The notes under the pieces are model-generated. The model saw only the letters and a list, made by a program, of their open reading frames with translations. It searched no databases and was not told the DNA's origin. Source: a virus. From it: a stretch of DNA of 43,676 nt. Positions 1 through 43,676 of this stretch are shown here, piece by piece. The stretch lies in IMG/VR virus record IMGVR_UViG_3300009093_000072, positions 1 to 43,676 of that record. One strand, given 5' to 3'. The position numbers were made by a program, and so were the translations under genes. Each line of letters starts with the position of its first letter. Position 1 is the first letter of the stretch.

Positions 1-1
1 T

Positions 2-121
2 CCCGGCGCGCCGTGGAACCGGATGCGCTGGAATGTCGACCACAAGTCGTATGCCGACCAGTTCTACCGCAATCACCCCGCAGCCATGCTCGACGTAGCG
101 CCGATACCAGGGGAAGAGTGA
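2..121 (+). CDS. 3' end of an unrecognised protein (truncated by window edge)
   Basis: An open frame runs from the window edge to a TGA at 119-121 and gives 39 residues with a natural composition, ending in PIPGEE. No start codon lies inside the window, so the 5' end is missing. Its stop shares one base with the ATG of the next gene (TGATG), the usual spacing in this phage, which supports it being real. I do not recognise the family and infer no function. Confidence 0.5.
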   Translation, partial: PGAPWNRMRWNVDHKSYADQFYRNHPAAMLDVAPIPGEE

Positions 122-285
122 TGAGGAAGAACCGGTTCGCTCGTTTCCGTCGATACGACCAATGGCCAAAGCCCATGCGGAGCTGGCAGGTCGGCGACAT
201 GCTATCGAGCGGCTTCTATGCGGACGCAGCCAATCCAGAATACCGGAAAGAGTTGCGCATGATCTCATGGAGGCGTCCGCTATGA
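121..285 (+). CDS. small hypothetical phage protein
   Basis: 54 residues, basic at the N-terminus (MRKNRFARFRRYDQW) and ending MISWRRPL. The ATG at 121 was chosen because it overlaps the upstream stop as TGATG; a longer frame starting at 13 would overlap the upstream gene extensively. Its own stop overlaps the next ATG as ATGA at 282-285, so the three genes are probably translationally coupled. No domain recognised. Confidence 0.6.
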   Translation: MRKNRFARFRRYDQWPKPMRSWQVGDMLSSGFYADAANPEYRKELRMISWRRPL

Positions 286-641
286 CCAGCCCGCTAAAGC
301 CGTGCCCGTTTTGTGGGAAGCCGGCGGAAAGTGCGTTTGTCCACGCGAGCATCCCATGGTGGCAAGTCGAGTGCACGGATTGCTCTGCGCACGTCGATGC
401 CGAAACTGAAGTCGACGCCATCGCCGCTTGGAACACCCGAGCCTCTACCGCATCCGAAGCCGAGAGGGTCAGAGAGGCAGCATCCGCGCTGGTCGCCAAG
501 CTGGATGAATGCGACCCGCACCTGACGAGCATGTTCAGCTTCGCGCTGGCACACGATCATCTGTACAGCGGCCCGACCTATGGGGAAGAGCTTGAGGCTC
601 TGCGCGCTGCTATCCGCTCCCTTCCGATCGGTGAAGCATGA
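282..641 (+). CDS. Lar-like (restriction alleviation family) zinc ribbon protein
   Basis: 119 residues. The N-terminus has CPFCG (Cys8, Cys11) followed by ECTDC (Cys31, Cys34) and then AIAAWNTR, the hallmark layout of Lar-family restriction alleviation proteins. In the E. coli Rac prophage, Lar modulates type I restriction; most phage homologues are untested. Residues about 60-119 form a charged helical tail (REAASALVAKLDECDP) not typical of the minimal family. The ATG at 282 overlaps the previous stop (ATGA) and precedes the zinc ribbon directly; a longer frame from 162 would run through the previous gene. Family call is firm; an antirestriction role is inferred from family only. Confidence 0.8.
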   Translation: MTSPLKPCPFCGKPAESAFVHASIPWWQVECTDCSAHVDAETEVDAIAAWNTRASTASEAERVREAASALVAKLDECDPHLTSMFSFALAHDHLYSGPTYGEELEALRAAIRSLPIGEA

Positions 642-730
642 TCGGCCCCACCCTCGTTGAACTCGGTCTATGGATACTAGCTTTCACCCTTATAGCTGCT
701 GCTATACATTGGGTGAGGAGGAGACGTTAG
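638..730 (+). CDS. tiny single-pass membrane protein
   Basis: 30 residues: short polar start, one hydrophobic helix (about residues 9-25, GLWILAFTLIAAAIHWV) and an Arg-rich end (RRRR) that would place the C-terminus in the cytoplasm. The ATG overlaps the stop of the Lar-like gene as ATGA. Its stop TAG (728-730) overlaps the stop of the convergent minus-strand gene. Below the length normally reported for ORFs, but overlap, topology and the positive-inside tail argue that it is real. Function unknown. Confidence 0.55.
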   Translation: MIGPTLVELGLWILAFTLIAAAIHWVRRRR

Positions 731-879
731 CGCCGCCTCTCCCGCTTCCCAGCTTTCGCCATCGCAAAGTAGATAGCTTCTCCATCCTCCTTTGCCGTTC
801 TAAAACGGGGTATATCTGGCATCATCTCGGGAGGGAGGCCGATCGGAATTCCATAGCGGTCGTCGGGTTCGTATTTCAT
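727..879 (-). CDS. small hypothetical protein
   Basis: 50 residues (MKYEPDDRYGIPIGLPPEMM... ending AKAGKRERRR), acidic at the start and strongly basic at the end. It ends tail to tail with the preceding plus-strand gene, their stops overlapping. The ATG at 879 has no clear Shine-Dalgarno; a TTG at 909 is an alternative. The same frame continues upstream to an ATG at 966 but is interrupted by a TAG at 922-924. No family recognised. Confidence 0.45.
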   Translation of the reverse strand: MKYEPDDRYGIPIGLPPEMMPDIPRFRTAKEDGEAIYFAMAKAGKRERRR

Positions 880-1233
880 GCGGGCTGTCTGCCGGCGCGA
901 ATCCAACAAGGGAAGTGGCCGCTACCCGCCGATGTCCTGCTCGATGTCTGCCCATCCTTCACGCATTCTGATTCTCCATGGGACTGCGGGCTGGCGCGCA
1001 ACTACCAGCTTTCAAGCGGGTCCAGTCGAAACCGGTTCTTCGCTCAGCGATTGCTCGCCGCCGCAGCCATGTTGGTCGCGCCTTATTCGGAGTTTCACCG
1101 ACTCGCTAGGAGCAGCGCATAAGCGCTACATGTTCCACGCTCTTCTCGGGTCAGCGCGACCGACACCACCGCTAGCAGAAAACCCCCTACCCGTCAAGTT
1201 GCGTTCGGTAGAGGAAAGGAGTAAGGTTCGGGG
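880..1233. other. non-coding or decayed stretch
   Basis: About 350 bases without a convincing gene. On the minus strand it holds the in-frame upstream extension of the 727-879 gene (14 codons from 966, then TAG). On the plus strand the only clear signal is a purine-rich ribosome binding site (aggaaaggag, about 1212-1221) for the gene at 1234. No promoter could be assigned with confidence. Confidence 0.35.
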
Positions 1234-1407
1234 ATGGAAACTACGCTTTTCGCGGCTGGCTTTTTAGCGTGGATCACCACTGGTGTACTGGGCGGTCAAA
1301 TGCTGAGCTATCCTGGAGATGGGCTAAACCCACGGCATATCCTGGGCGCCGCGATCGGCCCGTTAGCTTTGTGCATCGCGCTGTTTGAGCTCGCATTCGC
1401 TGACTAG
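1234..1407 (+). CDS. small two-helix membrane protein
   Basis: 57 residues with two hydrophobic segments: about 4-24 (LFAAGFLAWITTGVLGG) and about 38-56 (ILGAAIGPLALCIALFELAF), joined by a polar loop (YPGDGLNPRH). A strong Shine-Dalgarno (aggaaaggag) lies 12 bases upstream of the ATG. It points toward the lysis cassette on the opposite strand. Two-helix topology is common in phage holins and superinfection proteins, but nothing here decides between them. Confidence 0.6.
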   Translation: METTLFAAGFLAWITTGVLGGQMLSYPGDGLNPRHILGAAIGPLALCIALFELAFAD

Positions 1408-1424
1408 ACATGTTGGAAACGCAG

Positions 1425-1449
1425 GCCCACCCCTACACCAGCCGTGGGC
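1425..1449. terminator. weak inverted repeat between convergent genes
   Basis: GCCCAC (1425-1430) and GTGGGC (1444-1449) form a 6-bp stem around a 13-base loop, in the gap between a plus-strand and a minus-strand gene that converge. There is no T run on either side, so a terminator role is only suggested by position. Confidence 0.25.
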
Positions 1450-1488
1450 ATTCTGCTTGAGTCGTTACTTGTCTGGTGTCCACGGCGC

Positions 1489-1770
1489 CTATGGGGCGAC
1501 CATCCATCGGACTAGAAGATAAACCACCATCTGACCGGCCACGCCGATCACAAATGGGATCGCGTACCCAAACAATATTTCACGGTGGGCCGCGCCCCTA
1601 CGTGAAGCCAGCCATATCCTGTTATAGCGGTCAGAAAACGACTGCGACGTTAGTGTGGCGAATGCTGCGGTTAACAAAAGTAGCCAAGGTGACCACCCCA
1701 GATACGCCACCAAGGCGGCAAAGCCAAAGTTCACGAAGATGCCAAGCAGGCATCCTATACCTAGAGCCAT
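1489..1770 (-). CDS. membrane protein at the end of the lysis cassette
   Basis: 93 residues with hydrophobic helices at about 3-24 and 27-40 and a third at about 68-90 (AIPFVIGVAGQMVVYLLV), separated by a basic loop (RYNRIWLASRRGAAHRE). A good Shine-Dalgarno (gggagg) precedes the ATG. It is the last minus-strand gene of the leftward late unit, 36 bases beyond the Rz1-like gene. It may be a holin or antiholin-like protein or a lysogenic conversion protein; the sequence does not decide. Confidence 0.6.
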   Translation of the reverse strand: MALGIGCLLGIFVNFGFAALVAYLGWSPWLLLLTAAFATLTSQSFSDRYNRIWLASRRGAAHREILFGYAIPFVIGVAGQMVVYLLVRWMVAP

Positions 1771-1806
1771 TGTCTCACCCTCCCCGAAAGTGGGAGGCTA
1801 TCATAA

Positions 1807-2097
1807 CTAATTGACCTTGGTACACTGCTTTAACGCGGCGTCGGCCTTGTCCGCATAGCGCCCAGGACCAGCGTATTCGACCAGCTTTGCCAGCACAGTG
1901 GCGGCAAACTTCGCGAGATCTGTTGGCATTTTGGAGGGCAGCGGCGCCGGGCGAGTTGGGACCGTTACCGGGCATGGGCGCTGCACATCCTTGTACACGG
2001 TGACGGTTCGAATCTCGACGGCCGGCCGAGATTGATCAGCAACACAGCCGCCGGGCAATAGCGACCACGCGACCAGCGTTAGAATTAGACGGCGCAT
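1807..2097 (-). CDS. Rz1-like outer-membrane spanin lipoprotein
   Basis: 96 residues: basic start (MRR), hydrophobic signal and a lipobox-like LLPGGC with Cys about 18, then a proline-rich segment (RPCPVTVPTRPAPLPSKMP), as expected of o-spanins, and a small helical tail. It follows the Rz-like gene with a TGATG overlap at 2095-2099. The longer in-frame start at 2142 is rejected in favour of the ATG at 2097, which sits directly at the signal peptide. In the known system the o-spanin links to the i-spanin across the periplasm to fuse inner and outer membranes at lysis. It is longer than many Rz1 proteins. Confidence 0.7.
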   Translation of the reverse strand: MRRLILTLVAWSLLPGGCVADQSRPAVEIRTVTVYKDVQRPCPVTVPTRPAPLPSKMPTDLAKFAATVLAKLVEYAGPGRYADKADAALKQCTKVN

Positions 2098-2507
2098 CAA
2101 AGACCCCCTGTTTGGGCGCTCAGAGCCGCAGGGACGCGGCAAGCTGGGTTGTCAGGCAAATCCCTTACCAACCGCTGCAACGTCTCCAGGCGGCTCGCAT
2201 CGGCCTTCTGGCGCTTGTCCAGATCAGCGATCGTCGCCGCGTCAGACGCTTTCACGTCGGCATAGGCTTTCGCCCTCGCCTCGCTCTCCGCGTTCTTCGC
2301 GTCCAGTGCGTCCGACAGTCGCGTGATCGATTCCAGATTGACCGCGTTCTTTGCGATCTCCGTGTCGCGCTGGGCCGAGTGCAGCATATCGAGCTTCTGC
2401 CAATGCCGCGTATTTCCGTTGGCGATGAACAATGCCACCGTCAGTCCGATGATCAGCGCGAGCAATCCGCCGGCAACGATCGACTGTATGCGGGGAAGTC
2501 CGAACAT
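2097..2507 (-). CDS. Rz-like inner-membrane spanin
   Basis: 136 residues with one N-terminal transmembrane helix (about residues 9-31, SIVAGGLLALIIGLTVALFIA) and a long, charged, Ala-rich coiled coil to about residue 115, the standard i-spanin layout. The C-terminal part holds DNPACRVP, also frequent in Rz proteins. It starts within the stop of the holin-like gene (TGATG) and its own stop overlaps the o-spanin start. The pairing with the downstream lipoprotein makes the assignment strong. Confidence 0.75.
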   Translation of the reverse strand: MFGLPRIQSIVAGGLLALIIGLTVALFIANGNTRHWQKLDMLHSAQRDTEIAKNAVNLESITRLSDALDAKNAESEARAKAYADVKASDAATIADLDKRQKADASRLETLQRLVRDLPDNPACRVPAALSAQTGGL

Positions 2508-2851
2508 CAGGTCGTCTCCGTCGTTGTCGTGGCCGGCGTCGCTACCGCTGTGGTCGTAGTGGTGGTCACCATGGGCGTGCTGTCATCGCCGCCCGTTGCG
2601 TCGAGTGAGAAGCCCAGCCCAGACGCCTTCACCGATCGCCGATTGATCGCGAGCCCCAGCGACATGAGGATGATCCCGATGATGGCGAGCAGCCCGTAGG
2701 CGATGTTCGCCAGCGGGTCGGGCACGTGCCAAGTCTGGAATATGCGGATGATCCACGCCAGCAGGGCGGTAAGGACCATGGCGCCGCCGATCGATGCAGC
2801 GAGGGCCACGAAAGCGCGGAGATCGCGAGGCGGCCAGCCTGGAAAGGTCAT
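2507..2851 (-). CDS. holin-like membrane protein with Thr-rich tail
   Basis: 114 residues with two hydrophobic helices, about 13-33 (FVALAASIGGAMVLTALLAWII) and 46-66 (ANIAYGLLAIIGIILMSLGLAI), then a low-complexity tail rich in Thr (TTTTTTAVATPATTTTETT). The ATG at 2851 forms ATGA with the upstream stop; a longer frame from 2902 is not needed. Position between the HEXXH gene and the spanins supports a holin role, which would open the membrane for the endolysin. Other multi-helix proteins in this cassette are rival candidates. Confidence 0.55.
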   Translation of the reverse strand: MTFPGWPPRDLRAFVALAASIGGAMVLTALLAWIIRIFQTWHVPDPLANIAYGLLAIIGIILMSLGLAINRRSVKASGLGFSLDATGGDDSTPMVTTTTTTAVATPATTTTETT

Positions 2852-3249
2852 GGCGCTTCCTTCCGACAGCGGCCCGTATCGAGCGCGTCTTGCAGGCAAC
2901 ATTGCGTGATCATCTGGACGAGATAAGCCTCAGCCTCCTTGCCGGGCTCTCGCTCTCCGATGTTATCCCACAGCTCTTGCGCGATGTGGACAGCTTCATG
3001 CGCGATTATGCCCGCGACCTGTTCTATGGGGCGGTCGCCGGGCGGGTGCATCGTAATGATGCAGGTTGTCTTTCCTTCGTGGACAAGGAAGTGCGTGGCG
3101 GCGTTCGAATGATCATTGGCGAGGAAGCTGGGAGGGTTGCTCACCTTTAGCCGCTTCATCTCCTTGCGGAACGCCTTGGGCGACTTGGTGAAGCCGACAT
3201 AGATCGGCCATTGACCCATGCCGTAGTAAGAGATGTGGGGCTCAGTCAT
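2848..3249 (-). CDS. HEXXH-motif metallopeptidase-like protein
   Basis: 133 residues. HEAVH at about 84-88 in the helix AGIIAHEAVHIAQELW is a classic zinc-metallopeptidase signature, and a Glu-rich helix (EAEAYLVQ) begins about 17 residues later and could supply the third ligand as in gluzincins. The N-terminal half looks like a beta-rich domain. It overlaps the endolysin gene by ATGA (3246-3249) and the holin-like gene in the same way. No signal peptide is visible. Zinc binding is inferred; substrate and role in lysis or elsewhere are unknown. Confidence 0.6.
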   Translation of the reverse strand: MTEPHISYYGMGQWPIYVGFTKSPKAFRKEMKRLKVSNPPSFLANDHSNAATHFLVHEGKTTCIITMHPPGDRPIEQVAGIIAHEAVHIAQELWDNIGEREPGKEAEAYLVQMITQCCLQDALDTGRCRKEAP

Positions 3250-3806
3250 GCCCAGCCCCCATCCCGTAGCGCGCGTTCGAAGACTTGGGCGTAATCCTCG
3301 ATCTGATCCGCCTTATCGCGCCCATTGATGATCGTTCGCGCGTTCATGTATTGCTCGCGGGTAGCAATGCCCGACGCCGGCAGAACCTTCTTGAGGGACA
3401 CGCCGGTGAACCAACCTTCGTTCATGCCGAGATGCAGGATTTGGGCGGCAATAGCTGGCTCCATCGCCTTGTCGGGCGTGGCGATAAGGGCACCATTCAA
3501 GCCAAGCTCGCGATCGGCGCGCTGGTAGTTGAAGTCCCAGGTTAGCTGGACATAACCCCTGCCGTACCAAGGGTAATAGCGGAGGTGCTCCTTGCGCCAT
3601 TCCTCGGGCAGCCAATAGGCTTCGCGGACAGGCCGCATCGTTGCGTTCGTTTCGTGCCAGGTCGTCGCCAGCTCGTATGCAGCGAAGGCGAGAGGATCGC
3701 CCGAGATCGCAGCGAGCACGGTATTGAAGCCGTCAACCTGCGATTGCTTCAGGCTACCGAGCCTGTTGCGCACCGTCGTGAAGAAGGCGCCGGTGTTAAA
3801 GGTCAT
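3246..3806 (-). CDS. endolysin, glycoside hydrolase family 19 type
   Basis: 186 residues. ATTWHETNATMRPVREAYW (about 47-65) followed by YYPWYGRGYVQLTW (about 77-90) is the core of the GH19/chitinase-like lysozymes used as phage endolysins; Glu52 in HET is the likely general acid. It should cut glycan bonds in peptidoglycan. No signal peptide is seen, so access depends on a holin. The ATG at 3806 was chosen over an upstream in-frame start at 3935 because the extra residues would overlap the preceding gene by 140 bases and look unlike protein; an 11-base overlap remains. Confidence 0.8.
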   Translation of the reverse strand: MTFNTGAFFTTVRNRLGSLKQSQVDGFNTVLAAISGDPLAFAAYELATTWHETNATMRPVREAYWLPEEWRKEHLRYYPWYGRGYVQLTWDFNYQRADRELGLNGALIATPDKAMEPAIAAQILHLGMNEGWFTGVSLKKVLPASGIATREQYMNARTIINGRDKADQIEDYAQVFERALRDGGWA

Positions 3807-4443
3807 CCAACCTGTCCTTGAGCAAATGAGTGGTGGAAGCTTCGATCTGCCGAGCCTGGCGCGCCTTGCCGGCCGCCATGAGCAGATCGGGATGCGACGC
3901 CTGATAAGCGTACCCCTCGTAGACAAGCTCATCATCGACCATCGTGGCGACCTTCAGAACCATCGTGGGAGGTCCACCAGGCTGTAGATTGATGAGGTTC
4001 GACACGACGCTGCGCGGCTGCGCGAGGGCGATTTGATCCAGAAGATCGATCTCCCGGATAGCCTCCACGTCCCCAAGCAACTCCGCGAACGTGTGCCCCT
4101 GCAAGTCGTCTCGCGACGCATATCCCAGCGGCGCGAAGATCATCAGGAACGCTTTGTCCGAGATCCAAATGAGGCGCTTGGTCGCGTCCTTCTTCCAGCG
4201 TGCCAGAAAGATGGCGTTGTCGAACTCGACCGCCTTCAACCGGGTTTCCAGAACGGTGTGCCGGTCCTCGCAGGCACTTAGCTCCGAGCGAAATTCCGCG
4301 ATGTCCAAGCGCAGCCGTTCGATCTCGCTTTTCTCCTTGGCCGCACCGATCTTCATGCGCGCATTGAGCAGACCCAACAGACCCCCCGTCCCCAGGATGC
4401 TTCCCCCGACCCCGAACAGGGCGACTACAAGCTCCTGGCTCAC
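3796..4443 (-). CDS. membrane-anchored protein with PAS-like domain
   Basis: 215 residues: a hydrophobic N-terminal helix (about 5-27), a coiled coil (about 33-75, EKSEIERLRLDIAEFRSEL), then a globular part (about 83-185) whose pattern (DKAFLMIFAPLGYASRDDLQG, then HTFAELLGD, then VVSNLINL and VYEGYAY strands) resembles a PAS fold as in sensor proteins. There is no kinase or output domain. It lies between two lysis-cassette genes with an ATGA overlap upstream and an 11-base overlap downstream. The PAS reading is from sequence pattern only. Role unknown; sensing linked to lysis is speculation. Confidence 0.5.
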   Translation of the reverse strand: MSQELVVALFGVGGSILGTGGLLGLLNARMKIGAAKEKSEIERLRLDIAEFRSELSACEDRHTVLETRLKAVEFDNAIFLARWKKDATKRLIWISDKAFLMIFAPLGYASRDDLQGHTFAELLGDVEAIREIDLLDQIALAQPRSVVSNLINLQPGGPPTMVLKVATMVDDELVYEGYAYQASHPDLLMAAGKARQARQIEASTTHLLKDRLDDL

Positions 4444-4874
4444 CGCACGGGCTCAAGAGACATCTCCATTCGGTTGACGGGAAGACCCCGCGCCACCTTG
4501 CGGACAAACACACCAATGGATCCCCAATCATTGCCGAAGGGAACCGCTGTTATCTGCATGAGGGTGAGCCAGAACGCGGCGTTCCACGCCTCTATGTTGG
4601 TCACCCAACCTAGAAGCCATGCCAGCATCGCCGCGCCGAGAGGCAGGAACATTGCCAGTGCCACGTCCTGGGCAAGCGACGCGCGGAACCACACACCGAC
4701 AGCGAGCGCGCCGACGTAGAGCGCAAGCTGCGTATGCGGTTCCGAGAGGCCTATCCGCCAGCCCACATAACCCAGGCCGAACGTGATCAGCACTAACGCC
4801 GCCGATCGATTGACGAACGACGACGGCAGCACACCGAACAGCATCAATGCCCAAATGATCTTGTCCGGCGTCAT
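4440..4874 (-). CDS. polytopic membrane protein
   Basis: 144 residues with about four hydrophobic helices (residues about 6-20, 25-42, 50-65 and 72-112) and a basic cytoplasmic tail (VRKVARGLPVNRMEM). It overlaps the PAS-like gene by ATGA at 4440-4443 and begins 3 bases after the stop of the PT-repeat peptide gene. It could be a second holin/antiholin component. No family recognised. Confidence 0.55.
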   Translation of the reverse strand: MTPDKIIWALMLFGVLPSSFVNRSAALVLITFGLGYVGWRIGLSEPHTQLALYVGALAVGVWFRASLAQDVALAMFLPLGAAMLAWLLGWVTNIEAWNAAFWLTLMQITAVPFGNDWGSIGVFVRKVARGLPVNRMEMSLEPVR

Positions 4875-4877
4875 CGT

Positions 4878-4973
4878 TTACCGGCTCGGGAACGTCGGTG
4901 TCGGGGTGGGTGTTGGGGTGGGTGTCGGCGTGGGGGTAGGGCTCGGGTGACTAACCTGGTCATCATCAGGCAT
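4878..4973 (-). CDS. Pro-Thr repeat micro-peptide
   Basis: 31 residues: an acidic start (MPDDDQVSHPS) then about nine PT dipeptides and a short end (FPSR). A near-perfect Shine-Dalgarno (aaggaga) lies 8 bases upstream of the ATG at 4973, which argues strongly that it is translated even though it is tiny. Codons vary within the repeat (accccn/cacccc mixtures), so the repeat is kept at protein level, not only as DNA slippage. A flexible linker or periplasmic/spacer peptide is possible; no function can be assigned. Confidence 0.6.
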   Translation of the reverse strand: MPDDDQVSHPSPTPTPTPTPTPTPTPTFPSR

Positions 4974-5023
4974 GGTTATTCTCCTTGGTTGATGGGGGTG
5001 GCGAAATTCGATAGGATCGCAGA

Positions 5024-5212
5024 ATGATGAACTGCGCACCCGATGCGACCGGCTGGATCGATGAACTGACATATCGTCAGGGTCATATTCTGACCCCTCA
5101 TGCGGGTATCGCGGCAGTTGCCCTTGTTGTTCTCATGATTCTGTCGGCGCGGCTGCTGCTGCATTACTTCCCGGCGGGAGAGCCCATGGGAGATTGGCCG
5201 GAAGACGAGTAG
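5024..5212 (+). CDS. lone plus-strand single-pass membrane protein (moron-like)
   Basis: 62 residues with a polar N-terminus (APDATGWIDELTYRQGH), one hydrophobic helix (about 29-47, IAAVALVVLMILSARLLLHYF) and an acidic tail (MGDWPEDE). It lies on the opposite strand to every neighbour, in the gap between the tail fibre and the lysis cassette, a classic place for morons. aggatcg just upstream is a weak ribosome binding site. ATG at 5024 or 5027 are equally possible. The opposite-strand frame here has poor composition. Function unknown. Confidence 0.5.
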   Translation: MMNCAPDATGWIDELTYRQGHILTPHAGIAAVALVVLMILSARLLLHYFPAGEPMGDWPEDE

Positions 5213-5217
5213 CGGCA

Positions 5218-8094
5218 TCATACGTTCGCCGCCACGAAATCGGCCTTTATGTTGCCGATGATGTCACCATTGCCAGTCACCGACCCAAGGCCGGAAAAGT
5301 GCGTATTATCGGTGTAGGTAGTGGATTGCCCGTACACGCCGATCGATAGCCACTTTGCCTGCGCGCCCAGCACTCCGGGAATGTCGATGATCGGGCACCC
5401 CTTCGATGCCGCAGCGGCATATTCGAGCGCGGTATAGGTATCCTGCGTCGCCTGGGCGATCGTGCCCGTCGCAGTCGGCGGATCGCCCATAACGACAACG
5501 TCGCCGGTCAACTGTCCGGCAGTAATCGCGGCCTGTACGGAGGCAGTATAAGCCGACTGACTTGAGCCGGTGGATGCGTCATTCGTCACTGCCTCATAGA
5601 ACATCGCGTCGGGCGCGAGCGCGCGGATGGCCGCGAGGACGCTGTTCTCGGCTGCGCCGGAGTTGATGGCGTCTGTGGCGAACACAAGCGCCGTGCGCAA
5701 AGACGTGCCGCCATTGATCCACAGGATCGCCTTGCTCAGGCTGTCTCGCTCCAGCGCGCCGCAAAACGTCTTGGGCAGCGTGTCGGTGCTGGTGATCGTG
5801 AAGGTGTTGGTTCCGCGCACGACGCCATCCGCCGGGGCCAGCGTGACCGAATGCAGACCAATGGACTTGATCGTGGTGCTTGCAGCGGTTTGGGAAACGC
5901 TGACCGTATAGGTTCCGGTGCCACCGGACCCCGTACCCAGTGCCGTGATGGTCGTGCCAGCGGTGACACCAGTTCCGGTAAGAACATCGCCCACAGCGAT
6001 ATAACCAGACGCAACCGCCGTCACGGTCATGGTGTTGCCGGAGATTGAGGCGGTATAGGCCGTTTCCGACGCGACGCTCTTGCTGTGCGTGCCATCGGAG
6101 ATCGTCCATCCGCCATAGCCGGGGAACGTCCAGTAAAAGACCGTGTACGTGTCGGTCGTGCCCGGCGGGGTATCCAGGATGGTCGCGCCGTTGGTCGACG
6201 TCTTCATCGAAGCGCCGCCGAGCTGCGTCCCATAGGCCGACCAACCGGACGAGAATGTCAGACGGTCGGGCTGATAGACACTAGCCCCCGCACTGGGGGA
6301 TGAGTTGTTGTTGCCAAACCACCCGGCGAAGCGAACTGGGATGGAAAGCTTCGCCGACAGTGCGGCCACAGCCTTCGCGGTCGAGCTATTGGTGTGCGGC
6401 GCCGCGGTCGGGTACACGCCGGCGGTGTGGCTGGTGCAGCCATCGATGATGATGGCGTCTCGGATGCCCGCTTTCACCAGCCTGCATGCTGCGCGGAGCT
6501 TGGGCATTGCCGCGCCGGCGACATAGCCAGGCACAAGCGCGGGTGTTCCGGCAACGATAGGGATCGTAGTTGCGGAATATGCGTCAAAGAGCGCGCGGCT
6601 CGAAATCTGCGTACCGGCCTGCCATTTGATGCGCCTGACCCAGCCGCCAAGTGCTTGCTGACTCGTCGTCGTGTTGTCGCGGCAGCCAATGCGAGAATTG
6701 GTGACTGCGGGCCATGCGGTCGCATCGATCGTGGGTATACGGTCGCCGACACCAAAGGTCTGTGTTCCAGTCGACCATGAGATCGCGAATTTCTGGGCTG
6801 TGTCCCACGTCTGCGAGCCGGCTGTTCCGGTTACAAGGCCGCCGCGGCTCGAAATCCCGGTGTTCGACGCGATGAACGCATATGAAGCGCCCGTAGCAAG
6901 GGACAGGAGGCCTGGCGTGCGCCCATAGCCCGACTGACGCTCTACCCGCGATACGTCCATGACGAACGTACCGGCCGACCCTGCGAACAGCGAGGCCAGC
7001 GCGCTGGCGGTCAAGTTCGTGTCTGCGTCTCTCGACACTGCCGAAGCGCCCGTGATGATGAGCGGGGTCGCGATCGAATTTGCCGGAATGCTCGGGTTAT
7101 ATTCGACCTGACATGCATGCCAGGTGCCGGTGCCAGAACTGGTGACCGTTATGGTCCCGGCGCCGGTTATGGTCAGAATTTGAGCCGCGCCGGGCAAAAT
7201 AGCGCCAAAGCCAGAGCCTGTGGCTGTTCCTGCAGCCGTCGTGACCGTGATGCCCGCATCGTGGTTTGACCAGACGATGATTGTCCCGACCACAACCGTG
7301 CAAGTCTGCGTCACCGGCGCGGTCGAGTTCAGGAACACGTTCCGCGAGGTTGGGAAGATCGCGACGCCGAGATCAGCGCGTGTGATCGGAACATTAGCCC
7401 CGAACGTCGAGTAGCTTGCGCCGGCAGCGTCGTGATAGCAAAGGTTCGTCAGTATGGCAGTCGATGGGTTCGCGCGCGTCCATGTCAGCAGAGAACTTGG
7501 AAACGCCGAGTTGCTGGTGAAATCGTAGCGAGACCATGGGATATTGACGTCGGTGACGATTCCAAGCGGCCATGTGCCTGCAGTTTTCGGACCATAGATG
7601 ATGCCGGTCGTGCTGTCGGTATAGGAATCGCCGTTATTCCCGAGATTGTTGGCAGGTAGTCCAGTGCCACTGAGCAACTTCGGGGTGTAGCCGTCGGCGC
7701 CGGCTGGGCCAGTCGCGCCAGTCGCCCCGGTTGGACCAGTTGGACCGGTCGCGCCCGTCGGACCAGCCGCGCCGACCGGTCCCTGCAGATTGGCAGCAAA
7801 GTCAGCATCGATCGCCCACGCGCCGGAATCATAGATCCAGTAAGTGTTGTTCGCTGGTGTCGCGTCATCATAGACGCGCGCCTGGGTGCCAGCAGCCGGC
7901 GCGGGCGAGGTTGGGAGATCTGCTGCGGTCGCATATTGCGCAATCCCGGTCACCGCGCCAGCGAGCGCAGTGTCCAGGGCTGGCCCGACCCCCCGGATTA
8001 TCGACTTCTCCGGCTCATATGCGCCGGATGCAGGCACGCCATCCGTATTAAAGTCGCGCCATGCCTCGCCAAATTTATCGGTAAAGGTGCCCAT
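5218..8094 (-). CDS. tail fibre/spike with collagen-like repeat and SGNH hydrolase region
   Basis: 958 residues. About 1-100: phage adaptor-like part with WIYDSGAW; 105-135: collagen-like Gly-X-Y run ([20 protein letters not shown]); about 180-520: beta-rich, lectin/LamG-like region; about 530-958: SGNH esterase-like region with a possible nucleophile block (DGCTSHTAG), an Asn block (EAVTNDAS), MGDPP, and a C-terminal Asp/His block ([10 protein letters not shown]). A Gly/Thr-rich module (about 690-745) is inserted between the first and later SGNH blocks. Such proteins bind and often deacetylate surface glycans. It follows the tail tip gene across a 66-base gap. SGNH reading is pattern based. 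Confidence 0.7.
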
Positions 8095-8143
8095 GCCGCA
8101 TCCCGGTGAAATAGGGCACGGGTAGGCTCGGGACCGCCGATCA

Positions 8144-8153
8144 ATTACGGCTG
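8144..8153 (-). promoter_or_regulatory. late-operon intergenic motif, copy 1
   Basis: ATTACGGCTG on the plus strand (CAGCCGTAAT in the message), 8 bases beyond the stop of the tail tip gene and 50 bases before the tail fibre start. It is flanked by GATC on both sides. Same orientation as the other copies in late-operon gaps. Confidence 0.45.
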
Positions 8154-8160
8154 ATCAGGC

Positions 8161-11100
8161 TCACTCAAGCTTGAGATTATGACTGATCACGCCGCCGCTC
8201 ACATAGGTGTGCGCGGTGTCGACGGTGATCTTGGCCACCATAGCCATGCCCGCAGGCGATCCCAACGCATCCATCCGCACCCAGCCGCCGCCGATCCACA
8301 TCCGGTGCGCGGCAGTCGTCCGCAGCCTCCCGGTGCCGATATCGAGCTCGTAGACATCATCCTCGACAAACGAGATCGCCGACACGGCATAGTCGCCCCA
8401 ATCGCCGAGCGTACCGTCGTCCAACTCAGGCTGGGTGTGCAGCATGTCGCCGACGACTAGAAGTTCTGCGCGCTTTTCGGTGCCGTCCGCCATAAGGATG
8501 CCGGTATCGACGGTGACGCAGTAACCGCCGCCACCGCCGCCACCACCACCACCGACGCCACCGCCGCCGGTCGATATCGTGAAGCTGTCCTCGGTCGTGA
8601 AGTTGAGCAGGTCCGGGCGATCGGTCCAGGCGTCATAGGCGCCCATCTTGGCATAGAACGACCCGGCCGCGAGGTTCTGCAGGAAGGCCGGCGAACCAAG
8701 GAAGTGGAACAGCGTGCCCTGCGTGAGGGGATCGAACCCCGATACCGTCGAGATCGCGACCATATAGCCAGCAACCCCCGCGTCGGTGGATAGGTCGAAG
8801 TCGACCTCGGACTCGCTCGCTCCATCCGCAGCCGAAAACCCCGTGACGGTCGACGGTGCGGCCAATGTCAGGGTCGAGGTCGTCGCCTGCGTCCCCGCAC
8901 CGGCGGAATTCACGCCCGCCACCGTCGCGACGTAATCCCTGCGCGCGCCATCGGTCTTTGCCTGGGCAGCGGTATAGGCAACGGCTGGCGTGCTGGTGAC
9001 GATGGTGCGGATGGGTGTAGACAGGTCAGCGGGATCGAAGAACCGCCAGCGGTAGGACGTTGCTCGAGCTATACGGGCCGTCGACAGGCTGAGCGTGTCA
9101 GCCCAACTGACGAGGGTGATTGCGGCGGCTGCATCGGGTGGCGTCGTGTCGGTCGCTGTCCCGACCTCTGTTGCCGGCGACGAGAACGGCGATACCCGGC
9201 CATCACCGACCTGATAAGCGACCTCGACCTCGACCGTCTCGGACGCGGGCACGAAGCTGGTCTGCAGAGTGACTGCGGATCCCGGATCGGTGTCGGAATA
9301 TTGTTGCTCGTTCCAGCTTGCGCCGCCGACGACACGCCAGCGGGCATACCAGGTCAGGTCGTCGCGGTCGGGGCCGGTCGCCTCGATCGTGACACGCACG
9401 CCTGTCCCATCATCCGATACGGTCGAGAAATCGGCCGCAGCGCTGGTGATCTCCGGCGGGTCGAGCGGGGAAGGGGCCAGCCTGTTACCGACCGGCGCCG
9501 GGTCGCCCTCCTCGGTCGCGGGGTTCCATGCGTACATGTTCGGGTCCGCCAGCACCCAATTGAAGGTGATTCCGCCGGTGATCGGATTCCGCTTCACCGG
9601 GGCAACGATCTCGACGGCGGCGTCGAGGAATATCGTGCCGGCCTCCTCGATCGTCAGATGGATGTAGCGTTGGCCTAGGACGATCTTGCCGGCGGAGGTG
9701 GTCGTGATCGTTCCGCGCTGGGCGGCATTGGTGCGCGCGACAGCCGCTTTTGCTAGGCGGCGAGCCTGGGCATGCGTTGGAACCTGATTGGCAAGTTGCG
9801 TTGCCAGCACCTTGCCTCGCTCGGTGATGTCATCCTCATCCGTCCAAGGATCGGTATCGACGACGTTAAAATCGTGGTTCGCTGAGACATAGGTGACAGA
9901 AACCGAGTTGATGGCGTTCTCTTCGTCAACGCCGTCTTGCAGCGAGTAGCTGACGATGAGATCGGGGTCGACCGTGACAGTCGGCTCGTAATAATGCCCG
10001 GCATAAACGACCAATGCGCCATCCGATCGCGACGATAGCCAGCCGTCGCAGCATGCCAGCAAGGCGGCGACGACGGACTTGTGCTCGTCGGTGTGTTGAT
10101 GGGCGAGGCAACTGCGATAGCGCGGCTCTGTTGCTGGCGATCCTTCGGACGATGACCAGACGACTTGCGAGCCGACAGGGTGGTCATTGTCGAGCGGGCT
10201 GGAGAGGCCGAGCACCATGCCAGAAATGTCGGTTACTGTGCGTGTCTCGGTGAGCGATGTATCGCCGGTCGACGAGATCACGATCGTCATGCCGACCGCG
10301 AGCCCATTAATCGATGTGACTGTAATGTGCCCACTGCCTGCGTCTGCCTTCTCGGTCATGACGGTCTGTACGCCCTTCAGCGGCACAGCCTCATCGCAGA
10401 CATTTGCGGCAGCGGTCCAATAGGCCAGCGTCGGCACGAAATGCGTGTCCCAATCCTTGTTGTCGCGGACCAACTCATAGTGCGCGAGATGCAGGATCGC
10501 GTTCTCGCTGTATTTCCAGGTCGAGCGATCGGTGGCGCTCTGGCTGGGGTCGCGCCAATCGAACACTAGCTGACGCTCCATGACTAGCGACAGCGGCATG
10601 TTGTTCGGGCCGCCGGTCGGGAATATCATCTGGAAATTCTTGGCCTTGGTCGGCTTGGTGATGACGCAGCCAGTGCAGACGCCATCGCCGCGGTGTTCCG
10701 ACGTCCATTGATCGGGCACGAGCGAGATGACTTCGCTGAATGCCGCCTCCGTGTCCTCGCCCAGCCGCGTGAATACCGTCACGATATCGCTCAGCTCGCC
10801 GAACTGTCCCGCTTCACCGGCCTGCACGCGCCCGCCGCTCAACAGCGTGATCTTGGTGTCTGCAAGATAGTGGCCGACGATCGCGTTGACCTTGCCGTCG
10901 TGAAATGCGCCGACGTCGATCGCGATGCCGTCCTTGTTGGTCACATAGAGCGCGAACGCCATATAGTGGCGGCCAAGACCGTAGCCCGATACCCGAGCGG
11001 GGGCCGGATGCTTCAAGCTGGTCTCGGTTAGGGATGGCTTGGGCGCCTTGGGGGCAAGGAGCGCGTTCAGCCCGGCCTCGGCGAGACTGAGGGCGGCGGT

Positions 11101-11241
11101 AGCAATGAGCAGACCTTGCGATGCCGTCACACCGATACCGATGCTGCCGAGAAGTCCGGATACCGCTTGGCCAACGCCGGGGATAAACTGCAGACCTATA
11201 AGGGCCCCGATCTCAAGTATGGAGATGATCGTCTTGCTCAT
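8161..11241 (-). CDS. tail tip/host specificity protein (J- or gp15-like) ending in a Hint domain
   Basis: 1026 residues. N-terminus holds hydrophobic segments (about 4-63); the middle (about 90-560) is the tail-hub type region of J-like proteins; about 570-880 reads as fibronectin-III-like repeats (DDLTWYARWRVVGGASW). A Gly-rich linker then leads to a Hint (hedgehog/intein) domain from Cys908 (CVTVDTGILMADG), with block B TTAAH (His979) and C-terminal VISHN (His1021, Asn1022) followed by only LKLE. The ATG at 11241 forms ATGA with the upstream gene; the longer frame from 11430 is rejected. It should form the tail tip that contacts the host. Confidence 0.8.
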   Translation of the reverse strand: MSKTIISILEIGALIGLQFIPGVGQAVSGLLGSIGIGVTASQGLLIATAALSLAEAGLNALLAPKAPKPSLTETSLKHPAPARVSGYGLGRHYMAFALYVTNKDGIAIDVGAFHDGKVNAIVGHYLADTKITLLSGGRVQAGEAGQFGELSDIVTVFTRLGEDTEAAFSEVISLVPDQWTSEHRGDGVCTGCVITKPTKAKNFQMIFPTGGPNNMPLSLVMERQLVFDWRDPSQSATDRSTWKYSENAILHLAHYELVRDNKDWDTHFVPTLAYWTAAANVCDEAVPLKGVQTVMTEKADAGSGHITVTSINGLAVGMTIVISSTGDTSLTETRTVTDISGMVLGLSSPLDNDHPVGSQVVWSSSEGSPATEPRYRSCLAHQHTDEHKSVVAALLACCDGWLSSRSDGALVVYAGHYYEPTVTVDPDLIVSYSLQDGVDEENAINSVSVTYVSANHDFNVVDTDPWTDEDDITERGKVLATQLANQVPTHAQARRLAKAAVARTNAAQRGTITTTSAGKIVLGQRYIHLTIEEAGTIFLDAAVEIVAPVKRNPITGGITFNWVLADPNMYAWNPATEEGDPAPVGNRLAPSPLDPPEITSAAADFSTVSDDGTGVRVTIEATGPDRDDLTWYARWRVVGGASWNEQQYSDTDPGSAVTLQTSFVPASETVEVEVAYQVGDGRVSPFSSPATEVGTATDTTPPDAAAAITLVSWADTLSLSTARIARATSYRWRFFDPADLSTPIRTIVTSTPAVAYTAAQAKTDGARRDYVATVAGVNSAGAGTQATTSTLTLAAPSTVTGFSAADGASESEVDFDLSTDAGVAGYMVAISTVSGFDPLTQGTLFHFLGSPAFLQNLAAGSFYAKMGAYDAWTDRPDLLNFTTEDSFTISTGGGGVGGGGGGGGGGYCVTVDTGILMADGTEKRAELLVVGDMLHTQPELDDGTLGDWGDYAVSAISFVEDDVYELDIGTGRLRTTAAHRMWIGGGWVRMDALGSPAGMAMVAKITVDTAHTYVSGGVISHNLKLE

Positions 11242-11615
11242 GGCCGCCATGCCCGGATGCAAGCCAGGGCGTCCATCGGCAGGAAATGAACGGTACGCTG
11301 CCCCCGGATCGCCCATCGCTCGCCGGTGAAGATCGCGCCGGCCTGTTCGTCGTCCAGCGCGACCACAGCGATATCGCCAGCCCGCAATTCCTCGACTTCC
11401 GGGATGCTGCTGCCGATTCCGGCGATCCACAGCGCCTCAAGGCCGCCGTCACCCTGTTGCGCTGCCGAGCAGGCGGTCGGCTCAATCGTATCGCGCCATT
11501 TCGCCGCAAAGTCAGGATGGCCGAGCGCGATGCACCAATCCGCCGGCATGGTGCTGCAATTCCATGGGTTGGGATTGGCGCATTGCGCGCGAAGGAAGTC
11601 GCCAAGCTGGGTCAT
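11238..11615 (-). CDS. DUF6950/NlpC-P60-like tail protein
   Basis: 125 residues. PWNCSTMPADWCIALGHPD (about 17-35) matches the start of DUF6950 proteins, related to NlpC/P60-type tail peptidases, with Cys20 as the putative nucleophile and WC after it; RAGDIAVVALDD lies in the later strand region. The usual Asp before the Cys is Asn here. Its place directly before the J-like tail tip gene parallels lambda K or GTA gp14. Likely a tail-tip cell-wall peptidase or a structural derivative. The ATG at 11615 forms ATGA with the upstream gene. Confidence 0.65.
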   Translation of the reverse strand: MTQLGDFLRAQCANPNPWNCSTMPADWCIALGHPDFAAKWRDTIEPTACSAAQQGDGGLEALWIAGIGSSIPEVEELRAGDIAVVALDDEQAGAIFTGERWAIRGQRTVHFLPMDALACIRAWRP

Positions 11616-12154
11616 TTGCTGTCGCTCGGCCCGAAGCGGCGCGACGTGCCGGACGAAATCCCCGCGATGTGATCGAAGAACCGATCGGTCGGCGACCGCC
11701 TGCGTTGGTCGGCATCCGTCCAGAACGCCACCGGCGCCCTTGAACGATCGGTGAAATCCGTCCCGATCGACAGCGTGATCGAGCGCGTCGATCCCTGTCG
11801 CGCCGTCGTCAGCGTGTCGGCACGCAGGACCGCGATCCATTCGACGTCGGTGATTTGCCAGTCGTCGTCGAAATAGACGTTGCCGATATGGACTTTCGCG
11901 CCCTTGACTGACGCCGATTCTTCGATCGCGAGCGCGAGTGTGGCTGTGCTCACACCAGAAACTGTGATGTCGATCCGGCTCGCGGTGCCGTTTATGACCT
12001 GATCCAGTTCCGGGATATTCACCAGGGGGCCGCCGCCGAGATAGGTCGCGGGAGAGGGTTCTACGATGTCGGCGGGGATGTCGAGATCGCCGACGCCGGA
12101 CCAAAGCCGCGCGACTGGATCGGCAGCGATGCGGAATAGCACAGACTGCCTCAT
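11612..12154 (-). CDS. tail tip assembly protein
   Basis: 180 residues, beta-rich (RIDITVSGVSTATLALAIEE, HIGNVYFDDDWQITDVEW, RSITLSIGTDFTDRSRA). It starts at the ATG 12154, overlapping the previous stop (ATGA), and overlaps the peptidase-like gene likewise. Order M/L-like, peptidase, J-like matches siphovirus tail tips, so a role as a minor tail protein joining tube end and tip is likely by context. No specific Pfam family is claimed. Confidence 0.6.
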   Translation of the reverse strand: MRQSVLFRIAADPVARLWSGVGDLDIPADIVEPSPATYLGGGPLVNIPELDQVINGTASRIDITVSGVSTATLALAIEESASVKGAKVHIGNVYFDDDWQITDVEWIAVLRADTLTTARQGSTRSITLSIGTDFTDRSRAPVAFWTDADQRRRSPTDRFFDHIAGISSGTSRRFGPSDSK

Positions 12155-12837
12155 GGCGCCGGTGGCCGCATATCCTCGATGAAGCTGGCGGCGCACGACG
12201 TAAATCGGCCGGAATCGGTCGTGTTATCGGTCGAGCCGGTCAGGATCATCTGGCAGCGTGGGGTATCGAACTCCAGCACGGTCCCGGATGCGACTGCTTC
12301 GCGCAGTGGCGGACGAAAGGTAATCGCGTCGCCATCGATCGACCGGACGCGATAAGCGCGCCACCCCCAGTTCTCATGCTGGATCGAAAACAATTCGCCG
12401 CCGATCAGCGGCTTTTCCGATGTTCCCGCGATCGAGAGCGAGGTCGCGCGCAATGCGGCGCCAGCGGTAGTTGCATAATCGGCGCCGCCGCTTTCGTATG
12501 GCGCGTCGTCGTCGAACGGCGTGTCGTCGCTGTGCGCGACGGTTGCGACGGCGCCTACCGGCTGAAACCGCCGCTCAGCACATAACAGGACGATGAATGC
12601 CTCGCCCGCATCAGCATCGCTGACCACCCGCCATGCATTTCCCGCGGTCTTCGTGCGCGCGATGCCATTGCTGAAATCGGCTTGCAGGTAGCCACCACCA
12701 TCGGGCTCGATTTGGTCAGTGATGCCAGAAAGCGCCGTCCCGCCGTCGAGCACATGGCCAACCCGGCGGATGTTCGTCGTGCGGAAGCCGAACTGGCAAA
12801 GATGGAGAGTGCGCACCGGTGACCGATACGCCGTCAA
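12151..12837 (-). CDS. minor tail protein (tail tip, M-like position)
   Basis: 228 residues if translation begins at the TTG 12837; a GTG at 12816 is an alternative, and neither has a good Shine-Dalgarno. Beta-rich sequence with DADAGEAFIVLLCAERRFQP and HENWGWRAYRVRSIDGD. It comes directly after the tape-end genes and before the other tail tip genes, so it is probably a distal tail or tip component. The upstream gap holds a copy of the intergenic motif. Confidence 0.6.
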   Translation of the reverse strand: MTAYRSPVRTLHLCQFGFRTTNIRRVGHVLDGGTALSGITDQIEPDGGGYLQADFSNGIARTKTAGNAWRVVSDADAGEAFIVLLCAERRFQPVGAVATVAHSDDTPFDDDAPYESGGADYATTAGAALRATSLSIAGTSEKPLIGGELFSIQHENWGWRAYRVRSIDGDAITFRPPLREAVASGTVLEFDTPRCQMILTGSTDNTTDSGRFTSCAASFIEDMRPPAP

Positions 12838-12848
12838 CTGGATCGATT

Positions 12849-12862
12849 ATTACGGCTGGTCA
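12849..12862 (-). promoter_or_regulatory. late-operon intergenic motif, copy 2
   Basis: ATTACGGCTGGTCA on the plus strand, overlapping the stop codon of the tail terminator gene (12860-12862) and lying about 12 bases before the start of the next gene. Same orientation as other copies. Confidence 0.45.
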
Positions 12863-13297
12863 GCCCGCGACATCTCCGGTGAAGGTCGTCGTGACCATCC
12901 AAGCCGACGCTTCAGTCGGGTCTGGCGTGGCAAGCGTCTGCAGCCATTCGAGGCGAAGTTTCAGGTCGCCTAGATCCAGCGTCGTGCCGTCGAGCGCGGC
13001 CTCGATCGCGCCACCCATATCATGGACGTTATCCTCGGCCGGCTTGGTGACTGTTCCGGCGCCGTCCACCAGGTCATGCGAGAACGCCTGCACCGATACC
13101 CGGTAGCTCGCCGATCGCAATCCGGACATGGCGAACGGCGACGCGATGAAGGTACCAAACCGCGCGAATTCGGTTGGTCGGGTCGCCGGAACGGTGCCGG
13201 GATAGATCGCGGCCTTGTCGATCAGCGCGGTAACGCCATCACTCGCCTTCAGCGCTGCCATCATCGCCGCTCGGACCTTGAGCTTGGATACCGCCAT
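12860..13297 (-). CDS. tail terminator/completion protein, DUF3168-like
   Basis: 145 residues. LKVRAAMMAALKASDGVTALI followed by AIYPGTVP, a strand SYRVSVQAFS and MGGAIEAALDGTTLDLGD is the typical layout of DUF3168 proteins, which cap the head-proximal tail end. It begins at the stop of the gp10-like gene (one-base overlap at 13297) and is followed by a 22-base gap carrying the intergenic motif. Confidence 0.75.
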   Translation of the reverse strand: MAVSKLKVRAAMMAALKASDGVTALIDKAAIYPGTVPATRPTEFARFGTFIASPFAMSGLRSASYRVSVQAFSHDLVDGAGTVTKPAEDNVHDMGGAIEAALDGTTLDLGDLKLRLEWLQTLATPDPTEASAWMVTTTFTGDVAG

Positions 13298-13707
13298 CAG
13301 CCGTTGACCTCGGCGACGAAGCGTTTGCCGAGTGCTTCGACGACATCATGGCGCGCACGCTCGACCGCTGGCTCCATATAGGGGCGGGGCTCCATGTTTG
13401 ATCCGCCGCGTTCGATCCATGCGTGGTCGCTATCGGCAATAACGCTGGTGCGGATTGAATCGCCGGTCTCGATCAGTTCGCCGGGGTGGATGCTCTGGTC
13501 AAGGTCGCCAGTATCAGCGTTAGGGGGTTGGCCGGGCTCGGAAGGGATATGACCAGGCCCGGAGATCGCGCCATCGCGGATTGAGAACGCAGCATCCTCG
13601 GCAATAGCCTGCGCGCTGCTTTCCAGCACTTCGCCGAGCGCCGGCACGACGCGCGATGCAGCCAACTTCCGCAGCCGCGCGCCGTGATTGTCGGTGAATC
13701 GGATCAC
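13297..13707 (-). CDS. HK97 gp10-like head-tail joining protein
   Basis: 136 residues. Long N-terminal helix (RLRKLAASRVVPALGEVLESSAQAIAEDA), then SGPGHIPSEPGQPPNADTGDL and RPYMEPAVERARHDV near the end, the pattern of HK97 gp10-like proteins in which the Pro-rich loop precedes TGDL and RPFL/RPYM closes. The start is GTG at 13707, overlapping the upstream stop (GTGA); longer frames have no support. It acts at the head-tail interface. Confidence 0.75.
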   Translation of the reverse strand: MIRFTDNHGARLRKLAASRVVPALGEVLESSAQAIAEDAAFSIRDGAISGPGHIPSEPGQPPNADTGDLDQSIHPGELIETGDSIRTSVIADSDHAWIERGGSNMEPRPYMEPAVERARHDVVEALGKRFVAEVNG

Positions 13708-14093
13708 GCCCGCCGACCTTTGCCAGTCCAGCCGATCGCGGCAGGGTCGCGCTGCAAGGCACTGACGAGCCATTCGACGCGGAAGTCAGCCGGCGCCTTG
13801 GTATCAGTCACGCGCACGCGCGCGTCTGCATCGAGATCGCCGTCAAAGCTGCCCGACAGGATGATGAAGCGGTAATCCTTGTCGGTCCAACCCTCGGGAC
13901 GCGACCGCTCGTCCATTGCGTCGATTTGGACGGTGCAGGGGATTTGAGCGGGTGGTTGGCCGGAGATGAAGTTGCCGTCGTCGTCATAGCCGCCGGGTGT
14001 GCCGGTGATCAGCACTACGCCATCGTAGAACGGCGCGCCCATAGCGGCCGACGTCATCCGAGCCAGCGATGCGAAGGCGCCGGGGAGGTTCAC
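13704..14093 (-). CDS. head-tail connector/stopper protein
   Basis: 129 residues, beta-rich with DDDGNFISGQPPAQIPCTVQID and EGWTDKDYRFIILSGSFDGDL, like small head-closure proteins in this genome position. It overlaps the upstream gene by ATGA (14090-14093) and the gp10-like gene by GTGA. Role assigned mainly from order: DUF4054 adaptor, small gene, this gene, gp10-like, tail terminator. Confidence 0.55.
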   Translation of the reverse strand: MNLPGAFASLARMTSAAMGAPFYDGVVLITGTPGGYDDDGNFISGQPPAQIPCTVQIDAMDERSRPEGWTDKDYRFIILSGSFDGDLDADARVRVTDTKAPADFRVEWLVSALQRDPAAIGWTGKGRRA

Positions 14094-14377
14094 TTGCGGC
14101 GCCCGGCAAGGCGGTCAAGCGCATGCGCTGCCCCCGCGAGCATAAACATAGCAGTTTGCTGTTCTGGCTTGATGCCATTGAACAGCCCGCTGCCCGCTAG
14201 GGCGCATGCTGCCTCGAATGGCGACAATCCGCCGCGCTCAGCGAGGCGCTCTAGAGTTTGCCCATGATTGCGATATGCTTGGTCCCGCAGAAGCTCGGCG
14301 ACCTCCCATGAGATGAACGCTTTGACCTTCTGCCCCTTATCGTTCTTCATGATGAGCGGGAATTTGCGATCAGCCAT
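14090..14377 (-). CDS. small phage structural-region protein
   Basis: 95 residues. N-terminal strand pair (KFPLIMKNDKGQKVKAFISW) followed by helices with AYRNHGQTLERLAERGGLS and a hydrophobic C-terminal helix (AMFMLAGAAHAL). The ATG at 14377 overlaps the DUF4054 stop (TGATG); an earlier start at 14434 would extend into that gene. Function unknown; might be an assembly factor of the connector. Confidence 0.5.
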   Translation of the reverse strand: MADRKFPLIMKNDKGQKVKAFISWEVAELLRDQAYRNHGQTLERLAERGGLSPFEAACALAGSGLFNGIKPEQQTAMFMLAGAAHALDRLAGRRK

Positions 14378-14829
14378 CAGCACCCCCCATAGGGCGGCAG
14401 CGGTCCCGCATAGCCGTTGAAGCCATATCCGCACGACACGATGCCCGGCGCGGTCACGCCCATGCTCGACACATTGCGCCGCAACAGCGCGAGATATTCC
14501 TGCCCGTAGCTGGTCGATTCCCAGCCACCGGCGACCGCCACCTTGACCGCCTCGTCGCTGAATTGGGCATCGAACGTCCCGGATTTGAAGCGCGTCACGC
14601 CGGCTGCGGCGAATCCGGCGATATCGCTGCCAGCGATCCCCGCGACGGGAGCTTTGGCCATGTTGTGAGAGGCGGCTGCGATCAGACCGGGCGCGTAATC
14701 CATCTCGGTCCAGGACTGATCGACGAACCGGTGCGCGTCGGTCAGCCAGTACGTGACGACGGCATCGTCCACCGCCGCAAACGCCGAGTAGCGCATCTTC
14801 AAATCACTTGGTGTCGGGTCGGTGTACAT
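14377..14829 (-). CDS. head-tail adaptor, DUF4054 family
   Basis: 150 residues. FAAVDDAVVTYWLTDAHRFVD and DYAPGLIAAASHNMAK followed by AVAGGWESTSYGQEYLALLRR and a Gly/Pro-rich end (PLPPYGGC) match DUF4054 proteins, which attach below the portal. TSYGQEY is characteristic. The leader carries a purine-rich ribosome site (agggga) upstream of the ATG at 14829. Confidence 0.75.
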   Translation of the reverse strand: MYTDPTPSDLKMRYSAFAAVDDAVVTYWLTDAHRFVDQSWTEMDYAPGLIAAASHNMAKAPVAGIAGSDIAGFAAAGVTRFKSGTFDAQFSDEAVKVAVAGGWESTSYGQEYLALLRRNVSSMGVTAPGIVSCGYGFNGYAGPLPPYGGC

Positions 14830-14838
14830 CGATATCCC

Positions 14839-15342
14839 CTATCGTGGCGCGAATTCGCCGAAGTGCTTTCGCTCTCCAGCTATCCTCGCCGAGACCGCCT
14901 GGTCGAAGTCACGAAACTGCCCGAGGTAGATTTTCCGGCCGTTTTTGTGCACGGCTACCCGCCACGCCTGGCGCTCGACGTGCCATGAAACCCCGCGAAA
15001 TGGGGCTGCATTTGAGCCGCGGCTGACCTGGTTCATTTTGTTCTGCGATCGCGTGGCCAAACGGAGATTTGCCCACCGATTATCGCCCTTGTCTCGATTG
15101 ATGTGGTCGACATCAAAGCCGGCCGGCGGGAATTCACCAGTCATCAGCAGCCAAGCCGCGTGATGCGCTCGGACGAACGCTCCGGCGAGCCCGATTTGAA
15201 TATAGCCGCGATGGAGGCAGCCGGCCGCCTCGCCGGCTTTTTTGCCATCCTTCCAACTGACAACGCCGGAGACAGGATCATACGATAGACGCTCCAGGAT
15301 ATCGTGGCCGACAGTCCGAGTTTTTGGCAATTCACTGGTCAT
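14839..15342 (-). CDS. HNH homing endonuclease with AP2 DNA-binding domain
   Basis: 167 residues. RAHHAAWLLMTGEFP and FDVDHINRDKGDNRWANLRLAT (about 56-98) form an HNH-3 nuclease core; FRGVSWHVERQAWRV and NGRKIYLGQFRDFDQAVSAR (about 114-155) form an AP2 domain. This pair is common in phage homing endonucleases that spread between related phages. It stands alone in the capsid region, just downstream of a hairpin and an intergenic motif copy, and is not overlapped by its neighbours, consistent with a late insertion. Confidence 0.85.
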   Translation of the reverse strand: MTSELPKTRTVGHDILERLSYDPVSGVVSWKDGKKAGEAAGCLHRGYIQIGLAGAFVRAHHAAWLLMTGEFPPAGFDVDHINRDKGDNRWANLRLATRSQNKMNQVSRGSNAAPFRGVSWHVERQAWRVAVHKNGRKIYLGQFRDFDQAVSARIAGERKHFGEFAPR

Positions 15343-15371
15343 CGCCGAACCATGTCAATTGCGGAACCATC

Positions 15372-15384
15372 GATTACGGCGGGT
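15372..15384 (-). promoter_or_regulatory. late-operon intergenic motif, copy 3
   Basis: GATTACGGCGGGT on the plus strand, between the capsid-side hairpin and the HNH gene, 30 bases before its start. It differs from the main form (TGGT) by one base after the core. Confidence 0.4.
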
Positions 15385-15388
15385 ACGC

Positions 15389-15423
15389 AAAGGGCCGCCC
15401 CACGCGAGCGGAGCGGCCCCTTT
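15389..15423. terminator. strong hairpin after the capsid genes
   Basis: AAAGGGCCGCCCC and GGAGCGGCCCCTTT pair to form a long GC-rich stem with one or two bulges and a 6-8 base loop. It lies 18 bases past the stop of the small gene after the major capsid gene, where phages often place a terminator that lowers downstream expression. The A/T pairs at the stem base make it symmetrical and possibly bidirectional. No long T run follows on the minus strand. Confidence 0.55.
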
Positions 15424-15441
15424 CCCCGCGACGAAATTGGT

Positions 15442-15639
15442 TCAGGCTTTGGCTTCGTCAGCCTCGGTTCCCGCCGCCTTCTTAGCCGCCGCCTCACCCT
15501 TTTCGAGGTCAGGATGGACGCCATTCTCGGCGATATCCTTCTCGTCGACATCGGCGGTGGCGCCGGCCTCGACCAGCAAGGTCTCGCCCGACTTCAGGTT
15601 GATGCCACGCGCGCCAGGCGCGTTGTTGGTGAACTTCAT
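15442..15639 (-). CDS. small capsid-region protein
   Basis: 65 residues. A compact beta-like start (MKFTNNAPGARGINLKSGE) with TLLVEAGATADVDEKDI and a charged Ala/Glu/Lys tail. It follows the major capsid gene by 3 bases and has a GGAG ribosome site. Similar short genes accompany capsid genes in other phages as minor or accessory head proteins. Function inferred from position only. Confidence 0.55.
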   Translation of the reverse strand: MKFTNNAPGARGINLKSGETLLVEAGATADVDEKDIAENGVHPDLEKGEAAAKKAAGTEADEAKA

Positions 15640-15642
15640 GGC

Positions 15643-16653
15643 TCAGACTCCGTCCGTGAAGGTGATCGCTTTCGGGATGCGGTTCTCGTAGCCGCCGATG
15701 GCCATCAGGCCCGGCACCTCCCACGAGAACGGCCCCTTCTGGTAGGGCTGGGTATTGAAGAGCTGATGACCGCCGCCCGGAAGGTGGAAGCGGTGAACGT
15801 CGCGGCTGTTCGCGTAGACGATCATGCGCTTGGTGGATCCGGCGCCGGCGGTTTCGAGACGGAAGGTCCGCTTGATCGTCGCCGGACCGATGACCGAGTT
15901 CGCCTGCAGATAGGCGAGCACGGACATGCCGGTGTTCGTCATCGGCTTCGATGCCAGGATATTGTACGTGCTGGTCGGCAGCGCGATCGTATCGGCGCGA
16001 TAGGTTTCGTTCGTGTTGGTCTCGACCGACGACAGGGCGGTGTTGATCACGGCCACGTCCGAGGTCGCGGTCGAGGCGGCGGTGATGGCAGCCGCCGCGG
16101 TAACGGTGGTGGCAAGCGGATTGTTGAGGAAACCGGTCGCGAACTTCAGCCCGTCGCCGAGCATCGCCGTCTTGTGGATGAAACGCTCGGCCGATGTCGT
16201 GGCCGCGTTCGCCTTGTCCGCGATGACATTGACGCCAAGCTGCTGTCCGCGCTCCAGGTCCATGCGGTTCCACTTGTAGCCGATCGCGGCCATCCAGTTT
16301 TCCTGGAGGAACTGCGTACGGCTCGAGTCGGCATAGGGCATGTCGTCGGCCGCCACGTCGAACCATTCCGGCTTGCCGGCGATGTCGCCCGAATAATAGA
16401 TCGAGCCCGCCGACCAGATTGTGCCCTGCGTATCGACCGGCATGTACTCGGCGTAATCCGCAAGCGGATACTTGATCATGTATACGCCCTGCTCGACCGT
16501 GAGCAGCTGCGGCGTCAGGAAGGCGTTGACCTGCTGTGCGTCGTTGAGGTCGACGCCCTTGATGGCGTCGGCGAATGCAAGGCACCCGCCGCCCTGAGCG
16601 ACGATCGAGGCAACTGCCGCCTGTACGGAGTCGAAGAAAATCGGCTTGGTCAT
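15643..16653 (-). CDS. major capsid protein, DUF2184 family
   Basis: 336 residues. Long N-terminal part with DDMPYADSSRTQFLQENWMAA and a middle VEQGVYMIKYPLADYAEYMP, a Thr/Ala-rich domain (about 165-205), then RMIVYANSRDVHRFHLPGG and AIGGYENRIPKAITFTDGV at the end match the DUF2184 capsid family. It should assemble the icosahedral shell (HK97 fold by family). The mRNA has aaggggg just before gccgtaATG. It follows the decoration gene by 10 bases. Confidence 0.8.
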   Translation of the reverse strand: MTKPIFFDSVQAAVASIVAQGGGCLAFADAIKGVDLNDAQQVNAFLTPQLLTVEQGVYMIKYPLADYAEYMPVDTQGTIWSAGSIYYSGDIAGKPEWFDVAADDMPYADSSRTQFLQENWMAAIGYKWNRMDLERGQQLGVNVIADKANAATTSAERFIHKTAMLGDGLKFATGFLNNPLATTVTAAAAITAASTATSDVAVINTALSSVETNTNETYRADTIALPTSTYNILASKPMTNTGMSVLAYLQANSVIGPATIKRTFRLETAGAGSTKRMIVYANSRDVHRFHLPGGGHQLFNTQPYQKGPFSWEVPGLMAIGGYENRIPKAITFTDGV

Positions 16654-16659
16654 TACGGC
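16651..16659 (-). promoter_or_regulatory. possible motif copy at the capsid start codon
   Basis: CATTACGGC on the plus strand (GCCGTAATG in the message), in which the core of the intergenic motif is fused with the capsid ATG. It could be chance, since only the 8-base core is shared. Confidence 0.25.
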
Positions 16660-16663
16660 CCCC

Positions 16664-17113
16664 TTAGCGGCGCACGATGCGGACGACGCCCGCAGCGGCG
16701 ATGGTGTCGTCGAAGAACCAGCCGGTCGCGATAGTATTGCTGGTCGAGACGTTGGTGATGACGCCGGCCGAGGTCACGTAGACCTGATCGTCCTTGGCGA
16801 CGGCAACTGAGCTGGTGACCCAGATCTTGCCGCGGTTCTTGATCGGCAGCGTGTCGCCGGGCGCGTAGACATCTGCCGCGCGACTGGCGGTCACGACGTT
16901 GCCCTTGTGGGCAAGCGCGAAGCCCCGAAGGACCGCTCCGACAGTCAGCGAGACGCCCCGGTCTGCCGTGCCCTTATAGACGGGCCGGCCAAACGCGCAG
17001 GCGGTCGCACCTTCCAGTGTGCCAGTGATGATATTCGATAGCTCGCCATCGGCATCCATGCCGGGATAGCCGAGGGCGATGTCGTCGCCGAAAGTGCTCT
17101 GAAGTACGGCCAT
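16664..17113 (-). CDS. head decoration/structural cement protein
   Basis: 149 residues, beta-rich and Gly/Val-rich: MDADGELSNIITGTLEG, AFGRPVYKG, LRGFALAHKGNV, RGKIWVTSSVAVAKDDQVYV, GWFFDDTIAAAGVVRIVRR. This layout is that of DUF2190-like or gp24-type cement proteins between protease and capsid genes. An agggga ribosome site precedes the ATG at 17113. It likely stabilises the capsid shell. Confidence 0.7.
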   Translation of the reverse strand: MAVLQSTFGDDIALGYPGMDADGELSNIITGTLEGATACAFGRPVYKGTADRGVSLTVGAVLRGFALAHKGNVVTASRAADVYAPGDTLPIKNRGKIWVTSSVAVAKDDQVYVTSAGVITNVSTSNTIATGWFFDDTIAAAGVVRIVRR

Positions 17114-17125
17114 GTCGATATCCCC

Positions 17126-18235
17126 TTAGGCGGCGCGCTGCGAGTGGGCGGTTTCCTTGGCGGCGAGCCATGCGGCGCGGGCGTCGGCGGTTGCCTTGGC
17201 GGAGTCGCCGATCTGGACCGGCGAGCCGATGATCCCCGGCGCCGCATCGGCCACCTTGGCGTCCTTGGTCAGCACCGAGAACGCGGTGGCGTAATCGCCT
17301 TCCGAATAGTTCTTGGCCGCATCGCCCATCGCCTTGTCGACGACGGCCTTCTTGATTGCGGCCTCGTCCATGGCATCGGTGACCGTGATGCCGGCGGCCT
17401 TGCCCTTGGCGACCGTCTCGGCATAGGCCTTGGCGGCGTCGCGCATCTGCTGCGGCGTCACCTTGGCATCCTCGACCTGCTTCTTCAGCGTGACAATCTC
17501 GGCGTCCTTGGCGACGATCGCGGTGTTCGCGGTCGTCAGCGCCGTTTCGGCCGTGGTCGCCGCCGTCTTGGCGTCGGTCACCTGGCCCTGAAGCTTGGTG
17601 ATGGCCACCTCGACGGCGGCGGCATCGGAAAGGTCGACCTGCAGGCCGTCGAGCATGATCTTCTTCACGTCACGTTCTCCGTCATGGATGGGGGTGCGCT
17701 CGTCCACGATGCGCAGGTCCGAACCGCCCCTCGCGCGGGGGACGGCGGCCAAATGGTTGTACCGGATGTTCGACAGCGAGGCGTCGTAGGGCTGTCCGTC
17801 ATGGATGCCCGGCACCATCTTGATCTCGGCGGTGTAGCCTAGGCTGAATTCGTTGTGGTCGGTGCGAACGGCGGTCACGCCGCCGGCATCGGTGACCCGC
17901 AGCGGCACGCGCATGCGATCGCCGTCGCGCATGATCTCTTCGCCGGTCTCGCCCTTCGACAGGTCGCGCCAGTTGGTCGCATCGACCATGCCGGCGGGAT
18001 GCTTGAGCGTGATCGGGAGGCGCGACGCCGTTTGCAGGCTGTCGTGCGCGAACACCTCGGATTCGGGCCGGAACACGCGGACCTGATCGCCCGGCGCGCG
18101 GTCGGTCAGTTCAAGTTCTGCCGCTGTGTAGGTCTGGATATTGTTCGCGCGCGCCACATAGGCGTCGGCCACGAGGTAGCCTTCCGGTGTAATCCGGGCC
18201 TTTCCCTCGATCGTGGCGCGGTCATGGAACAGCAT
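17126..18235 (-). CDS. DUF2213 prohead protease fused to scaffold
   Basis: 369 residues. N-terminal part (about 1-185) carries GYLVADAYVARANNIQTY, PITLKHPAGMVDATNW, EFSLGYTAEI and NHLAAVPRARGGSDLRIVDE, which match DUF2213; His in KHPA and Ser in EFSLGY are the likely catalytic residues as in related serine herpesvirus-type proteases. Residues about 200-300 form an Ala/Lys/Glu/Thr coiled coil typical of scaffolding. The fusion suggests the scaffold cleaves itself and capsid parts during maturation. Confidence 0.8.
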   Translation of the reverse strand: MLFHDRATIEGKARITPEGYLVADAYVARANNIQTYTAAELELTDRAPGDQVRVFRPESEVFAHDSLQTASRLPITLKHPAGMVDATNWRDLSKGETGEEIMRDGDRMRVPLRVTDAGGVTAVRTDHNEFSLGYTAEIKMVPGIHDGQPYDASLSNIRYNHLAAVPRARGGSDLRIVDERTPIHDGERDVKKIMLDGLQVDLSDAAAVEVAITKLQGQVTDAKTAATTAETALTTANTAIVAKDAEIVTLKKQVEDAKVTPQQMRDAAKAYAETVAKGKAAGITVTDAMDEAAIKKAVVDKAMGDAAKNYSEGDYATAFSVLTKDAKVADAAPGIIGSPVQIGDSAKATADARAAWLAAKETAHSQRAA

Positions 18236-18266
18236 GGGACGCGGAATTAAAGTGAGGTGAGGGGGG

Positions 18267-18280
18267 CGATTACGGCTGGT
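18267..18280 (-). promoter_or_regulatory. late-operon intergenic motif, copy 4
   Basis: CGATTACGGCTGGT on the plus strand, in the 56-base gap after the tape measure gene (stop at 18292) and before the protease start at 18235. A partial second copy, CGATTAC, overlaps 18285-18291 immediately upstream. Confidence 0.5.
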
Positions 18281-18291
18281 TTGCCGATTAC

Positions 18292-21200
18292 TCAGCCTTT
18301 GAGCGTCTGGGCCTGTGCGATAACCCCGGGCGCTTGCCCAGCGGCAGTGCTGACAGCCGCCTCATATGCCTGCCGAGACCGCGCATCGGCGTATGCCTGG
18401 AACTGGCGCATGGTCTGTTCGTCGGTACGCGCGCCGGTGAAGTCTGCATGAATCGGCTGAACGACGACGACGCTCGGTGCCGGGCCGGAATTCACGCGCC
18501 CATTCGCAGCCCCAATGTTCGGCCCGATCGCGAACGGCTCTCCGCGGTTGACGCGAGCGAACGGTTGGCCGTTGAGCGAGAGGACGTTTCTGTCGGTGCC
18601 GTAATTGCCGCCGATAATGCCGCTGCCGCCAGTTGCGAAAGCAGGCAGGAAGCTCAACAGGCTTGATGCGGAACTGGGGCTGAACGCACTCCCGGCGGCG
18701 CCCCAATCCGAGCCCAGGTTGCCAGCTATATCGCCTCCGTGGCCGAAGAGGCCACCAAGCGCCGACAGGATGCCACCGAACCCGCCGCCACCGCTGCCAA
18801 GCCCAGCCGACGCACCCTGCTGCGGGAAAAGCATGTTCGCCAGCGGGATCAGCAATTCGCGCTCGATGCCGATCTTGATCAGGTCTTGCAGGAACTCGCC
18901 AGCGATCCCGTGCAAGTGCAGGAACTTCGCGACCGCGCTGGTCAGGCCGTCGTCGAGCTTTTGCAGGCCGGATGCAGCCGCGCGCTCCATTGCCTCGTTG
19001 ACCTGGTCGACGGTGTTTGGGAGTGACGCGAGATAGTCGCCGAGCGGGCCGCGGTTCTGGGCGGCGATCGTTGCTGACCTGTCCGCGAACCGTTTATCCT
19101 GAGTTTTCAGGGTGCGATTGGCGGCATTGAGATCGCTGGTCGAGACAGAGCTATCGTCATTCGCCGCGCGGTCAATCGTGTAGTTGGCGCCGAGCGTTTC
19201 TTTCTGGCGCTCAAGGTCAAGAAGTTGCTTCTCGATCCGCGCGCGCTCGGCCACAGTCTTGGCCAGCGACTCCTGGTCGCGAAGCTCGTCCTCTTTGGCG
19301 TCGATGATCGCCACGGCGGTGTCATAGGTGCGCTTCAACGCCTCCAGGTCATGATCGCGATGGATCACGGACACTTGGGCGGCGTACGTGTCATTTAGAA
19401 GTTGCGCCTTGAGGGCGTCCGCCTGGTCCTTTCTGAGCCGACCATTCTTCACGTCCTGGTCGTAGTCCTTGATCCTCCGGTCTCTATCCGTGTTGAGTTG
19501 CTGTTCCTTGATATCCAAGCGCGCAAGTTCATCCTGCGTCTGCTCGGACTGGGCCTGGAGCTGCTCATCCTGTAGGCGAGCCATCTCGTCTGCAAAGTGC
19601 TTATCTTGCTCCGCAGTCTTGTCCTTGGGTCCCTTCTTGCCAGGACCAGCGAACAACTTGCTGAGGTCGGGACCGCCTCCCACGGGCGCAGTGACATCAG
19701 CGGAATCGGCCGCCTGCGCACCCCGGATATCGCCGAACTGTTTCTGGAGGTTGGTCAGCGCGGCGCGACGGCCCTCTGCCGTATTGTCGACCCAGCCGAC
19801 GCCCTCAACGAAGAACTGACCACCGTCCGTCTTAACATTCCGCGCCGCATTGGCGATCGTTTTAGCGCCCCGCTGGACGATCTGGGAATATGCATTTCGG
19901 CCGCCTGCCGACGAAAGCAACACGCCCCGGTTTGCTTGCCGATCGGACTCGGTGGCCATGAACGATGGATTGCTCATCGCTTGAACTGCAGCCCACTTCT
20001 GAAGCGCCGCGAACGCCGTCAGGATGCCGCTGGCCAAGCGGAAGAAGGTATTGGCCAGCTGGTTGATTGCTTCCGCGTTCTCCGCGACCGTGCTGGACAG
20101 TTTACGCTCCAACTGGTCGCCAAGAAGCCTAAGTTTCTGCGCAGTCTTTGCGGCGTTCTGAATCTCGGTGTTGCTGAGAACGCCGCCCGTTGCCTCGATG
20201 CTTTTCGTTAGTTCATCGAATGAACCCGATCCGTTTTTCAGGATAGGATCAAGCTTCCGCAGCTGCTCACCGCCGAGCGCGGTTTCGAGGGCCATGCGAC
20301 GCGCTTGGTCGGGAATCTTGGCCAGCTTGTCCATGAACGCCGGCAGGATGTCGTTAAGCGACTTATAGCCGTCCTTGGTGTTGCCGAGATCAATGCCCAG
20401 CGCCTTGAATATCTTGGCCTGCTCCTTCGACCCTTCCTGCGCCTTGCCGATGTTGGACGATAGTTGGCCGAACCCCTCGCGCAGCTGCTCACTGGTGACG
20501 CCCGCTTCCGCCGCCGCAATCTCCCAGACTTGCAGTGATTTGGTTGAGACGCCGAGTTGATCACTGACCTGCTTGATCGTTTTGGCGTATTCCAAACCGG
20601 CTTCGGCTGCCTTGGCGACCAATGCGATACCGCCGGCCGTGACGATGCCGGCGATTGCGGCCGCACCGCCGGTGGCAGCGAACGCGCCGGCGCCGCGAGC
20701 GAACTGTTCAGCATTCTTCGCGCCGGCCCTTCTTGATGCCGCCCCTGCGACCGCAGCCCGCTCGATCTCCACCGCCAGCGCGCGCTTTTCCAGCTCGACC
20801 GCGATCTCTGCATCACCGAGCCCAGCGCGCTGAAGCTGGTTGATTAGGCGCAGCTCCGCGAGCTTGTCGCGAATGACCGCAGCGTCTTCCTTGTTCGCGA
20901 AGGTGAGGGCGGCCTGCAGCTTGGCGCGATCGGCCAGCATGTGGTTGATCTCGGCTTCTGCTGCCGTCGCCTCGCTACCGCCGTTGAGCACGGACAGCGG
21001 GATCGCGCCTTGGCCGGTGCGCTCGCCCGGAACCGACGTGCTGGCGATGCGGCCGGACCCGCGCTTGACGCCACCACTGCTAGTCGATTGCGCGACCATG
21101 TTGCGGATACGCCGGACAGTCGCCTCTTCTCGCTGCGCCTCGGCAATCGCGGCGTCGGCCTGCTCCTTGGCGGCTTTCTTCGCTGCCGCCGTCTCGCGGT

Positions 21201-21465
21201 TGGACTGGGCGACGGCGGTATCTGCTCGAGCCTTGCGAGTGCGCGTGACGCGCTGGGTCAGGCCTTCTTCCGCCGCGCCGATTGCGTTAGTGCCCTGCTT
21301 GTACTTCTGTCCCTCTGCGCCAAGGTCGAACGTCTGCGCCTTCAGCTTGTCCGTCGATCGTGCGAACTTGTCATGTACGGCCGTCGCCCGATTGAAATCG
21401 GCCTCGTACTTGTCGAGGTTCCGGACGATCAGGTCCGCGATGATGGCGTCGACAACCTCGGCCAT
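18292..21465 (-). CDS. tail tape measure protein
   Basis: 1057 residues. Long helical charged regions (about 30-250), a hydrophobic stretch about 270-300 (GAAAIAGIVTAGGIALVAKAAEAG), a conserved tape-measure core (KQVSDQLGVSTKSLQVWEIA, about 310-400), further coiled coil (about 610-790), and a Gly-rich C-terminus. Its length sets tail length; by size the tail would be of order 150 nm. The ATG at 21465 overlaps the stop of the frameshifted chaperone T (TGATG), the standard arrangement. Confidence 0.85.
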   Translation of the reverse strand: MAEVVDAIIADLIVRNLDKYEADFNRATAVHDKFARSTDKLKAQTFDLGAEGQKYKQGTNAIGAAEEGLTQRVTRTRKARADTAVAQSNRETAAAKKAAKEQADAAIAEAQREEATVRRIRNMVAQSTSSGGVKRGSGRIASTSVPGERTGQGAIPLSVLNGGSEATAAEAEINHMLADRAKLQAALTFANKEDAAVIRDKLAELRLINQLQRAGLGDAEIAVELEKRALAVEIERAAVAGAASRRAGAKNAEQFARGAGAFAATGGAAAIAGIVTAGGIALVAKAAEAGLEYAKTIKQVSDQLGVSTKSLQVWEIAAAEAGVTSEQLREGFGQLSSNIGKAQEGSKEQAKIFKALGIDLGNTKDGYKSLNDILPAFMDKLAKIPDQARRMALETALGGEQLRKLDPILKNGSGSFDELTKSIEATGGVLSNTEIQNAAKTAQKLRLLGDQLERKLSSTVAENAEAINQLANTFFRLASGILTAFAALQKWAAVQAMSNPSFMATESDRQANRGVLLSSAGGRNAYSQIVQRGAKTIANAARNVKTDGGQFFVEGVGWVDNTAEGRRAALTNLQKQFGDIRGAQAADSADVTAPVGGGPDLSKLFAGPGKKGPKDKTAEQDKHFADEMARLQDEQLQAQSEQTQDELARLDIKEQQLNTDRDRRIKDYDQDVKNGRLRKDQADALKAQLLNDTYAAQVSVIHRDHDLEALKRTYDTAVAIIDAKEDELRDQESLAKTVAERARIEKQLLDLERQKETLGANYTIDRAANDDSSVSTSDLNAANRTLKTQDKRFADRSATIAAQNRGPLGDYLASLPNTVDQVNEAMERAAASGLQKLDDGLTSAVAKFLHLHGIAGEFLQDLIKIGIERELLIPLANMLFPQQGASAGLGSGGGGFGGILSALGGLFGHGGDIAGNLGSDWGAAGSAFSPSSASSLLSFLPAFATGGSGIIGGNYGTDRNVLSLNGQPFARVNRGEPFAIGPNIGAANGRVNSGPAPSVVVVQPIHADFTGARTDEQTMRQFQAYADARSRQAYEAAVSTAAGQAPGVIAQAQTLKG

Positions 21466-21725
21466 CAGTGCAGCGTCTTCGCAATGCCGGCATCGGCCAG
21501 ACGCTGTTGCCGGCGCTCGACGAATGCGGCTTCAGGCGCCTCGACTGGCTCCTGTTCGGTGCTGTGGCGATCGTTCCAGGTCCAGAGCATGCCTTGATAT
21601 TCCCACCATGTCAGCGATCGCGCTTCCGACGGCTGGACACCCATCATTGCGCAGTTGGTTAGGACTCCTGCCCAGTCGATTTTTTCCTGCGGGTTGGCCG
21701 GCTCGGCGCCGGCTCGCCTTTTTTT
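21465..21725 (-). CDS. T-part of tail assembly chaperone, made by -1 frameshift (G-T)
   Basis: The -1 frame from the A run at 21719-21725 is open for 84 codons to the stop at 21465-21467 and reads AEPANPQEKIDWAGVLTNCA, then MMGVQPSEARSLTWWEYQGM, a pattern typical of phage T-like chaperones (DWxxLL...GxxPxEaxxLTpxE). The codons before the ATG at 21647 look like this same protein, so a stand-alone start at 21647 is less likely than a fusion. The predicted G-T product is about 218 residues. In siphoviruses, G and G-T bind tape measure and tube subunits during tail assembly. Confidence 0.75.
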   Translation of the reverse strand, partial: KKRRAGAEPANPQEKIDWAGVLTNCAMMGVQPSEARSLTWWEYQGMLWTWNDRHSTEQEPVEAPEAAFVERRQQRLADAGIAKTLH

Positions 21726-22120
21726 GGCGGGGTGTACCCCTCGATGAGCGCGGCAAGGATCGCGAAGGCAAGGGACCAGACCTGCGTCATGGCCATGCGC
21801 TGGTCGGATGCGGTCAGAACGTACCGCTCGACGAGATCGTTGGCGCGCACCGGCGACACGGTGACGGGTTTGCCGTCGACTTCACCGGAGCCACCGCCGA
21901 TCAGCCCTTGCCGGACGACCTCGACCAATTCGGCGAACTTGTACTCCGCCAGATCGGGGTAGATTTCCCCGTCCTTGTAGCCATACCGCCCCTTGATCGT
22001 CCGCGCATAGATCGCACCGATGCCGGAGCTGCACTTCTGCTCGATCTCCGCGATCTGCCCCATGCCGAGCTTGAATGTGTACTCGCCGTCGGCAAACTTG
22101 AGATCGACCCAGGTCTGCAC
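21659..22120 (-). CDS. tail assembly chaperone G (GTA gp11-like)
   Basis: 153 residues. WVDLKFADGEYTFKLGMGQIAEIEQKC and GAIYARTIKGRYG, then DLAEYKFAELVEVVRQGLIGGG and a C-terminal helix LAFAILAALIEGYTPPKKG are characteristic of GTA TIM-like or gp11 tail chaperones. It starts at GTG 22120, 4 bases after the tail tube stop. Normal reading ends at TAA 21659-21661 with KKSTGQES; a -1 shift at A AAA AAA gives the G-T fusion. Confidence 0.75.
   Translation of the reverse strand: MQTWVDLKFADGEYTFKLGMGQIAEIEQKCSSGIGAIYARTIKGRYGYKDGEIYPDLAEYKFAELVEVVRQGLIGGGSGEVDGKPVTVSPVRANDLVERYVLTASDQRMAMTQVWSLAFAILAALIEGYTPPKKGEPAPSRPTRRKKSTGQES
21719..21725 (-). promoter_or_regulatory. -1 programmed frameshift site A AAA AAA
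   Basis: In the G reading frame the sequence is CCA AAA AAA GGC, a perfect X XXY YYZ heptamer (A AAA AAA), as in known -1 sites. Slippage there enters the -1 frame that runs without stops through the T-like domain. GC-rich sequence follows (gagccggcgccgagccggc), able to form a stem as stimulator (GCCGGC and GCCGGC repeats). Confidence 0.75.
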
Positions 22121-22124
22121 GGCG

Positions 22125-22859
22125 TTACGAGATAACGACGGTGAGCGTCGTCAGCTTCGGCGAGTTGGTGGCTTCGGCGAACGTCTCGGTCACCTTCACC
22201 GACTTGCTGCCCGCGGTCGCCCATGTCGCATGGATCGTGTTGGTCGCGTCGTCGTAACTGACCGCAGTAGCGCCGGTCGCAACGATGCTGATTTCCGAGC
22301 CTGCGTGGCGGCCGGACACCACGCCCGACCACGGCGTTGCAGCGGTTCCGGTCAGCGGGGTTGCGGTCAGCGTCGCCAATGTCGGCGCCGTGGTCGACAC
22401 CCAATCGACGATGCCGTCGCTCTGCCAGGTGAACTGGCTGGTGACGTTCTGCTTGTCGGTCGCGCCTTCCTGCCACTGCTGGAACAGGAACGGTCCCTCC
22501 CAATAGCCCTGGCTGACGAGATCGTTGCCGGGCTCGCCCTCGATGAAGCGATAGGGGAGCGTGCGGCCATACACCGCGCGGATGACATTGGTCTGCGCGC
22601 GGTTATGCAGACCGGTGCCCGACATGTTCTTTTCCTGGCTGTTCGCATTGCGCGACACCCACGGCACTTCCTCGGGATCCTGACAATTCGGGACAGCTTC
22701 GTCGGACGTGTTGATCTGGTGCGTGAGGCTGCGGGTGTTGAGACCGCAAATGATCACATAGCCAGTGATCGGACTGCCGCCACCATCGAGCAGGCCAAGG
22801 GTCGTGACGTCGACCGCCACATCGAAATATCCACCTTTGACAGTGCTCGGAACGGTCAT
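22125..22859 (-). CDS. major tail tube protein with Ig-like C-terminal domain
   Basis: 244 residues. About 1-160: tail-tube type sequence (KGGYFDVAVDVTTLGLLDGG, TGLHNRAQTNVIRAVYGRTL, EGPFLFQQWQEG); about 161-244: Ig/Big-like domain (APTLATLTATPLTGTAATPW, SEISIVATGATAVSYDDATN). Such extra Ig domains decorate tails in many phages. GGAGG lies just upstream of the ATG at 22859. Followed directly by the two chaperone frames and the tape measure gene, the fixed order of siphovirus tails. Confidence 0.75.
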   Translation of the reverse strand: MTVPSTVKGGYFDVAVDVTTLGLLDGGGSPITGYVIICGLNTRSLTHQINTSDEAVPNCQDPEEVPWVSRNANSQEKNMSGTGLHNRAQTNVIRAVYGRTLPYRFIEGEPGNDLVSQGYWEGPFLFQQWQEGATDKQNVTSQFTWQSDGIVDWVSTTAPTLATLTATPLTGTAATPWSGVVSGRHAGSEISIVATGATAVSYDDATNTIHATWATAGSKSVKVTETFAEATNSPKLTTLTVVIS

Positions 22860-22910
22860 GTCTGCATTCCTCCGGGAAACGGGCGGAGGGATACGGCGCG
22901 GGTTGGTTCG

Positions 22911-22924
22911 CGATTACGGCTGGT
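22911..22924 (-). promoter_or_regulatory. late-operon intergenic motif, copy 5
   Basis: CGATTACGGCTGGT on the plus strand, identical to copy 4, abutting the stop of the MuF-like gene (22925-22927) and 51 bases before the tail tube ATG. Confidence 0.5.
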
Positions 22925-23767
22925 CTAGTCGAAGAGGGGCTCTTCCCAGCACTGGCAACCCCAGAGCGTTTGGGCCCGATCGTTAGGAGCGTTGCGCTCG
23001 CTGTAGACGCGATTGTCCCGCGCGACGTGCTCTGGGCGCGGATATCGCAGATGGGGTGTGTGGTGCCATATGAACCGGTCGATGCCAGCCGCCTTCCGCC
23101 GCGACCGTCCCATCGCCGTCACCAGCTTGTCGGTCTGATCGACGCCGATGCCGAGACCGCGGCGCTTGGCTTTGGCCAGAACGTCGGTTGCCGTTGCGCT
23201 GGCGGATGCTGTCGGCTTCCTCGCTGCCAAGTCTCCGAGAAGCCCAGACGTCAGATCATTCTTGACCTTGCGGCTGACGTCATCGGCGAGGCGGCCCATC
23301 CAGGCTACCGCGTCCTCAACATCGTTACGGACCTCGCGCGCGCCAGTGAGGTGGGAGACGTCCAGGCCGGTCGCGGTTCTGATGCGCTGCACCCATTGGC
23401 CACGGTGCCATTGCTCTACGCGGGCAGCGGCATCGGGAAGGCGGGCTTCGGCGGTCCGGACTGCGCCGGCTACCCGATCGCTGGCGGCATCGATCGCGCG
23501 CAGCAACGCGCCGGTATCGCCGGTGACGCGCGCCGAATCATATGCGGCCACGATCGTCGCCCATTCGGCCTGCCATGCTCGCATGATCAGCACGAACGGC
23601 GCTGCCATCGACGACCTCAGGCCCTCCGTCGGCTTGATCTGGCGGAATGGTCGCGGCTTGATTCTCGCGCGCGCGATCATTGCGGGCAGGCTGTAGAGCG
23701 CTCCGGCCAGCAATGCTGCGGCGATTATTGTTTCGGCTGTGTGGTGGTCGTCGGGTTGGGAGGCCAT
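22925..23767 (-). CDS. MuF-like head morphogenesis (minor head) protein
   Basis: 280 residues. Helical N-terminal two-thirds with a hydrophobic N-terminal stretch (TIIAAALLAGALYSLPAMIA), then KAAGIDRFIWHHTPHLRYPR and RDNRVYSERNAPNDRAQTLWGCQCWEEPLF, the typical C-terminal signature of Mu F-like proteins (GCxCxxxP). These interact with the portal and with the capsid interior. It begins in the portal stop (TGATG at 23765-23769). Confidence 0.8.
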   Translation of the reverse strand: MASQPDDHHTAETIIAAALLAGALYSLPAMIARARIKPRPFRQIKPTEGLRSSMAAPFVLIMRAWQAEWATIVAAYDSARVTGDTGALLRAIDAASDRVAGAVRTAEARLPDAAARVEQWHRGQWVQRIRTATGLDVSHLTGAREVRNDVEDAVAWMGRLADDVSRKVKNDLTSGLLGDLAARKPTASASATATDVLAKAKRRGLGIGVDQTDKLVTAMGRSRRKAAGIDRFIWHHTPHLRYPRPEHVARDNRVYSERNAPNDRAQTLWGCQCWEEPLFD

Positions 23768-25737
23768 CAGTCGGCGTCCGGCATACCCATCACATCGCTA
23801 TCGTTATCGACCGGCTCGAATATCTCCGGCCCCAGCACGATCTTGCCGCGGTACGGCTCGACCTTCGACAGATCGACTGGCTGATCGGTCAGCGAGATAT
23901 GCGGCTGATACGACGGCCACTGATCGACAGCCTCGGCTGCGCGCAGGATTTGTTCATGCCGCCACGACAGCGCCGATGACGTGAACAGCAATACCGCCGT
24001 CCGATCGCCAAGCGGCTCGACGATGCGGACGCCGCCGGGCTGGATCGTGATCTCGCCCTTCGCGTCCTGGTTCCATTCGCCGTCGACCTTCATCCAGTCG
24101 AATGCCTGGTCGATATGGACGATGGTGACGTGGAGGCCGGGCTGTAGATCGGGCAAACCCTGCGATTTCGCCCACGCCTTGATGTCGGCGACGTTCACGA
24201 CATCGCGGCGGCCGTACATGGTGCGCGGGGTGGCGTCGGCGAATCGCGCATCATTCGCGGCCATACGCTGCGCCGGCACCTTGCCGCCGGCGGCCTGATC
24301 CCCTCCTCCCGCTTGCAGTGCATTCGGATCGATCGGGTTGCCGTTCGCGTCGACCTCGGGCTCTGCCTCGCTCGGAAACCGTTCGTGCTCGGGAATCTCC
24401 GCCAGCGCATCGCCGAGGCCAGGCAACCAGCTCCGTTCTTCCATCGTGTTCTGCAACGCCTTGTCGAACGCGACGCCGGGAATTGACCCTGTCGCCTGCA
24501 GTTTCTCCACGCCCTGCATGAACGTGAAGAACGTCGTCGCCTCATCCTTCTCTGACTGCGACGACAGAGGCGCCCAATCGTACCAGATGCCGTCATCGAC
24601 CTTGCCAAGCGCCGACGGGATCAGCGCCGCATCGATTTGCGTCATGCACGGCCGCAGATCGAGGTCTTGCCGGCCCTTGATGGTCTTGTGCCAAAGCTGG
24701 ATGTCGGAATCACCGGTCGCGTTCATGCCCTGCGGCGAGATGCCCCACAGCACGGTTGCCGGCATGTCGGCGGCGGCAGCGGCTGCGGTGCGATACGCGG
24801 CCATGATGTCCGGCATGCCGGTCCACGTGACCTGCTTGTCGTCGATCTTCTCTGCGCCAGTGACTCCATCTCCGCCGTCGAGCCACGACACCGAGTTGTT
24901 GCTTTCACCGAGTGCGAAGGCCTGCAGACGCTTGGCAAGATCGGCCTCTCCACCAGGTTTGGTGAATTTGTCGAACAGCTTGGGGATGTAGATGCGCCGC
25001 AACCGCGCCTGGCTGATCAGCGCCGCAAACCCGGTGTCCGCGGTATCGACGTTCTGGATCGCGTCGATGATCGTTTGGACCTTGGCTTGACCCCAGAACG
25101 CGGACTGCCAGTCGACGTCGACGATATCGGCTACGGGTTCGGCTTTGAATGCGACGACGCGGCTGGGGTGGAAGCGGATGGGCTTGCTGGTCGAGGTCCC
25201 TTGCAGCTGGATCTCGTAATAAGACGGATGGCCGAACCATGGATCGGTCCACGTGTCGATCATGGGGCCGAGCGCGAACCGAGACCGATGCCAAACGTGG
25301 ATCGCCTTGAGGTCGCCGGCGTTCAGCTTGGCGGGGTCGATCGGGTTGGCCTGGTCGAGGTCCGACCCAAGGTACAGCACCATGCCAGCCCCACCGAGCC
25401 CACGCAGACACTCGGCACGACGGACCTTGTTGCGCAGGTCCAGCCGCTTTTCCTCGGCCTCGAGCTTTTCGATGTCGGCGCTGTCAGCCTGCCAGTCGCG
25501 CCATTCCCGCACCATCTCGGTCGCGGGCTTGTCGATCGCCTTCCGCATGACCCACGACCCGCGATAGGCCTGGTCTATCTCCTGGTCGGACATGAAGCGC
25601 GCGAAATAGCGGCTGTAGCTGCGCTGGTCGGTGGTGGTGCCCATGCCGGTCAGCATCGAGATGAGCCCGTCGCGGATCGGCACGACGTTGCTCGCATCCT
25701 TCAGGCGAATGCTACCAGGTCGGATGCGGCCGGACAT
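23767..25737 (-). CDS. portal protein (DUF1073 type) fused to a 2H phosphoesterase, Acb1-like
   Basis: 656 residues. About 1-430: DUF1073 portal (ARFMSDQEIDQAYRGSWVMR, GMVLYLGSDLDQANPID, VAFKAEPVADIVDVDWQSAF). About 500-656: a 2H phosphoesterase with two HxT/S motifs, HVTIVH (His536) and PHISLT (His613), in the YQPHISL context seen in this superfamily. Databases link this family to Acb1, the T4 nuclease that degrades CBASS cyclic nucleotides; that activity here is inferred. The portal part forms the DNA entry ring. The gap to TerL holds a motif copy. Confidence 0.75.
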   Translation of the reverse strand: MSGRIRPGSIRLKDASNVVPIRDGLISMLTGMGTTTDQRSYSRYFARFMSDQEIDQAYRGSWVMRKAIDKPATEMVREWRDWQADSADIEKLEAEEKRLDLRNKVRRAECLRGLGGAGMVLYLGSDLDQANPIDPAKLNAGDLKAIHVWHRSRFALGPMIDTWTDPWFGHPSYYEIQLQGTSTSKPIRFHPSRVVAFKAEPVADIVDVDWQSAFWGQAKVQTIIDAIQNVDTADTGFAALISQARLRRIYIPKLFDKFTKPGGEADLAKRLQAFALGESNNSVSWLDGGDGVTGAEKIDDKQVTWTGMPDIMAAYRTAAAAAADMPATVLWGISPQGMNATGDSDIQLWHKTIKGRQDLDLRPCMTQIDAALIPSALGKVDDGIWYDWAPLSSQSEKDEATTFFTFMQGVEKLQATGSIPGVAFDKALQNTMEERSWLPGLGDALAEIPEHERFPSEAEPEVDANGNPIDPNALQAGGGDQAAGGKVPAQRMAANDARFADATPRTMYGRRDVVNVADIKAWAKSQGLPDLQPGLHVTIVHIDQAFDWMKVDGEWNQDAKGEITIQPGGVRIVEPLGDRTAVLLFTSSALSWRHEQILRAAEAVDQWPSYQPHISLTDQPVDLSKVEPYRGKIVLGPEIFEPVDNDSDVMGMPDAD

Positions 25738-25768
25738 GGCGGCGGTTTATGGGTGCGCAGGGGCGCTG

Positions 25769-25780
25769 CGATTACGGCGA
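25769..25780 (-). promoter_or_regulatory. late-operon intergenic motif, copy 6
   Basis: CGATTACGGCGA on the plus strand, 9 bases past the TerL stop (25789) and 32 bases before the portal ATG at 25737. It shares CGATTACGGC with copies 4 and 5 and then differs. Confidence 0.45.
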
Positions 25781-25788
25781 ATGTGCGT

Positions 25789-27009
25789 CTACAGCGCCCC
25801 ATAATCCGGCGCGTACTGGCCCTTGATCAGCGTCGACACGGCATATCGGATTGAGTCGATCCAGTGGTTATTCGCGTCGACCAGGATCGGTAGGATGTCG
25901 CCAGTCAGCCGGTCGACCTTGTAGTTGTAGAGGCGCATTTCACGAATCGTGTTCACGCACCGGGGATGCACGACGATCTCGCGGAACGAGCGCAAGAAGC
26001 GAATGCCGTCGTCAACGCTACCCTGCCATTTCGGTGCGCCCTCAGCGCGCGGTACGCCACTGCGGGACACGATGCTGATTGAGCCAGGCGACGCGCTATC
26101 CCATCGGCTGACGTAATCTGCGAACCCTGGGATTTCGTCGTTCACCTTGTCGCCGATCGCGTCGAGCTCGATTGTGCGGCCGCCGGCTTCGTGGCTGACG
26201 TAAAGCGCATCGCCGTAGATGTAGCAGCGCACCGCTGCGGTCGGATCCTGCGCATAGCCGAAGTCGCCGCCCTGGTAGGGGCCATCCCAATCTGGCTTGG
26301 GGTCGAACTCTGCGACCCGCCACTTGCCCGACATGACCTGAGCGTCGGAGTTGACGAGATAGGCACCCTCCCAGACATGGGCATAGGTCGCAGGGTCGAG
26401 CCGCCCCTGTTCGCGACGGCGCAGCGTGTCGAGCCCCACCGGAAAGAACGGGTTATCGCTCCAGTTGATCTCCGTGACGATCGCGTTTGCCGGCGGGTTC
26501 TTGCGCATCCTCATGTCGACGGGCGAACCATCAAGGCGCGGGTTCCATATCGGCCAAAGCTCGGAGCTGGGCTGGCGGAACACCGTCGCCTCAAGCGCCA
26601 GCCACGACGCTTCTGGCACATCCTCGGCTTCCTCGACGATCGTCAGGTCGATCTTGGCCAGCGACTTGATCGAGTTGATGCCTTGGCGGAGTCCGCGGAA
26701 TATGAATTCTGTCCCGTTGCGGCCGCGCAGGTAATCGACGCCGACGTCGTAATGATCCTCCAGCCACGGGTAGGAAGCGATTGCCGCCTTCAACTCGGCG
26801 TGGAACGACTCCTTGATCGACGCCTGAAATTCGCGCGTGCAGAGGATGCGCAACGGCTCAGCATATCCGAACACCGACGCCATTAGCGCGCAGGAGAAGG
26901 ATTTTGCAGATCCGCGGCCGCCGAACGGTGCGCGATACTGCACCGAGCCGCGGGGGGCGGCGAACATGGGCACCAGCTTTGGGGGTAGCTGGATGATGGC
27001 AGTGGTCAT
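25789..27009 (-). CDS. terL: terminase large subunit, PBSX-like
   Basis: 406 residues. Walker A-type GGRGSAKSFS (about 30-39), Walker B DLTIVEEAED (about 121-130), and nuclease motifs GGDFGYAQDP (about 246-255) and NNHWIDSIRYA (near the end) define a complete packaging ATPase-nuclease. It pumps DNA into proheads through the portal. It overlaps the preceding gene by ATGA (27006-27009). About 400 residues is usual for this family. Confidence 0.9.
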   Translation of the reverse strand: MTTAIIQLPPKLVPMFAAPRGSVQYRAPFGGRGSAKSFSCALMASVFGYAEPLRILCTREFQASIKESFHAELKAAIASYPWLEDHYDVGVDYLRGRNGTEFIFRGLRQGINSIKSLAKIDLTIVEEAEDVPEASWLALEATVFRQPSSELWPIWNPRLDGSPVDMRMRKNPPANAIVTEINWSDNPFFPVGLDTLRRREQGRLDPATYAHVWEGAYLVNSDAQVMSGKWRVAEFDPKPDWDGPYQGGDFGYAQDPTAAVRCYIYGDALYVSHEAGGRTIELDAIGDKVNDEIPGFADYVSRWDSASPGSISIVSRSGVPRAEGAPKWQGSVDDGIRFLRSFREIVVHPRCVNTIREMRLYNYKVDRLTGDILPILVDANNHWIDSIRYAVSTLIKGQYAPDYGAL

Positions 27010-27491
27010 TGGTCGCCGAGATGCGCGTTCACATGATCGATCAGCGGACCACCGAGTGTATCGTCCTTCTCATTTTTGAACCAAGCCGGACCAGCACGCA
27101 ACAAGCGCTGGTCTAGCCGCTCATCTTCAAATCTTAGCCGCTCGGCCCGCGCTGGGGTGTGCAACCGCCCATAGCGGGCGTGAGAGGGATTGAATGGTCT
27201 GCCAACCAAGCCAGTGATGATCGCAGTTAGATCATCGACGGTCTCGATATGGCGAATGTGAATGAAGCGGTGATAGCGACCCGACGTGTCGGCGCGCAGC
27301 CAGCAAAACCATCTTCCGTCGTATCCTGGCGCCACCTCAATGCCCAGATCGTCGGAGGATGATGCGCGATCATCCAGCGCATCGCCGAGCCATAGCAGCC
27401 ACTGCTTATTAGGCTGGCGATCGAACTGATGCCACTTGAATCCATTAACCTTGAGCCAGTCTTCGCTCAGCAAGTTGAACGGATCGCTCAT
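27006..27491 (-). CDS. conserved phage protein between terminase subunits
   Basis: 161 residues, rich in Trp, Arg and His: FKWHQFDRQPNKQWLLWLGD, GYDGRWFCWLRADTSGRYHR, FIHIRHIETVDDLTAIITGL. ATGA overlaps on both sides place it tightly within the packaging operon. No domain recognised. Position suggests a packaging or host-takeover role, but no evidence decides. Confidence 0.55.
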   Translation of the reverse strand: MSDPFNLLSEDWLKVNGFKWHQFDRQPNKQWLLWLGDALDDRASSSDDLGIEVAPGYDGRWFCWLRADTSGRYHRFIHIRHIETVDDLTAIITGLVGRPFNPSHARYGRLHTPARAERLRFEDERLDQRLLRAGPAWFKNEKDDTLGGPLIDHVNAHLGDQ

Positions 27492-27886
27492 TTCGCCTCC
27501 GCCGCCTCAGCCGGCGCGATCAGGATCTTCGTCGGCCCTGGCGTCATGCTCCCATCACCTGATCGATGATCGATCTGCGATGCGTCCTTCCAATCCTCGC
27601 CACCCATGTTCTTCATGCCGAACATGGTCATGGTTGCCGCTCCCGGACCACCGCCGGTCAAAGCTATTGATCTTCCTTGCTTTTCCCACCAAGCGGCGCT
27701 CTTAGCCTTCGCGCGCGCGCAAGCCTCCGAAAATTCAGGGTGTTTCGACATCCACTCGTTGATCGTGGAGCGCGCCACATCGATCTCGGCGGCGAACGAT
27801 GTAAGGCTCGCGCCGTCTTGCATATGCTCGACGACGCGCTCGCAATACGAGGGGTCGTAGAGGCTCGGGCGACCAACGTCAGCCAT
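27488..27886 (-). CDS. terS: terminase small subunit
   Basis: 132 residues. An N-terminal helix-turn-helix (about 19-45: HMQDGASLTSFAAEIDVARS and TINEWMSKHPEF) and ACARAKAKSAAWWEKQGRS, typical of TerS proteins that recognise phage DNA, followed by a region with MFGMKNMGGEDWKD, also common in this family. The ATG at 27886 overlaps the upstream stop (TAATG); nine extra codons up to 27913 are not needed. Confidence 0.75.
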   Translation of the reverse strand: MADVGRPSLYDPSYCERVVEHMQDGASLTSFAAEIDVARSTINEWMSKHPEFSEACARAKAKSAAWWEKQGRSIALTGGGPGAATMTMFGMKNMGGEDWKDASQIDHRSGDGSMTPGPTKILIAPAEAAEAK

Positions 27887-28086
27887 TACCGCCCCCCAGC
27901 CCGACGCCCACACCGCTGCACCTTGCGGCGCTCGGCCAGCAACTCAGCCCCACCAGCCTTAGCGATCAACTGACGCGTCACATCGTTCGACCGGCCATAA
28001 CAGCGTTCCAGCGCCCGATGCCCGCCCTTGAGGAACAACGCCCGGATCTCGCCCGGGTCGGTATCGAGGATTGCAGCCCCGTTCAT
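27886..28086 (-). CDS. small basic protein
   Basis: 66 residues: DPGEIRALFLKGGHRALERC, then YGRSNDVTRQLIAKAGGAEL, then an Arg-rich tail (RRKVQRCGRRAGGR) that could bind nucleic acid. ATGA overlap with the upstream gene and TAATG with TerS. No family recognised. Confidence 0.5.
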   Translation of the reverse strand: MNGAAILDTDPGEIRALFLKGGHRALERCYGRSNDVTRQLIAKAGGAELLAERRKVQRCGRRAGGR

Positions 28087-28628
28087 AACTCGATCACTCC
28101 CATGTGAGATTCCTTCGCCAGTTCGATGAATTCCTCGCGAGCCTGACGACCGGCGAGGTTCCAGGCCTGGACGATGCGCCGCATGGCTGTGTCGACCGGA
28201 TCATCATCGACCAGCGGCAACCTGTCCTGCGACCGGATGACCTTCACCTCGGCCTTGAGCGCCGCGGTAGTGAGCCGCTCGGTCTCCGCTTTGGACAACA
28301 GCTGTTCGGCCTGGTCGTCATCGGCGATCGCCATGACCGCGAGGTGATGCCCGAACGTCAGCGCCTGGTGCCGCTTGGTCTCGGGGAACCGCCGGCAGGT
28401 GTCGACGATCGGCGCGAACCTATCGACGTCCGACCGGAAGATCGTGTTGGCTTCATCCCGCGCCTTGTCCCCGAACCGCTCCGACCCCTCGATCAGCCAG
28501 TCTCCGATGATCCAGTTCATGAACCTTGCCCCAGCACAGAGCTTGCGGCCGAGGTTGGACCATTCCTCAAAGCTGGTGGCGGCGGGCAGGTGAAGCGCCA
28601 GGGTGGGTTCTGGGGTGAGGGTGTTCAT
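28083..28628 (-). CDS. phage regulatory-type helical protein
   Basis: 181 residues. SFEEWSNLGRKLCAGARFMN and WIIGDWLIEGSERFGDKARD followed by TFGHHLAVMAIADDDQAEQL and LTTAALKAEVKV resembles a family seen in phages and actinobacteria in which WxxLGxxL...WxIGDWL...FGxxA precedes a FSHHxxVA block; these are thought to be DNA-binding regulators. The last third is helical. It overlaps both neighbours by ATGA. The exact role (late control or replication) is unknown. Confidence 0.5.
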   Translation of the reverse strand: MNTLTPEPTLALHLPAATSFEEWSNLGRKLCAGARFMNWIIGDWLIEGSERFGDKARDEANTIFRSDVDRFAPIVDTCRRFPETKRHQALTFGHHLAVMAIADDDQAEQLLSKAETERLTTAALKAEVKVIRSQDRLPLVDDDPVDTAMRRIVQAWNLAGRQAREEFIELAKESHMGVIEL

Positions 28629-29107
28629 GCAGCAGAACCTTGGACGGACACGATCTCGGCATCCGGAAAGAACTGCTTCACCTCGGAAAGGATCGTCACG
28701 CCGGCCAGGAGCCTCGCGACCTCGTCTGGCGTCACCAAGACAACCCGCTCGCCCTTCACGGACTGGACGCGCCCAACCGATGCGGTTTGCTCGGCGATGA
28801 CGACGCGGGTGCCAGTGTTCCAGTCGACGCCGACCAGATAGGCATCGTCAGCCACCAGCGGCGCCTCGAGCGCGGCGACCGCGGCGCGCCAGCCCCGGAT
28901 CATGGCCGAGCCCTGTTCCTGCACGTCGGCCGTCGATCCGGTGACGAGGGAGGTGTTATAGAGATCGATCTGCTCGACGAGCATATCGTGCAAACCGGCG
29001 TCTCGCCGCTTCAACGTCCCCAGCCGCCAGCGACTGCGAAACGCCGTTTCCGCCGGCGCGACCGCCGCAAGCGTTTCCGCGACGACGCGATGGTCCGGCG
29101 ACCTCAC
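28625..29107 (-). CDS. hypothetical protein after the candidate origin
   Basis: 160 residues from a GTG at 29107 with gggga upstream; an ATG-like start at 29215 would give 196 residues but would run into the AT-rich stretch. Helical first half (ETLAAVAPAETAFRSRWRLG, HDMLVEQIDLYNTSLV) and a second half with VVLVTPDEVARLLAG and VKQFFPDAEIVSV. It overlaps the next gene by ATGA. Function unknown. Confidence 0.5.
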   Translation of the reverse strand: MRSPDHRVVAETLAAVAPAETAFRSRWRLGTLKRRDAGLHDMLVEQIDLYNTSLVTGSTADVQEQGSAMIRGWRAAVAALEAPLVADDAYLVGVDWNTGTRVVIAEQTASVGRVQSVKGERVVLVTPDEVARLLAGVTILSEVKQFFPDAEIVSVQGSAA

Positions 29108-29322
29108 GCCGACTTCCCCGCCGACGGTGACGCGATGACGGAAGTCATCCCTATATATTCCCTTATATATGTGCGCATGTGTGGCCTCTATTTTTACTAA
29201 TGTTTTGAATAACAAAAATAATACGTCATTACGTCACTGGAGGGCATCAGGCCCTTGGAAATAAAGAAGATTTTTGCGTGACGCTTTACTGAAAATTCGG
29301 TCATCGATGCGTCATTTTGCGC

Positions 29323-29338
29323 GGAATGCGTCACAGCG
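29323..29338 (+). repeat. 16-bp direct repeat, copy A
   Basis: GGAATGCGTCACAGCG, identical to the copy at 29389-29404; centre to centre distance is 66 bases. Part of the GCGTCA iteron array. Confidence 0.7.
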
Positions 29339-29388
29339 CCGCGCGAAGTTGTGACGTAATTTGCGTCACGTGTGACGCATTTTTCCAC

Positions 29389-29404
29389 GGAATGCGTCAC
29401 AGCG
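29389..29404 (+). repeat. 16-bp direct repeat, copy B
   Basis: Exact second copy of the 16-mer at 29323-29338, ending two bases before the 3' end of the primase-helicase gene. Confidence 0.7.
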
Positions 29405-29405
29405 T

Positions 29406-31958
29406 TCAAAACACTGTTCTCCCTGGACTTTTCGTGTCGGATGGCACGTAATCGACATTGACGGAGAATTGGTCGATGCTGGCAGCAGTCGTGCGCCGCA
29501 TTGAATCGCGCTCGTCGTTGATGGTCCAGTTTTCTAGCCCTTCGTCGTTCAGACGAAGCCCGGTGATCCATCGTTGTCGGCCACTACGGTCCTGCCCGAT
29601 ATGCGGCATCCGCTCCTTGAGCTTGCGGCTAAAGCCGTTCTGCGACCATCCAAACTTGGTGTCGCCTTTCTCCTGGAAGAACCAGCCGGCGAACGATGCG
29701 AACAGATCGGCGGGCGCTACCTTGATATTCGGATCCGCGACCAGGCATTGCCTGGCCCACGTACCGACGTCGTCGTTCATTTCCTGTAGCCCGCGGATAG
29801 CCTCTGCCATGCACGCGGGCGGATTGAACACGCCGCGGGCCCGAACCCTTAGCCATCCCTCGATTGCCCACCACAGAACACCCGTAAGCTCCTCTGCGAT
29901 GACCTTCTCGGCAATGCTGTCGTAGCCAGCGGGCTCTGGTGCATCCTCTGGACGCACGTTCGTCATTGGAAGCACGATTGACCTATTGTAGACGGCATCA
30001 GAGCCATCTTTGATCTTCGGCAGATTGTTCATCGTGAGGCAGACTGGGCATGCGAAGCGGAACCCATCGATCATCGACTTGTTCTTGCGGCGCACCGACA
30101 TCGCCTCGCCTGTGACGAGCACCTTGTAGGTTTCGGCGTCCAGCGTCTCACCCTGGCCGACCGCGTCATCGGCAATCCATCCGCGCTTGCCGAGAAGGGT
30201 TTCAGTGCCGAAATCCTTCTCGAGATCGCGCACCTTGATCGATGTCGTATGCCCCTTGCCGAGCAAGGCGCGCAAAATCTCCGACACCTGCGTCTTTCCG
30301 GTGCGGCTACCGCCGTGGATCAGAAGGCCCTTGCGAAGCGAGCGCGACTTGTTGGCGACCAGCGCGGTCCCGAACCATTCCTGAAGTGTAGCGACGATCG
30401 CGCGCGCCTCGTCTGGTTTGTGGTCTGCGAATGACGATCGCAGGAAGTCGAGGAATGCCGGGCATTCTCGGCTACCGGAAAGCATGGCGCCAATGCGGAA
30501 TTGCGCATGATGCTCGGGACTGTGCGGCCCCATCTCCATCGTGTCGACCGAAAGGACGCCATCCTCGGCGACAATCAGGTCGTGCTTATCGAACTCGACG
30601 TTGCGGACGAGAAGGTCCGGGTTGTCCATGACGTAGCGCGTGGCGGCGTTGAGCAGCGATGTCGCCGGCTTCATGCGCAGGCTCGAGCAACCTTCTTGCA
30701 GCAGCGCGCGCAGCATCTGGTCATGTCCATTGTCCCAGGCAGACCATACGCCGCCTTCATAGATATAGCTGGCGCCCGCCGAATGCATGATCCGGCCGTA
30801 GCGCTCCGTCCAGGCTTCCAGCGTCGCGCCACCGAGGACCGTTATCTCGTTCTTCGACGCACCCTTGTCGGCCCGTTCGGCCTTCGCCTTGGGTTCGGCA
30901 TCATGAACCAACTTCAGGGCCGCATTGCCATTGCTGAGCAGCGGCGCCGGGCTGGAGGCGCGCTCGCGGGGCTTGTCGTAGCCCTTGGCGCGGCCTGTCG
31001 CGATCATCTTGCGGATCGCGCGTTCTTCGTTCTCCCAATTCCACGCAACATCGCGCGGCGCCGCTGCTTCAGTGGCCGACAGGATGCGGCTGACAATTTC
31101 GTCATCGTCATAGCCGCGGCCGATCATCGACGCGGACACCGAAAGCTGCGTCGCGTGGATGCTGGTGCTGCCATGTCCACCATGCGACATCGCGGCCAGA
31201 GCAGCGTCGATGTCGATCGCTGGTTCGTAGCCGGCGGCGCGCGCATAGGCGACGAAGGGGTCATCTTCGCGGACGGGCAGGGGTGCCGGCGCAATGCCGT
31301 GCAGCACGGCGCGTTGCTCGCTTAGCCACTCGACAAGCGTTTCGAGATCATAGACGCGGCCGGTATCCTCGACGATCTCGCACAGCGCATCCTGGCCATC
31401 GTATAGCGCCTTGGTCTTGTCCTTCGAATTATATGTGCCCGGCAAGCGCATGATGCGCGCGATGTCGGCGCACTTGATGTCGCCAGCCAGAATATGGACG
31501 AGCTGGCGAAGCGCCGTCACGATGACGGCACGGACTGGCGAGCCCTCCGACACGTCAGCGAGTTCCTCGAGCATCCAATATGCGTGGAAGCCGCCGCCCG
31601 AATTGACGATGATCGACGGTGGGAACGGCAGGAACTGCAACATCGACAGTGCGTCGTCGCCGGCAATGTCCTGGGCTGCGCAATCGATATCGACCCAGAG
31701 GGCAGGGCATTCCATGACGTTCGCAGCCGAGCCGGAGGTCGCATCCAGTCGCCTGCTACAAACACCGAAATAGGTGCCCATGCCGGAAACGTCATGCTGG
31801 CGGCAGAACCCGACGATCTCATGCTCTTGCCGGCTGAACACGGATCGCGCGCCGCCACCGCGGTCATTGGCGCACGCACGCAACTCGACGTTGTGAAGCG
31901 TCTCGGCAAAGAAACGCTTCAGAAAGTCAATGGCAGCGGTGTAATCGCGGTTGCGCAA
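29406..31958 (-). CDS. RepB-like primase fused to D5/SF3 helicase
   Basis: 850 residues. N-terminal archaeo-eukaryotic primase-like region with PALWVDIDCA, a DxD-type metal site, and NSGGGFHAYWML; ADIARIMRLPGTYNSK follows as in RepB/D5-type primases. The C-terminal SF3 helicase has Walker A GGSRTGKT (about 549-556), Walker B-like GWIADDAV and sensor CLTMNNLPK. It should prime and unwind phage DNA at the adjacent origin. I chose TTG 31958 because GAGGA lies 7 bases upstream; the longer frame from 32138 would overlap the next gene. Confidence 0.85.
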   Translation of the reverse strand: MRNRDYTAAIDFLKRFFAETLHNVELRACANDRGGGARSVFSRQEHEIVGFCRQHDVSGMGTYFGVCSRRLDATSGSAANVMECPALWVDIDCAAQDIAGDDALSMLQFLPFPPSIIVNSGGGFHAYWMLEELADVSEGSPVRAVIVTALRQLVHILAGDIKCADIARIMRLPGTYNSKDKTKALYDGQDALCEIVEDTGRVYDLETLVEWLSEQRAVLHGIAPAPLPVREDDPFVAYARAAGYEPAIDIDAALAAMSHGGHGSTSIHATQLSVSASMIGRGYDDDEIVSRILSATEAAAPRDVAWNWENEERAIRKMIATGRAKGYDKPRERASSPAPLLSNGNAALKLVHDAEPKAKAERADKGASKNEITVLGGATLEAWTERYGRIMHSAGASYIYEGGVWSAWDNGHDQMLRALLQEGCSSLRMKPATSLLNAATRYVMDNPDLLVRNVEFDKHDLIVAEDGVLSVDTMEMGPHSPEHHAQFRIGAMLSGSRECPAFLDFLRSSFADHKPDEARAIVATLQEWFGTALVANKSRSLRKGLLIHGGSRTGKTQVSEILRALLGKGHTTSIKVRDLEKDFGTETLLGKRGWIADDAVGQGETLDAETYKVLVTGEAMSVRRKNKSMIDGFRFACPVCLTMNNLPKIKDGSDAVYNRSIVLPMTNVRPEDAPEPAGYDSIAEKVIAEELTGVLWWAIEGWLRVRARGVFNPPACMAEAIRGLQEMNDDVGTWARQCLVADPNIKVAPADLFASFAGWFFQEKGDTKFGWSQNGFSRKLKERMPHIGQDRSGRQRWITGLRLNDEGLENWTINDERDSMRRTTAASIDQFSVNVDYVPSDTKSPGRTVF

Positions 31959-31984
31959 AAACTGGTCCTCGGACTGGTGTTTGT

Positions 31985-32019
31985 GGAACCGTGCGCCGCT
32001 TCCGACAGCGCACGGCTCC
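31985..32019. terminator. hairpin between annealing-region genes and the primase
   Basis: GGAACCGTGCGC (31985-31996) and GCGCACGGCTCC (32008-32019) pair in 11 of 12 positions around an 11-base loop, in the 70-base gap between two leftward genes. No T run follows, so attenuation or mRNA protection is as likely as full termination. Confidence 0.45.
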
Positions 32020-32028
32020 GAAGTCTCG

Positions 32029-32706
32029 TTAGAAGCGGGTCTTCGAGCCGGCGGCTGCCTTGGCGGGCGCCGGCTCATCTTCTTCGCCGCCATCGGGAGC
32101 GGGGACGGGAACGCTGCCGTTCTCGACCCAGCCGGCAATCGACAGCACCGGCACGTAGGTCTTCTTGTAGACCGGGTGCATGTAGCTATCGCGTCCGAGC
32201 TCGAGCACAGGGATCAATCCCTGATGCCGCTCGGGCGAGCGCGCGAACGCCTTGCACAGATTGCCGATGCAGCCGATGCCGCCCTTGCTCGACGCCGAAT
32301 AGGTGAACTGTTCGCCGTCGTCGGGATCGGCCAGCGGCAGTTCGTTGGTGAAGTTCCAGGGATCCTTCGGACGCCCCTCTTCATCCAATTCCCATTCGGC
32401 CTGGTCGGTATAGCCGAGCTGATCGCGCGCTTCCGGTTTGTAGCCGGTGGCGAGCAAGCCCATGCGGCGTTCGGCGGGCTTGCCATCCGCCCAGCGAATC
32501 CAGCCGATAGACAGTTCGTCCATGTTGGCCGCGAGCTTGCGGCCGAGCGGAACCTCATCGGCATTCTGGCCCATCTGCCATTCCCCCTTGGAGAATTTCA
32601 GGAAGGTGCCGCCTTGCGCTGCCTCTGCGCCATAAGCGGCAAAGGGATCATAGCCACCAGGCGCTACCAGAGCACCGCCTTGTTCGATTTTCGAAACCTC
32701 GTTCAT
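32029..32706 (-). CDS. conserved phage replication/recombination-region protein
   Basis: 225 residues. GYDPFAAYGAEAAQGGTFLK, KFSKGEWQMGQNADEVPLG, DELSIGWIRWADGKPAERRM and TYSASSKGGIGCIGNLCKAF are conserved in related phage proteins that are not characterised. The C-terminus is Pro/Ala/Glu-rich and acidic, reminiscent of SSB-like tails but not diagnostic. The ATG at 32706 has aaggaa upstream. It shares its DPFAAYG motif with the two preceding genes. A role at ssDNA is possible. Confidence 0.55.
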   Translation of the reverse strand: MNEVSKIEQGGALVAPGGYDPFAAYGAEAAQGGTFLKFSKGEWQMGQNADEVPLGRKLAANMDELSIGWIRWADGKPAERRMGLLATGYKPEARDQLGYTDQAEWELDEEGRPKDPWNFTNELPLADPDDGEQFTYSASSKGGIGCIGNLCKAFARSPERHQGLIPVLELGRDSYMHPVYKKTYVPVLSIAGWVENGSVPVPAPDGGEEDEPAPAKAAAGSKTRF

Positions 32707-32722
32707 TGCTTCATTTCCTTGT

Positions 32723-33073
32723 TCATGATCGCAGCGCCAACTCGACGCTGAGAGGTTGGCCCGGCTCCCACCGCGGGAAATCCAGACCGGCATCGACACG
32801 CGCTTTTGCGTGTTCGATTTCTTTCTCCAGACCGAGGAAGTCATTGCCGTCCCCGGACCAGAGGAATTCCATTTCTGTGTGGATTTGCAGGATCGTGCTG
32901 CCATGTGCCTCAAGGCACGCTTCCAGGGCCTCCGGGGTGCCCACGCCGGCCAGTTCGGTACTGACTAGCGCGAACCGCTCGCGCAGATCGGCGCGAAGCT
33001 TGACCGGCCCGACGAGCGCCGCCTTGGCCTGGCTGGTGGCCTTCGCGCCGTAAGCTGCAAAGGGATCGGTCAC
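32723..33073 (-). CDS. small protein with N-terminal DPFAAYG motif
   Basis: 116 residues starting MTDPFAAYGAKATSQAKAAL, then a helical region (KLRADLRERFALVSTELAGV) and LDFPRWEPGQPLSVELALRS. It starts at GTG 33073, overlapping the preceding stop (GTGA). No family recognised; the N-terminal motif is shared with both neighbours. Confidence 0.55.
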   Translation of the reverse strand: MTDPFAAYGAKATSQAKAALVGPVKLRADLRERFALVSTELAGVGTPEALEACLEAHGSTILQIHTEMEFLWSGDGNDFLGLEKEIEHAKARVDAGLDFPRWEPGQPLSVELALRS

Positions 33074-33510
33074 AGCGCACCGCCTTGCCGGAGCAGTTTC
33101 TGCGCCTCGAAGAACAGGGATGTTTCAGGCGGCATCGGATCGTCCAGCGGGACGAGGCCGAGCATCAGCCTGATCTTTTCTTGACGTCGCGCGATACGGC
33201 TAAGCGCGAAGGCACGAACCGATTGCGGGGCTGTCAGGAGCCAGTCGCTGGCCGCGATTGCCCCGAGCAATTCATCCGCCTGATCGGGGCCGACCGAGCG
33301 CAGGTAGCGCATGAAATTGAGTAACCGCGGCTCGGACTTGAGTATTTCTATGCGTTCTAGGCGCTTCAGAGCTTTGTACGCCTTGGACAGCCGCGCCCGC
33401 TCTTCCATCTTTAGATCGAGCGCAGACGGATCTTTTTTCCGACGATCGGCGCGGCGATCCGGGATCACCGGCGCGGCAACCTCGGCGTATGCGGCAAAGG
33501 CATCGGTCAT
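33070..33510 (-). CDS. helical protein with N-terminal DAFAAY motif
   Basis: 146 residues starting MTDAFAAYAEVAAPVIPDRR, then a highly charged helical part (DLKMEERARLSKAYKALKRL, RIEILKSEPRLLNFMRYLRS) and ALSRIARRQEKIRLMLGLVP. The ATG at 33510 overlaps the VRR-NUC stop (ATGA). Basic and helical, so nucleic acid or protein binding is possible. Function unknown. Confidence 0.55.
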   Translation of the reverse strand: MTDAFAAYAEVAAPVIPDRRADRRKKDPSALDLKMEERARLSKAYKALKRLERIEILKSEPRLLNFMRYLRSVGPDQADELLGAIAASDWLLTAPQSVRAFALSRIARRQEKIRLMLGLVPLDDPMPPETSLFFEAQKLLRQGGAL

Positions 33511-33908
33511 GTCGCGACCCTTTCCAACCCGGTCATGTCGATCGGCGCGCCAAGCTCCTTGAGCCAAGCGAGGCAGCTAGCCACCGACCGGAACACGCCG
33601 CACGGATGGCCAGCATTCGTCAGGAAGTTCAGCCAGACGTGCTGTTGATCAGACAGCGACCCGGAACGCGCCTTGATCTCGGGGAAGGCATATCCGCCTG
33701 TCCACAGGATAAGCGCATCTGGGAAGCCCGCAGCCATTCCCTCTTGTTTCGCCTTCATTGCAGCCCAGGCTGTCCGCTGCGCCCCGTTGGGCACCGCGAC
33801 GAACGCAACGCCAGGCGCGCGAACCTTCAAAGCCTTGCGCAGCGCTACCTGGATCGACAGTTCGTCGCCGGGGTCAGCTACAGCGGGAGGATCGACGTGG
33901 AAGATCAC
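33507..33908 (-). CDS. VRR-NUC domain nuclease
   Basis: 133 residues. VAFVAVPNGAQRTA, GFPDALILWTGGYAF, PEIKARSGSLSDQQHVWLNF carry the VRR-NUC pattern: Asp64 in GFPD, the E-x-K of PEIK (Glu77, Lys79) and the Q of the SDQQ helix. Family members are PD-(D/E)XK nucleases of DNA repair or junction cleavage, used by phages for recombination intermediates. GTG 33908 starts with a GTGA overlap. Confidence 0.8.
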   Translation of the reverse strand: MIFHVDPPAVADPGDELSIQVALRKALKVRAPGVAFVAVPNGAQRTAWAAMKAKQEGMAAGFPDALILWTGGYAFPEIKARSGSLSDQQHVWLNFLTNAGHPCGVFRSVASCLAWLKELGAPIDMTGLERVAT

Positions 33909-34174
33909 AGCGTCTCTCCCCCACAAGCAGCCACCGCGATCTTCGCGACAGTCGAGGGAGCACACCCATATTGCCGAGCGATGGCGATGACGGCAGGCGC
34001 GAGCGCAGCGGCAGCGTCATGCATGGCTGCGCGTTCCAGCGCTCGAGCTCGGCGATTGGCGTGGATATGGCCGACGCGTTCGGGGATGATGCGAGCTCCA
34101 TCAACAAAGCGGAGCCCCTCAATTGTTTGGTTATTGGGTTGCGACACAACCAAATTCGCAGCCCGCGCGGTCAC
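33905..34174 (-). CDS. small protein with possible HTH end
   Basis: 89 residues ending in APAVIAIARQYGCAPSTVAK, which resembles a short helix-turn-helix, preceded by ARALERAAMHDAAAALAP. It overlaps its neighbours by ATGA and GTGA. Function unknown. Confidence 0.5.
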   Translation of the reverse strand: MTARAANLVVSQPNNQTIEGLRFVDGARIIPERVGHIHANRRARALERAAMHDAAAALAPAVIAIARQYGCAPSTVAKIAVAACGGETL

Positions 34175-34644
34175 GCCGCATCCCTTTCAATCCCGGCGAT
34201 CAGCAAATCAAGGTCGCGCCGCAGGTGGCGCAGATCGGCGACATACCCCAGCTTCTCGGACAGCGTTTCGACGATGCCAGCCGGACTGTCGGGCGCGCGT
34301 GCCGCGGCGACCTTGTGCCCGCATTGGAGGATAAGCGGCAGAATATCGGCGATTCCGCCGACCTCGCGCGACACGGCACGCCCACCGACCAGTTCCATGA
34401 ACGGATCGAGCATGTGCGCGCCGTACCGCTCGCCGAGGCGCTTGAGATAGATGGGGTTAAGGTCGGCCTTGCGGTTGAAGGCGTTCGACACCGTACCGAG
34501 GGACACGTCGATCTCTTCCGCGATGTCCTGGAGCGTCCTGTCGGTGCGCTCGTTCAGCACGCGACGGATGATTTCGGAGACAGCCTTGCGGTAAGCCGTT
34601 TGTTCCTCGACGGAATTGACGCGCAATACGTTGGGATTGGCCAT
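34171..34644 (-). CDS. HTH transcription regulator
   Basis: 157 residues. VLNERTDRTLQDIAEEIDVS, then LGTVSNAFNRKADLNPIYLK, form a helix-turn-helix (about 28-60), followed by LVGGRAVSREVGGIADILPL and a helical tail. The length and location in the leftward early operon suit a lambda CII/Cro-like regulator of the phage. The ATG at 34644 was chosen over 34707 since the helix begins just after it. Its target is unknown. Confidence 0.65.
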   Translation of the reverse strand: MANPNVLRVNSVEEQTAYRKAVSEIIRRVLNERTDRTLQDIAEEIDVSLGTVSNAFNRKADLNPIYLKRLGERYGAHMLDPFMELVGGRAVSREVGGIADILPLILQCGHKVAAARAPDSPAGIVETLSEKLGYVADLRHLRRDLDLLIAGIERDAA

Positions 34645-34646
34645 CG

Positions 34647-34811
34647 TTATTGCCCCGTTCCGAAATGAGTATCCGCCGCACCTCCCACGCCATGCCCATC
34701 GGCACACTCATCCGACATATCGTCGAACGGATCGCCGACACGCGTGAACCAGACGAACAGCGCGACGAACGTTGCCGCGATGCCAGCGATGAAGCCGAGC
34801 CAGAACATCAT
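34647..34811 (-). CDS. small membrane protein
   Basis: 54 residues: MMFWLGFIAGIAATFVALFV is a single N-terminal membrane helix, followed by an acidic, Gly-rich tail (DPFDDMSDECADGHGVGG). The ATG at 34811 overlaps the upstream stop (ATGA); the long frame from 34952 is not real. Phages often place superinfection or host-membrane proteins like this in early operons. Confidence 0.5.
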   Translation of the reverse strand: MMFWLGFIAGIAATFVALFVWFTRVGDPFDDMSDECADGHGVGGAADTHFGTGQ

Positions 34812-35092
34812 GCGCGATCTCCGGTGCGCTGGTGAGAAAGGCCGGCGCGATCGGATGCCGCGCCGGAGGTGGCGACGGCGTTTGCCGGACCGTCGCTGGG
34901 GATTGCGCCAAGCCATTCGTCGTCGCGGTGGCCGCAGATCGGCTTCCCGCACGCGGCGCAGGTCTTGGCGATAATCTTGGTGATGCGTTGCGGCGTCGTG
35001 TCGAACACGCGGGCAAGCAGGGATGGCGATGCGCCTTCCCAGCCGTGATGGCGCTCTACGATGACGCGCTGATCGTTGACGGTGAGGGCCAT
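34808..35092 (-). CDS. HTH and zinc-knuckle-like small protein
   Basis: 94 residues. GWEGASPSLLARVFDTTPQR resembles a helix-turn-helix, followed by AKTCAACGKPICGHRDDEW with Cys-x2-Cys and Cys-x-His, a possible zinc site. The C-terminal third is low-complexity. It directly follows the cupin-like gene with no gap. Likely a DNA-binding early protein. Confidence 0.5.
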   Translation of the reverse strand: MALTVNDQRVIVERHHGWEGASPSLLARVFDTTPQRITKIIAKTCAACGKPICGHRDDEWLGAIPSDGPANAVATSGAASDRAGLSHQRTGDRA

Positions 35093-35665
35093 CTATGCAG
35101 CCTCCACATCATGTTCGCCGCAGCCGCGACCGATCAGTTCGCCATTCTCGCCGCCGGTGAAGTCGCGCCAGTGCACCCAGCCGTTCGGGCAGGAAAAACC
35201 CCATTCCCGAACCTTGGGGCCGGTCATGAACAGGGAGATTGCGTGTTCGCCCGGCAGGATTTCCAACCGATGAAGCGCACTCGCCTCTCGGCTGCCGATC
35301 CAGCCAGCCTCGCGCATGAAGCTGCCATCGGGCGTGTGCTCGACGTATCGGCCGGACAGAAGCATCGACGTGTTCGCCCACGGATGATCGTGGAGCGCGC
35401 GGTCGTCGTCGCTGCGGAGGATTTCGTGGAGATAGACGTTGCAGCCTTCGTTGCGCGGGATGATCCACCAGCGGCGAAGGTATGGATTGGACGGGTCGCC
35501 GATCACGAAGTCGGGGCGCGTCTCCATGATGCTTTCCGCCCAGGCGGCGAGGTCGGCGGTTGTGGCGTATCCGATCGCGCGCGGGGCTGGCGCCACCGTC
35601 TCAGCGAGACATCCGCGGTCGAAGGCTTCCTGCCACGCGCCGGGATAGGAATCGGCGTCGATCAT
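35093..35665 (-). CDS. cupin-like phage protein
   Basis: 190 residues. PRNEGCNVYLHEILRSDDDR then ALHDHPWANTSMLLSGRYVE, LEILPGEHAISLFMTGPKVR and WGFSCPNGWVHWRDF form a cupin-like barrel with possible metal ligands (His of LHDHP, His of GEHAI). Similar proteins occur in phages and are often called cupin-like with unknown substrate. It overlaps the GIY-YIG fusion gene by ATGA. Confidence 0.6.
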   Translation of the reverse strand: MIDADSYPGAWQEAFDRGCLAETVAPAPRAIGYATTADLAAWAESIMETRPDFVIGDPSNPYLRRWWIIPRNEGCNVYLHEILRSDDDRALHDHPWANTSMLLSGRYVEHTPDGSFMREAGWIGSREASALHRLEILPGEHAISLFMTGPKVREWGFSCPNGWVHWRDFTGGENGELIGRGCGEHDVEAA

Positions 35666-36186
35666 GCTGCGGCCTGCTGGCGCGCGGCAGCCTTCAGATA
35701 TTCGATGGTGTCAGGGTGAACGTCCTTGCCCAACGACTCGATGGCGCTAAGAACGGCGGGGCGACGATATGTCGGGATCCCGCGCTTGTTCTGTGTGCGC
35801 CACGAACAGACTGTCGTCAGCGGGGCATTAACCGCCTTGGCGACCTCGGTAGCGCCGCCGAACGCTCTGAAAATATCCGTCACCGGTGCAAGGCCAGCGG
35901 GGGCGGGCTCGCCAGTATCGGGGAGCGCACCGGTTTCCCGGACAACAGCGATGAGCATCAGCAATTCTGGCGCGGGCGAGAACCATTCGAAATGGAGGCG
36001 ATGCCCTTCAAATTGGCGATGCAGCCTGGTTTCATCGACTACGCCACCTGGGGCAGTGCAGATGATTTCCAGTGGCAGGGGCGACGCGGGCTTCAGCGAA
36101 GCCAAGCGCCTCGTCGGATGAATGCTATGCCCAATCTTGATGGGGCCATCTGCACCGACCGGCTTGATGAAATAGACGTGGCTCAT
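35662..36186 (-). CDS. GIY-YIG-like nuclease (T5orf172 type) fused to HTH
   Basis: 174 residues. About 1-85: VYFIKPVGADGPIKIGHSIH then PTRRLASLKPASP and ETRLHRQFEGHRLHFEWFSP, the core of T5orf172/MUG113 GIY-YIG-related nucleases with Arg in TRRL and Glu in DET. About 105-150: IFRAFGGATEVAKAVNAPLT, TVCSWRTQNKRGIPTYRRPA, a YdaS/Cro-like helix-turn-helix. It overlaps the Cro-like gene by ATGA. The HTH may steer the nuclease to phage or host DNA or serve as regulator. Confidence 0.7.
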   Translation of the reverse strand: MSHVYFIKPVGADGPIKIGHSIHPTRRLASLKPASPLPLEIICTAPGGVVDETRLHRQFEGHRLHFEWFSPAPELLMLIAVVRETGALPDTGEPAPAGLAPVTDIFRAFGGATEVAKAVNAPLTTVCSWRTQNKRGIPTYRRPAVLSAIESLGKDVHPDTIEYLKAAARQQAAA

Positions 36187-36386
36187 GCCGCCGCCCGCGC
36201 CGGGAGAACCATGTCCTCCACAGCCACATCGCCGTTCGTCGCCTTGGCGATCTTAACGGCCAGTTCGAGGGACGGCTGCCGTTGCCCGTACACAATCTTG
36301 CGGATCGTATTCCTGGGCTCCTGCAACTCGTCGGCGAAATCAGGGACCGTCTTGTCGACGGCCTTCAGATGATCGAGCAGCTTCAT
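36183..36386 (-). CDS. Cro-like HTH regulator
   Basis: 67 residues: MKLLDHLKAVDKTVPDFADE then LQEPRNTIRKIVYGQRQPSL form a Cro-type helix-turn-helix (about 12-40), with a short end (DVAVEDMVLPARAAA). It starts at ATG 36386, 7 bases after the -10 element of a promoter, so its message may be leaderless. It faces the CI-like gene across three operator palindromes, the typical phage lysis-lysogeny arrangement. Confidence 0.75.
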   Translation of the reverse strand: MKLLDHLKAVDKTVPDFADELQEPRNTIRKIVYGQRQPSLELAVKIAKATNGDVAVEDMVLPARAAA

Positions 36387-36392
36387 TCCCGC

Positions 36393-36421
36393 TATGTGCC
36401 CCATCAGGGCACTTCTGGCAA
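36393..36421 (-). promoter_or_regulatory. leftward early promoter
   Basis: TTGCCA (plus 36416-36421, reversed) and CACATA (36393-36398, reversed) are separated by 17 bases. The operator palindrome at 36397-36411 overlaps the spacer and -10. The expected start would fall at or near the ATG at 36386, giving a leaderless message for the Cro-like gene. Confidence 0.55.
36397..36411. promoter_or_regulatory. repressor operator O1
   Basis: TGCCC-CATCA-GGGCA, a perfect 5-bp arm palindrome extended to GTGCCC...GGGCAC (36396-36412). Confidence 0.7.
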
Positions 36422-36431
36422 GCCCCAAAAG

Positions 36432-36446
36432 TGCCCCACAGGGGTT
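36432..36446. promoter_or_regulatory. repressor operator O2 (imperfect)
   Basis: TGCCC-CACAG-GGGTT; the right arm matches 3 of 5 positions, suggesting a weaker site between O1 and O3. Confidence 0.5.
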
Positions 36447-36457
36447 CTAGGCTTTTA

Positions 36458-36472
36458 TGCCCGATGCGGGCA
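36458..36472. promoter_or_regulatory. repressor operator O3
   Basis: TGCCC-GATGC-GGGCA, a perfect palindrome 10 bases before the CI-like start codon. Confidence 0.7.
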
Positions 36473-36482
36473 CAACTGCGGC

Positions 36483-36836
36483 ATGTTGCCTAACAACATC
36501 GCAACCTATCGAAAGCGCGCCGGTCTTTCACAGGAGCAGCTCGCTCCTATGGTCGGCACGACTCGGAATATGCTTGTGAAATTGGAGCGCGGGTCGCGAG
36601 GGCTTACCAGCGAGTGGCTGGAAAAGATCGGCGCCGCCCTGCGAGTGCCGCCTTACCTATTGATCGCGCCGGAACATATATTGCCTACTGAAGAGCAGCT
36701 GGCCGACATGCTGACGTCCGCGCAATCATCGCTACCAGCGGGTCTGCCGTATTCCGAGTGGCCGCGAGCTGTCGCCGCAGGTCTCCACATGCGGCTTCGC
36801 ACGCTCGTAGGTGATCGCGCCAGCGCTTCCGCTTAG
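36483..36836 (+). CDS. CI-like XRE repressor
   Basis: 117 residues. NNIATYRKRAGLSQEQLAPM and VGTTRNMLVKLERGSRGLTS form a XRE helix-turn-helix (about 5-60), followed by a helical C-terminus (TEEQLADMLTSAQSSLPAGL). It lacks the peptidase domain of lambda CI, so it is a short repressor without RecA-type self-cleavage. The start at 36483 follows O3 directly without a visible Shine-Dalgarno, so it may also be leaderless. It is presumed to bind the TGCCC-N5-GGGCA operators. Confidence 0.75.
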   Translation: MLPNNIATYRKRAGLSQEQLAPMVGTTRNMLVKLERGSRGLTSEWLEKIGAALRVPPYLLIAPEHILPTEEQLADMLTSAQSSLPAGLPYSEWPRAVAAGLHMRLRTLVGDRASASA

Positions 36837-37026
36837 CCTCGACCTGGGGTTCTCCATCGCGGCGCAGGCGCTCGGCCTCGCGCTCCCAGAAATTGAGAAG
36901 CTGCGGCAAGACCGCGCACTCCAGATAACATGTAGCGCACCCTACGTCGCACGCCGCCTCGATCAACGTAATAGGCATCCCCATCTGGCATCCTCGCGTC
37001 CCGTACCGTTCTTGAATTGTTCTCAT
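36685..37026 (-). CDS. possible overlapping leftward gene antisense to the repressor 3' end
   Basis: 113 residues (MRTIQERYGTRGCQMGMPIT..., then DVGCATCYLECAVLPQLLNF and WEREAERLRRDGEPQVEAKR). Natural-looking charged helices plus a Cys cluster. It would overlap the last 152 bases of the CI-like gene. A promoter candidate precedes it (TCGACA/CATAGT, plus 37079-37108). It may be chance; coding status is uncertain. Confidence 0.35.
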   Translation of the reverse strand: MRTIQERYGTRGCQMGMPITLIEAACDVGCATCYLECAVLPQLLNFWEREAERLRRDGEPQVEAKRKRWRDHLRACEAACGDLRRQLAATRNTADPLVAMIARTSACRPAALQ

Positions 37027-37078
37027 ATTCCCAACATGTCTAGGATATTTCCTGCCCCAGACCGGCAGCGGGAATCGC

Positions 37079-37108
37079 ACTATGCTACCTGGGCACAATC
37101 GCTGTCGA
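37079..37108 (-). promoter_or_regulatory. possible leftward promoter
   Basis: TCGACA (37103-37108, reversed) and CATAGT (37079-37084, reversed) with an 18-base spacer containing GGGCA, one arm of the operator palindrome. Would drive the possible gene at 36685-37026. Confidence 0.3.
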
Positions 37109-37144
37109 GACGAATCAGCGTTCGCGCGGCGGTAATCAATTAAA

Positions 37145-37159
37145 TGCCCTAGCAGGGCA
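37145..37159. promoter_or_regulatory. repressor operator O4
   Basis: TGCCC-TAGCA-GGGCA, a perfect palindrome just upstream of the -35 element of the rightward early promoter. Confidence 0.7.
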
Positions 37160-37168
37160 CTTTCCCTG

Positions 37169-37197
37169 TTGACTTGTGCCCAGCGTGGGCACATACC
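37169..37197 (+). promoter_or_regulatory. rightward early promoter
   Basis: TTGACT (37169-37174), a 17-base spacer holding O5 exactly, and a weak -10 CATACC (37192-37197). A repressor bound at O5 would exclude RNA polymerase. It drives the rightward operon starting at 37242. Confidence 0.6.
37177..37191. promoter_or_regulatory. repressor operator O5
   Basis: TGCCC-AGCGT-GGGCA, extended to TGTGCCC...GGGCACA (37175-37193), fills the spacer of the rightward promoter. Confidence 0.7.
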
Positions 37198-37241
37198 CGT
37201 CCCCAACAGCCCCCCCCTCGGGCTGATTGGAGACAACCCCG

Positions 37242-37556
37242 ATGGTCAACTTCACCATTGCCGATGAGGATCGCGAACTGATCGCGAAAATTGTCGATCG
37301 CACGCTTGGCATTCTGGATAGCGTTTCGCCGCTCTCAAAGAGCGACCGCAAGAATCGCCGCATCAATCTCATGATGGACCTGACGGCCTGTCACGCGAAC
37401 GGCAATCCGCTGCGCCTCGCCGATCTGGTGGCGGCCGATGACTTCAACGTCATGCACGATGTTGGCGGTATCTCGCGCCACATCGACCACGACACCGGCA
37501 AGATGACCGGCTGCTTCCTCCCGCGCTTTTCGCAGCGCCAGACCGAGGAAGCTTGA
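37242..37556 (+). CDS. DUF6874-like early phage protein
   Basis: 104 residues. VNFTIADEDRELIAKIVDRT then NRRINLMMDLTACHANGNPL, LRLADLVAADDFNVMHDVGG, HIDHDTGKMTGCFLPRF match small early phage proteins of the DUF6874 type. GGAGA lies 8 bases upstream of the ATG. It is first in the rightward operon, under O4/O5. Function unknown. Confidence 0.7.
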   Translation: MVNFTIADEDRELIAKIVDRTLGILDSVSPLSKSDRKNRRINLMMDLTACHANGNPLRLADLVAADDFNVMHDVGGISRHIDHDTGKMTGCFLPRFSQRQTEEA

Positions 37557-37559
37557 GCC

Positions 37560-37853
37560 ATGGCAACCGCCCTAAAGACCACGCTCCACCCGGAAGCACG
37601 GCCGGCGCTAAAGCTGGCATCGCTGTCGAACGCCGAGATCATGCGTCAGGCGCGCGCCCAGGTCATTGCGGAACGCGGCGAGCGTCCGGCGCATAAGTCG
37701 GCGGGCAGCTGGACCGGATACCCGACCGTCAGCAACGACGTCCTCGCCGACCAGTTCTCGCGCATGATGAGCATCAATGCCGCCGCCCGCGCTTGGGATC
37801 GTCGCGTCAACGAAGTGGCTGGCGAGATCGCCGCCAAGGTTGGTGGCCAGTGA
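37560..37853 (+). CDS. early hypothetical protein
   Basis: 97 residues. Helical with NAEIMRQARAQVIAERGERP and DVLADQFSRMMSINAAARAW. Starts 3 bases after the previous stop; its stop overlaps the next start (GTGA). No family recognised. Confidence 0.55.
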   Translation: MATALKTTLHPEARPALKLASLSNAEIMRQARAQVIAERGERPAHKSAGSWTGYPTVSNDVLADQFSRMMSINAAARAWDRRVNEVAGEIAAKVGGQ

Positions 37854-38077
37854 CCGCGCCGCTCAAATATCAGCCGGCAATTCAGGCGTCGGTCGAGGCT
37901 GGCATCCCGCGCCTGAGCGAAGGTCCCAACGCGCGCTGGCTGCGGGACAATTCCGCCGCGATCCGTCGCGCCCATGCCGATATGCTCGCCGAGCGCGCGA
38001 ATTCTGGGACCGAACTTTCCGACGAGGCTTTGCCGGTTGGTGGGGCTTGGGTGGCTTTTCAGAAGGGGGCGCTGTGA
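37850..38077 (+). CDS. early hypothetical protein
   Basis: 75 residues from GTG 37850: KYQPAIQASVEAGIPRLSEG then NARWLRDNSAAIRRAHADML. The GTGA overlap with the preceding stop favours this start over the longer frame at 37793. Function unknown. Confidence 0.5.
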   Translation: MTAPLKYQPAIQASVEAGIPRLSEGPNARWLRDNSAAIRRAHADMLAERANSGTELSDEALPVGGAWVAFQKGAL

Positions 38078-38910
38078 TGGGTGCGCAAAACGAATTTCGA
38101 GCCGGTCAGCGTGTCTACACCGCCGATGGCAGGATGGGTGACTTCCTCGTCAAGCTCGACAGCGGGAATTCAATCATCCGCCCGGTGTTCGAAAGCGTCA
38201 ATGGCTACGGCGACGCAACCGACGAATATGCCGATGGGTTGATCGAGGTCGGGGTGATTTATGCCCAGCCGCCGCGTGCCAAGTTGGACGATACGATCGC
38301 CGAACTGGACGCCAAATCCCGCCAGTTGCGAGAGGATATCCGCGTACTGGAGGCCGAGAAGCGCGCATTCGGGCAGGATCATGTCGAGCGCGCCGCGCGC
38401 ATCGCCAAGCATGAGCAACTGGCAACGCTCGACCACTTCTTATCGGGTGCCATCACGCACGTCGTGATGAAGTCTGGATACGGGTCGGGGCTTAAAATTG
38501 TCCCCTTCGCCGACGCCCTCAACGTTCTCGAAGGCGACCGCTTTTCAAGGCACGAGCCTGAGATGAAGCTGGTCTCCCTTTTCGGATCTAGCAGCGGCGA
38601 CCTTTCGTGGCGGATCAACACTTATCGCGACGGCTCCGGGCACTGGATTGAGATGGTTCCATGCACGTCCGAAGATGAGGCGCGCCGGGTTGTTGCCGAA
38701 AAACTCGATGCTCTTTGGGCTGGGTACCGGGCGCGACCACAACAGGTTTGGACCCTCTCCGATGGGATGGATACTGCGGATGAACTCGGCATCGCGATAC
38801 CTCAGGATATTCGCGACGCCCTGAACGCTCACATCAACGAGACGTGCATGCGTGCCGTCGCCAAAGCGGAAGCTGAGCTTGCCGCTGCCATCGCGCAGGT
38901 GAGCCGGTGA
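38077..38910 (+). CDS. hypothetical protein with central coiled coil
   Basis: 277 residues. An N-terminal SH3-like or beta segment (RVYTADGRMGDFLVKLDSGN), a coiled coil (LDDTIAELDAKSRQLREDIR, about 65-105), then mixed alpha-beta sequence (ALNVLEGDRFSRHEPEMKLV). TGATG overlap with the previous gene at 38075-38079 sets the start. No family recognised. Confidence 0.55.
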   Translation: MGAQNEFRAGQRVYTADGRMGDFLVKLDSGNSIIRPVFESVNGYGDATDEYADGLIEVGVIYAQPPRAKLDDTIAELDAKSRQLREDIRVLEAEKRAFGQDHVERAARIAKHEQLATLDHFLSGAITHVVMKSGYGSGLKIVPFADALNVLEGDRFSRHEPEMKLVSLFGSSSGDLSWRINTYRDGSGHWIEMVPCTSEDEARRVVAEKLDALWAGYRARPQQVWTLSDGMDTADELGIAIPQDIRDALNAHINETCMRAVAKAEAELAAAIAQVSR

Positions 38911-39041
38911 TGTCCGCCCTCCACGGCGCCGGCCTCGCGCTCCTAATCGCCGCCCTGGGCATATCCCTCGGCGCGATCGCCGCGACCGTCTGGCCGAACC
39001 GCCGCAAGATCTGGTCCGCGTTGCGCGGGCAGGGGAGGTGA
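38910..39041 (+). CDS. micro membrane protein
   Basis: 43 residues with one helix (GLALLIAALGISLGAIAATV, about 8-27) and a basic end (WPNRRKIWSALRGQGR). Overlaps the preceding stop as TGATG. Too short to be certain, but topology and tight overlaps support it. Confidence 0.5.
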   Translation: MSALHGAGLALLIAALGISLGAIAATVWPNRRKIWSALRGQGR

Positions 39042-39286
39042 GTGTGGTCATTACCGTCCACGCCGTCGAGCGATATCGTCAGCGCGGCAATCCCGCCCTG
39101 ACGCCCGCCGAAGCATCCGCCGCGATCATGTCGGCAGAGCGCGCGATCGAAGCCGCCGCCCGCATCAATTGCCACGTCGTCCGCATGGGCAACGGGGCGA
39201 AGCTGATGGTGCGCGAGGGGCGGGTCATCACCGTGCTGTTTCCGTGTTTGCCTTGGTCGGGGCATCGGTTTGGAGGGGTGTCGTGA
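39038..39286 (+). CDS. small early protein with HAVERYRQR motif
   Basis: 82 residues from GTG 39038 (GTGA overlap): VVITVHAVERYRQRGNPALT, EASAAIMSAERAIEAAARIN, GAKLMVREGRVITVLFP. The His/Arg-rich start with a closing strand pair resembles small RNase/toxin-like folds, but this is only an impression; no partner antitoxin is evident. Confidence 0.5.
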   Translation: MSVVITVHAVERYRQRGNPALTPAEASAAIMSAERAIEAAARINCHVVRMGNGAKLMVREGRVITVLFPCLPWSGHRFGGVS

Positions 39287-39981
39287 ACGCGCCGGCAAAA
39301 TTCGGCTCGGTGACCTATCACCGCGATCTCATTCAGGGGTCAGATGAGTGGATGCAGCAGCGTTGCGGCTTGCTCACGGCGTCTGAGATGAAACTGATCC
39401 TGACACCGACGCTCAAGCTGGCGAACAACGACAAGACCCGGGCGCATGTGTTTGAGATCGCGGCGCAGAGGATCACTCAATATGTCGAGCCGCACTATGT
39501 CGGCGACGACATGATCCGCGGCCACGACGACGAGATTGAGGCGCGCGAGATCTACAGCCAGAATTATGCGCCGGTGGAACAGGTCGGCTTCATCACGAAC
39601 GACAAGCTCGGGTTCGTCATCGGCTGTTCCCCGGATGGATTGGTCGGCACCGACGGCGGGATCGAGTGCAAGTCGCGCCGGCAGAAGTTCCAGATTCAGA
39701 CCATCGCCAGTCAAGAGATGCCGGACGATTTCGTCATCCAGGTGCAGTCCGAGCTATTCGTGACCGAGCGTAAGTGGTTTGATTTCGTGAGCTATTCGGG
39801 CGGCCTGCCGATGGCGGTCATCCGCGTCGAGCCGGACCCCGAATATCAGGCTGCGATCCGCGCGGCCGCAATTGAGTTCGAGGAGCGCGTGACCGACGTC
39901 ATCGCGGCTTACCGGTCGTCGCTCGCCGCCATCCGCCACATCCCGACCGAGCGTCGGGTCGAACAGGAGATGTTTGTCTAA
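39283..39981 (+). CDS. YqaJ-type viral exonuclease/recombinase
   Basis: 232 residues. GSDEWMQQRCGLLTASEMKL (about 19-38), GFVIGCSPDGLVG (about 110-122) and GIECKSRRQKF (about 126-136) are the YqaJ/lambda exonuclease signatures, with Asp118, Glu128 and Lys130 as the active site. It should resect double-strand ends for single-strand annealing. Start GTG 39283 has ggaggggtg just before it and overlaps the preceding stop. Confidence 0.85.
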   Translation: MNAPAKFGSVTYHRDLIQGSDEWMQQRCGLLTASEMKLILTPTLKLANNDKTRAHVFEIAAQRITQYVEPHYVGDDMIRGHDDEIEAREIYSQNYAPVEQVGFITNDKLGFVIGCSPDGLVGTDGGIECKSRRQKFQIQTIASQEMPDDFVIQVQSELFVTERKWFDFVSYSGGLPMAVIRVEPDPEYQAAIRAAAIEFEERVTDVIAAYRSSLAAIRHIPTERRVEQEMFV

Positions 39982-40535
39982 TGTCCGAGGAGTGGCGCCC
40001 TACCGTCGGCTTTCCCGATTATGCTGTCAGCAGCGAGGGGCGCGTCATGCGCGCGGTCGAGAGCACAAAAGGCAACCTGCCCAAGGTGCTCAAGCCGTGG
40101 ATCAATAACCAGGGCTATAGGATCATCACGCTGTTCGCGGGCGGACGGTCGCGCCGAATGCTCGTCAGCCGGTTGGTGTGCGAGGCATTTCACGGGCCAG
40201 CGCCCACACCTGATCATCACGCCGCACATGGCGACGGCAATCCGGCGAACAACTCTGCGTCGAACTTGCGCTGGGCAACGCGCAAGGAAAACATGGCTGA
40301 CTGCCTCATTCACGGGACCCGCGCGGTCGGCGCTCGCCATGGGCGGACCACAAAACCGCACCGCACGCCGCGCGGGTCATCTCATGGACACGCGAAGATC
40401 ACCGAGCAGGATGTCGTCGAAATTCGGGCCGCGCCAAGAACTCTCGGGTCAGGCGTGAGACTCGCCGAACAATATGGCGTCAGCCCCGCTGCAATTTGCC
40501 TCATCAGATCACGTAAAAACTGGAGCCACGTATGA
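39981..40535 (+). CDS. HNH endonuclease with NUMOD4 and HTH domains
   Basis: 184 residues. NUMOD4-like EEWRPTVGFPDYAVSSEGRV (about 3-22), HNH core VSRLVCEAFHGPAPTPDHHA then NPANNSASNLRWATRKENMA (about 57-105), and a C-terminal HTH (VRLAEQYGVSPAAICLIRSR, about 157-176). A free-standing homing-type endonuclease, inserted between the exonuclease and its usual partner gene. Starts within the exonuclease stop (TAATG). Confidence 0.85.
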   Translation: MSEEWRPTVGFPDYAVSSEGRVMRAVESTKGNLPKVLKPWINNQGYRIITLFAGGRSRRMLVSRLVCEAFHGPAPTPDHHAAHGDGNPANNSASNLRWATRKENMADCLIHGTRAVGARHGRTTKPHRTPRGSSHGHAKITEQDVVEIRAAPRTLGSGVRLAEQYGVSPAAICLIRSRKNWSHV

Positions 40536-41200
40536 ACGATCTTTCCGATATGAGCCAAGTGATTGTCCCTCGATCAGATCAGCTAAACAGCGACGATCTG
40601 ATCAGCGGCCCGCGCACGATCCGCATCACTGGCGTCTCGATCCGGCCCGGCACCGAACAGCCGGTGTCGATCCATTTCGACGGCGACAACAACAAGCCCT
40701 GGAAAACGTGCAAGAGCATGAACCGCGTGCTGGTCCATGCCTGGGGTCCGGATGCGACCGCCTATGTCGGCAGGTCGGTGACCATCTACCGTGACCCCGA
40801 TGTCAAATGGGGCGGCATGAAGGTCGGCGGGATTCGCATCAGCCACCTCAGCAACATCGAACGCGAAATGGTGATGGCGCTGACTGAAACGAAGGGCAAA
40901 CGCACGCCGTTCATTGTCAAGCCGTTGGCCAATGCGCCGGCCGTGGGCAACGGCGCCGCCCAAACGGCGGAACTGACGGTCGACCAGGCGCGCGCCGATA
41001 TCGCGGCCGCCCCCGATCTGGCTTCGCTGGAAACGGTATGGCGGCGCAAGTCGATGGCGCCATTCCGCGATGAACTCAAGGACGCCCTCGATGCGCAGAA
41101 AGCCGCGCTCTCGTTCGAACCCGAAGGCCGCACCGACGCCGACCACGGCGATCAGCACGATGGCTCGGTCGCGGGCGATTTGAACGAGGGAGGGGAGTGA
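40532..41200 (+). CDS. recombination-partner protein (ssDNA-related, tentative)
   Basis: 222 residues. SGPRTIRITGVSIRPGTEQP, YVGRSVTIYRDPDVKWGGMK, IRISHLSNIEREMVMALTET, and an acidic C-terminal tail. Proteins like this follow YqaJ exonucleases in many phages; they may be ssDNA-binding or annealing partners. No annealing-protein family (RecT, Erf, Rad52-like) is clearly visible. ATGA overlap with the HNH gene. Confidence 0.6.
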   Translation: MNDLSDMSQVIVPRSDQLNSDDLISGPRTIRITGVSIRPGTEQPVSIHFDGDNNKPWKTCKSMNRVLVHAWGPDATAYVGRSVTIYRDPDVKWGGMKVGGIRISHLSNIEREMVMALTETKGKRTPFIVKPLANAPAVGNGAAQTAELTVDQARADIAAAPDLASLETVWRRKSMAPFRDELKDALDAQKAALSFEPEGRTDADHGDQHDGSVAGDLNEGGE

Positions 41201-41403
41201 TGAAAATTGATCCAACGACCAGCCGCCCTTTCGGTGATCATGGAACAGCGAGTCAGGCAATCGAATGGTTGCTGAACGTCAACCGCGACACTGACCCCGG
41301 CAACGCGGTCGAATTTCTGCGCGCGTGGCAGCAAGGAAATGCCGCGACCGAATGGCCGGAATTTTATGTCTGGCTGAACGCGCTAGATCGAAAGGCCGCA
41401 TAA
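41200..41403 (+). CDS. small early protein
   Basis: 67 residues with TASQAIEWLLNVNRDTDPGN then AVEFLRAWQQGNAATEWPEF. ATG 41200 overlaps the preceding stop (TGATG); a GTG at 41197 is the alternative. Function unknown. Confidence 0.55.
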   Translation: MKIDPTTSRPFGDHGTASQAIEWLLNVNRDTDPGNAVEFLRAWQQGNAATEWPEFYVWLNALDRKAA

Positions 41404-41552
41404 TGCGCACCTACCGCGACTATTGCCGCCCCGCCCATCAGGTCCAGCGCACTACCAAGCGGCCCAGCGACATCATCCTCCACCGCGTCGACCAGGCCGC
41501 CGAGCGCGTGCCGGGCGAACAGCGGGTCGTGCAGATGCGGGGGCGGGGGTGA
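41403..41552 (+). CDS. small basic early protein
   Basis: 49 residues: MRTYRDYCRPAHQVQRTTKR then IILHRVDQAAERVPGEQRVV, strongly basic. TAATG overlap before and GTGA overlap after, so it is inside a coupled operon. A nucleic-acid-binding role is possible by charge only. Confidence 0.5.
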   Translation: MRTYRDYCRPAHQVQRTTKRPSDIILHRVDQAAERVPGEQRVVQMRGRG

Positions 41553-42016
41553 CTCGCTACGCCGCAAACACCAGCGTCAGCAGCGCGAAGTCGAAAGCCG
41601 AGATCGAGGAGATCGTCGAGCGCTATGGCGCGGCGCAGTTCATCTCGGGCTGGGACGCGACGCGGGCGGTGATCGGCTTCACGATGGACGGCAGGCAGGT
41701 GCGCTTCACGCTTGAGATGCCTGACAAGACCGCTCGCGAGTTCACGAACCACAGCAAGGGGATGCGGACTCCCGAAGCAGCGCTGGCGCAATGGGAGCAA
41801 GCTTGCCGTCAGAAATGGCGCGCCCTGCTGCTCGTCATCAAGGCGAAGCTCGAAGCGGTTGAATCGGGCATCAGTGTGTTCGAGGAAGAATTCCTGGCCA
41901 ATATCGTGATGCCGGACAAGCGCACCGTCGGCGAGCATGTTCGGCCCGGCATCGCGCTGGCGTACGAAACCGGCAACATGCCGCCGATGCTACCAGACTA
42001 TTCAGGTGACAAATGA
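41549..42016 (+). CDS. conserved early phage protein
   Basis: 155 residues from GTG 41549: KAEIEEIVERYGAAQFISGW, AVIGFTMDGRQVRFTLEMPD, ALAQWEQACRQKWRALLLVI, KAKLEAVESGISVFEEEFLA. The layout (YG..F..GWD....I.F...R.VRF.LP) is common among phage proteins with no known function. Overlaps the SNase gene by ATGA. Confidence 0.65.
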   Translation: MTRYAANTSVSSAKSKAEIEEIVERYGAAQFISGWDATRAVIGFTMDGRQVRFTLEMPDKTAREFTNHSKGMRTPEAALAQWEQACRQKWRALLLVIKAKLEAVESGISVFEEEFLANIVMPDKRTVGEHVRPGIALAYETGNMPPMLPDYSGDK

Positions 42017-42366
42017 TCGATCTCCCGCCCTTCACCTGCCAGACCCCCTACGTCATCGATGGCGACACGATCCAGTGCAGCCACGGCCCCCGCGTCCGCA
42101 TCGCGCGGATCGATGCGCCGGAAATGCCGGGCCATTGCCGCGCCGGTCGTCACTGTGCGCCGGGCGATCCGTTCGAGTCCAAAGCCGAATTGGTCGAGCT
42201 CGTCCGCGGTCACGACGCCATCTGCACGCCGGTAAGCGCCAAACCGAGCGGTGGGTCGCCGTACGACCGCTATGGGCGCATGGTTGCCCGCTGCAGCGTC
42301 AACGGGACCGACGTCGGGGAGTATATGCTCGCCGGCGGGTTGGCGATTGAGTGGCCGCACGAATGA
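42013..42366 (+). CDS. SNase-like (thermonuclease) nuclease
   Basis: 117 residues. YVIDGDTIQCSHGPRVRIAR then IDAPEMPG and YDRYGRMVARCSVNGTDVGE carry the staphylococcal nuclease fold motifs: Asp in DGDT, Arg in VRIARIDAPE, Glu of APE and Arg of YGR. No signal peptide, so it acts in the cytoplasm. It may degrade host DNA or RNA or trim phage DNA. It lies three genes... two genes before the integrase end of the operon. Confidence 0.75.
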   Translation: MIDLPPFTCQTPYVIDGDTIQCSHGPRVRIARIDAPEMPGHCRAGRHCAPGDPFESKAELVELVRGHDAICTPVSAKPSGGSPYDRYGRMVARCSVNGTDVGEYMLAGGLAIEWPHE

Positions 42367-42545
42367 CGGCCCCCGCGCGCATCACTCAGGCCGATATGGA
42401 CCGGGCGACCAAAGCGGTTGCCACGGCCGGCTTGGAGCGCGCGCGCATCATCATGGACTTGGAAGCTCGTCGCATCGAGATCATCATCGGCGAATCGGGT
42501 CCAGCGCCGGCGCCTCCCGAGAAATGGGATGATGATGATGTCTGA
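42363..42545 (+). CDS. small helical protein upstream of integrase
   Basis: 60 residues: ITQADMDRATKAVATAGLER, ARIIMDLEARRIEIIIGESG, then a Pro/Ala/acidic end (APAPPEKWDDDDV). Its helical start resembles excisionase-size proteins but no winged-helix is seen. Overlaps the previous gene (ATGA) and the integrase start by 8 bases. Confidence 0.5.
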   Translation: MTAPARITQADMDRATKAVATAGLERARIIMDLEARRIEIIIGESGPAPAPPEKWDDDDV

Positions 42546-43650
42546 CCTACCGCCGAACACTCGCCCCGTACGCGATCGACATGGCAAGGTCCGGTATCGC
42601 TTCCGAAAGACCGGATGGGCCAGCGTTTACCTGCCCGGCAGTCCCGGATCCGCTGAAATGCACCGCGCCTATGCCGAAATCATCGAGGCCGGCCCGAAGG
42701 CGACGGTATCTGCAAAGGCTTCCCGCCCGGTCAAGCCGCGCAGCATCGATGACTTGATCCAGCGCTATAAGCGGACGACCCGCTGGGCGAAGAAAAAGCC
42801 GCAAACGCAACACGTCCAGTCGCGCATCCTTGAACGGTTCGCAGATCGCGTCGACAAAAAAGGCCGCCGTTACGGCGACCGCCCCGTCGCCGACGTGTCA
42901 GTCGGCTGGCTGGATAACGTGCTCGGCCAGATGCACGAGACACCAGCCGCGGCCAATGTGCTGCGCAAGGTGCTCAAGGGCCTGCTCGACCAAGCGATCC
43001 GACTGGACTGGCGCACCGACAACCCGGTGAAGCTGACCGACAGCTACAGCGAGGGCGACGGCCTCCATACATGGACGGACGAAGAGATCGAGCAATACCG
43101 CGCGCATCACGCGCTCGGGACGATGGCGCGCATGGCGCTCGAGCTCGCGCTAAACACGGCCGCCCGGCGCTGCAATGTCGCCGCGCTCGAGCGCGACAAT
43201 ATTAAGGGCGGTCGCATCATCGTCGCGCACGTCAAAGGCAACAACGAGACGTCGGTCCCGATGCTTGGCACGACGTTGGCTGCGATCGAGGCATTGCCCG
43301 CGGCGCCGATTCGTCATCTCGTCACGACCGCCTTCGGAAAGCCGTTCACCGTCGCCGGGTTCGGCAACAAGATGCGCCAGTGGTGCGACGAAGCCGGATT
43401 GCCCCAATGCTCGATCCATGGGCTGCGCAAGGCCTGCGCACGCCGCTTGGCGGAGAGCGGCGCGACCGACGCGGAAGGTCAGGCCGTCACCGGTCACAAG
43501 AAGGCCGAGACATTCGCATACTACCGCGCAAAGGCGAATCGAGGCGCGCTCGCCACGACGGCGATGGCGCGACTGGAACAAGATTTTGTCCAACCTGCCG
43601 CTCCGGGATTTGTCCAACCCGAGAACGACGAAGGAAAATCAGATGTTTAG
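42538..43650 (+). CDS. int: tyrosine integrase/recombinase
   Basis: 370 residues. N-terminal arm and core-binding domain (about 10-165); catalytic domain with Arg210 (ALNTAARRCN), Lys233 (HVKGNNE), His294 and Arg297 (SIHGLRKACARR), His320 (VTGHKKAET) and nucleophile Tyr329 (TFAYYRAK). All active residues are present, so it should be functional and insert the phage at the tRNA-like attachment site 10 bases after its stop. The ATG at 42538 is the last of four tandem ATGs (42529-42540); the earlier ones are also possible. Confidence 0.85.
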   Translation: MSDLPPNTRPVRDRHGKVRYRFRKTGWASVYLPGSPGSAEMHRAYAEIIEAGPKATVSAKASRPVKPRSIDDLIQRYKRTTRWAKKKPQTQHVQSRILERFADRVDKKGRRYGDRPVADVSVGWLDNVLGQMHETPAAANVLRKVLKGLLDQAIRLDWRTDNPVKLTDSYSEGDGLHTWTDEEIEQYRAHHALGTMARMALELALNTAARRCNVAALERDNIKGGRIIVAHVKGNNETSVPMLGTTLAAIEALPAAPIRHLVTTAFGKPFTVAGFGNKMRQWCDEAGLPQCSIHGLRKACARRLAESGATDAEGQAVTGHKKAETFAYYRAKANRGALATTAMARLEQDFVQPAAPGFVQPENDEGKSDV

Positions 43651-43659
43651 GATAAAGGA

Positions 43660-43676
43660 TGGTGCCCAAGGGCGGA
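43660..43676 (-). other. attachment site core: 3' end of a tRNA (Leu-like)
   Basis: The last 17 bases read TCCGCCCTTGGGCACCA on the minus strand: end of the T-stem (CCGCC), acceptor 3' strand (CTTGGGC), discriminator A and CCA. This is the usual form of the 3' end of a tRNA, most like tRNA-Leu, and lies directly after the integrase as expected of an attachment site. The rest of the tRNA is outside the window, so attB and attP cannot be told apart. Confidence 0.5.

Follow-up and report, generated by a model that had tools for sequence, protein, structure and literature searches.

The analysed window (all 43,676 nucleotides of IMG/VR virus record IMGVR_UViG_3300009093_000072) carries a short asymmetric motif that recurs in gaps of the late region. 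The most plausible reading makes the motif one of the two parts of a late promoter. It very probably represents the upstream element, spanning about -44 to -33, in a family of phage late promoters that would depend on an activator. In the mechanism that we propose, a -10 box of the form TAnCnT, in which T-12, A-11 and usually T-7 are kept, would be recognised by host RNA polymerase carrying the housekeeping sigma factor, and a phage DNA-binding protein would bind the asymmetric element at the position normally taken by a -35 box and stimulate transcription. Each promoter would head a single structural cassette (portal, protease, major tail, distal tail or tip). At most sites transcription would begin on or adjoining the A of the ATG and give a leaderless mRNA; at the remaining sites it would begin about 20 nt upstream and give a leader bearing a Shine-Dalgarno (SD) sequence. 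The element dialect of each lineage presumably tracks its own activator.

Judged from sequence, matching promoters probably switch on the structural genes in a large alphaproteobacterial phage group. If so, a large and mostly uncultured group of temperate alphaproteobacterial phages would use a late regulator outside all described families, with leaderless mRNAs as the templates for many of the group's structural proteins. The dialects would then be natural matched pairs of element and regulator in which to follow joint change in a regulator and its scattered sites, and the architecture would give a simple way to predict transcription units and true start codons in members of the group.

Occurrence and orientation of the motif

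A preliminary description of the window had reported a recurrent oriented motif in late-region gaps and had named a count against shuffled sequence as its check; both the recurrence and the enrichment were confirmed. The core ATTACGGC occurs 8 times in the window on both strands, against 0.74 expected (100 shuffles, maximum 3). Seven cores are on the plus strand (8144, 12849, 15373, 16652, 18269, 22913 and 25771), antisense to the late genes, and the message there reads GCCGTAAT; all seven gap sites (7/7) share one orientation relative to transcription, as stoperators do. The eighth copy (18598) is on the opposite strand, within the tape-measure gene. The long context first given for the core is exact for the 14-mer CGATTACGGCTGGT at 18267 and 22911 alone, and is departed from at 15371 (1 mismatch), 8142 and 12847 (2 mismatches each) and 25769 (3 mismatches). 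A k-mer search of the 25-62 nt upstream of called starts, run without the motif as input, returned GCCGTAAT as the top k-mer of the window (5 seen against 0.007 expected, P = 1.5e-13); repeated on the opposite-strand genes of the window, it returned nothing.

The evidence is good for five of the seven sites as predicted promoters of a common set; these are listed here with the two remaining cores.

25744-25783, minus strand: predicted portal promoter; element 25772-25783, -10 box TAAACC at 25744-25749, ATG at 25737; short, putatively leaderless class
22888-22925, minus strand: predicted major tail promoter; element 22914-22925, -10 box TATCCC at 22888-22893, ATG at 22859, leader containing GGAGG; long class
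18244-18281, minus strand: predicted head protease promoter; element 18270-18281, -10 box TAATTC at 18244-18249, ATG at 18235; short class
12823-12861, minus strand: predicted distal tail promoter; element 12850-12861, -10 box TATCGG at 12823-12828, start codon GTG at 12816 (assigned via homology to L006); short class
8119-8156, minus strand: predicted tail tip promoter; element 8145-8156, -10 box TACCCG at 8119-8124, ATG at 8094; long class
15373-15380, minus strand: core 5' of the HNH gene, whose ATG is at 15342; -10-like sequence weak
16652-16659, minus strand: core over the capsid ATG; no -10 box in place

Some of the -10 boxes in the window (TAAACC, TAATTC) are poor matches. The site at 8144 had been placed after the tail tip gene, which is incorrect in the sense of transcription, where it lies between the fibre gene (8161-11430), upstream, and the tip gene (5218-8094), downstream. 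The site at 12849, described as lying after the tail terminator, precedes the distal tail gene when read in the same sense. A single class for all seven sites was dropped. The core at 16652 does overlap the capsid ATG, as had been reported, but it has no -10 box at the proper distance and no counterpart before the capsid gene of the relative G018, and is probably a chance match; membership of the HNH site at 15373 is uncertain.

Two-part architecture and spacing to the start codon

Among 86 gap sites that were picked on the upstream 7-8-mer only, a spacer nearly free of information is followed by T (57/86) and A (74/86) at +20/+21 (P = 1e-21 and 5e-41, respectively, against a 19% background) and then by the C and T of TAnCnT. 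The element stands about 20 nt upstream of a sigma70-like -10 box. It contains no inverted repeat and is asymmetric in all dialects.

The start codon lies 32-35 nt from the element at 56 of the 86 sites and 50-54 nt from it at 22. GGAG, GAGG or AGGA precedes the start at 0/56 sites of the 32-35 nt class and an SD does so at 25/28 sites of a 44-60 nt class, against a baseline of 332/721 for all late-strand genes, the start positions being those of a simple gene caller that was built for this analysis and favours SD-preceded starts. In the short class, the -10 box itself partly precludes an SD. At 49 of the 56 short-class sites the start codon comes 12 or 13 nt after the T-A pair of the -10 box, so that these sites combine the two features of a leaderless promoter, a -10 box at this distance and no SD. 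Because 12-13 nt is the distance from -12 to +1, the short class should give leaderless mRNA; were transcription to begin at its ATG, the element would occupy -44 to -33 and TAnCnT would occupy -12 to -7.

The preliminary description had likened the motif to the stoperators of mycobacteriophages, which are repressor sites and are likewise short, asymmetric and mostly in one orientation, with genome-specific motifs that vary with the repressor (PMC6550527). Operators of this kind, silencing the late genes in the lysogen, would suit a temperate phage with an integrase and CI/Cro-like helix-turn-helix (HTH) proteins. We nevertheless regard repressor operators as unlikely, since the spacing here is near-invariant, whereas descriptions of stoperators mention no fixed spacing to a -10 box or start codon; the stoperator model fits poorly. 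A consensus scan of the gaps also found no canonical -35/-10 promoter, so a plain repressor would leave the source of transcription unexplained.

Conservation and dialects among related phages

Related phages keep the architecture at the same genes, with an element whose sequence differs by lineage: the clade of the window has GCCGTAAT, and the other dialects are ACGGCGGTAA, ACGGAGGTAA, ACGACGGTAA, CCGTCCGTAG and GAGGGGTATAA. Each related genome has several such predicted promoters, at matching genes across relatives (five in the window), and the architecture is the same in genomes with the usual gene order. Equivalents of the portal and major tail sites are present in G003, G018 and G030, and of the tail tip site in G003 and G018. 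Relatives lacking the motif in similar gaps had been named as an outcome that would refute it; taken literally such relatives exist, but they hold another dialect at the same position.

The blind k-mer search found a repeated k-mer in 18 of 21 genomes, nearly always an element dialect, and when it was run across genomes on opposite-strand genes nothing fell below 9e-6. Elements differ less within a genome than at the same gene between genomes (Hamming distance 1.69 versus 3.12; permutation p = 0.0002), as would be expected from one trans-acting factor per phage. Three phages that were left out of model building all fit: in the prophage G400, TGACGGCGGTAA occurs at five late-gene sites, with the ATG 32-33 or 52 nt away; in the prophage G350, CCGTCCGTAG precedes the portal, protease, major tail and distal tail genes; and in the cultured phage Ssp-JY40, GCGGCGGGAA precedes the portal and protease genes and one later late gene. 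A megablast search with 12 kb against cultured phages gave no match.

Two boxes at a fixed spacing are what a sigma factor requires, and a host alternative sigma factor might recognise both with no phage factor involved. This is quite unlikely, given that the element varies between related phages yet is uniform inside each phage, and that the composite pattern in about 16 Mb of host genomes is nearly limited to prophages (7 of 8 hits in contigs bearing gene B).

Candidate regulators

Two adjacent window genes were considered as sources of the putative activator.

27886-28086, minus strand: gene B; 66 aa, HTH-like orphan family
28083-28628, minus strand: gene A; 181 aa, model resembling a ParB/Noc DNA-binding domain

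The protein that would bind the element is most likely B, with or without A; B is our lead candidate for the activator and A a candidate partner. B and the promoters occur together in 38 loci, both are absent from 8, and a promoter occurs without B in 1, L073 (Fisher p = 3e-8), a co-occurrence that is phylogenetically confounded because in portal relatedness the loci without either are the farthest removed. L073 was set aside as a case of promoter without B, being a fragment of a decayed prophage in which no phage head genes were recognised upstream, as was L050 as a case of B without promoter, its portal promoter being present just downstream of the stretch first scanned. Dialect distance follows portal relatedness more than B relatedness. 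With portal corrected for (partial Mantel), the correlation of B with dialect is weak (0.046, p = 0.24, 37 genomes; 0.164, p = 0.02, 26 genomes having A), and the data therefore fail to single out B.

Searches of PDB gave nothing significant by fold for B and no match by sequence for A or B. Pfam found no Mor/C family among 32 B proteins; across most window ORFs outside the structural block it gave no match to an RNA polymerase or to the Mor/C or Ogr families, and no sigma factor match that passed the cutoff.

A complete alternative sigma factor encoded by the phage, recognising both boxes, is very unlikely. It could draw on a small HTH gene (34171-34707) with a sub-threshold Sigma70_r4 match (E = 0.0012) and on the resemblance of B to a single HTH domain; however, the Pfam scans of the window gave no sigma region 2 match, B is too small for both domains, and the gene at 34171-34707 has a BLAST match in only 1 of 20 related contigs. 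Returning to an activator acting with the host sigma factor, it is quite possible, though short of probable, that the phages have a new late-gene switch in which B, sometimes with A, recruits the host sigma70 polymerase to an element that is specific to the lineage and replaces the -35 box, and governs a largely leaderless structural-gene regulon whose element and regulator co-evolve.

Module boundaries and RNA-level signals

A protein site, an RNA signal and a module boundary had all been proposed for the motif, and the first, as part of a promoter, fares best. The boundary survives in the weak sense that each predicted promoter opens a cassette and that identical 14-mers (18267, 22911) flank the MTP-TAC-TMP tail cassette, which in the window, G003 and G030 has an unusual place between MuF and protease. 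That the repeats serve mainly as recombination joints for module movement is most improbable, as recombination alone leaves the -10 box, the two start-codon distances and the SD split unexplained, and the architecture is also present where the gene order is the usual one. An RNA-level signal (processing, leader structure or terminator) is barely credible despite the intergenic position and the frequent beginning at the upstream stop codon, as the gaps have no common fold (z -1.84 to 1.19) and no Rfam match, terminator-like sites are at chance level, and the element would lie upstream of the predicted transcription start.

Comparison with known systems

In phage Mu, the late promoters lys, I, P and mom are activated by C and the middle promoter Pm by Mor (PMC4461284, PMC4390567). 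As proposed here, Mu has several phage promoters ahead of late gene groups, with non-consensus -35 and -10 boxes, an activator site at or just upstream of -35, and use of the host sigma70 polymerase (stated for Pm); binding in the window phage is predicted. The site of Mor is a 16-bp element, centred at -43.5, that contains two 5-bp inverted repeats (PMC4461284, PMC4390567), whereas the window element is asymmetric with its centre near -38; Pfam gave no Mor/C protein among the window ORFs scanned, and the predicted leaderless starts and the dialects are added features.

The middle promoters of T4, with a MotA box and sigma appropriation by AsiA (PMC7403470), similarly have a phage element that replaces the -35 box while the host sigma factor is kept, and involve two small phage proteins, as A and B might be. 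They differ in proteins and element, and the present case concerns late genes of a temperate phage. PhoB boxes are activator sites that overlap and replace the -35 box in an alphaproteobacterium, but belong to a host regulon and have another site (PMC3616915). The motif also differs from CtrA sites (TTAA-N7-TTAA), which occur in other alphaproteobacterial phages (PMC9437464).

The start-associated sequences GGGATAGGAGCCC of Cluster K phages, the other likeness drawn in the preliminary description, are also repeated oriented motifs in gaps before genes, but they lie mostly outside the structural module and close to the start codon (PMC12699233). The comparison did not hold, as the window element has a different sequence from the GGGATAGGAGCCC consensus and stands mostly 32-54 nt upstream of the start codon.

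Proposed late promoters in the window

The window carries genes for terminase, portal, MuF, protease, capsid, tail proteins, integrase and CI/Cro-like proteins, and is of the temperate siphophage type. ATTACGGC occurs 8 times against 0.74 expected (both strands), and 7 of the 8 copies lie in late gaps in a single orientation, as the preliminary description had reported; of the longer context given there, the 14-mer is present in the window and is exact at two sites only. With the late genes on the minus strand, the core reads GCCGTAAT in the message, past the stop codon of one gene and ahead of the start of the next. The motif was also said to adjoin a stop codon at most sites. Where another gene lies close upstream (46 cases), the element (the repeated motif, here the upstream half of proposed late promoters) indeed starts at that gene's stop codon in 28; stop codons are seen beside it because the length of the gap is roughly that of one promoter.

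Promoters of the portal, major tail, protease, distal tail and tip genes of the window are well supported, with counterparts at the same genes of G003 and G018 (related phage contigs). At the capsid site (core at 16652) a -10 box was not in place and a counterpart was not found in G018, and the HNH site (core at 15373) is an uncertain member.

Anatomy of the proposed promoters and start classes

We selected 118 gap sites by the 7-8-mer alone, 86 of which had a called start 20-60 nt downstream. Alignment on the element gave TGACGGCGGTAA, a low-information spacer and TAnCnT 20 nt further; this -10 box is independent evidence, since the sites were chosen without it. The element-to-start distance among the 86 sites was 32-35 nt in 56 (short class) and 50-54 nt in 22. 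A Shine-Dalgarno core was present in 0/56 short-class sites, whose start codons were 53 ATG and 3 GTG, and in 25/28 sites of the long class (44-60 nt). In 49/56 short-class sites, 12 or 13 nt separated the T-A pair of the -10 box from the start codon, as between -12 and +1 in a sigma70 promoter. Read plainly, these sequences would have short-class transcripts begin on or beside the A of the ATG, and long-class transcripts about 20 nt ahead of the start codon. We infer transcription from the late promoters, its start points, the sigma factor and an activator from sequence. Translation of leaderless late mRNAs is plausible, given that the alphaproteobacterium S. meliloti has 171 start sites at which leaderless mRNAs begin with a 5' AUG (PMC3616915).

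Relatives and dialects

Searches using the portal and capsid proteins gathered 62 viral loci and 6 bacterial genome loci (Stakelama, Sphingomonas and Bosea among them). The nearest relatives carry GCCGTAAT in the same gaps as the window; more distant ones mostly lack it and have a variant at equal distance before the portal ATG (ACGGCGGTAA, ACAGCGGTAA, ACGACGGTAA, CCGTCCGTAG or GAGGGTTATAA). Genes were called in 20 longer phage contigs by using a simple Markov caller. A blind k-mer search, supplied with no motif and confined to the interval 25-62 nt before each called start, found a recurrent k-mer in 18 of 21 genomes. In nearly all of these it was a dialect of the element (a lineage-specific version; best P 1.9e-19); in the other 3 genomes, no k-mer reached 3 occurrences. 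The identical search on opposite-strand genes gave a best P no lower than 9e-6. Dialects were compared at the portal, protease, major tail, distal tail and tip genes, using sites found with a matrix that excluded the genome's own clade. Sites differed by a mean of 1.69 positions within a genome vs 3.12 for the same gene between genomes (permutation p = 0.0002), as would be expected if every site in a phage were read by one and the same factor.

Candidate regulators

The two candidates are uncharacterised genes directly before terS; listed after them is an HTH protein with a weak sigma-like match:

27886-28086: protein B, 66 aa
28083-28628: protein A, 181 aa
34171-34707: 178-aa HTH protein, sub-threshold sigma70 region 4 match (E = 0.0012)

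B was present in 20/20 portal-bearing contigs examined. B and the promoters occurred together in 38 loci, neither in 8, and a promoter without B in 1 decayed prophage (Fisher p = 3e-8). This p value calls for caution, as the 8 loci with neither are the most distant relatives. B had no convincing match in PHROGs, Pfam or PDB, and its predicted model (helices 11-21, 23-30, 34-44 and 47-61; mean pLDDT 78) had no significant structural match. A, found in 15/20 contigs, was unmatched in sequence searches; its model (pLDDT 85) aligned to the Noc DNA-binding domain (probability 1.00, target TM 0.74, rmsd 3.0), although with an E-value of 0.52. A is not always needed, because promoters persist in genomes without it, and distance tests do not single out A or B. 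The HTH protein had a BLAST match in one related contig only. Among the window ORFs that the Pfam scans covered, there was no RNA polymerase, Mor/C protein or sigma factor above cutoff.

Comparison with known systems

Closest in function are the Mu C/Mor and T4 MotA/AsiA promoters, at which a phage protein site lies at or replaces the -35 box (PMC4461284, PMC4390567, PMC7403470); on the tests made, the proposed system does not belong to the Mor/C family. The likeness to stoperators raised in the preliminary description extends to asymmetry, one-way orientation and genome-specific motifs (PMC6550527), but stoperators lack the fixed promoter geometry seen here. No earlier description of this proposed promoter system was found in the open-access library searched.

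Sequences outside model building, and related phages and elements

Searching for protein A in 401 genomes from a single family yielded two new prophages: G400, in which TGACGGCGGTAA precedes late genes at five sites with the ATG 32-33 or 52 nt away, and G350, with CCGTCCGTAG ahead of the portal, protease, major tail and distal tail genes. The cultured phage Ssp-JY40 (L130) has GCGGCGGGAA ahead of the portal, the protease and a later late gene. The composite pattern matched 8 times in ~16 Mb of four host genomes, with 7/8 matches on B-bearing contigs. A second B-bearing element (G031:C92, L141) in the genome that holds locus L069 has promoter-like sites of its own.

Ssp-JY40 and Yong-M3-232 (L131), for both of which the records name Synechococcus as host, have protein A and a portal belonging to this alphaproteobacterial group; Ssp-JY40 has 63% GC and protein B as well. 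The host named in these records may be worth revisiting.

Gene order and other features

The MTP-TAC-tape measure cassette (18292-22859) is placed between MuF and the head protease, an order common to the window, G003 and G030 (a further related contig), and is flanked on both sides by identical 14-mers; in relatives such as G018, the major tail gene follows the capsid gene. Other features of the window were:

4878-5072: small ORF, a putative gene, encoding a run of Pro-Thr repeats, towards the left end of the late genes
14839-15342: HNH endonuclease gene inside the head-tail connector region
39981-40535: HNH endonuclease gene with NUMOD4, early region

Follow-up and report, generated by a model that had tools for sequence, protein, structure and literature searches.

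According to the 2017 survey of polyvalent proteins (Iyer, PMC5512222), 2H domains are fused to phage portal or MuF proteins in parallel to PBECR fusions, and they were proposed either to act as RNases or to remove signalling nucleotides. The portal-2H fusion was described again in a 2022 survey, which suggested that it is packaged and injected against nucleotide signalling (PMC9503650). Among characterized enzymes, the closest is Acb1 (T4 gene 57B; FBB1 7t26/7t27; PF23474), in which Y12, W74, F107 and W147 stack on bases and E141 contacts the N6 of adenine (PMC9117128). The activity of T4 Acb1 appears about 15 min into infection, matching the late onset of CBASS (PMC9117128). The protein described here has the same architecture and the same proposed role as the portal-2H and MuF-2H polyvalent proteins (PMC5512222, PMC9503650). 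The fusion and the counter-immunity idea are thus already published (2017, 2022), and our copy is a new member of a group that includes the isolated phages Pam3, phiPSA1 and Rhizobium phages. A search of the open-licence literature returned no activity data on a portal-fused copy. Beyond the published surveys in that literature, we add the pattern of exchange, the junction, a conserved catalytic set combined with a divergent pocket, and the lack of the 2H domain in the modelled Pam3 portal (8hds).

The window is the 43,676-nucleotide viral record IMGVR_UViG_3300009093_000072 at its full length. The fusion is an open reading frame on its minus strand, and stops interrupt the plus-strand translation of the same interval. 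The gene, its parts and its downstream neighbor are as follows.

23767-25737, minus strand: portal-2H fusion gene, 656 aa, ATG start (open reading frame; PHROG 146)
24505..25581, minus strand: portal domain PF06381 (Phage_portal_3), residues 53-411 (Pfam E 6.1e-87)
24238..24375, minus strand: linker, residues about 455-500, predicted to be disordered (pLDDT < 50)
24250..24267, minus strand: RMAAND, residues 491-496, an RRAAND variant at the fusion junction (motif table)
23797..24222, minus strand: Acb1-like 2H phosphoesterase domain PF23474, residues 506-647 (Pfam E 5.4e-21)
22925..23767, minus strand: minor capsid / head morphogenesis protein gene (PHROG 324, E 3.2e-18)

The initial annotation had placed a 2H domain on the C-terminus of the portal, and this is borne out by the matches to PF06381 and PF23474 in one reading frame. 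The domain scores 75.3 bits against PF23474, for which the curated Pfam cut-off is 27, and a family search of the phage's own genome placed it at the identical site. PHROG 755, which is annotated as RNA ligase, spans residues 518-646. Because the match to the portal family PHROG 146 spans residues 20-640, the fusion belongs inside the known portal family. The surroundings are those of a head gene, with the terminase large subunit upstream and, immediately downstream, the minor capsid gene, which shares 1 base with the portal stop; this order at the 3′ side of the portal is kept in many relatives. Genes for the head maturation protease, cement and major head proteins lie farther on. An integrase gene is present in the window, and the phage is therefore likely to be temperate. 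Two tail-like open reading frames, one resembling a tape measure (18292-21465) and one a major tail protein (22125-22859), sit inside the head block, flanked by the minor capsid gene and the gene for the head maturation protease.

By both sequence and structure, Acb1 is the nearest family to the portal-fused domain. PF23474 was matched in all 41 relatives scanned (E <= 0.01), and a profile of 41 fused domains retrieved 8hds (6e-55) and Acb1 7t26 (1e-16) from the PDB. Comparison of a predicted structure with Acb1 had been proposed as a check of the 2H fold, and the AlphaFold2 model of residues 495-656 (pLDDT 88, pTM 0.81) supports that fold: its top-ranked solved structure is FBB1 Acb1 7t26 (Z 14.1, rmsd 2.4 Å over 127 residues), followed by BCSR5 Acb1 (Z 13.4), E. 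coli LigT (10.7) and human Usb1 (10.4). Rotavirus VP3, MHV ns2 and the Arabidopsis cyclic phosphodiesterase also appear in the list.

We aligned 62 distinct portal-fused domains (mean pairwise identity 52%) with T4 Acb1; one row ends ahead of the second motif. Three elements of the active site are located as follows.

24214..24216, minus strand: Y508, equivalent to Acb1 Y12 (base stacking); invariant in the 62-domain alignment
24124..24132, minus strand: first catalytic motif H536-V-T538, equivalent to Acb1 H44 and T46; invariant in 62/62
23893..23901, minus strand: second catalytic motif H613-I-S615, equivalent to Acb1 H113 and T115; histidine in 61/61

The two strings first read as 2H motifs, HVTIVH (residues 536-541) and PHISLT (residues 612-617), are not chance occurrences, because PF23474 is present in 41/41 relatives and both histidines are invariant among 62 diverse domains. 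The histidines named in the initial annotation, H536 and H613, indeed align with H44 and H113 of Acb1. By alignment and fold prediction, the window domain shares with Acb1 the 2H fold, the HxT and HxT/S motifs, the stacking tyrosine, an aromatic residue at position 107 and Glu 141. The position equivalent to T115 is T in 40 and S in 21 of the 61 rows; with one exception, the rows that include position 107 have W, F, Y or H there (W607 in the window); and E141 is kept in 43/61 fused domains, including the window's (E641). However, the window domain differs from Acb1 in its attachment to a portal through a flexible linker, in the replacement of W74, and in having an HxS second motif and no lid tryptophan W147; its activity is predicted. 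W74 is kept in none of the portal-fused group, in which the position is mostly Glu and lies next to a GGxR motif, and the aligned segment of FBB1 Acb1 has F there. W147 is kept in 35 fused domains, and nearly all HxS domains, the window's among them, lack it. According to the alignment, the window equivalents of the two tryptophans are E574 and S647. With no W74 in any fused domain and no W147 in the window copy, the pocket and lid differ from those of the tested Acb1 enzymes, and the substrate may differ from that of Acb1 as well. The GGxR motif beside the W74 position (residues 568-571, window 24025-24036), whose first G, second G and R are nearly invariant among portal-fused 2H domains, may be a sign of a different substrate pocket. 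In 15 related pairs, the dN/dS of the 2H domain ranges from 0 to 0.17, and the domain is under purifying selection in these relatives. The conserved positions and the low dN/dS form the pattern expected of a working enzyme whose pocket, as read from the alignment, departs somewhat from the T4 Acb1 pocket.

The domain is predicted to be flexibly attached to the portal, with pLDDT < 50 at residues 455-461 and 470-500 of the full-length model. The portal C-terminus is directed into the head interior. The Pam3 portal, 8hds, is a full-length relative with 33% identity and the same C-terminal 2H domain; it differs from the window protein in having the lid Trp and in having S, not P, before the second His. 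Our full-length model aligns with it (Z 27.5) over window residues 36-440 only. The deposited 8hds chain has 621 aa that match the window over both domains, and 442 of these residues are modelled. The aligned part runs from chain residue 25 to 417 and few modelled residues lie elsewhere, which leaves no room for a 2H domain of about 148 residues; a structure search with the 2H domain model did not return 8hds among its matches. The 2H domain is thus either flexible or absent in the Pam3 map.

The DNA similarity between the window and a close relative (L005) stops near window 24275 (residue about 488), just ahead of the RRAAND-like motif, and several portal-only relatives terminate 5-9 residues past this motif. 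With the pattern used, the motif was found in 37/67 2H-bearing and 10/42 other proteins; it is therefore a marker for some members of the family, not for all. Internal initiation of a free 2H protein was considered and rejected: no Shine-Dalgarno-like sequence stands at the window's candidate starts, and such a sequence occurs near a candidate internal start in only 13/67 2H domains.

The 2H domain acts like a cassette that has been gained, lost and exchanged at one junction. It is carried by 35/54 viral relatives, a count that favours carriers because two of the scan patterns were taken from the 2H domain, and by 31/50 of the portals examined in host genomes, which were scanned with portal patterns only. 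On a quick tree of 101 portals, the 2H label changes 29 times against a shuffled mean of 30.9, and at least 23 of the changes fall on well-supported branches. The nearest portals (L002-L005) are about 90% identical over 445 aa, yet the 2H domains of L002-L004 are only 44-45% identical to the window's. A tree that groups the window 2H with the L002 and L004 domains is rejected by the AU test (p 1.8e-9). Conversely, two relatives (L011, L012) have portals 43% identical and 2H domains 62% identical to the window's, and the closest 2H domain among all rows, 71% identical, is that of Sphingomonas soli (L062). The portal of L005 is 91% identical to the window's and carries a PBECR3 nuclease in place of 2H. 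No free-standing 2H gene was found near portals without the domain in the viral-contig loci. The 2H domain is an exchangeable enzymatic domain on a virion protein, and the swaps provide natural pairs in which nearly identical portals differ in bearing 2H, PBECR3 or no added domain.

Several other arrangements were seen at this end of the portal. DUF1073 portals with a C-terminal PBECR3 above the Pfam cut-off occur at L005:5917-7995 and L052:5986-7785, and L097 is assigned to this class by its C-terminal sequence alone; these fusions share the position and the portal type of the window protein and carry a predicted BECR-fold RNase instead of 2H. A single tblastn match indicates a PBECR-like sequence at the portal of Rhizobium phage RHph_N28_2. 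In L008, a weak PBECR3-like stretch, below the Pfam cut-off, follows the 2H domain, and a portal of 901 aa in L006 has about 250 extra residues of unknown family past the 2H domain (L006:5655-6417). The apparently separate portal and 2H genes of Synechococcus phage Yong-M3-232 were rejected as a case of independent genes, since about 128 bp that are duplicated in tandem compared with Ssp-JY40 (L058:1500-1720) split them into two overlapping reading frames; the duplication is possibly real or possibly an assembly error.

What does the domain do? The proposal that we favor, and to which we give roughly even chances, is that the DUF1073 portal bears, via a flexible linker, a catalytically competent Acb1-type 2H phosphodiesterase that would cut cyclic oligonucleotide alarm signals. 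The domain would apply the metal-independent two-histidine mechanism of Acb1 to the phosphodiesters of these signals, the defence targeted would be CBASS or a similar nucleotide-signalled system of the host, and destruction of the signal would delay abortive death. We arrive at this estimate because the family and fold are nearest to Acb1, the catalytic positions are kept, dN/dS is low, the domain is swapped among portals, the linker is predicted to be disordered, no RNA ligase was found in the window, and T4 Acb1 acts late in infection (PMC9117128). Against it stand the loss of W74 and W147, the presence of PBECR3 at the same position and the distribution of CBASS among hosts: the CBASS nucleotidyltransferase PF18144 was found in 4/30 hosts of 2H-bearing prophages versus 3/18 without the domain, a comparison of low power. 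An association with CBASS in host genomes was accordingly not seen with PF18144, the only marker used, in a set too small to exclude one. As a prediction from sequence, anti-CBASS activity of the portal-fused domain is plausible. If a portal-borne 2H domain does destroy alarm nucleotides, a structural protein produced at the time when late-acting defences respond would bring its own antidote, in proportion to virion assembly, and the domains that follow the portal junction offer a route to finding more counter-defence domains.

Once the DNA has been ejected, the portal stays behind with the head. Entry of the domain into the next cell would therefore need prior release from the portal, and the earlier suggestion that every virion delivers the domain does not follow. 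In our view the site of action is most likely the producing cell, where freshly made, unassembled portal would be available during late expression, when such defences respond; copies built into the virion would lie inside the head, at the portal's inner end, and could reach the next cell only after release. The producing cell is at least as likely a place of action as a newly infected one. A version with release, in which the portal C-terminus is a payload slot for exchangeable effectors (2H, PBECR3 and others) that the head maturation protease frees at assembly and that leave with the DNA for the next cell, appears unlikely to us.

The alternative that survives best, possible but with the odds clearly against it, is that the domain is an RNA-directed enzyme, a 2H RNase or a Usb1- or LigT-like processor of RNA ends that targets RNA of the host or the phage. 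In L005 and L052, the C-terminal place of 2H is taken by PBECR3, which is predicted to be a family of RNases, and PBECR3 may also follow 2H in L008; LigT and Usb1 rank next after Acb1 in the fold comparison; both W74 and the lid W147 are missing here; and an RNase role was put forward in the 2017 survey, partly from the PBECR parallel (PMC5512222). However, LigT and Usb1 are clearly more distant than Acb1, the window domain retains E141 (the adenine N6 contact of Acb1), and the window yielded no RNA ligase. We find it distinctly doubtful, though the altered pocket and lid would agree with it, that the enzyme counters another alarm nucleotide, such as an ADP-ribose-derived or linear oligoadenylate signal. 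Enzymes of the 2H class act on 2′-5′ oligoadenylate and Appr>p, rotavirus VP3, MHV ns2 and the Arabidopsis cyclic phosphodiesterase are in the fold list, and portals themselves trigger TIR and Avs defences (PMC12847820), but sequence and fold are closest to Acb1. Finally, a structural part that aids portal assembly or DNA packaging, with its enzymatic look as a relic, is very improbable even for a domain of a virion protein, given the many portals without it, the differences between near-neighbours, its lack in the modelled Pam3 virion portal, catalytic positions intact in all complete rows and a linker predicted to be disordered. That the 2H domain is a catalytic effector, not a structural part, is well supported.

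Some further observations concern mobile elements and prophage arrangement. The window phage has several mobile endonuclease-like genes, with HNH_3, NUMOD4/HNH and MUG113/T5orf172 domains at 14839-15342, 39981-40535 and 35662-36186, respectively. In three relatives (L034, L045, L087), open reading frames judged by eye to be HNH-endonuclease-like lie between the portal and minor capsid genes, and their location right after the portal might aid exchange there. A single Roseovarius MAG chromosome has two identical portals (L083, L084) separated by about 47 kb, perhaps from tandem prophages or an assembly error.
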